Source: Longimicrobium sp. (lineage in GTDB: Bacteria > Gemmatimonadota > Gemmatimonadetes > Longimicrobiales > Longimicrobiaceae). From it: DNA of 41,396 nucleotides. Below, one piece after another: positions 1 through 41,396 of this stretch (within the stretch, counting starts at the first letter, position 1; every line of letters begins with the position of its first letter). Position numbers and translations under genes: made by a program. Location: assembly GCF_035474595.1 (NCBI RefSeq), contig NZ_DATIND010000048.1, positions 1 through 41,396 of the forward strand. Direction: 5' to 3'. The notes under the pieces were generated by a model. That model saw only the letters and a program-made list of their open reading frames with translations. It did no database searches and was not told the origin of the DNA.

Positions 1-419
1 AAGTCGCAGCAACAACTACGGGAAGCCTCGCAAACTGCGCGAGGCTGATCCGCTCATTCTGTGGCATCAGCGCTCACGACCACTGTCCTTTCATCCTCCG
101 TGGTCGCGCGCAGCGCGGTGTTCGACTCAGGATGACGTCTCTCTGCGGGAGTCCTCTTTCTCATCGCATCTGCATGAGCGGCCACGGCGGGACGGGCATC
201 CACTGCCCGGACGTGCATGGAGAAATGGGGGATTCGAAGGCGATGAATCTTCATCTCTCCATCTAACCGAATCTCCCCAACTTCATCTCCCGAAACGAGT
301 TCCTGCATCTCCGACCGCGATCCGCGGGGGCGGGGCGGGGGACGGTATGGCGCCTGCCTTTCCGGGGGGTGCCCGACGCTCTCCCCGGACCGCATCCCGT
401 CCCCCGCCAGGTCGCTCCC
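1..419. other. Leader region before the 14-gene locus, no gene seen
   Basis: I see no convincing gene here; the long antisense frames are composition shadows. There is a short hairpin near 25-45 (GCCTCGC / GCGAGGC) without a T run. The 14-mer CTCAGGATGACGTC at 126-139 recurs in the inverted-repeat element at 35534-35547. The promoter of the downstream operon should lie here, but I cannot point to a convincing -35/-10 pair. Confidence 0.5.
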
Positions 420-2756
420 ATGGAAACGCAGATTGTGCCCTGCCGCGCCGAGATCTCGGACCGCTTTCCGGTGGCCTCGTTCGCCGTGAACGTGCCGCCG
501 GCGCGCTGCTTCGAGGTGGCGTGCGCAACGGACCCGCGCCTCTTCCACACCGACTGGCAGCGCTACCGCTCGCCCCGGAACTTCTACTCCAGCCGCTCCG
601 AGGGGCTCATGCGCGCGCCCGGCGGCCACACCGCCTGGTTCATCCCCCCCGAGCAGCTGCGCCGCTTCGCCGGGTCGCAGCGCATCTACTACGCGCTGGC
701 CACCTACGAGACCGCGTATGGCGGCTCGCCCGAGTTCTCCATCTCGCCCGACGGGCTGGAGCGCATCCCCTTCATCGGCGTGGCGGGCGACTTCACCGGG
801 CGCGGGCTGGACCGCTCGCGCCTGGGCATCCTCCCCCCGCCGCCCGACGCGTACGGCGCCGTGGACTCCGCCTCGCTCACCTGGGGCGGCGACGCGGCGC
901 TGGCCGCCTACCGCGCCGCCGAGGCCGCGCCCCGCCAGGGCGAAGACTACGACGACGGCTATCCGAAGGACCTGTGGCAGGACGGCGCGCCCGCCGGCGA
1001 GGGCCACATGGCCAGCCAGGCAGGGGTGGGGGATGGGTCGCACGACGCGGGTGCCGGCTGCAACGACGCGTACGGCGACGACGAGCACGTGGCCGCCTCC
1101 GGCTCCGCGCTTGCCGCCTCCGGCTCCGCGCTGAGCGACGCCGGCCCCGCCGACTCGGGGACGTGGGAGGCGGATGGAGACGAATCGGCCTCTGCCTGTG
1201 CCTATCCCCACTCCGCCGAAGGCCCGGCCGACTCGGGGACGTACGAGCCGTACGAGGAGGAGCCGGCCACCGCCTATTCCTATCCCCAGTCCGCCGAAGG
1301 CCCCGCCGACTCGGGGACGTACACGTACGACGACCCGTCGAGCCACGACGCCGGCTACGCGCACGGCACCTCGTCCGGCAAGTACGGCGAGGACGAGCCG
1401 CCCGCGTCCGACGGCTACGGCGGCGTCCACGGCGACGCGGAGGAGGACGACGACGATGCCGCGTACGGCGGCTACCCCGACGCGGCCGCGCTCTACGGCG
1501 CCGGCGCGGACGGGGACGAGGAGCTGGCCGGCGGCTACCAGGACGCCGCGGAGATCAACGCCTCCGGCGCCTCCGCCGGCGACGGATCGGGAGATGGCGA
1601 CGAGGAGCCGCCGTACGAGGACGGCGGCGGCTACGGCGGCGCGTACGGTCCCCCGTCGTTCGAGCCCGCGTACGGCTCCGTCTACGGCGGCGGCTACGAT
1701 CCGTCGGCGGAGGATTCCGAGGGCGGCGTCGCGGTCGCGGAGCCGGAGGTGGGCGCGGAGGCGCAGGGCACCGCGCAGCCCGCTTCGACGGGGCGCGACC
1801 CTGGCTACAGCGAGGAGGAGCCGGAAGACTCGCCGCTTCCCGTGGGCCACGCGGTGCAGGCGCTCGCGGTGGTTCCCCTCGACATCGCCGAGAAGGTGCG
1901 GATCCTCCGCGTGGTGGCGAAGGCCGAGAGCGGGGCGGACGGATACGCCGCCATCAACCCCGACAACGAGTACAACGATCCCCACCACCCGGCCTATCAC
2001 CGCACCCACATCGGCCTGAGCTGGGGGTTCATCCAGTTCACCCAGCGCAGCGGCTCGCTGGGGCGCGTGCTGCAGGCCGTGAAGCGCCGCGAGGACGCGC
2101 TGGGCGCCGCGCTCCCTGCCGAGCACCGCTTCGCCGCGCTGTTCGGACCCGCCTGGCAGGCGCTGCTCGACGTCACCTGCGCGCACGACGCCGAGGCCCG
2201 CGTGGCCGAGGTGGGCGGCAAGCCGCTGTGGCACCCGGAGTGGACGGCGCGCTTCCGCGCGGCGGGGCGGGTGCCGCACGTGACCTACGCGCAGAACGAG
2301 ATCGCCATCACCGACTACGTGGACCCGAGCCTCCGCGTGGCCCGCTGGCTGGGCTTCGACAACGCGCGCGCGCTGGCCATGCTGTGGGACCGCTGCATCC
2401 ACATGGGCATCGGCGGCGGCACCGCGTGGATCCTGCGCCACTGCGGCCCCGTGCGCACCGACGAGGAGCGCCGCGCCGCCCTGGCCGCGCTGGGGCACGC
2501 GGACCTCCGCGCCTTCCAGCAGAGCCAGGCGCCGGACCTGGGCGCCGACGGCCGCTGGGGCCCGCGCACGCACGCCGCGATGGTGGCCGCGCTGCGGGGC
2601 ATCGGCGCGCGCTCGCCGGTCACGATCCCCACCCGCGACGCCCTGCTGCAGCGGATGGTGGACGCCTCGGCGGGGACCGGCTTCCAACGCCGGCTGTCGG
2701 CGCTCCACGCGAACCGCGCGGACTTCGACGACGCCACGACCTACACGCTGGTCTGA
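420..2756 (+). CDS. Lysozyme-like peptidoglycan hydrolase with acidic repeat linker
   Basis: First gene of the locus, 778 residues from the ATG at 420; the frame opens further upstream but the METQIVP start begins the folded-looking sequence. Residues 1-180 form a globular domain of unknown function. Residues about 180-475 are an acidic, Gly/Tyr/Asp/Ser-rich linker with three imperfect GPADSGT repeats near 242-300. Residues about 485-690 look like a lysozyme or transglycosylase fold: KAESGADGYAAIN puts a candidate catalytic Glu at 503, and GLSWGFIQF resembles the GLMQI-type motif of that superfamily. Residues about 690-730 (LRAFQQ, then GADGRWGPRTHAAM) match a peptidoglycan-binding-1 repeat. 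There is no signal peptide, so export would be non-classical. The next gene starts 4 bases after the stop. The fold and the catalytic residue are inferred from motifs only. Confidence 0.7.
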   Translation: METQIVPCRAEISDRFPVASFAVNVPPARCFEVACATDPRLFHTDWQRYRSPRNFYSSRSEGLMRAPGGHTAWFIPPEQLRRFAGSQRIYYALATYETAYGGSPEFSISPDGLERIPFIGVAGDFTGRGLDRSRLGILPPPPDAYGAVDSASLTWGGDAALAAYRAAEAAPRQGEDYDDGYPKDLWQDGAPAGEGHMASQAGVGDGSHDAGAGCNDAYGDDEHVAASGSALAASGSALSDAGPADSGTWEADGDESASACAYPHSAEGPADSGTYEPYEEEPATAYSYPQSAEGPADSGTYTYDDPSSHDAGYAHGTSSGKYGEDEPPASDGYGGVHGDAEEDDDDAAYGGYPDAAALYGAGADGDEELAGGYQDAAEINASGASAGDGSGDGDEEPPYEDGGGYGGAYGPPSFEPAYGSVYGGGYDPSAEDSEGGVAVAEPEVGAEAQGTAQPASTGRDPGYSEEEPEDSPLPVGHAVQALAVVPLDIAEKVRILRVVAKAESGADGYAAINPDNEYNDPHHPAYHRTHIGLSWGFIQFTQRSGSLGRVLQAVKRREDALGAALPAEHRFAALFGPAWQALLDVTCAHDAEARVAEVGGKPLWHPEWTARFRAAGRVPHVTYAQNEIAITDYVDPSLRVARWLGFDNARALAMLWDRCIHMGIGGGTAWILRHCGPVRTDEERRAALAALGHADLRAFQQSQAPDLGADGRWGPRTHAAMVAALRGIGARSPVTIPTRDALLQRMVDASAGTGFQRRLSALHANRADFDDATTYTLV

Positions 2757-2760
2757 CGCG

Positions 2761-3882
2761 ATGAGCACACAGGCCGCGGCGGCCCTGGCAGCCACCCGCA
2801 GCATCCGCCAGTCCTCCGGCTACGCCGCGCTCGCGCACGGCGAGCGGCAGGCGCTGGAAGCCGACCTCCGCCGCATCGAATCGGCGCTGGCCCCCGCCGC
2901 GCTCGCGGCCGCGGCGGCGTACGATCCCTACGCCATGCCGCTGGAGACGCCGGCCGACCTGCAGCGCATGCAGCAGGGCGGCCTGGCCCCCGGCCAGCCG
3001 CAGCCGCAGCCGTCGCCAGCTCCCGCCGCGCCGCCGGCGCGCGCGGGGACGGAGACCATCGGCGAGCGGGCGCGGGCGGCGCTGGAGGCGGTGGACTTCC
3101 CGTCGTTCGTGGCCGAGCTGATCCACGGGACCTTCCAGGCCATCGTGGACGCCACCGCGCAGCAGATCCGCGAGTACGCCAAGCTGGTCTCGTCGCTCGC
3201 GCAGACGACCGAGCAGTTCGGGCGCGAGAACGTGAGCCCCAACCAGGTGCGCTTCGGGCTGGCCGAGCGCCACCCCGCGGACCTGGTGGTGGTCGTCCCC
3301 AGGGCGGGGGAGCGGGGAAGCCCCGCGCTGAAGCCGCGGAAGAAGGACGACGCCGGCTCTCCCGCCTGGCTCGCGGAATACGGGCTGGCCGGGCAGGAGC
3401 TGACCGCGGAATTGGCGGAAGGGGCGCTGCTGGAGGCCGGGCAGCGCAACATCGCCGAGGAGCGGATGCAGAACCTGGCGACCATGGTGCTGCTGGGGAT
3501 CAACCGCATCGTCATCCAGGACGGCCAGATCAAGGCGCGGCTGCAGTTCCACGCCAGCGCGCGCGAGAGCGTGAAGGCCGACGTGGCGGACGTCGGCGCC
3601 GCCATCCAGGGCGGGATCGCCGGGCGCGACGCCGGGTCGCAGGGCGCGGTGATGACCAAGGTCTCCACCGTATCGGTGAACGCGCAGGCCGACGTGGCCA
3701 TCAAGGCCAACCTCGTCGGGGAAGTCGCCATCCGCTTCCGCAGCGAGACCTTCAACCTGGAGCGCTTCGCCGATTCGCAGGCCATCGAGCTGATCAACCG
3801 CCACAGCCGCCTGCAGCGCCCGGGCGAGGCCGCCCCGGCCGCGCCGCGCCCCGCCGCCGCTCCGGCCGGGGGTGCGCCGTGA
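2761..3882 (+). CDS. Paralogue A of the five-member VDFP/GINRIV family
   Basis: A 373-residue protein of unknown function and the first of five paralogues in this locus. It has an N-terminal helical segment (1-50), then a Pro/Ala/Gln-rich linker. The VDFPSFVAELI block (111-121) continues into a long predicted helix up to about 155. GINRIVIQDG (246-255) begins a beta-looking C-terminal domain, which ends in GEVAIRFRSETFNLERF. The last 25 residues are Ala/Pro-rich. It is the most divergent copy after E: IQDGQIKARLQF replaces the usual VTDGxINAKxxF. The C-terminal half reminds me of DUF2589, but I could not test that. It has no signal peptide or membrane span. It sits 4 bases after the lysozyme-like gene and overlaps the next gene by 4 bases, so the genes are probably co-translated. 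Confidence 0.7.
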   Translation: MSTQAAAALAATRSIRQSSGYAALAHGERQALEADLRRIESALAPAALAAAAAYDPYAMPLETPADLQRMQQGGLAPGQPQPQPSPAPAAPPARAGTETIGERARAALEAVDFPSFVAELIHGTFQAIVDATAQQIREYAKLVSSLAQTTEQFGRENVSPNQVRFGLAERHPADLVVVVPRAGERGSPALKPRKKDDAGSPAWLAEYGLAGQELTAELAEGALLEAGQRNIAEERMQNLATMVLLGINRIVIQDGQIKARLQFHASARESVKADVADVGAAIQGGIAGRDAGSQGAVMTKVSTVSVNAQADVAIKANLVGEVAIRFRSETFNLERFADSQAIELINRHSRLQRPGEAAPAAPRPAAAPAGGAP

Positions 3883-4115
3883 CCCGCGTGGAAGAGCTCA
3901 TCACGCATCTGGCCGGCGCCTTCGCCGGCGAGCACCCCGAGGTTCCCGGGCTGGGGATCGAGGTCACCGAGGTGCGCATGGACCTGCCCATCGAGGCCCG
4001 CATCGTCCGCGGCGGCGAGGTGGAGATGTCGCTCCCGCGCGGGATGCTGCGCACCGGCTTCGGCGGGCTTCCGCTGGGGCGGCTCCGCCTCCTGCTGGTG
4101 AGCGGGGAACCGTGA
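3879..4115 (+). CDS. Small acidic/beta protein, unknown, coupled to adaptor
   Basis: A 78-residue protein with a GTG start overlapping the stop of the preceding gene (GTGA), while its own stop overlaps the GTG of the following gene. One short helix (VEELITHLAGAF) is followed by strands such as GIEVTEVRMDLPIEARIV and GEVEMSLPRG. The I-x-V-x-x-V-x-M-D-L-P-I-E pattern resembles the strand core of the Trypco2-like domain in the next protein, so it may be a minimal relative; this is a weak, by-eye similarity. The coupling on both sides argues that it is a real gene whose product is needed in stoichiometry with its neighbours. I do not recognise a named family. Confidence 0.55.
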   Translation: MTRVEELITHLAGAFAGEHPEVPGLGIEVTEVRMDLPIEARIVRGGEVEMSLPRGMLRTGFGGLPLGRLRLLLVSGEP

Positions 4116-4969
4116 ACGGCCAGGCGCCGCGCGGCGGACGCGCGTTCCCGGTCGAGGAGTTCGTGCAGGCGCTCTCGGCGCAGCTGGACCGCGCGCAGGA
4201 CGGGCTGGCGCTGAAGGCCCGCACCGGGCGGCCGCTGACCTTCGCCATCAAGGACCTGAGCATCGACCTGCGGGTGTTCTGGGAATCGGACGCCGCGGGG
4301 CGCGTGCTGGTCCGCCACGCCGGGCCCAACGAGGAAGGCGCCAGCACCGTGCACCTGAACTTCACCACGATCACCAAGGAGATGGTGGAAGAGAACACCT
4401 TCTCCCTGGGGATGGACGAGGACCCGCGCGGGCTGCAGGACCTCCCCGGCGAGCAGGGCTTCAGCGAGCAGGACCGGCGCCGGCTGGAGATGATCGGCGT
4501 GCGTACGGTGGGCCAGCTGCGGCGCCTCTCGTCCGAGACCGACAGCAAGACGGTGGAGACCTTCGCGGGAGTGCCCATGATGCGCCTGCAGGCGGCGCTG
4601 CTGCAGGCCGCCCGCCCCTCCGTGACCGGCGTGGAGCCGGTGCGCCGCAACGGCAAGCAGCTGCTGCGCGTGCGCGGCGCCAACCTCGACAGCGACGAGG
4701 CGCTCGAGGTCCGCCTCTCCGGCGAGGCGGTGGAGGTGCTCGAATCGACCCCCACCTCGCTCCTGGTGCGCCCGATGTCGCACCACCGCGAGGGGCGCGT
4801 GGAGGTGAGCGTGGGCGGGGCGATGGCGACGGGGTTCTACGACCTGCCGGCGGACTTCCGCGCCCCCGCGGAGCTGCGCGACCCGGGCGCCGCGATCCGG
4901 CACGCGGGCGAGACCTTGGCGGTGCCGCTGATGGCGGTGCCCGCCGGAAACGGAGCGGAGCATGATTGA
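4112..4969 (+). CDS. Trypco2-like / helix-hairpin-helix / IPT-TIG adaptor protein
   Basis: 285 residues from a GTG at 4112; the open frame extends upstream, but that part is out-of-frame shadow of two other genes. Residues 12-95 (FPVEEFVQALSAQL, LTFAIKDLSIDLRVFW, then STVHLNFTTI) look like the trypsin-co-occurring domain Trypco2, which in published conflict-system analyses accompanies peptidases. Residues about 117-168 (IGVRTVGQLRRLS, then FAGVPMMRLQAALLQAA) look like tandem helix-hairpin-helix units. Residues about 170-245 (SVTGVEPVRRNGKQLLRVRG) are an IPT/TIG beta-sandwich. This suggests a non-enzymatic adaptor. The next gene, a subtilisin, starts 8 bases before this stop, so adaptor and protease are probably made together. 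The domain calls are by eye. Confidence 0.65.
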   Translation: MNGQAPRGGRAFPVEEFVQALSAQLDRAQDGLALKARTGRPLTFAIKDLSIDLRVFWESDAAGRVLVRHAGPNEEGASTVHLNFTTITKEMVEENTFSLGMDEDPRGLQDLPGEQGFSEQDRRRLEMIGVRTVGQLRRLSSETDSKTVETFAGVPMMRLQAALLQAARPSVTGVEPVRRNGKQLLRVRGANLDSDEALEVRLSGEAVEVLESTPTSLLVRPMSHHREGRVEVSVGGAMATGFYDLPADFRAPAELRDPGAAIRHAGETLAVPLMAVPAGNGAEHD

Positions 4970-6446
4970 CCAGGCACCGGACCGCCCCTGGGCTCCCGAG
5001 CGGAGCCGGCAGGCGCTGCGCGGCCGAGTCCTGGTCCGCGTGGCCCCGGGCGAGGCCCCCGAGCGCGTCCCCCACCGCGCCGACGTGGCCGCGGGGCTCG
5101 CGGTCGCCCCGCTCTCGTTCGACGGCGGGCACCTGGACCGCGCGGTGAAGCGCTTCTCCCCCGCGCTCCGCGTGGTCCGCGCCTTCGCGCCGGCCGCGCG
5201 CATCGGCAACCCCGGCGCGCGCGAGCACCGCTGGAGCGACCTGGAGCACGAGACCGGCCTCGCGCGGATGTTCCGCATCGACGTCGATCCCGAGGCGGAC
5301 CTGGTCGCGCTGATCGACCACGTGGGGGGCCTGAGCGTGATCGAGTCCGTCAGCCCCGTCTACCTCGCCGTCACCCCGTTCCGCATTTCGGTGGAGCGAT
5401 ACGGCGCCCCGCGGCCGGTGCCCAAGGATCCGTGGTACGCGCACCGGATGATCCACGCCGCCGAGGCGCTGGCGATGGAGCCGGGCGACAGCGCGCTCAT
5501 CCTGGCCGTCGTGGACAGCGGGATCGATCTCCATCACCCCGAGCTGGAAGGCGCGCTGCGGCCGGGGTTCGACACCGTGGATCTCCCCGACGACCAGGTG
5601 CCGCGGACGATGCGGCTGGTGGGCGACTTCTCGCGCCCCGACAAGTCGCCCCAGGACGAGGTGGGGCACGGCACCGCCTGCGCCGGGATCATCGCCGCGA
5701 AGGGCGAGCGGCTGCCGAAGGGGATCGGCGGGGCGGTGCGGGTGATGCCCGCGCGCGCGCTGGCCGGGGCGCAGATGGTGGGGCGGGAGACGAAGACGGC
5801 GATGGGAAGCCTGATGGACATCGACCTGGCCGTGAAGATGGCGGTCGATCTGGGCGCCCGCGTGCTGAACCTCTCCTTCGGCACCCCCGAGAGCTCGCTG
5901 CGCGAGCGCGACCCCCGTCCCCACAAGGAGATCGTCGATTATGCCAGACGGCGGGGATGCATCCTGGTCGCCGCCTCGGGCAACAGCGGGAGCACCGCGC
6001 GCTACTACCCGGCGTGCCTGGACGGCGTCATCGCCGTGGGCGCGGTCGGCCCCGATCAGCATCCGACCGACTTCACCACCCGCGGCGACCACGTGGACCT
6101 GTGCGCCCCGGGGGAGAGCATCCCGTCGACGGCCGTCGGCGGATACCAGCTGAACACCGGGACGTCGTTCGCCTCGCCGCTGGTGGCGGGGGTGGCGGCG
6201 CTGGTGGCCGCGCGGTCGGCGCGCTACAGCGAGCCGATCGGCGGCGAGGAAGTGCGCGAGCTGCTGAAGCGCACCGCCCGCCCCTTCCCCCGCGGCGCCG
6301 ACGCCGCCGGGTGCGGGGCGGGGATCCTGGACGCCCGCGCGGCCGTGGAGGCGCTGGAGCGCGACCTGTCGGCCGGCGACGGCGAAGGGCACGCCGCCCG
6401 CCCCGCGCCGGTGCGCGAGCCCTCCCCGGCGGCGCGCTCGCCGTAG
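4962..6446 (+). CDS. Subtilisin-like serine protease (peptidase S8)
   Basis: A 494-residue protease with a complete catalytic set: Asp185 in LAVVDSGIDLHHPEL, His236 in GHGTACAGIIAA, oxyanion Asn341 in VAASGNSGS and Ser402 in GTSFASPLVAGVAAL. Residues 1-160 are an N-terminal extension that could act as a propeptide or docking region. There is no signal peptide, which is unusual for S8 enzymes and fits an intracellular or cluster-specific role. The start ATG at 4962 has GGAG just upstream and overlaps the stop of the Trypco2-like gene by 8 bases. The protease could mature or trigger the surrounding proteins, but its substrate is not shown by the sequence. The family call is secure; the role is inference. 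Confidence 0.95.
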   Translation: MIDQAPDRPWAPERSRQALRGRVLVRVAPGEAPERVPHRADVAAGLAVAPLSFDGGHLDRAVKRFSPALRVVRAFAPAARIGNPGAREHRWSDLEHETGLARMFRIDVDPEADLVALIDHVGGLSVIESVSPVYLAVTPFRISVERYGAPRPVPKDPWYAHRMIHAAEALAMEPGDSALILAVVDSGIDLHHPELEGALRPGFDTVDLPDDQVPRTMRLVGDFSRPDKSPQDEVGHGTACAGIIAAKGERLPKGIGGAVRVMPARALAGAQMVGRETKTAMGSLMDIDLAVKMAVDLGARVLNLSFGTPESSLRERDPRPHKEIVDYARRRGCILVAASGNSGSTARYYPACLDGVIAVGAVGPDQHPTDFTTRGDHVDLCAPGESIPSTAVGGYQLNTGTSFASPLVAGVAALVAARSARYSEPIGGEEVRELLKRTARPFPRGADAAGCGAGILDARAAVEALERDLSAGDGEGHAARPAPVREPSPAARSP

Positions 6447-6525
6447 CGCGCCGCACCCCGAGCCGTCTCCCGCTGAACGTCACCCGACGACAACGACAAC
6501 TTCCCGGACAGGAGGAACCCCTGCC

Positions 6526-8187
6526 ATGGCCGCCGCGACCCCGACCCCCACGCAGTGCATCGAGCACTACCCGGACATCTTCACCCCCGTACCGGCCAGC
6601 GAAAAGCCGGGCCCGGGCGGCGTGAAGCCCACCGAGGCCGAGAACAGGCGCCACCAGGTCCTGTACTCCGCCGTCCTCTTCCTGCTGCGGAAGGACTTCT
6701 CGTTCGATTCCGACCGCAGCGCCACCGTTCGCGCCAGGGACTTCCCCAGCGGCTTCGGCAAGAAGGGGACGTCGCCGCACGCGCGGACCTACGACGACCT
6801 GCTGCTGGACGAGAAGGTGCTGTTCGCCTCGGTCTACGGCATCCTCCTCTCCCGCAACCTGGGCGACCCGTCGCTGGGGCGCGCGGCCACGGGAAGCCCG
6901 GGGCCCAACGACATCTTCGTTCCCCCCGCGGAATCGGACGGCGAGATCGTGCTGATCGTGGAGCGCTTCGTGGAGGCGGTGACCGACGCGGTGAAGCGCT
7001 TCAACTCCAATCGCGCGCTCTTCCGCGAGGTGTTCCGCGTGCTGCTGGAGGAGGGGAAGAAGACGGAGGACGCCGAGGAGACCACGCTGCAGACGCGGCT
7101 GCTGGCCGAGGTGGCCGGACGCCTGATCGAGGACCGCATCAGCGCCGACAACCCGCAGATCCGCCGCTTCGTGGTGACCGCGCTCACGCAGGCGCTCAGC
7201 AGCCGCGTGGACGGCAGTGCCAGCGACATCGACATCCGCGACATCGACCTGGAGGCGGGGACCGCGGTGGACATCGTGGCCGCCAACGTGATCGCCGTCG
7301 CCGGCCTCTACCGCGCGGCCATGCTGGAGGAGATGAAGCTGTTCGCGGTGGCCGACAAGGTGGCCGAGCACTTCACCATCGGCATGATCCCCATCTCGCG
7401 CGGGCCGGCGGGCGACCGGCTGTTCACCTGGATCCGCGGGGCGCCCGACCGCTTCACCGAGGTGGAGCGCCGGTCCATCTACGGCCGCGTGCTGGGGCTG
7501 GCGCAGGGGAACGCGCAGAACCTGCTGCCCAACCGCGAGTTCAGCGACCTGTGGATCCGCTTCCTCTCCATCGTGAGCGTGCTGAACCGCGAGGTGGTGA
7601 CCACCATGCCCAAGTCGGCCACGGCCGAGCAGGCGCTGAAGTCGGCGCGCGACCTGGCGGTGAACCTGAGCCTGCACGGCTTCGGCGTGGCGCACTTCGC
7701 CGCGGTGGAGACGCAGCAGCTCCTGCAGCAGGTGCTGGACATGCTGCAGCAGGCCGAGATCCTCTCGGCTTACGGCACCAGCGACTACCTGCAGCTGGTG
7801 GACCGCCTGAGCGGGATGTACCTGGGCGGCAGCGTGAACACGGTGCGCTACCGCACCATGGCGCAGGCCGGCTTCAACATCATGCGCTTCCTGGCCGAGC
7901 ACGCGCCGCAGCTGTCGTCGAGCAGCGCGGTGGCGAGCGCCGCGCTCTTCGCCGACCCGCTGCTGGTGGACAACGTGGAGCGCTGGCTGGCCGTCACCGG
8001 CACCCCCGACGCCAGCGTGCAGAAGTACACCGACCCGGTCGACCTGAAGTCGCAGCCCACCATTCCCGCCTTCGCGCCCATGTCGGGGCTGGGGATGAAC
8101 GGCGGCGGCGACCGCGCGGCGGTGGTCAGGAACGCGCTGGAGCAGGTGGGTCTGGGCGGGGCGCTCCCCGCCGTCCCGCAGATCTGA
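6526..8187 (+). CDS. Helical protein H1, unknown family (homologue of H2)
   Basis: A 553-residue, almost entirely helical protein with no recognised domain. AGGAGGA lies about 8 bases before the ATG, the best ribosome binding site in this locus. The C-terminal half, from RFTEVERRSIYGRVLG at residue 309, matches the 288-residue protein encoded at 13190: the two share RFT-x-x-ER-x-x-x-x-GRVLG, then LxxxGxGxAxFAAxxxxxQ, then QAGxxIxxxxAxEAPxL. The N-terminal half carries a conspicuous acidic stretch (SASDIDIRDIDLEAGTAVDIV). There is no signal peptide or clear membrane helix. It starts a second sub-block of the locus, 79 bases after the protease gene. A structural or scaffold role is possible but not shown. 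Confidence 0.7.
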   Translation: MAAATPTPTQCIEHYPDIFTPVPASEKPGPGGVKPTEAENRRHQVLYSAVLFLLRKDFSFDSDRSATVRARDFPSGFGKKGTSPHARTYDDLLLDEKVLFASVYGILLSRNLGDPSLGRAATGSPGPNDIFVPPAESDGEIVLIVERFVEAVTDAVKRFNSNRALFREVFRVLLEEGKKTEDAEETTLQTRLLAEVAGRLIEDRISADNPQIRRFVVTALTQALSSRVDGSASDIDIRDIDLEAGTAVDIVAANVIAVAGLYRAAMLEEMKLFAVADKVAEHFTIGMIPISRGPAGDRLFTWIRGAPDRFTEVERRSIYGRVLGLAQGNAQNLLPNREFSDLWIRFLSIVSVLNREVVTTMPKSATAEQALKSARDLAVNLSLHGFGVAHFAAVETQQLLQQVLDMLQQAEILSAYGTSDYLQLVDRLSGMYLGGSVNTVRYRTMAQAGFNIMRFLAEHAPQLSSSSAVASAALFADPLLVDNVERWLAVTGTPDASVQKYTDPVDLKSQPTIPAFAPMSGLGMNGGGDRAAVVRNALEQVGLGGALPAVPQI

Positions 8188-8192
8188 GCCGG

Positions 8193-8306
8193 AGTGCCAA
8201 GTGCCAAGTGCCAAGTGCCAAGTACCAAGTACTCAGGACTTAGGGCTCACCACTACGCACCAGGCACTAGGCACTAGGACTAGGCACTAGGCACTAGGCA
8301 CTAGGA
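8193..8306. repeat. Heptameric tandem repeats in opposed orientation
   Basis: Four AGTGCCA units run at 8193-8222. After a short spacer, several GGCACTA units run at 8262-8305, some shortened. The second block is close to the reverse complement of the first, so the RNA or a single strand could fold into a long hairpin. A related block is at 24040-24131. It lies between H1 and the next gene and could be an attenuator, a partial terminator or neutral repeat sequence. Confidence 0.8.
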
Positions 8307-8344
8307 ACCCAGCACTCCCCAACCCACGGCCTTCGAGGACCAAG

Positions 8345-9430
8345 ATGGCAACCATTCGCGCCGCGGAGGTGGCCCGGCGCCGCCTCCTCATCGCCTCGCG
8401 CCGGCTGGGAACGCCGGACCCGGGCGACATCATCGGCGGGCTCCTGGACCGCAGCCTGGACCTCCCGCTGGGAGACCCGCGCTACGGGCAGAACGAGCTG
8501 ACGCCGGGATACACGCCGATCGAGCACTCCTTCAGCGAAACCGCCGCCGACGCGCTGCGGCTGGACCTGGAGCCCCTGGGCCCCGGCGCCAGCGCGCACG
8601 CCCGGCAGCAGGAAGCCGGGCGCGAGATGCGCCGCGTGGTGGCCGGCAACTTCGGCTCGGCCGCGCTGCGCTGGTTCGACCAGCGCAGCGAGCCCTTCCG
8701 CGGCTCCGGCCTGCACGGAAACGCGCGCTTCGGCGCCTGGTTCGGCCTGGGCGTGGACCCGTCGGGCGTGCAGGAATCCAAGGTCTACTACGAGCTGCGA
8801 CCGGGCGAGGTGGACGGGCTTCCCGCCAACCTGCAGCACGTGGCGCGGGTGGCCATGGCCGCGCTTCCGGGGCTCATCCCCATCTTCACCTCCATCGCCT
8901 GCGGGCGGCAGCGGGGGGCGCAGCGGCTGTACTTCTTCCACCGCGGCGACCTGCGCCTGCTCGACCTGGAGCCGCTGATGCACCGCCTGGGCGTCGGAAG
9001 CCAGCTCCCCGCGCTCCTCGCCTCGGCCGGCGTGGTCCTCGGCGGGCGCTTCGTCCTCCCCGAGGGCTCCGTCATCCTCGGCCTCCGCGACACCGAGAAG
9101 GGGATCGAGATGAAGCTGGACGTGCTGGTGGGCGGGATGCCCGACCCGCCGCGGCAGATGTTCGACTTGCTGAAGATGGCGATGGGCGAGCGGCCGGACG
9201 TGCTCCGGAAGCTGAACCGCTGGACGCAGGCGCTGACCCCCGACGACGAGTGGGACCAGGGGCCCGGCTCCATCAGCGTGGTGAGCTTCCGCGCGGCGCC
9301 CAACGCGGGCGCCACCCGCTGCTCGCTGTACATCCGCCCCAACGGCTACACGCAGCAGGGCCGCCAGGCCACGAACCCGGGCATGCACCACGCCGCGGCG
9401 CCCGCCCACACCGACCCGTACCACGCCTGA
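8345..9430 (+). CDS. 361-residue beta-rich protein, possible PT-barrel (ABBA) relative
   Basis: 361 residues, not recognised with confidence. A strand pattern recurs along the chain: ESKVYYELRPG (about 141-151), AQRLYFFHRGDL (about 200), GIEMKLDVLVGG (about 258) and SISVVSFRA followed by TRCSLYIRPNG (about 305-332). Regular alternation of such strands with helices is reminiscent of aromatic prenyltransferases of the ABBA/PT-barrel type, but I see no diagnostic motif, and no partner biosynthetic gene is present. GAGG about 10 bases upstream supports the ATG at 8345. It precedes the B-C-D paralogue array by 35 bases. It could equally be a structural subunit with a repeated beta motif. The gene call is solid; the function is unknown. 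Confidence 0.6.
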   Translation: MATIRAAEVARRRLLIASRRLGTPDPGDIIGGLLDRSLDLPLGDPRYGQNELTPGYTPIEHSFSETAADALRLDLEPLGPGASAHARQQEAGREMRRVVAGNFGSAALRWFDQRSEPFRGSGLHGNARFGAWFGLGVDPSGVQESKVYYELRPGEVDGLPANLQHVARVAMAALPGLIPIFTSIACGRQRGAQRLYFFHRGDLRLLDLEPLMHRLGVGSQLPALLASAGVVLGGRFVLPEGSVILGLRDTEKGIEMKLDVLVGGMPDPPRQMFDLLKMAMGERPDVLRKLNRWTQALTPDDEWDQGPGSISVVSFRAAPNAGATRCSLYIRPNGYTQQGRQATNPGMHHAAAPAHTDPYHA

Positions 9431-9464
9431 CGCCCCGAGCGGCGCCTGGAGGAGAGCGCGAGCC

Positions 9465-10844
9465 ATGACCACCGCACCGAGCCGGTACGAGCACGAGCAG
9501 GAGGTGCAGCGCCAGGTGGGCGACATGCTGGCCAGGAGCACCGCCTTCCACTCCCTGCCCCCGGGCGAGAGGGAGACCATCCTGCGCAACACCGCGGCGA
9601 TCGTGGGGACGCTGGCCGAGAACCGGCTGAGCCAGGCCGCCGCCGCGGGCGATCCCTTCGCCGTGCCCATGGGCCCGTCGGGAAGCCCGTTCCCCACGCC
9701 CGGCGGGGGGCAGCAGGGCGGGGTGACCACCACCGAGCGCGGCGCCTTCCTGAAGGGGAGCGGCGGCGCCACGCAGCGGCGCGACGACAACATCGGCCCC
9801 AAGTCGTCCAAGGACTTCGGGGCGGGGATCGCCATGGGGGTGCAGCAGACCGGCGAGCTGCTGCGCGAGGTGAACTTTCCCAACTTCGTGGCCGAGCTGA
9901 TCCAGGGCGTCTTCCAGGCCGTGGTCGACGCGTCGATCCAGCAGATGAAGGCCTACGGCGAGCTCGTCCAGTCCGTGGCCATGTCGCTCTCCGACTTCCG
10001 CGACCAGAACGTGAGCGAGAACCAGGGGCGCGACCACCTGGTGGGGAAGTATCCCACCCTCATGCAGGTGAACATCGTGGACGGCCAGCCCAGGGTGGGT
10101 CCGCGGGCGAACGCGGGGTCGATGGACCTTCCCAACTTCAAGGACGAGCTGGGGCTGGACGAGGACGTGACCGAGCTGGACGAGGAGACCATCGAGGACA
10201 AGCTGGTGCCCGCCGCCCGCAACGACCTGGCGCGCAGCCGGCAGACGCTGCTGGCCACCATGCTGCTGATGGGGATCAACCGCATCGTGGTGACTGACGG
10301 GAAGATCAACGCCAAGCTGCGCTTCGACTTCCGCGCGCGCGACAGCCAGACGACCCACGCGCAGAACTTCGACTACAAGAACTACGGCCAGAGCACCGTG
10401 TCGCAGTCCGAGTACGAGAGCGGCTCGAAGACGGGGGAGAGCTACAAGTCGGGCTCCGGCGGCTACTACACGCAGGGATACGGCACCTACTCGTCCAACG
10501 CCTCGGGCGAGAGCGACCGGTGGAGCAAGGGAACGTACCAGACCGCCACCGCGCCCGTCATCTACCTGACCAAGCAGGAAGACTCGGTCACCAACGCCGA
10601 AGTCAGCGCCGAGGGGCAGCTGCGCGGCGAGGTCTCGCTGAACTTCAAGAGCGAGACGGTGGACCTGAACAAGCTGGCCAGCGAGGGCGACATCTTCAAG
10701 CTGGAACGGGTGCGGAGCGCGGGCCGCGGCGCCCCGGTGCCGGCGGGCGCGGGCGCGCCCGCCGGCGGAGGAGGAGCGGGCTCGACCCCACCCGCCGCCG
10801 GCGGATCCACCGCCCCGGCCCCGGCCCCCGCCGCCGCGCGCTGA
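9465..10844 (+). CDS. Paralogue B of the VDFP/GINRIV family
   Basis: 459 residues, with GGAGGAG upstream of the ATG. The N-terminal helical domain (about 9-52, with AFHSLPPGERETIL) is shared with copies C and D. VNFPNFVAELIQGVFQAVVD begins at 136 and leads into a long helix. GINRIVVTDGKINAKLRFDF begins at 270. Unlike its sisters, it carries a long Gly/Ser/Tyr-rich insertion (roughly 305-355) inside the C-terminal beta domain, before GEVSLNFKSETVDLNKL. The final 45 residues are Pro/Ala/Gly-rich. The inserted loop looks like a flexible surface or interaction segment. It is the first gene of the tight B-C-D array, and the next gene starts 4 bases after its stop. Function unknown. Confidence 0.72.
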   Translation: MTTAPSRYEHEQEVQRQVGDMLARSTAFHSLPPGERETILRNTAAIVGTLAENRLSQAAAAGDPFAVPMGPSGSPFPTPGGGQQGGVTTTERGAFLKGSGGATQRRDDNIGPKSSKDFGAGIAMGVQQTGELLREVNFPNFVAELIQGVFQAVVDASIQQMKAYGELVQSVAMSLSDFRDQNVSENQGRDHLVGKYPTLMQVNIVDGQPRVGPRANAGSMDLPNFKDELGLDEDVTELDEETIEDKLVPAARNDLARSRQTLLATMLLMGINRIVVTDGKINAKLRFDFRARDSQTTHAQNFDYKNYGQSTVSQSEYESGSKTGESYKSGSGGYYTQGYGTYSSNASGESDRWSKGTYQTATAPVIYLTKQEDSVTNAEVSAEGQLRGEVSLNFKSETVDLNKLASEGDIFKLERVRSAGRGAPVPAGAGAPAGGGGAGSTPPAAGGSTAPAPAPAAAR

Positions 10845-10848
10845 CGCC

Positions 10849-12030
10849 ATGAACACCGCCCCCCCGGCGCCCCCGGCCGACGACCTTCCCCTGGTTCGCC
10901 AGGAGGTCGGCCACATCCTCTCGCAGTCCGCCGCCTGGCAGCAGCTGGACCCGGCGGAGCGGGTGAAGTTCGCCCGCAACATGGAGCGGGTGGCCAGCTA
11001 CCTCTCGCGCGACCCCGGCTGGCTGGACGCCGCGGACCCGCCGGGGAGCACGGGGATGGCGGCCCCGGTGGACGACCTGAAGAAGCGCCTGGCCCAGGCC
11101 CCCGGCCAGGTGGGCAAGGACTTCGAGGCCGGGGCCATGAAGCAGGGGGTGCAGGAGTTCGGCAACCTGGTGCAGACGGTGGACTTCCCCGCCTTCGTGA
11201 GCGGGCTGATCCAGGGGGTGTTCCAGGCCATCGTCGACGCCAGCATCCAGCAGATGGAGGCGTTCGGCGAGCTGCTGGCGGCGACGGCGAAGAGCGTGGG
11301 CCAGTTCGCGGACGACCACATCGCCGACGACCAGGCGCGCGAGCAGGTGGCGCAGCGCTTTCCCAGCCTGGTGAAGGTGGACCGCGACGAGGACGGCACC
11401 CGACGCCTGGTTCCGGCGAGCGAGGACGGCGGCGACACCGCGGCGCTGCAGGAGTTCGCGCGCAGCAGCGAGCGCGTGGACCTCTCCAGCGCCGAGAGCG
11501 AGCGCAAGTTCATCACCGCGGCCAAGCTGGAGCTGGCGCGGCAGCGGCAGAAGATGATGGCGCTGATGGTGATGCTGGGGATCAACCGCATCGTGGTGAC
11601 CAACGGCCGCATCAACGCCAAGGTCATCTTCGACATCAAGGCCAGCGACCAGGCGGCGCGGAAGGCCACGGCCGACATCGACGACCGGGACTCCAGCGAG
11701 GCGGCCGCCGCGGCCACGACGCACTTCGGCTGGGGCGCGGCGGCCGGCTACGCCAAGACCGCGCACACGACCACCGTGCGCAGCGCCATCGACGACACCA
11801 GCGAGAGCAAGGCGCAGATGAAGGCGCAGCTCACCGGCGAGGTGCGGGTGAACTTCAAGAGCGAGACGATTCCGCCCGAGCGCATGCTCGACAAGCTGCA
11901 GTTCGACCAGATGAACTACATGAGCGGCGCCGGCGGCGCCCCCGCGGCCGCCCCCGGCGCGCCCACCGCCCCGCGCGCCGCGGCTCCCGCGCCCGCCCCC
12001 GCCGCTCCGGCCCCGCAGAGGACCGCATGA
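10849..12030 (+). CDS. Paralogue C of the VDFP/GINRIV family
   Basis: 393 residues. The N-terminal helical domain (12-55) includes LSQSAAWQQLDPAERVKF. VDFPAFVSGLIQGVFQAIVD begins at 111 and GINRIVVTNGRINAKVIFDI at 244. The C-terminal block DDTSESKAQMKAQLTGEV continues into RVNFKSETIPPERM and is nearly identical in D, which points to recent duplication or selection on this region. The protein ends in an Ala/Pro-rich tail (APAPAPAAPAPQ). There is no signal peptide. Its stop overlaps the ATG of D by 4 bases (ATGA). Function unknown; the tail may be a flexible or surface-exposed extension. Confidence 0.72.
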   Translation: MNTAPPAPPADDLPLVRQEVGHILSQSAAWQQLDPAERVKFARNMERVASYLSRDPGWLDAADPPGSTGMAAPVDDLKKRLAQAPGQVGKDFEAGAMKQGVQEFGNLVQTVDFPAFVSGLIQGVFQAIVDASIQQMEAFGELLAATAKSVGQFADDHIADDQAREQVAQRFPSLVKVDRDEDGTRRLVPASEDGGDTAALQEFARSSERVDLSSAESERKFITAAKLELARQRQKMMALMVMLGINRIVVTNGRINAKVIFDIKASDQAARKATADIDDRDSSEAAAAATTHFGWGAAAGYAKTAHTTTVRSAIDDTSESKAQMKAQLTGEVRVNFKSETIPPERMLDKLQFDQMNYMSGAGGAPAAAPGAPTAPRAAAPAPAPAAPAPQRTA

Positions 12031-13193
12031 AGCCCATCGAGAACCTGCGCCCCGAGCAGCAGGACGAGGTGCGCAGCCAGGTGCGCGCGCTGCTGGAGCG
12101 CACCGGCGCCTTCCGCGAGGTGCCGCCCGAGACGCGCAGGTCCATCGCCCAGGGGCTGGTGGACGTGGTGGCCTTCCTGGCCGACCCCACCGCCGGCCAG
12201 CCCGCGCTCGCCGGCGACGCATCTCCCCCCGCCGTGGCGGAAGACGGCGCCGCGCCGGTGACGGCGGAGGGCGCGGCGCTGGCCGAGCCGCTGGAGGAGA
12301 AGAAGGAGAAGACGGCCGCGCAGAAGACCGGCGACCGGCTGGCGGGAAAGCAGGACGTGGTCGGCAAGGACTTCAAGGCGGGGGGGATGGAGGCGGGGAC
12401 GAAGGCCTTCAAGGAGCTGGTGGACTCGGTCGACTTCCCGAAGTTCGTCTCCGGGCTCATCGAGGGGGTGTTCACCTCCATCGTGGACTCGTCGATCCGG
12501 CAGATGCAGGCGTACGGGAAGCTGCTGGAGGGGGTGGTGAAGAGCGTGGAGCAGTTCGCCTCGGACCACATCTCCCAGAACCAGGCGCGCGACTACCTGG
12601 GCGACCGCTTTCCCGACACCTTCTCGGTCGACACCGGGGGCGGCAAGCCGCGGCTGCGGCTGCGCTCCGGGCTGGACGACGAGGAGAAGGCGCTGGAGAA
12701 CGTGAAGACCACGCTGGGGCTGAAGGAGGCGTTCGACGTGGACGAGGAGGAGGGCGAGGCGCGCCTTCTCCGCCAGGCGCAGCTGGAGATGGCGAAGATG
12801 CGGCAGCAGCAGCTGGCGACCATGGTGCTGCTGGGGATCAACCGCATCGTGGTGACCGACGGCCTGATCAACGCCAAGGTGGTGTTCGACGTGAAGGCCA
12901 ACGACAGCGCCAACCGCCGCGCCCGGGCCTCGCTGTACGACACGCAGCAGGACGCCAGCTCGTCCACCACCAGCGGCGGCGGCTGGTTCAGCGACGACCA
13001 CACCAGCTCCGCGCTGAGCGACCACAAGACCGTGGTCTCCTCCAGCGTGGACGACACCAGCGAGAGCAAGGCGCAGCTGAAGGCCAACCTCACCGGCGAG
13101 GTGCGGGTGAACTTCAAGAGCGAGACCTTCCCGCTGGACAAGATGGCCAGCCAGGTGCAGATCGGCACGGTGAACGAGCGGGCCCAGCGATGA
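12027..13193 (+). CDS. Paralogue D of the VDFP/GINRIV family
   Basis: 388 residues. The N-terminal helical domain (8-53, LERTGAFREVPPETRRSI) is followed by a charged, Ala/Glu/Lys-rich linker (about 55-110). VDFPKFVSGLIEGVFTSIVD begins at 135 and GINRIVVTDGLINAKVVFDV at 270. A Ser/Thr-rich loop (about 312-335) follows. The closing block DDTSESKAQLKANLTGEV with VNFKSETFPLDKM matches C. It is the only copy without the Ala/Pro-rich tail. It overlaps C and the following H2 gene by 4 bases on each side, so B-C-D-H2-E are very likely one translation unit. Function unknown. Confidence 0.72.
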   Translation: MKPIENLRPEQQDEVRSQVRALLERTGAFREVPPETRRSIAQGLVDVVAFLADPTAGQPALAGDASPPAVAEDGAAPVTAEGAALAEPLEEKKEKTAAQKTGDRLAGKQDVVGKDFKAGGMEAGTKAFKELVDSVDFPKFVSGLIEGVFTSIVDSSIRQMQAYGKLLEGVVKSVEQFASDHISQNQARDYLGDRFPDTFSVDTGGGKPRLRLRSGLDDEEKALENVKTTLGLKEAFDVDEEEGEARLLRQAQLEMAKMRQQQLATMVLLGINRIVVTDGLINAKVVFDVKANDSANRRARASLYDTQQDASSSTTSGGGWFSDDHTSSALSDHKTVVSSSVDDTSESKAQLKANLTGEVRVNFKSETFPLDKMASQVQIGTVNERAQR

Positions 13194-14056
13194 GCTCTCC
13201 CGCGCTCCTTTCGCCCGCGCAGCGCGCCGCCGCCGAGGCGGGGCTGGCCTACGCCGAGCAGGCGATGGCGCGCCACATGGAGGCGGTGGGCACGCGCTAC
13301 GGCCCCGCCGCGCTGGGGGTGATCGACCTTCCGCCGCTCACCGGCGGGCGGCTGGTGGACGCGCAGATCCGCGTTTCCGGCGTCCTCTACTGGGCGGCGG
13401 AGCTGGAGGCGGCCGGGCTCCTCCCCTTCGTGGAGGCGCTGGCGGAGGGCGTGGCGACCGGGGCGGTGATGGAGCCGCTGGGCGCCGCCGTGCACGAGCT
13501 GATCCGGTTCTGGCGCTCGCGCGAGCACCGCTTCACCGGCGCCGAGCGGCTCGCGCTCTTCGGCCGCGTGCTGGGCGGCGCCGCCTCCACCGGGGAAGCC
13601 GTCGAGCCGCTCCTGGCCACGCTGGTGGAGACGCTGGTGGCGCTCGGCCGCTCGCGCGCGGACGTGGGGACGGGGGCGCTGGAGGCGCGCGCGGCGGTGC
13701 AGGCGCAGGCGCTGGGCTCCGTCCTTTCCTCGCGCGGCGTGGGGATCGCCGGGTTCGCGGCGCGCGACGTGGTGGGGCAGGTGCGCGCCGCGCTGGGCGT
13801 GCTGCGCAATGGCGACGTGGTGCGCGCGATGGGCGGCGGGAGCCCGTGGACGATCGTCACCCGCCACGCGCCGCGCTTCCTGCGGCGCATGGTGGACGCG
13901 CAGCCGCACCTGGAGCGCGCGCAGGCGGGGATGCGCATCGTGGGCTGGATCGCGGACGAAGCGCCGCGCCTGGACGCCGGCGCCGTGCGCATCGCGCGCG
14001 GCGCGCAGGTGGTCCACGACGCGGAAGCCTGGAGCGCCGCGGCCGGAGCCGCGTGA
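13190..14056 (+). CDS. Helical protein H2, half-length homologue of H1
   Basis: 288 residues, helical, no named family. It corresponds to the C-terminal half of the 553-residue H1. RFTGAERLALFGRVLGG at 114 aligns with H1 residue 309. SSRGVGIAGFAARDVVGQVR then aligns with H1 LHGFGVAHFAAVETQQLLQQ. QAGMRIVGWIADEAPRLD aligns with H1 QAGFNIMRFLAEHAPQLS. H2 therefore looks like a shortened duplicate inserted between paralogues D and E. Both ends overlap neighbours (ATGA with D; one shared base with E). Pairing a long and a short helical protein with the five-member family suggests that they interact, but this is inference. Confidence 0.72.
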   Translation: MSSPALLSPAQRAAAEAGLAYAEQAMARHMEAVGTRYGPAALGVIDLPPLTGGRLVDAQIRVSGVLYWAAELEAAGLLPFVEALAEGVATGAVMEPLGAAVHELIRFWRSREHRFTGAERLALFGRVLGGAASTGEAVEPLLATLVETLVALGRSRADVGTGALEARAAVQAQALGSVLSSRGVGIAGFAARDVVGQVRAALGVLRNGDVVRAMGGGSPWTIVTRHAPRFLRRMVDAQPHLERAQAGMRIVGWIADEAPRLDAGAVRIARGAQVVHDAEAWSAAAGAA

Positions 14057-15573
14057 TGCGCCCCGCGGGAACGCTCGAGACCGTGCGCCGCGCCGTCCGC
14101 CGCGTGGTGGAAGGCACGCCGGAGCTGCGGCGCGACGCCGCGCTGCGCCGCCGCATCGCCCAGGGCATGGTGCGCGTCTGCGCCGCCGCGGCGGAGCTGA
14201 TGGAGGCGGAGGACCGGCTGACGGGGGAGATCTCGCGGCGGGGACGGCAGGGGACAGGGGAGAGGGGACGGGGGACAGAGGGCGGGGAGATGGAATCTCG
14301 TCCGTCCTCCGGATCTCCGTCGTCCGGATCTCCGTCGTCCGGATCTCCATCTTCCGAGTCTTCGGATTCTTCTCCCGCCCTGGCCGCGGGGATGGCCGTG
14401 TCTCCATCTCCATCCCCCCGATCGAAAACTCCGCGCGGGGCGATGGCGAGCGGGCAGGCGGCGGGGGACATCCATCGCCGCACGGCGGTGAATTCGGCGG
14501 CGGGCGTGCTGCGGGCCACGCGCGATGCCATCGACTTTCCCGGCTTCGTCAACTCGCTGATCACCGGCGTCTTCTCGGCGATGACCACCTCCACCATCCA
14601 GCAGCTGCAGGCGTATGCCGACCTGCTGGGCGCGGTGGGGATGAGCACCAGCCAGTTCGCCTCCAGCAGCATCACCGACGGGCGGGCCATGGACTGGGTG
14701 GCGCAGCGCTTCCCCGCGTTCCGCGTGGTGATCGCCGAGGGGCAGCCGCCGCGCCTGGCGCTGAACGACGGCGCCGACATGCCCGACGCCGACGAGCTGA
14801 AGAGCGCGCTGGACGCCAGCGACGACGAGGTGTCGACGGTGGACGACGACGAGCTGGGCGAAACGCTGGTGCCGCTGGTGAAGCGCAAGCTGGCCCGCGA
14901 GCGCCAGTCCATGCTCTCCACCATGCTGCTGATGGGGATGAACCGCATCGTGGTGGACGACGGGCGGATCCGCGCCTCGATGGAGCTGCAGGTGGATGCG
15001 CGCAGCACCGCCGAGCAGACCACCGCCGAGCGCGCCGACACGCGGGTGACCACCGGCGGCAGCGCCAGCTTCGGGATGGGGATGTGGGGCGCCAGCGCCA
15101 ACATCCAGGCCACCGTGGGCTACGTGAAGAGCGACGAGCAGTTCAGCCGCGAGGACATCGCGCTGCGCGCCGGGCTGCGCTCCAGCGTGGACATCGGCTT
15201 CCACACCGAGCCCATCGCGCTGGACCGCATGGCCGGCGCGGGCGCGGTCCGCCACATCCGCGCGCAGTCGATGGTGCCCGAGACGGAGGCCCGGCTGGAG
15301 AACCTGCTGACCGCCGACGAGCGCCGCACCGCGCACCCCGCCTTCGAGGCGATCCCGCAGGCGCAGCCCGCGCCCGCCCCGAACTCCGACGAGGCCCGTG
15401 CCCTCCGCCAGCGCCAGAACAACACCGTGGGCGACGGCACCACCGCCTCGGGCGGAAGCGGCGCCTCGGGCGGAAGCGGCGCGACGACCGCGACGACTCC
15501 GGCGTCCACGACCACGACAGCGCCGGCGGAGGCCGCGCCGGCGACGGAAGCCGTCGCGGCCACGCCGCCCTGA
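14056..15573 (+). CDS. Paralogue E of the VDFP/GINRIV family, with low-complexity insert
   Basis: 505 residues from the ATG at 14056, which overlaps the H2 stop; the frame is open further upstream, but that part lies inside H2. Residues 1-55 match the N-terminal helical domain of the family. Residues about 56-135 are a low-complexity insert: a G/A-rich stretch (14228-14290), then three 15-bp units encoding GSPSS (14311-14355), then SPSPSP. It resembles intergenic filler seen elsewhere in the window. IDFPGFVNSLITGVFSAM begins at 159 and GMNRIVVDDGRIRASMEL at 294. The C-terminal block diverges (SSVDIGFHTEPIALDRM), and the tail is Thr/Ala/Pro-rich. E is the last paralogue before the 15574-15695 gap. 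Function unknown. Confidence 0.7.
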   Translation: MRPAGTLETVRRAVRRVVEGTPELRRDAALRRRIAQGMVRVCAAAAELMEAEDRLTGEISRRGRQGTGERGRGTEGGEMESRPSSGSPSSGSPSSGSPSSESSDSSPALAAGMAVSPSPSPRSKTPRGAMASGQAAGDIHRRTAVNSAAGVLRATRDAIDFPGFVNSLITGVFSAMTTSTIQQLQAYADLLGAVGMSTSQFASSSITDGRAMDWVAQRFPAFRVVIAEGQPPRLALNDGADMPDADELKSALDASDDEVSTVDDDELGETLVPLVKRKLARERQSMLSTMLLMGMNRIVVDDGRIRASMELQVDARSTAEQTTAERADTRVTTGGSASFGMGMWGASANIQATVGYVKSDEQFSREDIALRAGLRSSVDIGFHTEPIALDRMAGAGAVRHIRAQSMVPETEARLENLLTADERRTAHPAFEAIPQAQPAPAPNSDEARALRQRQNNTVGDGTTASGGSGASGGSGATTATTPASTTTTAPAEAAPATEAVAATPP

Positions 15574-15622
15574 TGAACGCACGCAGCGGCGCGGAGAAGC
15601 GGTGATCGCGGTGAGCTCTCCC

Positions 15623-15647
15623 GCGTCTCCGCGTCTCCGCGTGAGAT
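15623..15647. repeat. GCGTCTCCGCG repeat unit, copy 1
   Basis: A 25-base unit built from GCGTCTCC repeats and ending GTGAGAT. The identical 25 bases occur at 22347-22371, in the terminator-like region after the locus. Here it lies in the 122-base gap between paralogue E and the 1044-residue protein. No opposing arm is nearby, so it is a repeat rather than a terminator at this site. Confidence 0.7.
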
Positions 15648-15695
15648 GACAAGGATCGTCCGAAGCACGCGCCGAACCGGCGGGAGAGCACCCTC

Positions 15696-18600
15696 ATGGC
15701 CGACCCCGTAACCTCGAAAGCCGCGAAGACGCCGCCGCTGGTGGTGCTGAGCCCCACGCGCCACGCCGCGCTGGTGGCCGCGCTCGACGCGGCGGTGGCG
15801 GCCGACCCGGCGCTGGCCGGCGCGCGCTCGCTGCTGCTGACGCCGCTGACCATGCTCGAGGCGCTGGCCCGCGACGCCGTGGGCGCGCTGGGCGACGACG
15901 TGCTGGCCGCCGAGCGCCTGCGCCTCCTCCTTGCGCTCGCCGCCACGCAGATGCCGGCGCTCACCGCCTTCCGCGACGTGCTGGGCGACTCCACGCCGTC
16001 CAGCGGCATCTCCTCCAGCTTCCCCATCCCGGCCCTCGCGGCGGCCGCCATCCCCTGCGACGACGCGGTGGTGCACGCCGGCGCGCTGGTGATCGTGGCC
16101 CTGGCCGCCGGCAGGGTGGGGAAGAGCACCGGGCTGGCCGATCCGCTGCTGAACAACGTGCTGGCGACCGCCCTCGCCGCCGGCCCCGCCGAGGCTGTCT
16201 CGCGCGCCATCGCGTCGGGGATGGGCACGGACCAGGTCCGCGCGCTCCTGGCCGGGCTGGCCGCCGGCCACAACGGCGAGGACCGCCGCCTTTCCGCCGT
16301 CATCGCCACCTTCCTGGCCGACGCCTGCGAGCGCGCGCGCTGGGCGTGCCTGGAAACGCTCTTCACCCAGGTGCGCCGCGACGTGGCCGGCAGCACCTGG
16401 GACGCGGCGGGAACGGGGGGCATCGTGGAGGTCGATCCGCGCGCCGCCTGCCCCGGCCAGCCCGTGAGCATCCGCGTGGAGCCGGTGGACGACGGGCCCA
16501 TCATCTTCCTGCGCACCAGCGCCACGCCCGAGACGCCGCTGGACGCCGCGCACTTCCTTCCCCTGCTCGAGGCGAAGGCCGCCTCGGTCGTCTTCGCCGC
16601 GCAGGGACGCCGCTCGGTCGCGCGTCTGGCCGACGCGGTCGACGCGCAGACGGGCGTCGTCACCGTCACCGTTCCCGCCGGGGCGCACGGGGGGTGGGTG
16701 GGCTTCGCCGATCCGGCGCTGCTGGCCGAGACCAACGACGACCGAAGCGCGCTCCGCGAGCAGTGGGACGAGCGCAACACCGGCGAGCCCGCGCTCCGCT
16801 GCGCGCCCGTCCCCATCGCCGCCATCCCGCTGCTGCGCAACCCGCCCACGCCGCCGCGCTCGCCGCAGGCGCGGTTCGACGGCGGCGCGCCGGTCATCCT
16901 CGCCGCTTCCATCTCTCCGCCCGTGGCCGACCCCGGCGGCGAGCTGCGGCTGAAGTGGCGGGTGCAGGGCGCCACCTCCGTCCACGTGGACCCCAGGCCG
17001 GGGGTGGTGGAGGCCGAGGGCGAGGCCACGGTGAAGGCGCCGGAAGACCGCGCGCACGCCGAGTTCGTGCTGGTCTGCGAGAGCGGGTGCGGCGATCCGC
17101 TGCGGCGCAGGCTGCGGGCGCGGGTCCGCGTGCGCATCCGCGCCATCGCCGCCGACCAGCCGGAGCGCACCGCGCTGGCGCTGAAGCTGGTCGGCACCCC
17201 CGGCAAGGCGAACGTGAACGTCCGCCTCTCCTCCTTCGCCGCCGCGCCGGCGCGCCCGCTGGTGGCCGGCGAGGCCTTCCAGCTCACCGCCACCCTCTCC
17301 GCCGCCGACGCGCGCGGCCGCGCCGAGCTGCGGATCGGCGACGAGGCGAAGGCGATGAAGCTGGAAGGGGGGAAGGCGACGATCACGCTCCCCGGCCGCT
17401 ACGCGGTGGACGGGCTCGCCGGCACCGTCGTCTTCCGCGCGCCCGACGGCGAGATCGACGACCGGCGCGACTTCGGCCCCCTCGCCTTCGTCACCCTGCG
17501 CCAGCGGCGGCTGATGGTGATCCGCCCCGGCCTGGCCACCCGCGACCTGCACCGCGTCGCCGCCGGCGAGGTCGCCCGGGCGCTGGACGAGGCGCGGCGC
17601 ACGCTGGCGATGGAGATCGACGCGGCCGAGCCGGTGTGGGCGGACGACGAGGAGCTTTCCCTCACCGAGCCCGCGGACGGGCCCGACGTCACCGCCACCG
17701 CCGACCTCCTCGAGCGGCTGCACGCCCTGGCCGCCCGCACCCCCGGGCGCGAGGACGCCCTCTGGGTCGCCGTCGTCCCCAAACCGCCGAAGAGCGAGTT
17801 CCTGCGCGTGGAGCCCGCCGAGGCCGCGCGCGCCGTGGCCGTCTGCACCCCCGGCGCGCTGGCCCGGCTGCTGGACGCCGAGCTTCCGGCCGCGGAGGCG
17901 CGCGTCACCCGGCTCAGGATCGCGGGAACGGTGGACGGCGCCAGCTCCATCCGCCTGCAGCCGCTGCGCGTGGAGGACCGCGCCGCCGGCCCCGGTGCCC
18001 GCGTGGAAAGCGGCCTCCGCGCCGTCGCGCTCGACGCGCAGGGGCGCGTCCGCGCCTCGCGCGCGGTGCGGCTGCTCACCGCCGACCGCCCGGCGCGCCT
18101 CTTCGTCCTCCTCCCCATCACCAGCGACGTCACCGACCTGGAGATCCGCATCGACGACGGCCAGCCGCCGCTCCCCGCGATGGACCCGTACGGCTTTGGC
18201 GCGCTCTGCGGCGACGGCTCGCGCGACAACCCGCTCGCCCTGCGCCGCATCCACCGCTCCGAGGGCCAGCCGGAGGTGAGCGGCGTGGAGACCCAGGGAG
18301 ACGGGCTGGCCTTCGAGTACGGCCACACCCGCTCCGCCCGCTCGTCGATCGTGGTCGAGGCCGGCGGCGCGCGGGGATGGGGCACCGTCCTCCGCCTGCA
18401 GCCCTGCCAGGAGGCGGGAACGCTCCCCGTCGACCGCCTCCGCCTCCGCGACGACGACCGCATCCGCGTCGCGGCGACGGACGGGTGGAACACCGACTTC
18501 GCGCCCGACGTGGGGCTCCCCATCCCCCGCACGCCCCCCTTCTCCGTGGCCGCGCGCCACGCAGGCGGGCTCCGGTTCTGGGCGGACGTGGACGAGGGCG

Positions 18601-18830
18601 GCGAGCCGTCGATCGCCTGGACGCTGCGGGAGCTGGACGGCACGGGTGAGGTGGTCGGGGAGACGGCGTTCGAGGGGACGCTCGTCACCGTCCCCCGCGA
18701 TTTCCCGGGCGGCGACCTGACGCTCACCGTGGTCCGCGGCGAGACCGCCGTCTCCGACACGCGCACCATCTCCCGCGATGGGCGGGTGGACTGCCGGCGC
18801 ACCGAGCTGCCGGAGGACGCCCATGCCTGA
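15696..18830 (+). CDS. Large multi-beta-domain protein with helical head, unknown
   Basis: 1044 residues with GGGAGAG upstream of the ATG. Residues 1-215 are helical and Ala/Leu-rich. From about 225 onward the chain is mainly beta and reads as a string of sandwich-like domains: VEVDPRAACPGQPVSIRVEP near 246, an Ig-like unit starting VILAASISPPVADPGGELRL near 400, another starting PLVAGEAFQLTATL near 520, and further units to the C terminus. I see no catalytic motif, signal peptide or membrane span. Such a layout is typical of adhesion, fibre or scaffold proteins. The downstream hydrolase gene starts 8 bases before this stop, the same overlap geometry as the adaptor/protease pair at 4962, so the two products may act together. 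Confidence 0.7.
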   Translation: MADPVTSKAAKTPPLVVLSPTRHAALVAALDAAVAADPALAGARSLLLTPLTMLEALARDAVGALGDDVLAAERLRLLLALAATQMPALTAFRDVLGDSTPSSGISSSFPIPALAAAAIPCDDAVVHAGALVIVALAAGRVGKSTGLADPLLNNVLATALAAGPAEAVSRAIASGMGTDQVRALLAGLAAGHNGEDRRLSAVIATFLADACERARWACLETLFTQVRRDVAGSTWDAAGTGGIVEVDPRAACPGQPVSIRVEPVDDGPIIFLRTSATPETPLDAAHFLPLLEAKAASVVFAAQGRRSVARLADAVDAQTGVVTVTVPAGAHGGWVGFADPALLAETNDDRSALREQWDERNTGEPALRCAPVPIAAIPLLRNPPTPPRSPQARFDGGAPVILAASISPPVADPGGELRLKWRVQGATSVHVDPRPGVVEAEGEATVKAPEDRAHAEFVLVCESGCGDPLRRRLRARVRVRIRAIAADQPERTALALKLVGTPGKANVNVRLSSFAAAPARPLVAGEAFQLTATLSAADARGRAELRIGDEAKAMKLEGGKATITLPGRYAVDGLAGTVVFRAPDGEIDDRRDFGPLAFVTLRQRRLMVIRPGLATRDLHRVAAGEVARALDEARRTLAMEIDAAEPVWADDEELSLTEPADGPDVTATADLLERLHALAARTPGREDALWVAVVPKPPKSEFLRVEPAEAARAVAVCTPGALARLLDAELPAAEARVTRLRIAGTVDGASSIRLQPLRVEDRAAGPGARVESGLRAVALDAQGRVRASRAVRLLTADRPARLFVLLPITSDVTDLEIRIDDGQPPLPAMDPYGFGALCGDGSRDNPLALRRIHRSEGQPEVSGVETQGDGLAFEYGHTRSARSSIVVEAGGARGWGTVLRLQPCQEAGTLPVDRLRLRDDDRIRVAATDGWNTDFAPDVGLPIPRTPPFSVAARHAGGLRFWADVDEGGEPSIAWTLRELDGTGEVVGETAFEGTLVTVPRDFPGGDLTLTVVRGETAVSDTRTISRDGRVDCRRTELPEDAHA

Positions 18831-21800
18831 GCCGCGCATGGAGATGGAGACGCGCGCGCGCCGCCGCTTCGACGTGTGGAACGAGGTGCCGCTCGTCCCC
18901 CAGCTCACCGGGATGAGCTGCTGGGCCGCCGCCGCGGCCATGATCATCGGCTGGCGCGACCGCATTCTGGTGGACCCGCCGCAGGTGGCGCGCGGAGCGG
19001 GGAGCTGGCAGTCGTACGCCGGCGGGCTGCGGCCGGGCGACGTGCAGTCGCTCGCCCGCGCCTGGGGGCTGGTGGAGGAGCACCGCGAGACGTGGACGCC
19101 CGAGGCGCTGCGGCGCGTCCTCCAGCGCCACGGCCCCGTCTGGCTGGGCGAGGCCAGTCCCGGTCTCCATTCCGTCGTCGTCGCCGGGATGCACGGCGAC
19201 GGCACGGCCGACGGCACCTGGGTGCGCGTGAACGACCCGTGGCCCATCGGCCGCGGCGAGCGCTACACGCTGCCGTGGCGCACGCTGAGCGCCAACTACC
19301 GCGCCGCCAGCGACCTCATCGGCGTGCAGGCCCACGTCCTCCACGCGGGGGGACGCCGCGGCTCCGCCCGCTCGCGCGTGGCCGAGACCCGCGCCACCCG
19401 CTCCGGCATCACCCTTCCCCCCTTCCCAGCCCCCGAGGAACCCATGAACAGCAACGGGAACGGCAGGCGCCCGCACCCCGAGGAATACGCCTCGGCGTAC
19501 GGAACGTCGTACGGGTCGCCGCTGGCGGTGGCGGCCGCGGCGGTCGCCGCCGGCGAGCGCTACGTGAGCACCGGCGCGGGGGGCGGCACCAACCCGCTGG
19601 CCAGCCACGGCGGCACGGGCGAGAACCTGTACCTGGCCTGGAACGCGATGTCGGGCGATGCCGCGCAGATCGACCTCGTCGTGCACCTGCACGGCTTCAC
19701 CGGGAGGAACCCGGACGCGGCGTGCACCCGCTTCCTGGCGGGGCGCAGCGGGCTGCGCCTGGACGGGCGCGCGCGCCCGACGCTGGCCATCCTCCCGCGC
19801 GGCCGCAAGATCACCGCGGCCGAAGTCGAGGCGAAGCAGCCCGCGTACCAGCAGAAGCTCAGGGAGTATGAAGCCCTGCTCGCCGAGTACAACGCACACC
19901 CCGCGGGCCGGCGGCCGCCGCGCAGGCCCTCGCCGCCGCGCGACGACGTGTACACCTTTCCCGCGCTCGAGCACGGGAGCGGGGCGGGGCTGGAGGCGCT
20001 GGTGGCCTGGGCGGTGGCGTGGTTCGCCCGCGAGGTGCTGCAGCGCGGCGAGCGGCCGGGGATCGGCCGGTGCATCCTGGCCGGCCACTCGGGCGGAGGC
20101 GCGCCGGTGAACGCGCTCCTGCAGTGGAAGGACCAGCGCGCCATCTGCAACCCGCACGAGGTCCACCTGTTCGACGCGCTGTACGGCGGCACGGGGAACA
20201 TCGTGGCGTGGGCGGGCGCCCGCGTGGCAGCCGACCGCCGCCTGGCCGCCGGCCTTTCCCCCGCCGACGCGCTCGCGCGGCTCCGGGCACAGGGCGGAGG
20301 GCTGCGGATCTTCTACCGCGGCGAAGGGACGATGCCGAACTCCCAGGCGGTCGGCGCCACCCTCCCCGCGGCGGGCGACCCGCTCCAGGGCGCCTACCGC
20401 GCCGAGCAGACGACGTTCCCGCACGAGGACGTCCCGCGCGCCTTCCAGCCCGCGCTGCTGGGCGACGTGCGCGCCACCCTGCCGCTGGACCCGGCCGCGC
20501 GCCCGCCCGCCAGCCGCGCCCACTCGGCGGACGGGTACGGCGAGTACTCGGCGGAGGAGGATACCGCGATGGAGCCGGCCTACGGCTACCCCGGCGCCGG
20601 TCCGTACTACGGCTACGTGGCCGCGCTGGCGGTGGACGACGACGTGCGCGCCTGGCTGGCCGCGCGCGCGCCCACCGACCGCGCGCCGCTGGCCGCCGGC
20701 GTGGCCGCCTGGATCACCGACACCGCGCGCTCGGGGATCGACCTGATCGGCGACGCCACGCGGCGGGCGCACTTCCTCACCGGGGTGGACTGGACGCGCG
20801 TGGACTTCCCCGGCAACGATGCCGACCGCTCGGCCGAGGCCACGGCGCTCTTCGCGGCCATCGCCGCCGCCGTCCCCGAGCGCCGGGTGACGGCGCTGCG
20901 CTACCACGACGTGGACGCGGTGGTCCAGCCCGTTCCCGGCGCGTCCGGGTTCCGCCTGCACCCCGAGGCGAAGGACGCCTTCGTGCGCATGCGCGACGCG
21001 GCCCGCACCGACGGGGTGGAGCTGCGCATCGGCTCGGCGTGGCGCTCGCTGCAGCACCAGGCCCGGCTCGCGGCGGGGAACCCCAACCCCAACGCGGTGG
21101 CGCAGCGCGTCTCCGCGCACTCGTACGGGCTGGCGGTGGACCTGCTGCTCTCCGCCGACGGGCTGCGCGTGAGCGAGATCACCACCCGCCCGTTCACCAA
21201 CGTGGTGGCGATGTACCGCTCGCCCGTGTACAAGTGGATGGCGCTGCACGCCCGCGACCACGGCTTCTTCCCGTACCGGCGCGAGCCCTGGCACTGGGAG
21301 TACAACCCCGCGGGCTTCGGCGAGCGCTTCGAGCGCGAGGCGCCGGCCGCGGCGCACGGCCACGCGTACGGCGCGCCGTTCGGCCTGTTCGAGCGCTATC
21401 CCGGCGGCGCGCTGGACGCCGCGCCGGTGAACCGCATCGCCGTCCCCCGCATCGCGCGGCCGTCGCTGGGCGAGGGGATGCAGGCCCCGGCGCCGGTGGA
21501 CTGGTGCGCCATGCGCACCACCATCGCCAACGTGGCACTGGCCGAGGAGCGGCGGTGGACGCGGCCGAACGGCACCAAGCTGGTGGAGAGCGACGCCAGC
21601 CAGCTCGCCATCCTGCAGCAGTACTGGCAGTCGGTGCCCGGCTTCGCGGCGCCCGCGGCGGCGCTGGCGGCGGCGCGGCGCTCGGCCAACAACGAGCGCT
21701 TCTGGGAGTGGAGCGCCGCCTTCATCTGCCACGTGATGCACACCGCGGGCGTGCAGCGGGCGCACGGCTTCGAGTTCGCGGGGCGGCACATGAACTACAT

Positions 21801-22200
21801 CGTGGGCGCGCTGCGCAACCGCGAGCGCAGCGACACCACCCGGCCGTTCTGGCTGGTGGACCACCTGGAGCTGGCGCACGAGACCACCCTGGAGCCCGGC
21901 GACCTGCTGTGCCTGAACCGCCCGGTCGAGCACGTGTGGACGAACCACACCTACACCAGCCTGCGCCGCGCCTTCTGGGAGAACGGGCACCAGAACGCGG
22001 ACGTCACCGGCTCGTCGCACGTCGCGCTGATCGTGCGCACCGGGCAGGACGCGCGCGGCAGGTTCGTGGAGACGATCGGGGGGAACGAGACGCAGTCGGT
22101 GCGGCTGCGCCGGGTGGACCTGGACGCGAACGGGGGCATCGCCAACGCACAGGCGCGGCACATCTTCGGGCTGATCAAGATGACCGGCTGCAACCGCTGA
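18823..22200 (+). CDS. Four-domain hydrolase: C39/AvrRpt2-like, alpha/beta hydrolase, VanY-like M15, DUF2272-like
   Basis: 1125 residues from the ATG at 18823, preceded by CGGAGGA; an in-frame ATG at 18778 lies deep in the upstream gene. Residues 15-175 match AvrRpt2/C39-type cysteine proteases: Gln27, Cys33 in GMSCWAAAAAM, His116, Asp138 in VNDPW. Residues about 280-545 look like an alpha/beta hydrolase: HLHGF at 288-292, nucleophile elbow GHSGGG with Ser423, and Asp451 and His534 as possible partners. Residues about 690-830 match VanY/M15 D,D-carboxypeptidases: SAHSYGLAVD with His766 and Asp773, and WHWE with His824. Residues about 893-1120 match DUF2272, an NlpC/P60-like fold: WSAAFICHVM with Cys969, and GSSHVALIV with His1066. 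Gly/Tyr-rich linkers separate the parts. There is no signal peptide. It combines proteolysis and wall cleavage in one chain. Confidence 0.85.
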   Translation: MPEPRMEMETRARRRFDVWNEVPLVPQLTGMSCWAAAAAMIIGWRDRILVDPPQVARGAGSWQSYAGGLRPGDVQSLARAWGLVEEHRETWTPEALRRVLQRHGPVWLGEASPGLHSVVVAGMHGDGTADGTWVRVNDPWPIGRGERYTLPWRTLSANYRAASDLIGVQAHVLHAGGRRGSARSRVAETRATRSGITLPPFPAPEEPMNSNGNGRRPHPEEYASAYGTSYGSPLAVAAAAVAAGERYVSTGAGGGTNPLASHGGTGENLYLAWNAMSGDAAQIDLVVHLHGFTGRNPDAACTRFLAGRSGLRLDGRARPTLAILPRGRKITAAEVEAKQPAYQQKLREYEALLAEYNAHPAGRRPPRRPSPPRDDVYTFPALEHGSGAGLEALVAWAVAWFAREVLQRGERPGIGRCILAGHSGGGAPVNALLQWKDQRAICNPHEVHLFDALYGGTGNIVAWAGARVAADRRLAAGLSPADALARLRAQGGGLRIFYRGEGTMPNSQAVGATLPAAGDPLQGAYRAEQTTFPHEDVPRAFQPALLGDVRATLPLDPAARPPASRAHSADGYGEYSAEEDTAMEPAYGYPGAGPYYGYVAALAVDDDVRAWLAARAPTDRAPLAAGVAAWITDTARSGIDLIGDATRRAHFLTGVDWTRVDFPGNDADRSAEATALFAAIAAAVPERRVTALRYHDVDAVVQPVPGASGFRLHPEAKDAFVRMRDAARTDGVELRIGSAWRSLQHQARLAAGNPNPNAVAQRVSAHSYGLAVDLLLSADGLRVSEITTRPFTNVVAMYRSPVYKWMALHARDHGFFPYRREPWHWEYNPAGFGERFEREAPAAAHGHAYGAPFGLFERYPGGALDAAPVNRIAVPRIARPSLGEGMQAPAPVDWCAMRTTIANVALAEERRWTRPNGTKLVESDASQLAILQQYWQSVPGFAAPAAALAAARRSANNERFWEWSAAFICHVMHTAGVQRAHGFEFAGRHMNYIVGALRNRERSDTTRPFWLVDHLELAHETTLEPGDLLCLNRPVEHVWTNHTYTSLRRAFWENGHQNADVTGSSHVALIVRTGQDARGRFVETIGGNETQSVRLRRVDLDANGGIANAQARHIFGLIKMTGCNR
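19434..19446 (+). promoter_or_regulatory. Possible internal ribosome binding site and start (Met208)
   Basis: GAGGAA followed five bases later by an in-frame ATG at 19444 (residue 208, MNSNGNGRR), exactly at the junction between the cysteine-protease domain and the rest of the four-domain hydrolase. It could give a shorter product lacking the protease, or mark an old gene fusion. No stop codon separates the two parts. Confidence 0.35.
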
Positions 22201-22231
22201 CGATTTTCGAAGTTCACGCGGAGAAATGCGG

Positions 22232-22378
22232 AGGAGCAGGGGAGAGCGGTGCTTTTCCCCTGCTCCTTCCGCGTCTCTCCGGCATCGCAGGGTCTCGCGC
22301 GGAGACGCGGAGACGCGGAGACGCGGAGACGCGGGGAACTGACCGAGCGTCTCCGCGTCTCCGCGTGAGATTTCTTTC
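22232..22378 (+). terminator. Hairpin region ending the 14-gene locus
   Basis: Downstream of the stop at 22200 is a perfect 11-bp stem (22232-22242 with 22257-22267). A second structure follows: about four tandem GGAGACGC units (22300-22334) face the opposed GCGTCTCCGCGTCTCC arm (22347-22368). TTTCTTT follows at 22371-22377. This fits a terminator for the + strand locus built from a dispersed repeat. Functional termination is inferred. Confidence 0.6.
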
Positions 22379-22431
22379 AGGATCGTGGGGATGGAGATGG
22401 AACGACGGAGGCGCGGGAGATGCTTTCTCGC

Positions 22432-22632
22432 TCAGAACCTGACCAGGCCGAACGCCAGGAGCAGCGCGACGATGCCGCCCAGCACCGCGCTCCACATCGC
22501 CCACAGCTTGTAGAAGGCGAGCTGCGGGTGCAGGCGCTTGTACAGCCACGCCAGCGCCGCCCCGCCGCCGAAGGTGCCGGCCAGCCAGCCGATGGCGATG
22601 GCCGACCACACCTCGAACCCGGTCGGGTGCAA
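22432..22632 (-). CDS. Small membrane protein, unknown (TTG start)
   Basis: 66 residues with two hydrophobic segments (AIAIGWLAGTFGGGAALAWL and, near the C terminus, AVLGGIVALLLAFGLV). No in-frame ATG is available. The TTG at 22632 has GAAGG 7-8 bases upstream, overlapping the stop of the response-regulator gene, and only three bases separate the two genes, so translation is probably coupled. It resembles small integral membrane proteins of no known function. A membrane role linked to the regulator is possible but not supported beyond position. Confidence 0.6.
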   Translation of the reverse strand: MHPTGFEVWSAIAIGWLAGTFGGGAALAWLYKRLHPQLAFYKLWAMWSAVLGGIVALLLAFGLVRF

Positions 22633-22635
22633 CGC

Positions 22636-23997
<1,362 letters not shown>

Positions 23998-24009
23998 TTA
24001 TCTAACTGA

Positions 24010-24131
24010 AGTGCGTGAGTGCGGAAGTGCGTGAACAGCAGTGCCAAGTGCCGAGTGCCTAGTCCTAAGTCCTAAGTCCTAAGTCCTGAGTGAAACCCAC
24101 TTGGGACTTAGGACTTGGGACTTAGGACTTC
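24010..24131. repeat. Heptameric repeats with opposed arms
   Basis: AGTGCGGAAGTGCGTGA-type units (24019-24035) are followed by AGTGCC/AGTGCCT units, then four AAGTCCT units (to about 24088). After a 17-base spacer come GGACTTA/GGACTTG units (24105-24130), the reverse complement of the AAGTCCT block. A hairpin of about 20 bp can form. It lies between the two - strand genes at 24135 and 23997. Its style matches the block at 8193-8306. Confidence 0.8.
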
Positions 24132-24134
24132 TTT

Positions 24135-24746
24135 TCATCTCCCCGGCGCCAGCACCAGCTCGCCCGCCTCGACGCGGGCGGAGCCTACGCCGGGGGGGAG
24201 GCGGAACGGATATTCGTCGGCGGCCAGCCCCGGCTCGTTGCTGCGGCCCAGGCGGTTCAGCGCGTTGGTGAACACGTCGTGCGGCACCGGCACCTTCGCG
24301 AACGACACGCTGTGGATCTTCAGCGCGGCGCGGCCGGACCCCAGCGTGCGCAGCTGGCCGCGCAGCTTCACCTCGCTGGTGTCGGGAAGGAACTCGCGCG
24401 CCACCCGCACCTCGCGCACGTCGGGAAGGCGGTCGGTGGGCACGCGCCCGTTCAGCGTCAGCGTGTCGCCGGTGAACTGCACCGAGGGCGCGTCCAGCTC
24501 GTTCGCCAGCTGGTCGTGGAAGCGGTAGCGCAGGTAGCTGGTGAACTCCACCGCGCTCAGGTGGATGGTGTCGCCGCTCTGGCGCATCCGCTCCAGCTTC
24601 TTCTCCGCGTTTTCCGCGGCGGCCTGCGACACCTCGGCGGCCGCCGGGTCCGCGCTCTTCTGCCACGGGCCGGGGATGCGGTCGCGGTACTTGTAGCCGA
24701 CGGCGAGAATGGCGATCAGGCCGACCAGCGCGAGCAGGTTGCGCAT
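24135..24746 (-). CDS. Membrane-anchored protein, unknown function
   Basis: 203 residues. An N-terminal hydrophobic segment (LLALVGLIAILAVGY, residues 4-18) looks like a signal anchor or uncleaved signal peptide. It is followed by an Ala/Glu-rich helix (about 35-60) and a beta-rich domain (about 65-200) with SAVEFTSYLRYRF, VQFTGDTLTLNGRV and EVKLRGQLRTLGSGRAALKI. The layout suggests a single-pass protein with a periplasmic or outer-face domain. No family recognised. It is the gene after the cysteine desulfurase, 74 bases downstream, and may be in the same transcript. Confidence 0.7.
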   Translation of the reverse strand: MRNLLALVGLIAILAVGYKYRDRIPGPWQKSADPAAAEVSQAAAENAEKKLERMRQSGDTIHLSAVEFTSYLRYRFHDQLANELDAPSVQFTGDTLTLNGRVPTDRLPDVREVRVAREFLPDTSEVKLRGQLRTLGSGRAALKIHSVSFAKVPVPHDVFTNALNRLGRSNEPGLAADEYPFRLPPGVGSARVEAGELVLAPGR

Positions 24747-24820
24747 CGTTGCGTTCGTGTCTTCGTCGGGTGGCGATCGGGACCCGCGCCGCGCGTCTCC
24801 CTCCGCGGCGCTGCGGACAA

Positions 24821-26005
24821 CTACCCCCGCGCGCCGGGGGAAGTTTCGCGAATGTCCTCTGCGATGGACGCCACGGCACCGGCGGCCGCGTCCACCTCGG
24901 CCTCGGTGGTCGCCCAGCCGACGGAGAAGCGCACCGCGCCCGTCTCCGCGCAGCCCAGCACCGCGTGCGCTTCCGGCGCGCAGTGGAGCCCGGCGCGGGT
25001 CATCACCCCGTGCTCGCGGTCCAGCCGGTGCGCCAGCCGGTTCGCGGGAATTCCGTCGACGGTAAGGGTGACGATGCCGACACCGTCCGGCGCCGCGGGG
25101 GAGAGGATGCGGACGCCTTCGATGGACGCCAGCCGCTCACGCAGCCGCGCCTTCAGCGCCGTCTCCCGTGCGTGCACGGCGGCGATGCCGCGCTCCGCCA
25201 GCCACTCCACCCCCGCCAGCAGCCCGGCGATCCCCGGCCCGTTCAGCGTTCCCGGCTCCAGCCGGTCGGGCATGGCGTCCGGCATCCCGGCCGGCATCGA
25301 GTCGCCGCCGGTGCCGCCGGCCCACACCGGATCGATCTCCATCCCCTCGCGCACCCACAGCCCGCCCGTTCCCTGCGGGCCCAGCAGCCCCTTGTGCCCG
25401 GTGAAGGCCAGCACGTCGATCCCCATCTCCATGACGTCGATGGGGACGTGCCCGGCGGACTGCGCGGCGTCGACCAGGACGATCGAGCCGTGGGCGTGCG
25501 CGCGCCGCGCCATCTCCGCCACCGGAAGGACGCTGCCGAGGACGTTGGAGGCGTGCGGGATCGCCAGCACCCGCGCCGGCCGCCCATCCCCCGCCAGCGC
25601 GTCGTCCAGCTCCGCGAAGTCCACCGATCCGTCCGCGCCGCCGCCGATCACCGTCTCCCCGATCCCCCGCGCCGCCAGCACGGCGACGGGGCGGCGGACG
25701 GCGTTGTGGTCGAACGCCGTGCGGACCACGCGGTCGCCGGGGCGGACGAGGCCGTGCAGCGCGGCGTTCAACGCGTAGGTGGCGTTGGGGAAGAAGGCGA
25801 CGCGGCCGGGGTCGCCCTCGGCGCCGAATGTCCGCGCCAGCGCCGCCCGGCAGCGCAGCGCGATGCGCCCCGCCTCGAGCGCGAGGTGGTGCCCGGAGCG
25901 CCCCGGCGTCGCCCCCACCTCGCGCAGGTAGCGCACGACCGCCTCCGTCACCGCGTCGGGGCGCAGGGCGGAGGTCGCCGCGTAGTCGAGATAGATGCCG
26001 TCCAT
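24821..26005 (-). CDS. Cysteine desulfurase, NifS/IscS-type
   Basis: 394 residues from the ATG at 26005 (MDGIYLDYAATS, the usual family start); the frame is open further upstream without family similarity. This PLP-dependent enzyme removes sulfur from L-cysteine as a protein-bound persulfide. Visible landmarks are AFDHNAV with the His100 that stacks on PLP, Asp179 in VDAAQSAGH, PLP-Lys205 in FTGHKG, and active-site Cys342 in TRAGLHCAP, a short-loop SufS/CsdA-like context. The nearest upstream genes on this strand are the LarE-like gene and its small partner, so the enzyme may supply sulfur to LarE. It could also serve general Fe-S assembly; no scaffold gene (IscU/SufU) is nearby. Confidence 0.93.
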   Translation of the reverse strand: MDGIYLDYAATSALRPDAVTEAVVRYLREVGATPGRSGHHLALEAGRIALRCRAALARTFGAEGDPGRVAFFPNATYALNAALHGLVRPGDRVVRTAFDHNAVRRPVAVLAARGIGETVIGGGADGSVDFAELDDALAGDGRPARVLAIPHASNVLGSVLPVAEMARRAHAHGSIVLVDAAQSAGHVPIDVMEMGIDVLAFTGHKGLLGPQGTGGLWVREGMEIDPVWAGGTGGDSMPAGMPDAMPDRLEPGTLNGPGIAGLLAGVEWLAERGIAAVHARETALKARLRERLASIEGVRILSPAAPDGVGIVTLTVDGIPANRLAHRLDREHGVMTRAGLHCAPEAHAVLGCAETGAVRFSVGWATTEAEVDAAAGAVASIAEDIRETSPGARG

Positions 26006-26146
26006 CGGCCGCGTCACGCCTCGCGCGCGGCACCCGCCCGCGATGCCGTCGCGCCGCCGGGCAGGCACCCGGCCAGCGGGGCGGGAATGGGGTAGCGCGG
26101 GCGGGGAGTCATGGGGATGGAGAACCGGGAGATGGGGTGATGCGGA

Positions 26147-26386
26147 TCAGTTCGGCGCCGGCTCGTCCGCCTCAGCCAGGTCCAGCGCGACGTAGCGGAA
26201 GCCGGCGCGCTTCACCGCGTCGGCGATGGCGGCGCCGCCGGGCCCCATCATCCGCTCCCACGCATCCCCGTGGACGCGCACGGCGGCGATCTCGCGCTCG
26301 TGCCCCTCGACGTCCACGGACGCGCCATGCACGCCGGCGTCCGCCAGCGCGCGCTCGGCCGCGGCGATGCGGGCGTCCGCGCTCAC
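26147..26386 (-). CDS. Small protein resembling a lone LarE C-terminal domain
   Basis: 79 residues from a GTG at 26386 that overlaps the LarE stop (GTGA). The sequence AERALADAGVHGASVDVEGH, then EIAAVRVHGDAWERM, then ADAVKRAGFRYVALDL parallels the C-terminal part of the upstream LarE (AELALRALSFRDFRVRHHG, ARLEVHPAEIGRV, AVREAGFGRVLVDL). LarE proteins in general often end with a GFRYVALDL-type strand, here present in the small protein rather than in LarE itself. It may be a split-off or duplicated domain that works with LarE. The gene call depends on the overlap and this similarity. Confidence 0.6.
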   Translation of the reverse strand: MSADARIAAAERALADAGVHGASVDVEGHEREIAAVRVHGDAWERMMGPGGAAIADAVKRAGFRYVALDLAEADEPAPN

Positions 26387-27219
26387 GCCGCGCCCCCGAG
26401 CTGCACCAGCTGCGACGCGGCCAGGCCCTCGTTCAGGGCGCCGCGGCGGTAGCCGTGGAGATCGACCAGCACGCGCCCGAAACCGGCCTCGCGGACGGCA
26501 GCGTGGATCGCGGCGCGCAAACCGGCGACGCGGCCGATCTCGGCGGGGTGCACCTCCAGCCGGGCGACGGTGCCGTGGTGCCGCACGCGGAAATCGCGGA
26601 AGCTGAGCGCCCTCAGCGCCAGCTCCGCGCGCTCCACCTGCCGCAGCCGCTCCGGCGTCACCGCGATGCCGTACGGCAGCCGCGAGGCCAGGCACGGCGC
26701 CGCCGGCTGGTCCCACGTGGGCAGCCCCAGCTCGCGCGACCAGGCGCGGATCTCGGCCTTGGTCAGCCCCGCCTCGAGCAGCGGCGAGCGCACGGCGTTC
26801 TCCGCCGCGGCCACGGCGCCCGGGCGGTGGTCGCCCACGTCGTCGGCGTTGGAGCCGTCCAGCACCGTCCGCAGCCCGCGCTCATGGGCGACGGAGGCGA
26901 GGCGCGTCCACAGCTCGCTCTTGCAGAAGTAGCAGCGGTTGTTGGGGTTGGCGGCGTAGCGCGGGTCGTCCATCTCCCGCGTCTCCACCTCCAGCCAGGG
27001 GATGCCGAACCCGGCGGCCACCTCGCGCGCCGTGTCCTCCATCCAGCTGGCCACCGAGTCGCTCTTCCCGGTCACCGCCAGCACGTTCGCGGCGCCGAGC
27101 ACGTCCACGGCCACCTTGGCCAGGAACACGGAATCGACGCCGCCGCTGTACCCCACCACCACCGAGCCGCACTCGCGCAGAATGCCGCGCAGCCGCTCGC
27201 GCTTGGCCTCAGGAACCAT
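26383..27219 (-). CDS. larE: LarE-type ATP-dependent sulfur insertase (PP-loop)
   Basis: 278 residues from the ATG at 27219, with GAGGGG six bases upstream; the longer open frame lacks family similarity. LarE converts the carboxylates of the nicotinic-acid-derived precursor to thioacids during biosynthesis of the nickel-pincer nucleotide cofactor of lactate racemase and relatives. Seen here: PP-loop SGGVDS at 25-30, NNRCYFCKSE at 94-102, and PCLASR with Cys176, the position I recall for the sacrificial cysteine in the Lactobacillus enzyme. RVRHHG (211-216) holds the expected basic residues. larB and larC are not in the window. A cysteine desulfurase lies downstream. Confidence 0.9.
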   Translation of the reverse strand: MVPEAKRERLRGILRECGSVVVGYSGGVDSVFLAKVAVDVLGAANVLAVTGKSDSVASWMEDTAREVAAGFGIPWLEVETREMDDPRYAANPNNRCYFCKSELWTRLASVAHERGLRTVLDGSNADDVGDHRPGAVAAAENAVRSPLLEAGLTKAEIRAWSRELGLPTWDQPAAPCLASRLPYGIAVTPERLRQVERAELALRALSFRDFRVRHHGTVARLEVHPAEIGRVAGLRAAIHAAVREAGFGRVLVDLHGYRRGALNEGLAASQLVQLGGAA

Positions 27220-27807
27220 CTCACCCCTCGAAAACGGAAGACGGCCGACAAGATGCCGCTTGGCTGCATACACCGCCAGCGGTCTGGGGATCGGGACTGA
27301 ACGCCGTGGAGCCTTCTCCGCGCCGCTCTCGGCCCCGCGGAGCCCTCCCCCCGCGGCTGGGGCCGCGTACCCCTCGCCCGGTACGGGCCCCGATAATGGG
27401 AGGGGGTAACTTCGAGCGTGGCGCGCAGAGGGTGGCGCACTCGTCGGACGCACGTGTGATGCGATGCCCGCAGGAAGCATCCCGGTGGCTCCGAAAGCTT
27501 TCCCGCGTTGAGTTCTCCCCCCCCGCGGAGCGGGCGGAGGGGCCGGGGGAGGGGGCTAGCCAGGCGGGCAAGATGCTGCGCCATCAGGCCGAAACTTCTC
27601 CTCTTGGTTAGTTCTCCCCCTCCCCCGGTCGGTTTCTGGGGGAGGGGGCCGGGGGGAGAGGGCCGCCGCGGTTGGGCGAGCACGGAGCTCGCTGGCGGAC
27701 GACTTGCGTTCGTCGCCGCGTTCCGAAGTTCGGCTTCAGCGGCGGATCGCTCAGCCCCGCGGCTGCAGCGACGAACGCGTATCTCGACGGACGGTGTGGA
27801 GCGGCGG
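27220..27807. other. Divergent intergenic region with G/C-rich hairpin repeats
   Basis: 588 bases between divergent larE and the phosphodiesterase gene; no gene seen. Two related units begin AGTTCTCCCCC (about 27510 and 27610) and continue into GGGGCCGGGGG-type stretches. The second has a perfect 11-bp stem (27616-27626 with 27638-27648). Promoters for both flanking genes should lie here, but none is convincing by eye. Confidence 0.6.
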
Positions 27808-29490
27808 ATGAGCAAACGGGGATGGGTGATCGCGGCGCTGGCCGTGCTGGCCGCGGCGGCCGGGTATGTGGCGCTGAAGCTGGGCCGCAGCACGGGCGAG
27901 GTCGCGGACCTGGTGGCCGAGGGCGCGGAGAAGGTGCTGCGCGAGCCCATGCGCCCGGCCCGCGGGAGCCCGCGCGTGCTGGTGTTCGCGCTCGACGGCG
28001 TGGGCGCGGACCAGCTGGAGGCCGTCATCCGCTCCGGCCGCGCGCGCAGCATCGCCCGGCTGGTGGGGCGCCCGCGCCGCGGCGAGCCGGGCGTGTACCA
28101 GCACGCGTACGCGGTGCCGGGCGTGCTCAGCATCCTCCCGTCCACCACCTACGCCGCGTGGACGTCGCTCTTCACGGGCCAGCCGGCGGGGCGCACCGGC
28201 GTTCCCGGCAACGAGTGGTTCGCGCGCGAGGAAGACCGCTTCTACGCCCCCGCGCCCGTTACCGTGAGCGAGAACACGCAGGCGCTGCAGGTCTACAGCG
28301 ACCAGCTGATGGGCCGCGTGGCGCACGCCCCCACGCTGTACGAGCAGGCCGGGGTGCGCGCCTACGTCTCGCTCGCGGCGCTGCAGCGCGGCGCCGACCT
28401 GGTCACCGTCCCCGATCCCGTCGCGCTGGGGCCCATGGTGAGCGCCTTTGCCGAGGGCGCGCAGGAGGGCGAGGTGAAGCGCGAGGTGTACGCGCAGCTC
28501 GACGAGGGCGCGGCGGGGAGCCTGCTGTCGACCATCGAGAAGCGCGGGGTGGCCGACCTCCAGGTCGTCTACTTTCCCGGCGTGGACCTGTGGACGCACG
28601 TGGCGCCGGACCCGCTCCGGGCGCAGCAGGCGTACGTGGAGACGGTGGTGGACCGCGTGGTCGGCCGCGTGCTGGACGCCTACCGCCGCCGCCACGCGCT
28701 GCGCGACACCTGGGTCGTCTTCGTGGCCGACCACGGCCACACGCCGGTGCTGAACGACGACCTGCACTCTCTCGGCACCGCCGGCGACGACGAGCCGCCC
28801 GCGGTGCTGCACCAGGCCGGCTTCCGCGTGCGCCCCTTCCACCTGGACGTGAAGGACGACGAGCGCGTCTACCAGTCCGTCGTCGCCTACCAGGGGGCGA
28901 TGGCGTACGTCTACCTGGCCGACCGCTCCGCCTGCCCCAACCCGGCCGACCGCTGCGACTGGCGGCGTCCGCCACGCTTCGAGCAGGACGTGCTCCCGGT
29001 GGTGCGCGCCTTCGACGCCGCCAACCGCACGGGCGCGGGGGTGCCGCAGCTGCGCGGCACGCTGGACCTGATCTTCGCGCGGCAGCCGCGGCCGTTCGGG
29101 CAGGACGCCGCGCCCTTCCAGGTGTGGGACGGGGAAAAGCTGGTGGCGATCGGCGAGTATCTGCGCGCGCATCCGCGCCCCGACCTGCTGGACCTGGAGC
29201 GGCGGATGGACGGGCTGGCCACGGGCCCGTACGGCAACCACGCGGGCGACGTCCTTCTCCTGGCGCGCACGGGGATGCAGCGCCCGATCGGCGAGCGCTT
29301 CTACTTCTCCGGCATCTACCACTCCTGGCACGGCAGCCCCACCGCCCAGGACAGCCGCATCCCCCTCGTCGTCGCCCTCCCCGGCGGCGACGGGCGCCAG
29401 CTCCGCGCCCGCGTCCGCGCCGCCGCGGGCGAGCACCCCACGCAGCTCGACGTCACCCGGCTCGTCCTTTCGCTCCTTGGCCGCGGGTAA
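27808..29490 (+). CDS. Membrane-anchored phosphodiesterase/NPP-like, alkaline phosphatase superfamily
   Basis: 560 residues from the ATG at 27808; the frame is open upstream, but the hydrophobic N terminus (VIAALAVLAAAAGYVAL, 7-23) makes this start sensible as a signal anchor. Metal and catalytic landmarks of the nucleotide pyrophosphatase/phosphodiesterase group are visible: Asp63 in VFALDGVG, Thr114 in PSTTYAAWTSLFTG as nucleophile, Asp260 and His264 in GVDLWTH, Asp308-His309 in VADHGHTPV, and a late His508 in YHSWHGS. The catalytic domain would face the periplasm. The substrate is unknown: phosphodiesters, nucleotides or phospho-lipid groups are all possible. It stands alone in its transcription unit. 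Confidence 0.88.
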   Translation: MSKRGWVIAALAVLAAAAGYVALKLGRSTGEVADLVAEGAEKVLREPMRPARGSPRVLVFALDGVGADQLEAVIRSGRARSIARLVGRPRRGEPGVYQHAYAVPGVLSILPSTTYAAWTSLFTGQPAGRTGVPGNEWFAREEDRFYAPAPVTVSENTQALQVYSDQLMGRVAHAPTLYEQAGVRAYVSLAALQRGADLVTVPDPVALGPMVSAFAEGAQEGEVKREVYAQLDEGAAGSLLSTIEKRGVADLQVVYFPGVDLWTHVAPDPLRAQQAYVETVVDRVVGRVLDAYRRRHALRDTWVVFVADHGHTPVLNDDLHSLGTAGDDEPPAVLHQAGFRVRPFHLDVKDDERVYQSVVAYQGAMAYVYLADRSACPNPADRCDWRRPPRFEQDVLPVVRAFDAANRTGAGVPQLRGTLDLIFARQPRPFGQDAAPFQVWDGEKLVAIGEYLRAHPRPDLLDLERRMDGLATGPYGNHAGDVLLLARTGMQRPIGERFYFSGIYHSWHGSPTAQDSRIPLVVALPGGDGRQLRARVRAAAGEHPTQLDVTRLVLSLLGRG

Positions 29491-29757
29491 GGGGACAGGG
29501 GACAGGGCCCGCCGGGGGACGCGTCACGTACAGCACGGCTGGCGCGTTTCTTCCACTCCGCGCGTCGCCGGCGAGGAGGTGGATGTGAGGGATGGGGAGG
29601 CGGACTGCTACCCGTCCGCGTTGCTGTTGGAGTGATGTAACTGCCGAATGGAACCATAGTTAGGCAGTGGTGTCGAAACGTCCGAGTTCGCGCCGCCGCG
29701 GCCGGGGAGTCCGGGTGCCGGTGGATGATTCGCCATTCTGGTGTGGAGTAGGAAACC

Positions 29758-30285
29758 GTGAAGAGCACCCGCATCGCCTTCCTGGCCGCCGCCGCGCTGG
29801 CCCTTCCCGCCGCCGTCGCGGCGCAGACCACGCCGGCGCCCGCGCAGCCGGCGGCTCCCGCGGCCGCTTCGGCCGACGAGGCGCAGCAGCTGCAGGCCAA
29901 GCTGGGCGCGCTGCAGCAGCAGGCGCTGAGCGACCCGTCGCTGAAGCCGGCGCAGGACAGCTTCACCGCGGTGGTGAACGCCGGAATGGCCAAGCTGGAC
30001 CCCACCGCGCCCACCAAGCTGGCCCGCGCCACCGCGCTGCAGGCCGAGGTGGCCGCCGCGCGCACCGCCAACGACAACGCCAAGCTGAACGCGCTGGCCA
30101 CCGAGGCGCAGCAGCTGCAGACGTACTTCGCCGGGATGCAGCCGCGCGTGGCGCAGCTCCCCGAGGTGCAGGCCGCGCGTCAGGTGTTCCTGGAGCGGGT
30201 GTTCGCCAGGATGAAGCAGCTGGACCCGAACGCGCAGCAGTACGTCGACCGCCTCACCGCGCTCCGCGGCGGCAGCGGCCGGTAA
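29758..30285 (+). CDS. Secreted Ala/Gln-rich helical protein, unknown
   Basis: 175 residues from a GTG at 29758 with AGGAAA just upstream. It has a clear signal peptide (KSTRIAFLAAAALALPAAVAAQ, likely cleaved near AAVAA-QT), then a Pro/Ala linker and a helical mature part with repeated coiled-coil-like QQLQAKLGALQQQAL and EAQQLQTYFAGM segments. It is probably periplasmic and chaperone- or scaffold-like, resembling small secreted helical proteins of no known function. A strong terminator follows 63 bases downstream, so it is monocistronic or the last gene of its unit. Confidence 0.75.
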   Translation: MKSTRIAFLAAAALALPAAVAAQTTPAPAQPAAPAAASADEAQQLQAKLGALQQQALSDPSLKPAQDSFTAVVNAGMAKLDPTAPTKLARATALQAEVAAARTANDNAKLNALATEAQQLQTYFAGMQPRVAQLPEVQAARQVFLERVFARMKQLDPNAQQYVDRLTALRGGSGR

Positions 30286-30291
30286 CCGCAA

Positions 30292-30326
30292 CAGCAGTAC
30301 GGAAGTACGAGAGTACGGAAGCACGA
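30292..30326. repeat. AGTACGGA-type octamer repeats
   Basis: Four consecutive units related to AGTACGGA lie just before the terminator. The style is like the AGTGCGGAAGTGCGTGA units at 24019-24035. Confidence 0.6.
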
Positions 30327-30348
30327 TAAAGAAGATGGTAGATAAAGG

Positions 30349-30385
30349 CGCGCCGCCGTGGATCACCCACGGCGGCGCGTTTTCG
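30349..30385 (+). terminator. Strong intrinsic terminator
   Basis: A perfect 13-bp G/C-rich stem (30349-30361 with 30367-30379) with a 5-base loop, followed by TTTTCGTTCTT. It ends the unit of the secreted helical protein and also separates it from the convergent PIN toxin gene. Confidence 0.93.
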
Positions 30386-30418
30386 TTCTTATTCCTTGTG
30401 CGTCCTACCCCGGTTTCG

Positions 30419-30853
30419 TTACTCGACAGCGGACCGGGGATCGAAGAAGGATGTGAAGCCTCGCTGTTCCAGACCCCTGCGCAATGCCCGGTCGCCCGTC
30501 CACAGCCAGGCATCGAGCGTGAGCGCCAGCGCGACCACCGGTGCGTCGGCGAGATCGACGTCGCGGCAGAGCTCGCGGGCGGTCGCTACGTGGCGCGCGG
30601 GAAACGCATCTTCCCTGTAGATGTGGACACGCCGGAGAAGCTGATGGAGTACCACGAGGACTTCGTCTTCGCCCAGCCGCGAAAAGCGCTGGATCCGCTC
30701 CTTGTGGTGAAACAGCTCCACGAGAATGCTCTCGCACACGAAGAACGTGCGATCGGCGTTCCCGAGTATTCGAGCGAAGGGCGAGTCGGCGCGGAGGAGG
30801 GCGGAGAAGATGACGTTGGTGTCTACGACAACGGGCGACTCCGGGCCCGGCAC
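30419..30853 (-). CDS. PIN-domain ribonuclease toxin
   Basis: 144 residues from a GTG at 30853. The PIN fold is indicated by VVVDTNVIFSALL with Asp11, a central acidic position in CESILVELFHHK, and the C-terminal DLADAPVVALAL and TGDRALRRGL blocks that bring the remaining acidic residues to the metal site. VapC-like PIN toxins cleave RNA and are neutralised by a partner encoded just upstream; here the upstream 75-residue gene ends one base before this start, so the two are translationally coupled. The RNA target is unknown. Confidence 0.88.
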   Translation of the reverse strand: MPGPESPVVVDTNVIFSALLRADSPFARILGNADRTFFVCESILVELFHHKERIQRFSRLGEDEVLVVLHQLLRRVHIYREDAFPARHVATARELCRDVDLADAPVVALALTLDAWLWTGDRALRRGLEQRGFTSFFDPRSAVE

Positions 30854-30854
30854 G

Positions 30855-31082
30855 TCAGGGGCCCTCGAAGATGTGGCGCACGCGCTCCCAGGCGGCCTGC
30901 TTCACCTCGTTCGCGAGCATGGCGGCATGGTCTTCCGTCAACTGGCTGCGCTTGCGGATGGATTCCAGGACCAGGTAATCCAGGAGCCGGGTGAGCTCCG
31001 CCTCGTCCAGAACGTCGGAGCTCACCCGGATGACGTAGTCGCGGTCCTCGCGATCCAGGGTATAGGCTGGTGCGGTCGCCAT
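30855..31082 (-). CDS. Antitoxin partner of the PIN toxin
   Basis: 75 residues from the ATG at 31082, with GGAAAGG upstream. A short beta segment (YVIRVSSDVLDEAELTRLLDYL) is followed by a helical, charged C terminus (MLANEVKQAAWERVRHIFEG), of the kind that wraps around PIN toxins. No classical AbrB, RHH or Phd motif is plain to me. The assignment rests mainly on size and on the one-base spacing to the PIN gene. Confidence 0.75.
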   Translation of the reverse strand: MATAPAYTLDREDRDYVIRVSSDVLDEAELTRLLDYLVLESIRKRSQLTEDHAAMLANEVKQAAWERVRHIFEGP

Positions 31083-31166
31083 TTTCGCCTTTCCGAGCAG
31101 GTGGCTGGAACATCCAAGGTAATCAACTTCGCGCGGAATTGAACCCGGACACCCTGTGCCTCCACC

Positions 31167-31424
31167 TCACACCGGGACCTCGTCCACGTAGCACCAGCTC
31201 CAGTCCTCGCCCGGCTCGGCGGACTGGATGATGGGGTGCTGCGTGGCGTGGAAGTGCTTGGTGGCGTGCTTGTTGGGCGACGAGTCGCAGCAGCCCACAT
31301 GGCCGCAGGTGCGGCACATCCGCAGGTGCACCCACCAGCTGCCGGTCTTCAGGCACTCCTCGCATCCCTGCGTGTTGGGGTGCACGTCGTGGATCTGGTC
31401 GGTGTGGGTGCAGTTCGTCGCCAT
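31167..31424 (-). CDS. UBP-type zinc-finger protein
   Basis: 85 residues from the ATG at 31424 with GGAGAGG upstream. The cysteine/histidine pattern (C21-x2-C24, C37-x2-C40, C45, H53, H57, H63) with WWVHLRMCRTCGHVGCCD followed by HATKHFHATQHPII matches the zinc-finger UBP domain, which in eukaryotes binds ubiquitin C termini. Bacterial stand-alone versions are common, of unknown role and sometimes associated with redox enzymes. Here an FAD disulfide oxidoreductase is encoded upstream on the same strand, but 175 bases and an inverted repeat separate them. Confidence 0.9.
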   Translation of the reverse strand: MATNCTHTDQIHDVHPNTQGCEECLKTGSWWVHLRMCRTCGHVGCCDSSPNKHATKHFHATQHPIIQSAEPGEDWSWCYVDEVPV

Positions 31425-31513
31425 CGTCCTCTCCGTCGTGGATCGTGTCGCAGACCTCGCATCGTCCGAGTCTGCCACGGCGCCGCCCGTTCCGCAACGC
31501 CGCCACAGCATGA

Positions 31514-31582
31514 TCACACGGAGGAAACGGAGGGAACGGAGAACTGCACCCGTCCTCCGTTTCCTCCGGTCCCTCCGTGTGA
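31514..31582. repeat. 28-bp imperfect inverted repeat (GGAGG/CCTCC)
   Basis: Arms 31514-31541 and 31555-31582 pair with about four mismatches around a 13-base loop. It lies just downstream of the oxidoreductase stop and could end that transcript, though the - strand copy has no T run. Its build (TCACACGGAGG with repeats of GGAAACGGAG) is like the GCGGAGAC repeat at 22300-22371. Confidence 0.75.
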
Positions 31583-31599
31583 GACCTTTCTTCTTTCCC

Positions 31600-33015
31600 T
31601 CAAACCGCGGCTGCGGTCATCATCTCCGCGGCCTCGGAGGCGGGGCAGGGGGCCAGGGCGTAGCGCGGGAGCTTCATCACCAGCGTCTGCAACCCTTCGG
31701 CGAACGTGGGGTGGATGAACTCCGTGTCGACCACCGTGCGTGCGGTCGCGCCGGCCTGCATCAGCACGGAGAATACGTGCACCAGCTCCCCCGCCTGCGC
31801 GCCCACGATCGACGCGCCGACGAAGCGCTCCGTCTTCCGGTCGACGAGGATGCGCATCACCCCGGCGGGGACGTCGGCCTCCACCGCGCGCGCCACCCCC
31901 GCGAACGGCATCTCCGCCACCTCCACGTCGAGTTCCTGCTCGCGCGCCTCGCGCTCCGTCATCCCCACGCGGCCGACCTGTGGATCGGTGAACATGGCGT
32001 AGGGGACCAGCCGCCCGTCGCGCCCGCCGCTCCGCTGGCCGGTGAGGATGTCGAAGAGGATCCGCCCGTCGTCCCACGCGCGGTGGGTGAACTGCGGGCC
32101 GCCGGTGCAGTCGCCGATGGCGAACACGCCCTCCGCGGAGGTGCGGAAGCCGTCGTCCACCGCCACGAAGCCGCGCTCGTCCAGCCGCACGCCGGCCGCG
32201 TCGCATCCCAGGTCGCCGGTGTTCGGCGTCCGCCCCGTCGCCACCAGCAGGTGCGATCCGGCCGCCTCGCTCCCGTCCTCCATCGTCACCACGACGTCAT
32301 CCTCCCGCCGCTCCACGCGCGCCGGACGGCTTCCCTTGCGCACGCCGATCCCCTCGGCGGCGAACTGCTTCTCGATCTCCGCCGACACCTGCGGGTCCTC
32401 GCGCGCCAGCAGCCGGTCGCCGGGGTCGATGATCGTCACCTCCGCGCCCAGCCGCCGGAACGCCTGCCCCAGCTCGCACCCGATGTAGCCGCCGCCGACG
32501 CACACCAGCCGCTCCGGCAGCTCGCGCAGCGCGAAGATGGAGCCGTTGGTGAGGAAGGGCACCGCGTCCAGCCCCGGGATCCTGGGCACCGCGTGGCGCG
32601 TTCCGACGTTCAGGACGATGGTCTCCGCCTCGTGCGTCTCGCCCTCGATCTCCACCTTCCGTGGTCCGGCGAGGCGCGCGTGGGCTTGGACGACGGTGAG
32701 CCGCTCGCCCGCGCGCTCCAGGCGCTGCCGCACCCCCTCGCGCCACTGGTGGACGATGCCGTCCACGCGCTCCATCACCGCGCGGAAGTCCACCTCCACG
32801 GCGGTGTTCACGCCAAGACGACGGGCGCGCCGCGCGTCGTGCGCCGCCTGCGCGCTGGCGATCAGGCTCTTGCTGGGCGTGCAGCCGCGGTTCACGCAGG
32901 TGCCGCCCACCTCGCTGCGCTCCGCCAGCAGCACCGTGCGCCCGCTCTCCGCCAGCAGCGCGGCCAGCGGCACGCCGCCCTGCCCGGCGCCGATCACGAT
33001 CACGTCGTATCTCAT
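31600..33015 (-). CDS. FAD-dependent pyridine nucleotide-disulfide oxidoreductase (MerA/Lpd-like)
   Basis: 471 residues from the ATG at 33015 (MRYDVIVIGAGQGG); an upstream extension of the frame lacks similarity. FAD-binding GAGQGG is at 9-14, redox-active Cys40/Cys45 in GGTCVNRGCTPSK, the NAD(P)-binding GGGYIGCELG, the second FAD motif FAIGDCTGGPQFTH, and the C-terminal dimerisation domain with IHPTFAE carrying the catalytic His/Glu pair. This is the dihydrolipoamide dehydrogenase / mercuric reductase / glutathione reductase group. There is no N-terminal HMA domain and no C-terminal Cys pair, so mercury reduction is unlikely. The exact substrate is not determined by sequence. Confidence 0.92.
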   Translation of the reverse strand: MRYDVIVIGAGQGGVPLAALLAESGRTVLLAERSEVGGTCVNRGCTPSKSLIASAQAAHDARRARRLGVNTAVEVDFRAVMERVDGIVHQWREGVRQRLERAGERLTVVQAHARLAGPRKVEIEGETHEAETIVLNVGTRHAVPRIPGLDAVPFLTNGSIFALRELPERLVCVGGGYIGCELGQAFRRLGAEVTIIDPGDRLLAREDPQVSAEIEKQFAAEGIGVRKGSRPARVERREDDVVVTMEDGSEAAGSHLLVATGRTPNTGDLGCDAAGVRLDERGFVAVDDGFRTSAEGVFAIGDCTGGPQFTHRAWDDGRILFDILTGQRSGGRDGRLVPYAMFTDPQVGRVGMTEREAREQELDVEVAEMPFAGVARAVEADVPAGVMRILVDRKTERFVGASIVGAQAGELVHVFSVLMQAGATARTVVDTEFIHPTFAEGLQTLVMKLPRYALAPCPASEAAEMMTAAAV

Positions 33016-33588
33016 GGGGATTTCCGTTCCGCGGGGGGCGAGCTGTATCAGCGGCGAATCCGGCGTGCCGGTAGTGAGATGGTGACGGGTTACGCTCGGC
33101 GCGGCAAGCCCCTCGTCACCGCCCGCGGGTGATCTCCCACCCGCGTCCCTCCGCGCCCGGACTGCGGAAAGTGTGGCGTGGATGCAACGCACGCGTGGGA
33201 GGCGGATCGTGCCGGATCGCAACCTCCGTTGGCTCAATCGGAGTGGAAGAGGGACAGGTGGTCTCCCCATCTGATACGGAATGCTGTAACAGAATCCTTG
33301 CGCCGGGTTGGAAGGGGGATTAGGTTACCGCCCGTTGACGATCCGCGAGCAGGATCCGCGGCCGTCGAACACTCCCCATCGCAACCCGACAAAGGCACCC
33401 CGGTCGCGAGGCCGGTCCGCAAAGCCCAGGGGTCTCTCCGAGACAGCCCGGCCGCCGAAGGAAGCAGTCCCGACAAAGGCACCCCGGCCGCGAGGCCGGT
33501 CCGCAAAGCCAGGGGTCTCTCCGAGACAGCCCAGCCGCCGAAGGATCGCATCGCGCGATCGTTTCCCCTTCGCACGCGGCTGGCCATC
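33016..33588. other. Divergent intergenic region with 77-bp tandem duplication
   Basis: 573 bases with no gene that I believe in, although one frame stays open into the lipoprotein gene. It contains a tandem duplication at 33385-33545, listed separately. Promoters for the divergent flanking genes must lie here, but none is clear. Confidence 0.55.
33385..33545. repeat. Two 77/78-bp direct repeats, 6 bp apart
   Basis: Copy 1 spans 33385-33462 and copy 2 33469-33545. Both run from CCCGACAAAGGCACCCCGG to GCCGCCGAAGGA and differ by one deleted C and three substitutions. Within each, CGCGAGGCCGG and GGTCTCTCCGAGAC can form short hairpins. Confidence 0.9.
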
Positions 33589-35160
33589 ATGCTCCGGAAG
33601 GCACAGCGTCATCTCTTCGCGCATTCCCACGCGGCGGTCCTCCTCGCCGCCGCGCTCCTGGCATCCACCGCGGCCTGCTCCGACACCGGCACCGCGCCGG
33701 CCCGGCGCGCGCCCGCGGCCTCCGCACCGAGCCTGGTCTCCGCTCCCGCCGCCCGTCTCGTCTCCAATGCCGTGAAGTACCACGACGGCAGCGCCCCGCA
33801 CGCCACCGGCCGCTCCGGCACCGCGCGGCTCGAGGCGCTGGCCGTCACCGGCGGCAACGGGGTGACCACGCTGACCATCACCACGGGAAGCCTGGACGAC
33901 CCGGACCACGCGCCCGGGCAGATCGTGAAGGCGCAGCTGAAGGTGTTCGGCAGCGACGGCACCGCGCTCTTCACCGAGAACCACAACGGGCTGAACGGCG
34001 GCGGCACGCAGACCTTCATGCTCGCCGGGCTGGCGCCGGGCGCGCGCATCCAGGTGCAGGCCAACGTCCGCGGCATCGACGGGCGCCGCACCGACGTGGT
34101 GACGGTCACCGAGACGGTGAAGCAGGCCGCCGCGCTGCACGTGGACGTGAGCATGCCGGGGCAGACGCTGGTGGGCGCGCCGGTGGTGATCACCGCCACC
34201 GTGAGCGAGACCGGCGGCGACGTGGGGACCCGCGCCGACTGCGTGCTGTACGTGGACGGCCAGGCCGTGGACCGCGCCGAGGACATCTGGGTGGACGCGG
34301 GCGACGCGGTGACCTGCGCCTTCCGCTACACCTTCACCTCGCTGGGCAGCCACACCGTGGAGGTGCGCGCCAACGGCACCGGCGGCAGCGCCACGCTGCA
34401 GGCCAACGCCGGCGACCAGGCCACGGTCGACGTGGTGGGCGCCGCCCACACCGCCTGGACGGCCGAGGCCGAGGACCGCTCCTCCGCCAGCACCAGCGTG
34501 CTCGACTACACCTGGAGCAAGCCCGACGGGAGCCACAAGGAGTACTCGAACACCGAGACCACCACCACGCGCACGCAGGCGGTGAGCGTGCAGGGAACGC
34601 TCGACCGCGCCGTCCAGTTCCCGCTGACCGCGCTGGACGTGACGGTGGCGTCGAGCGGGGTGGAGTGGCAGGTGGAGCACTGGAACGACGTGGCCTCGGC
34701 ACTGGACGCGAACGGCCAGGCGTGCGCCAGCCGGCAGATGCCGGAGCAGGGGGCCGTGCTCTTCGTCTGCAACGCCGCGCAGGGCGGCGCCACCTTCGGC
34801 TACACGCGCTTCGCCGGGACGGTCACCTACCACAGCCAGGGCTTCTCCAACACCTTCGACGGGCTGACGGGCACGCCGAACGTCTACGCGTGGAACGACG
34901 GCTACACGCTCTCGTCCAGCGGCGGCCAGATGCGTCCCTTCGGCGGCGAGGTGAAGCTGACGCTGAACGTGCACGACGACGCGGGCGGTTGGGAGCTGAC
35001 CCCCACGGTGGCGCTCTCGCCCTTCAGCGACGCGGCGGTCGTGGTCCAGCCGCGCACCTGCACGCTGAGCAGCCCCTACTGGCTGGACGGCGGCACGCTG
35101 AACTCCTGCAACACCGTCACCACCCAGGACACCGGCACCCGCGGCACCGCCGCCGGCTGA
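33589..35160 (+). CDS. Lipoprotein with Ig-like domains
   Basis: 523 residues from the ATG at 33589. The signal peptide ends in a lipobox (LLASTAAC, Cys30), predicting attachment to the membrane. The mature part has a Pro/Ala linker, a beta domain (about 65-165) and a CARDB/Ig-like domain (about 170-285, VDVSMPGQTLVGAPVVITATV, ending before DVVGA). A C-terminal beta domain with several cysteines (ACASRQ, VFCNAAQ, RTCTL, NSCNT) may carry disulfides. No catalytic motif is visible. It is probably a surface or periplasmic binding or structural lipoprotein. A terminator-like hairpin follows directly. Confidence 0.8.
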   Translation: MLRKAQRHLFAHSHAAVLLAAALLASTAACSDTGTAPARRAPAASAPSLVSAPAARLVSNAVKYHDGSAPHATGRSGTARLEALAVTGGNGVTTLTITTGSLDDPDHAPGQIVKAQLKVFGSDGTALFTENHNGLNGGGTQTFMLAGLAPGARIQVQANVRGIDGRRTDVVTVTETVKQAAALHVDVSMPGQTLVGAPVVITATVSETGGDVGTRADCVLYVDGQAVDRAEDIWVDAGDAVTCAFRYTFTSLGSHTVEVRANGTGGSATLQANAGDQATVDVVGAAHTAWTAEAEDRSSASTSVLDYTWSKPDGSHKEYSNTETTTTRTQAVSVQGTLDRAVQFPLTALDVTVASSGVEWQVEHWNDVASALDANGQACASRQMPEQGAVLFVCNAAQGGATFGYTRFAGTVTYHSQGFSNTFDGLTGTPNVYAWNDGYTLSSSGGQMRPFGGEVKLTLNVHDDAGGWELTPTVALSPFSDAAVVVQPRTCTLSSPYWLDGGTLNSCNTVTTQDTGTRGTAAG

Positions 35161-35186
35161 CCCGATCCGGTTTCCGCGACAACGAC

Positions 35187-35226
35187 GCAGGGCGAGACGA
35201 ATCCCGTCTCGCCCTGCTTCCGTTTG
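35187..35226 (+). terminator. Intrinsic terminator after the lipoprotein gene
   Basis: A perfect 13-bp stem (35187-35199 with 35205-35217), 5-base loop, then TTCCGTTTGTGT. The T run is interrupted but the stem is strong and sits 26 bases after the stop codon. Confidence 0.8.
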
Positions 35227-35309
35227 TGTCGAGATCCCGCGCTGCCACAAGAAACATCCACCGAGGTGACCCTTTCCCGACAGCGTCATCCCCAACGCAC
35301 GCCCCGCCC

Positions 35310-35547
35310 GACGTCATCCTGAGGCCGGCCACAACGCTACCTGTCCTCACTCAAGACATTGCAGGCCGAAGGGATCTATAGCGTGATCCACACGTCAGCA
35401 ATCGCAGCGCTCCGACTGCATCTCCGCACATCGCGGACAACCATCTGCCCGCTTCCGAAGCCGACGTGCTTTCACATTATAGATCCTTCGGCCTGCAACC
35501 GCTGGCGCATGCTGCGGCTACGGCGCGGGCGGCCTCAGGATGACGTC
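35310..35547. repeat. 238-bp element with nested inverted repeats
   Basis: The outer arms are a perfect 18-bp inverted repeat (35310-35327, GACGTCATCCTGAGGCCG, with 35530-35547). The inner arms are a 22/21-base inverted repeat (35359-35380 with 35478-35498, TTGCAGGCCGAAGG core) differing by one G. The gap between 35161 and 35578 contains no gene; this element and the preceding terminator fill most of it. The layout is like a miniature inverted-repeat element. Confidence 0.85.
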
Positions 35548-35578
35548 ATCTCCGTGCAGAAATTGCGTTGCGAACCAC

Positions 35579-37546
35579 TCACCCCAGCGCCTCGCACCAC
35601 GCGAGCACGTCGGCGAAGCGGTGGTCCTCGAGGGCGCCGAAGAGCGGGTGGCGGCCCATGCGCGCGCGGCTCACGGCGGGGCTGGTGAGGCCGCAGAGGA
35701 AGCGCGCGAGCTGCCGCGGCGCCCCCAGCGCGTCCGGCTGCCCGTCGCGGACGGCGCGCACCTCGCCGGCGTTCACGCGCCGCTCGATGGGCGCGGCCGG
35801 CGGCGGGGCGGGGAAGACGGTGGCGCGGCCGGTCTCGCACCAGGTGCAGTGCCCGCACGGCTCCGCCCGCTCCTCGCCGAAGTGCGCCAGCAGCCCGGTG
35901 GTGATGCACCCGTCGCGCGACGCGAGCGCCACCACGTCGCGCACCCGCTCCACCTCCTGCGCCTCGCGCCGCGCGAACCGCTCCAGCAGCTCGTCCGCCA
36001 AGGCCGCGGCGTCGGCGTGCGTGGCGGTGCGGGTGAAGCGCAGGCGCGCGTCGCTGGCCTGCACCTCGGCCAGCTCCTGCTCGCCCAGGTACTCGATCGC
36101 GCGGCAGACGCGGCCCCGGTCCGAGCCGAGCTTCGCGGCGACGTCCTCCGGGTTCAGCGTGTACCACGTGCGCCCGAAGCTGGCCGCGCGGAAGATCCCC
36201 TCCACGAACGCCTTCCGCTCGCCGTTGAAGCGTCCCGTCACCTCCTTTAATTCCTCCTTCAGGCGGATGCGGTAGCCGGCGTAGAACGGCGTTCCCTGGT
36301 GGATTACCCCGAGCAGCTCCAGGTAGGTGAGCGCCGTCTTCACCACCAGCTGGCGGATGTCGTGGCGGCTGGAGAGGTCGAAGACGGAGACGTCGAACGA
36401 GGCGCCGGCGCCCAGCAGCTCGTCCACCAGCGCGCGGACGGAGGCCGCGGTGGGCGTGTCGCCGTACGCGAAGTTCTCCAGCGTGGCCACGTCGTCCATC
36501 CCCCCCAGCATCTCCACCACCGACGGCTGTCCGTCGCGCCCGGCGCGGCCGATCTCCTGGCTGTAGCTCTCCAGTCCCTTGGGAAGGTTGTAGTGGTAGA
36601 CGTAGCGCACGTCCGACTTGTCGATCCCCATCCCGAAGGCGATGGTAGCGACCACCGTGGCGTGGTCCGACGCCTTCCACCATTCCTGCACCTGCGCGCG
36701 CACGTCGTCGTTCATCCCGGCGTGGTAGGCGCGCGCGGGGATCCCCGCCTCGTCCAGCAGCTTCGCCACGCGCTCGGCGGTGCGCTGCAGGGTGACGTAC
36801 ACGATCCCCGGCCCGGGCGGGCGCGAGCGCACTCGCCGCACCAGCTCGGCGTCGCGCTCGCCGGGGCGGGTGGGGTGGACGGAGAGGAAGAGGTTGGGGC
36901 GATGGAACCCCGTGACCACCGCGCCGTCGCGGGGGATGCGGAAGCTGGCGCAGACGTCGTCCACCACCTGCGGCGTGGCCGTGGCGGTGAGGGCCAGGAC
37001 GCGCTCGGCGCCCAGCGTGCGCGCGATGTCGGCCAGCTTCAGGTAGTCGGGGCGGAAGTTGTGCCCCCACTCGGAGATGCAGTGCGCCTCGTCCACCGCG
37101 AAGAGGGCGACGTGGACGCGGCCGAGGAGTTCGAGGAAACGCTCGTTGTTGAAGCGCTCGGGCGAGACGTAGAGCAGGCGCAGCTCGCCGGAGAGGAGGC
37201 GCTTCTCCACCGCCTTGGCCTCGTCGAAGCTGAGCGAGCTGTCCAGCCGCGCGGCGTCGATCCCCAGCGCCCGCAGCGCGTCGATCTGGTCCTTCATCAG
37301 CGCGATCAGCGGGCTTACGACGAGCGTCACGCCGTCCAGCAGGAGCGCGGGAAGCTGGTAGCACAGGCTCTTGCCGCCGCCGGTGGGGAACACCGCCAGC
37401 GCCGCCCCGCGCTCCAGGATCGCGCGGATCACCCGCTCCTGCCCCGGCCGGAAGCCGGGGAGCCCGAACCGCTCGCGCAGCAACGCCCCGATGTCGGCCC
37501 CCGCCGCCGGAGACGCACCCGCTTCCGCGTCCGCCATGATGGTCAT
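35579..37546 (-). CDS. recQ: RecQ-family ATP-dependent DNA helicase
   Basis: 655 residues from the ATG at 37546, chosen because GGGAGGG lies seven bases upstream; an in-frame extension upstream lacks similarity. The 3'-5' helicase unwinds DNA in recombination and fork repair. Seen: Walker A TGGGKS at 55-60, DEAH box at 152-155 followed by CISEWGHNFRPDY, the LTATAT motif, motif VI SYSQEIGRAGRDG, and the RecQ zinc-binding cysteines Cys547, Cys564, Cys567 and Cys570. A winged-helix region and a C-terminal extension (about 605-655) follow. A standard HRDC domain is not evident. It is a single-gene unit. Confidence 0.95.
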   Translation of the reverse strand: MTIMADAEAGASPAAGADIGALLRERFGLPGFRPGQERVIRAILERGAALAVFPTGGGKSLCYQLPALLLDGVTLVVSPLIALMKDQIDALRALGIDAARLDSSLSFDEAKAVEKRLLSGELRLLYVSPERFNNERFLELLGRVHVALFAVDEAHCISEWGHNFRPDYLKLADIARTLGAERVLALTATATPQVVDDVCASFRIPRDGAVVTGFHRPNLFLSVHPTRPGERDAELVRRVRSRPPGPGIVYVTLQRTAERVAKLLDEAGIPARAYHAGMNDDVRAQVQEWWKASDHATVVATIAFGMGIDKSDVRYVYHYNLPKGLESYSQEIGRAGRDGQPSVVEMLGGMDDVATLENFAYGDTPTAASVRALVDELLGAGASFDVSVFDLSSRHDIRQLVVKTALTYLELLGVIHQGTPFYAGYRIRLKEELKEVTGRFNGERKAFVEGIFRAASFGRTWYTLNPEDVAAKLGSDRGRVCRAIEYLGEQELAEVQASDARLRFTRTATHADAAALADELLERFARREAQEVERVRDVVALASRDGCITTGLLAHFGEERAEPCGHCTWCETGRATVFPAPPPAAPIERRVNAGEVRAVRDGQPDALGAPRQLARFLCGLTSPAVSRARMGRHPLFGALEDHRFADVLAWCEALG

Positions 37547-37709
37547 CAGACGCCCTCCCATTCGATGCCTCTGTCTATGTTTGCTCCCGAAGACTAAGCG
37601 AAGGGGCGGTGCGAAGCAACTGCCTCGCGCCGTCCCTTTTGTCCTGTGTGCGATGTGCGCCGCCGCTCGTACCGGAGTCCCCAACGTGGCCGGAAGAGGC
37701 CGCGGCGGG

Positions 37710-37922
37710 TCAGCGTCGAAGGACGGAGCCCGGGTTCGCGGGCGGCATCCGCACGGCCACGATCAATGAGACGATCCCGCAAGCGAGGGTGGCGAGCCCG
37801 ATCGCGAGCCCGGCCGCCGGGGTGCCGCAGACTTCGCAGCCGTCCGGGCGCTGCGGCAGCGTCAGCCAGCCGCCGATCGCGATGAACCAGAGGGACGCGA
37901 TGAGGATGAGGGTCCGGGCCAT
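37710..37922 (-). CDS. Small membrane protein with two hydrophobic helices
   Basis: 70 residues from the ATG at 37922. Two hydrophobic segments (LILIASLWFIAIGGWLTL at 5-22 and GLAIGLATLACGIVSLIVAV at 38-57) flank a short loop with CEVCG, a CxxC that could bind metal or form a disulfide. Nothing further is recognisable. The region 37923-38209 upstream shows no gene. Confidence 0.6.
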   Translation of the reverse strand: MARTLILIASLWFIAIGGWLTLPQRPDGCEVCGTPAAGLAIGLATLACGIVSLIVAVRMPPANPGSVLRR

Positions 37923-38209
37923 GAGAGCCTCGCGGGCATCGTGGGCGGTGCGATGGAGATGGGTCGGGAGCGATTGAAGGATCGCATGAAGTGCCGCCGC
38001 GGGGGGCGTGCGGCGAAGGACATTTTCGTGCAGATCGTGCGCCAGCTGTTTCGGCTGCGGCTATCCGCCGTAATGGCAGCGGGTTGGATGAGGAACAGCC
38101 GTAAGATTCTCGCCGCGAGCGTGTTGATCCACGCACACAGTTGCGGCGGCAATTCCGCAGAAATCCCACGCCCCGCGGTCATCTTCGCCGGCGGATCGCG
38201 GCGATGCCG

Positions 38210-38746
38210 TTAGTCGCCAGCCGGGTACTTCGCCGCGAGCTTCCGCACGGTGGTGACGTTGCGCATGGTGCCGGGGACGCGGACGGCGCGGTCCAGCTGC
38301 GCGCCGGTGATCGCCGAGTCGCTGAGCCTGCCGCGGCGCCACCAGTACAGCTCGCGCCCGCGCACGGCGAACCGGTCGTCGTCGCCACCCAGCGCGGCGA
38401 GCTTCTCCACGGCGGCGGCGTCCGGCGGCTCGCGGAGGAAGGAGACGTAGAGCGTATCGCCATCGACGCGCGGGAAGGGTTCGTGCTCCGCCGCCGCGGC
38501 CACCTCCGCGGGCGTGCGGATGAACGTCGCCGCCTCGTACCCGAGCGCGGACCTGAGATGCGCCTCGATCCGCGTCTCCAGCGCCGCCGTGTCCTTCTCC
38601 TTCGCGTCGAAGATCACGTTGCCGCTCGCGATGAAGGTCTCCACCCGCTCGAACCCGAGTTCCGCGAACAGCGCGCGCAGGCGGTCCATCTTCACCACGT
38701 GCCCGCCCACGTTGATGGCGCGGAGAAAGGCGATGTATCGGGGCAT
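38210..38746 (-). CDS. DUF1697 family protein
   Basis: 178 residues, normal length for the family. The N terminus PRYIAFLRAINVGGHVVKMD with LRALFAELGFERVETFIASGNVIF is the highly conserved signature of DUF1697. Its function is unknown; the fold is alpha/beta. It stands 40 bases before the stop of the upstream nucleotidyltransferase gene on the same strand, so it may share its transcript. Confidence 0.93.
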   Translation of the reverse strand: MPRYIAFLRAINVGGHVVKMDRLRALFAELGFERVETFIASGNVIFDAKEKDTAALETRIEAHLRSALGYEAATFIRTPAEVAAAAEHEPFPRVDGDTLYVSFLREPPDAAAVEKLAALGGDDDRFAVRGRELYWWRRGRLSDSAITGAQLDRAVRVPGTMRNVTTVRKLAAKYPAGD

Positions 38747-38786
38747 TCGAGGGTGCGTCTGCAGATGGAGGGGGGCGCGAGAGCGG

Positions 38787-39233
38787 CTACGGCAGGTTCT
38801 CGAGATCGGCCAGATCCTTGTTCCGGCCGCTGGCTTTCTTGTTCGTCTTCAGATCGCGAAGGCTGATGAGCGAGACCTTTACCCCATCGAGCTCGTCTTC
38901 CACCCGGCCAGCGTAGCATTCGTCGAATTCGACGCCCGAGATGACGGTCAGAACCTCGATCCGGAGCGGAACGTTGCCCATCCGGACCATCTTGCCGTCC
39001 TGGAGGAAGAGGGCGGGGGAGAGCTCAGGCGTGTCGAAGCCGAAGTCGCGCAGCGCATCGACGATCCGTTGCGCATTCTGCGGATCGATGGCGACCCACA
39101 CGTCCAGATCACCCGTAGCGCGCGGGTAGCCGTGATACGTTACGGCGTATCCGCCGACCAGCAGGTACCTAACGCCATGCGAGCGGAGCAACCTCAAGAA
39201 CTCTTTGAAGTCTTGCGGTAGCCTGATCTCCAT
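38787..39233 (-). CDS. Nucleotidyltransferase-fold protein (MNT/AbiEii-like)
   Basis: 148 residues from the ATG at 39233. GVRYLLVGGYAVTYHGYPRATGDLDVWV (21-48) carries the GG and the D-x-D metal site (Asp42, Asp44) of the polymerase-beta nucleotidyltransferase fold. The C-terminal VSLISLRDLKTNKKASGRNKDLADLENL is the typical helix of DUF6036-like small nucleotidyltransferases. Members often act as toxins or as modifiers in two-gene systems. It overlaps the 3' end of the upstream 71-residue gene by 65 bases, a strong sign of coupled expression. The role is by analogy. Confidence 0.85.
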   Translation of the reverse strand: MEIRLPQDFKEFLRLLRSHGVRYLLVGGYAVTYHGYPRATGDLDVWVAIDPQNAQRIVDALRDFGFDTPELSPALFLQDGKMVRMGNVPLRIEVLTVISGVEFDECYAGRVEDELDGVKVSLISLRDLKTNKKASGRNKDLADLENLP

Positions 39234-39384
39234 AGTTGATGCGGCGCAGGGTCTCAAGGTGGCGGAGGCGTTCGGCGGGAGTGCGCGATCGCCAGTATCG
39301 TTGCTCGTCCAGTTCGTCGAACAGCGGCACGAGAGACAGGGCGGACCTGTCCACCCGCGGCGGATCTTCCGGGAAGTCGCTCAT
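39169..39384 (-). CDS. Small partner protein of the nucleotidyltransferase
   Basis: 71 residues from the ATG at 39384 (MSDFPEDPPRVDRSALS). The C-terminal half, RTPAERLRHLETLRRINYGD with RLQRVLEV, is a pattern I know from small proteins encoded before nucleotidyltransferase genes. It overlaps the nucleotidyltransferase start by 65 bases in another frame. It may be an antitoxin or substrate of its partner. No DNA-binding motif is clear. Confidence 0.7.
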   Translation of the reverse strand: MSDFPEDPPRVDRSALSLVPLFDELDEQRYWRSRTPAERLRHLETLRRINYGDQATARLQRVLEVAPLAWR

Positions 39385-39508
39385 CTGGTCTCCCGTGAGA
39401 GTTCTTGCCGTCACCTCTCCTTAAATAACCACGGTGTCCAGCCCCGAACAATAGCCGTTGCTGCGCCCATGCATTCGTCCGGGCGGCTGAAGCCACGGCG
39501 CCGCGAAT

Positions 39509-40531
39509 TCATTCGCCCGGCAGCACCGCAGCGCCCGTGGCCGCGCGCCGCAGCCGGTCGCGCACCCCCGCCCACTCCGGCGCGTCCGGCACCTGCTCGA
39601 TCCAGATCACCTCGGCGCCGGCGGCGTCCATCGCGTGCAGGGCGGCGTAGAGGCGGGCGGCGTACCCGGGCACGTCCGCGGGCATCGCCACCACCTCCGC
39701 GCCCGATGCGGACACCGGCGCGAAGGCGATCACCCCCACGCGGCGCTCGTCCGTCGCCGCCCACACCGCCTTCGCGAACGTGGCCTCGCGCGCGGCGGGG
39801 GAGAAGAGGCGCACCTCGGCGGCGGGCGCGTAGTGCCGGTCCAGCATCCCAGGCGACGGGCGGGCGGCGCGGCCGGACGGCTCCGCCGACGCGGCGGCCA
39901 CCTCGCCCAGCACCTCGCGCAGCTCGCCGATGGAGATGGAGCCGGGGCGCAGCACGGTCGGCACCTCGCCGGCCAGGCTCAGCACGGTGGACTCGATCCC
40001 CACCGGGCAGGGGCCGCCGTCCACGATCACGTCCACTCGCCCGCCCAGGCTGCGCCGCACGTGCTCGGCCGTGGTCGGCGACACCCCCATCGAGCGGTTG
40101 GCGCTCGGCGCGGCGAGCGGAACGCCCGCCGCCAGGAGCAGCGCGTGCGCCACGGGATGCGCGGGGATGCGCACGCCCACCGTGTCCAGCCCCGCGCTCA
40201 CCGCGTCGGGGATCTCGGGAGATTTGGGGACGACCAGGGTGAGCGGCCCCGGCCAGAACCGCTCCGCCAGCCTGTCCGCCGCCTCTGGCCACGCGCTCGC
40301 CAGCCCCCGCGCCTCGCCGATGGACGCGACGTGGACGATCAGCGGGTTGTACGACGGGCGCCCCTTGGCCTCGTAGATTCGCGCCACGGCCGCCGGGTCG
40401 AGCGCGTGGGCGCCCAGCCCGTACACCGTCTCGGTGGGGAACGCCACCAGCCCGCCGCCGCGCAGAACGGCCGCGGCGTCGGCCAGCGCGGCCGGGTCGG
40501 GATGGGTGCTATCTACGCGTAAGATCCGCAT
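39509..40531 (-). CDS. L-threonylcarbamoyladenylate synthase (Sua5-type)
   Basis: 340 residues from the ATG at 40531. It makes threonylcarbamoyl-AMP from threonine, bicarbonate and ATP for the t6A37 modification of ANN-decoding tRNAs. The YrdC domain (about 5-200) shows GGLVAFPTETVYGLGAHA, the KGRPxxNPL motif at 56-64, and SANRSMGVSPT. The C-terminal Sua5 domain (about 235-340) makes this the long Sua5 form, not the short TsaC; PGMLDRHYAP in the linker is typical. The start lacks a good ribosome binding site. Confidence 0.95.
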   Translation of the reverse strand: MRILRVDSTHPDPAALADAAAVLRGGGLVAFPTETVYGLGAHALDPAAVARIYEAKGRPSYNPLIVHVASIGEARGLASAWPEAADRLAERFWPGPLTLVVPKSPEIPDAVSAGLDTVGVRIPAHPVAHALLLAAGVPLAAPSANRSMGVSPTTAEHVRRSLGGRVDVIVDGGPCPVGIESTVLSLAGEVPTVLRPGSISIGELREVLGEVAAASAEPSGRAARPSPGMLDRHYAPAAEVRLFSPAAREATFAKAVWAATDERRVGVIAFAPVSASGAEVVAMPADVPGYAARLYAALHAMDAAGAEVIWIEQVPDAPEWAGVRDRLRRAATGAAVLPGE

Positions 40532-40644
40532 TTGCAACGATATCTGGGCTCCGTGGCGTGCGGCGGCAACGGCACACGCTTTGCCTGACCCGAAAGACGA
40601 GCGCGGGGGACGCGCAGAGGGACCGGCGAACCAGGGAGGACGCG

Positions 40645-40956
40645 ATGTTCTGGATGTTCATGACGGCGCTCTGGGTGGTGATGCTCCTGGCTCCGCTGGC
40701 CCTGCTGGTGGCGCTCCTCCCCGCCGGCCGCGACTGTCCGCGCTGCGGCAGCGAGAGCCTGCCGATCCGCTCCCAGCTGCTCCGCCCGGTGCGCCGCATG
40801 CTGAACCGCCGGTGGTGCACCTCCTGCGGCTGGGAGGGTGTGATGCGGGTTGTGCGCCACGTGCCGGTTCCCGCGCTGGAGGTGGTGCCGGACCACGACG
40901 AGTACGACGACGACGCCGTGTGGCGTGGCGAGCGGGACAGCGGCGGGCTGATGTAG
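40645..40956 (+). CDS. Membrane-anchored zinc-ribbon protein
   Basis: 103 residues from the ATG at 40645, preceded by GGGAGGA. An N-terminal hydrophobic helix (about 5-26) is followed by two CxxC knuckles, Cys31/Cys34 (CPRCG) and Cys58/Cys61 (CTSCGW), which would form one zinc ribbon in the cytoplasm or at the membrane face. The C terminus is acidic (DHDEYDDDAVW). No specific function is recognisable. A hairpin at 41015-41047 follows. Confidence 0.75.
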   Translation: MFWMFMTALWVVMLLAPLALLVALLPAGRDCPRCGSESLPIRSQLLRPVRRMLNRRWCTSCGWEGVMRVVRHVPVPALEVVPDHDEYDDDAVWRGERDSGGLM

Positions 40957-41014
40957 GTCGAGACGGTTCGCCGGCAGGACAGCCCGCGGGGCCGCTGGTC
41001 GGTGCCGCTTGCCC

Positions 41015-41047
41015 GGCCCCTCTCCCGGAAGTCTCGGGAGAGGGGCC
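41015..41047 (+). terminator. Strong hairpin, possible terminator
   Basis: A perfect 13-bp stem GGCCCCTCTCCCG (41015-41027) with 41035-41047 around a 7-base loop. Only a short T stretch (CGTTTCGGG) follows, so it may stabilise the mRNA end rather than terminate. It is the nearest hairpin to the zinc-ribbon gene. Confidence 0.5.
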
Positions 41048-41272
41048 GCATCGTTTCGGGACGGCGGGGTTCGGGCGTGTTTGGCGCTCAGGTGCCAAAC
41101 CGGGCTGCGCGCGCGGTAGGGCACGGTACGACTGTGCCCAACCGCGCCGGGCCCTCGCCGCGCCGGGCGTCCGGGCGAATCCTCTCCATCTTCGCGAGCG
41201 CGGCGGGTTCCCGGCCCTCCGGGCGCGCATCCCTCACGCAGGTGCGCGTCCGAGGCCTCGCGCCGCCCTCTG

Positions 41273-41322
41273 TCAACGCCGGGTGAAAGTCTGACACTTC
41301 TGGCGGCCGAAAATCTGACAGC
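41273..41322. mobile_element. Possible insertion-sequence end repeats
   Basis: TGTCA, GTCTGACA and ATCTGACA recur at about 15-22 base intervals (41274, 41289-41297, 41314-41322). Read on the - strand, TGTCAGATTTTCGGCC and TGTCAGACTTTCACCC are the kind of repeated terminal motif found at ends of some IS families such as IS21 or IS481. No transposase gene is within the window, so this is only a possibility. Confidence 0.3.
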
Positions 41323-41396
41323 CGGGAGTGGGTGACGAGCCCGAGTCGTCGCGTCGAAATCAGAGGGTGGAGGTGCTCGCGGTGGGAGTCGGGGCG

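What the first reader, a model, noticed from the sequence alone, without database searches (positions are those of the whole stretch)
420..22200. A 14-gene, probably undescribed system around a five-paralogue family, proteases and wall hydrolases
Seen: 14 same-strand genes with mostly 4- or 8-base overlaps, encoding a lysozyme-like protein, five related unknown proteins, a Trypco2-like adaptor, a subtilisin, two homologous helical proteins, a beta-domain giant and a four-domain hydrolase. Known: Trypco-type domains accompany peptidases in bacterial conflict systems; M15, DUF2272 and lysozyme-like domains act on cell walls. Inferred: a multi-subunit assembly, possibly activated by its own protease, that targets cell envelopes (own-cell lysis, predation or competition). 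Lack of signal peptides points to release by lysis or an unknown route.
Basis: partly seen in the sequence, partly recalled or inferred. Interest (0 to 1): 0.88.

Follow-up and report, generated by a model that had tools for sequence, protein, structure and literature searches.

The report
Undescribed prenyltransferase–subtilisin–hydrolase gene system
A block of about a dozen bacterial genes that no one seems to have described keeps exactly the same order in at least seven phyla and joins four or five sister proteins, a protein-cutting enzyme, a prenyl-transfer-type enzyme and one interchangeable wall- and protein-cutting 'payload', which suggests a new kind of protein machine that attacks cell envelopes.

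Summary
Homologous clusters occur in at least seven phyla. Every gene-order step from A to g7 is kept (46/46 to 52/52) and all 557 cluster genes found lie on one strand. The paralogues form position-specific clades (A 44/44, B 31/31, C+D 36/36, E 28/28). They have no copies elsewhere in 13 genomes or records tested, which points to an obligate heteromer. New here: g7 has the ABBA/DMATS prenyltransferase fold (Z 28 to CymD). Its putative diphosphate-binding set is kept in most homologues and lost in concert in one clade (11 of 43). The S8 triad is invariant (48/48). The gene 5' of A encodes a variable multi-domain hydrolase that always starts with the same ~150-residue domain, followed by a linker motif Y-x-D-G-[FYLW] (30/30 payloads). 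Profile searches assign A–E to no phage-tail or injection component, and no signal peptides were seen. Best reading: a cytosolically made heteromeric machine with one latent, swappable hydrolase, switched on by the subtilisin, that breaches an envelope. The target (own cell or neighbour) and the A–E architecture are undetermined. No description was found in the open literature searched.

The parts
420..2756 (+). g1, payload: N-terminal ~150-aa domain (residues 7-159), disordered linker with motif YDDGY (residue 177), C-terminal lysozyme/GH46-like plus peptidoglycan-binding-like domain (493-759)
2761..3882 (+). g2, paralogue A (first position)
3879..4115 (+). g3, small universal protein of the cluster (78 aa), no family
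4112..4969 (+). g4, Trypco2-like domain, helix-hairpin-helix-like segment (by eye), IPT/TIG domain
4962..6446 (+). g5, S8 subtilisin with N-terminal extension, triad D185/H236/S402 plus N341; no signal peptide
6526..8187 (+). g6, helical protein hel1, homologous to hel2
8345..9430 (+). g7, ABBA/DMATS prenyltransferase-fold protein; putative diphosphate site R72/K146/Y148/R194/K257/Y329
9465..10844 (+). g8, paralogue B
10849..12030 (+). g9, paralogue C (clade-specific sister of D)
12027..13193 (+). g10, paralogue D; predicted helices followed by a long amphipathic beta-hairpin
13190..14056 (+). g11, helical protein hel2
14053..15573 (+). g12, paralogue E (always after hel2)
15696..18830 (+). 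g13, large protein without known family; found in clade I relatives (L029-L031, L035)
18823..22200 (+). g14, hydrolase with C70 papain-like, alpha/beta-hydrolase-like (by eye), VanY (M15) and DUF2272 domains

Best explanation
It is a self-contained protein machine with one dedicated, interchangeable enzyme payload. Shown: paralogues A, B, (C), D and E occupy fixed gene positions and are non-interchangeable; the subtilisin keeps its catalytic residues everywhere; g7 has an aromatic-prenyltransferase fold; the payload gene joins a universal N-terminal domain and a Y-x-D-G-[FYLW] linker motif to changing peptidoglycan- and protein-cutting domains. Inferred: the paralogues, with hel1 and hel2, form a heteromeric assembly in the cytosol; the payload docks through its N-terminal domain and motif and is held latent; g3 and g4 are adaptors or regulators of the subtilisin, which cleaves the assembly or payload to switch it on; g7 prenylates a flexible aromatic residue of a cluster protein (in one clade it keeps only a structural role), perhaps for membrane attachment; the result is enzymatic breach of a cell envelope, either the producer's own (regulated lysis) or, after release by lysis, a neighbour's.
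For: Gene order A-g3-g4-S8-hel1-g7 kept in 46/46, 48/48, 49/49, 47/47 and 52/52 cases, all genes on one strand. Four or five paralogues per genome, none elsewhere (the Cupriavidus necator A5-1 copy is decayed). Tight co-occurrence of g7 and A-E in 198 Lysobacteraceae genomes. Position-specific clades spanning phyla. S8 triad 48/48. g7 fold and concerted loss of most of the putative diphosphate-site residues in one clade. Variable hydrolase domains behind one universal N-terminal domain found beside the cluster and a motif in 18/18 payloads (expected 0.03 by shuffling) plus 12 held-out payloads (10 exact, 2 as YNDGY). Amphipathic hairpin arms in all five groups.
Against: No experiment. The D model is of low confidence (pTM 0.46) with no significant structural match, so assembly shape and any membrane contact are guesses. 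No export signal, immunity gene or known release route. The hydrolase domains could serve purposes other than envelope attack. The lysozyme-like domain of g1 may be inactive in relatives. The prenyl acceptor is unknown. Motif function (docking or cleavage site) is not tested, and the motif was defined on the first 18 payloads.
Confidence: 0.42

Rival explanations
1. Released toxin complex: A-E form a hetero-oligomeric beta-barrel pore or translocon through their long beta-hairpins, activated by the subtilisin, and deliver the hydrolase payload across a neighbour's outer membrane (predation or competition).
For: Very long predicted beta-hairpin in D; alternating hairpin arms in all paralogue groups and an alternating tip in E; weak stem-like Foldseek matches to pore-forming proteins; one payload per genome; many hosts are lytic or antagonistic genera (own knowledge).
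Against: No significant structural match; tips of A-D are not alternating; no signal peptide; no conserved immunity gene; confidence in the hairpin tip is below 50 pLDDT.
Confidence: 0.22
2. Intracellular conflict or programmed-lysis system related to the Trypco-peptidase systems: a threat triggers the subtilisin and trypsin-type domains and the cell kills itself.
For: Trypco2-like domain next to an active protease; trypsin domains in many payloads; Trypco domains named from conflict systems (PMC7159879); patchy, horizontally spread distribution.
Against: Trypco2 match mostly below cut-off; none of the MoxR-vWA or NTP-dependent sensor parts that define those systems were seen; PADLOC finds only generic subtilase models; not in phages and only on one plasmid.
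Confidence: 0.2
3. Phage-tail-like or extracellular contractile injection particle with a hydrolase cargo.
For: Multi-subunit gene set, no signal peptides, lytic cargo domains.
Against: No sheath, tube, baseplate or ATPase gene recognised; no convincing PHROG or viral relatives of A-E.
Confidence: 0.05
4. Ribosomal-peptide or other natural-product pathway, as in cyanobactins, where subtilisin proteases and an ABBA prenyltransferase modify a peptide.
For: S8 and ABBA-fold protein in one cluster; a clade with a lost diphosphate site, as reported for PatF (PMC4663559); repeated aromatic motifs in linkers of cluster proteins.
Against: No short precursor gene or other tailoring enzymes; four or five conserved large paralogues and multi-domain hydrolases are not part of such pathways.
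Confidence: 0.08

Closest known systems
Bacterial ABBA/DMATS aromatic prenyltransferases (CymD, IptA, PriB)
   Same: g7 model aligns over 316 residues, Z 28.4, rmsd 3.2; a conserved basic/Tyr set resembles the diphosphate site described for EpzP (PMC3485228)
   Different: About 14-18% sequence identity, no Pfam or NCBIfam membership; sits in a cluster without small-molecule genes; a whole clade lacks the diphosphate set
Cyanobactin pathways (PatA/PatG subtilisins plus PatF/LynF prenyltransferases)
   Same: Subtilisin and ABBA-type prenyltransferase act on a ribosomal polypeptide; inactive prenyltransferase homologues exist (PMC4663559)
   Different: No precursor peptide, macrocyclase or heterocyclase; here large paralogues and hydrolase payloads
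Trypco-associated peptidase conflict systems (PMC7159879)
   Same: A Trypco2-like domain beside a peptidase
   Different: Core protease is S8, not trypsin; no MoxR, vWA or NTP-dependent sensor genes
Polymorphic toxins and injection-system effectors (own knowledge)
   Same: A constant N-terminal part joined to changing C-terminal enzymatic domains
   Different: One payload per genome, only beside this cluster, no clear orphan copies, no known immunity gene, no known secretion apparatus
DUF2589 proteins (PF11655)
   Same: Collinear resemblance of paralogue E (helix motif, then hairpin, then C-terminus)
   Different: Not significant (best of 20 shuffles 24.4 against 25.7); function of DUF2589 unknown; a lead only

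Membership tests
ABBA/DMATS prenyltransferase (fold) | ten-stranded barrel of repeated alpha-beta-beta-alpha units | tested here: met
   AF2 pLDDT 89; Foldseek E 4e-13; VIA Z 28.4 over 316 residues
ABBA/DMATS prenyltransferase (enzyme) | basic and tyrosine residues that bind the prenyl diphosphate | tested here: inconclusive
   R72, K146, Y148, R194, K257, Y329 in the window and in most homologues, largely lost together in 11 of 43; placement in the site not checked in 3D
ABBA/DMATS prenyltransferase (enzyme) | prenyl transfer activity | not testable with these tools
   needs purified protein
S8 subtilase | Asp-His-Ser triad | tested here: met
   Pfam E 3.6e-42; triad invariant in 48/48
Trypco2 domain (PF19631) | match above Pfam gathering score | tested here: not met
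   16.3 bits against 24.2 in the window; 6 of 31 homologues match at E up to 0.1, best 1.7e-4
Trypco/VMAP conflict system | MoxR ATPase, vWA or VMAP partner | tested here: not met
   none among the annotated genes of L092; none noticed among called cluster genes elsewhere, which were not all scanned against Pfam
Phage tail / contractile injection system | sheath, tube, baseplate proteins; A-E assigned to such families | tested here: inconclusive
   no assignment by PHROG, Pfam or fold searches; D model is of low confidence
Cyanobactin-type RiPP pathway | short precursor peptide gene with core and recognition sequences | tested here: inconclusive
   the smallest universal gene found is the 78-aa g3, variable in sequence, with no core-like cassette seen; ORFs under 60 aa were not surveyed
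Beta-barrel pore-forming toxin | amphipathic membrane-inserting beta-hairpin and ring assembly | tested here: inconclusive
   alternating arms in all groups, tip only in E; weak matches
Known anti-phage defence system | match to PADLOC models as a system | tested here: not met
   only subtilase-type models hit

The most novel reading that the evidence does not exclude
A categorically new bacterial weapon or lysis machine: a hetero-oligomer of four or five obligate paralogues that docks a single swappable poly-hydrolase by an N-terminal domain and a Y-x-D-G-aromatic motif, is switched on by its own cytosolic subtilisin, and carries protein prenylation by an ABBA-fold enzyme.
Probability: 0.25. 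Interest if true: 0.95.

Novelty: categorically new. Interest (0 to 1): 0.83.

Why it matters
A 10-12 gene module that keeps near-perfect order across at least seven phyla, yet consists mostly of 'hypothetical proteins', is a large gap in bacterial gene annotation. It couples parts not known to act together: an aromatic-prenyltransferase fold, a subtilisin, obligate paralogous subunits and a modular hydrolase with a constant docking region. If it proves to be a lysis or predation device it would be a new class of envelope-attacking machine. If g7 modifies a protein it would be an unexpected form of bacterial protein prenylation. The gene set, invariant residues and linker motif make direct tests possible in culturable hosts (Luteimonas, Lysobacter, Ramlibacter, Chitiniphilus).

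Tried and rejected
Phage or mobile-element origin: no relatives in viral contigs or phage records; one plasmid record, a Burkholderia megaplasmid. Known defence system: PADLOC only subtilase-type models. PDB sequence searches with g7 and A-E profiles: no significant hit; payload N-terminal domain: no Pfam or convincing PDB hit. Homology of A-E to g3 or g4 (Trypco2-like) by profile comparison: not supported. DUF2589 as relative of A-E: suggestive collinear alignment but barely beyond shuffles, kept as a lead. DUF6683 weak hits (22 of 55 members, best 6.7e-5): in the window's B protein the match covers only a short N-terminal stretch. Fold of D: no match at E below 1e-3 in PDB or viral models; families not listed there are not excluded. 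An artefact of gene calling: rejected because homologues keep the frames. Literature searches for such a cluster found none; only open-access PMC papers were searchable.
Full report
OBSERVATION. The window is one whole contig (C48, 41,396 bases) of a 6.57-Mb genome. Genes were recalled from codon-position GC and homology. Fourteen genes on the + strand run from 420 to 22200; by these calls seven of the thirteen junctions overlap by 4 or 8 bases. Standard libraries recognise only the S8 peptidase (g5), an IPT/TIG domain and a sub-threshold Trypco2 match (g4), and C70, VanY and DUF2272 domains in g14. A-E, hel1, hel2, g3, g7 and g13 have no family.

A REAL, ORDER-CONSERVED SYSTEM. One genome-collection scan with the A-E profile returned 64 loci. 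Annotating them with window proteins showed the same cluster. Order counts are: A-g3 46/46, g3-g4 48/48, g4-S8 49/49, S8-hel1 47/47, hel1-g7 52/52, g7-paralogue 52/53, paralogue-hel2 47/47, hel2-paralogue 42/43, with all 557 scored genes on one strand. Hosts include Gemmatimonadota, Myxococcota, Pseudomonadota, Acidobacteriota, Cyanobacteriota, Chloroflexota and an actinomycete, Nocardioides. A Burkholderia pyrrocinia megaplasmid carries the full set, annotated there as hypothetical proteins, an S8 peptidase and an amidase. Distribution is patchy: g7 is convincing in 2 of 298 genomes of the window's phylum, 19 of 198 Lysobacteraceae, 7 of 401 of Albitalea's family and 1 of 398 sampled Pseudomonadota, the centre genome itself. 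In the g7 tree the window groups with Myxococcota, Thiodiazotropha and Marinagarivorans, away from the cluster of a same-family genome, so horizontal transfer is likely.

PARALOGUES. In 12 genomes and one plasmid record there are four (A, B, D, E) or five (with C) copies, all inside the cluster and none elsewhere; the Cupriavidus copy is decayed. In Lysobacteraceae, genomes with g7 have A-E and the reverse, apart from one genome with three copies but no g7 found (fragmented assembly suspected) and three single weak hits. In a tree of 139 paralogues each gene position is a pure clade: A 44/44, B 31/31, E 28/28, C+D 36/36, with C a clade-I sister of D. These proteins have therefore kept separate roles since before the spread of the cluster, as expected of an obligate heteromer (inference).

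PRENYLTRANSFERASE FOLD. AlphaFold2 on 43 homologues of g7 gave pLDDT 89, pTM 0.87. Foldseek ranks the CymD and IptA indole prenyltransferases first (E 4e-13); structural alignment to CymD gives Z 28.4, 316 residues, rmsd 3.2. R72, K146, Y148, R194, K257 and Y329 fall on predicted barrel strands and resemble the four basic residues and two tyrosines described for the diphosphate site of EpzP (PMC3485228); the correspondence was not checked in 3D. R72, K146, Y148 and R194 are lost together, and K257 becomes Arg, in 11 of 43 homologues, which form one clade with 100/100 support. So g7 is probably an enzyme in two clades and structural in the third (inference).

PROTEASE AND ADAPTORS. The S8 triad and oxyanion Asn are invariant in 48 sequences. 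g4 joins a Trypco2-like domain, a helix-hairpin-helix-like stretch (by eye) and a TIG-like domain. g3 is present in 49 loci though divergent. Cyanobactin pathways are a precedent for subtilisin plus prenyltransferase acting on one polypeptide, including an inactive PatF (PMC4663559).

PAYLOAD. The gene just 5' of A is the variable part: Amidase_2, trypsin, C70, C92, CHAP, M15 or GH46/lysozyme-like domains in changing combinations. Nearly every complete one begins with a ~150-residue domain unknown to Pfam; the exceptions are proteins carrying only the lysozyme-like domain, such as two Roseobacteraceae cases (L064, L071), whose loci are short. The domain is found in 24 of 27 searched genomes or records, once each except for one marginal second hit, and in none of three genomes with decayed copies. 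A low-complexity linker follows with exactly one Y[DST]DG[FYLW] motif: 18/18 payloads against 0.03 expected; in 12 further payloads ten match and two read YNDGY. The motif was defined on the first 18, and most of the 12 are close relatives of those. In some lineages the lysozyme-like domain is a separate protein with repeated GQYPDDVW-like motifs. In clade I (window) and clade III, further hydrolases lie after the last paralogue.

A-E STRUCTURE. The D model is weak (pLDDT 72, pTM 0.46): N-terminal helices, long helices, then two ~43-residue strands as a hairpin. Matches to pore stems and other hairpins are not significant. The hairpin arms alternate in hydrophobicity well beyond shuffles in all five groups; the tip does so only in E. 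A pore is possible but not shown.

MECHANISM. Shown: conservation, heteromeric genetics, active-protease residues, g7 fold (predicted), payload architecture, absence of obvious export signals. Inferred: docking, latency, proteolytic switching, prenylation of a protein, breach of an envelope. Own-cell lysis and attack on neighbours after release are both open.

NOVELTY. No paper describing the cluster was found in open-access full text. The combination fits no family whose defining features were tested.

Noticed in passing
window 8193-8316 and 24046-24130: Heptamer tandem repeats (AGTGCCA, CACTAGG; AGTCCTA, ACTTAGG) fill the g6-g7 gap and another intergenic stretch.
   Followed up: no
window 14235-14480: The coding sequence of E contains a 15-bp tandem repeat (SSGSP) within a segment that matches about 47 other places of the same genome over short stretches: a dispersed genomic repeat inside a conserved gene.
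   Followed up: partly
window 1143-1322: 78-bp tandem repeat coding for a Tyr-rich linker repeat (GPADSGTY...) in the payload g1.
   Followed up: partly
window 1-419: The cluster starts 420 bases from the contig end, so any upstream regulator or second payload gene of this genome is not visible.
   Followed up: yes
L077:1810-2970, L087:3088-4269, L078:3964-4989, L064:667-1617, L071:250-1227: Proteobacterial clusters are preceded by a BTAD-like regulator gene (recognised by eye) and a ~100-aa protein (FIVRVW...WRGSVEHV...FFR); other lineages have a sigma-54 type regulator instead.
   Followed up: partly
window 22636-23997 (-) and L022:3630-5141: A sigma-54-type response regulator lies just 3' of the window cluster on the other strand; a related one precedes the cluster in a same-family genome (37.5% identity).
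   Followed up: no
L025:13800-14627 (G001), L027:8372-8656 (G008), L053: Single decayed paralogue fragments in two same-genus genomes and a decayed cluster in Cupriavidus necator A5-1.
   Followed up: partly
L118-L122: DUF2589 proteins show a collinear but statistically weak resemblance to the C-terminal part of paralogue E.
   Followed up: partly
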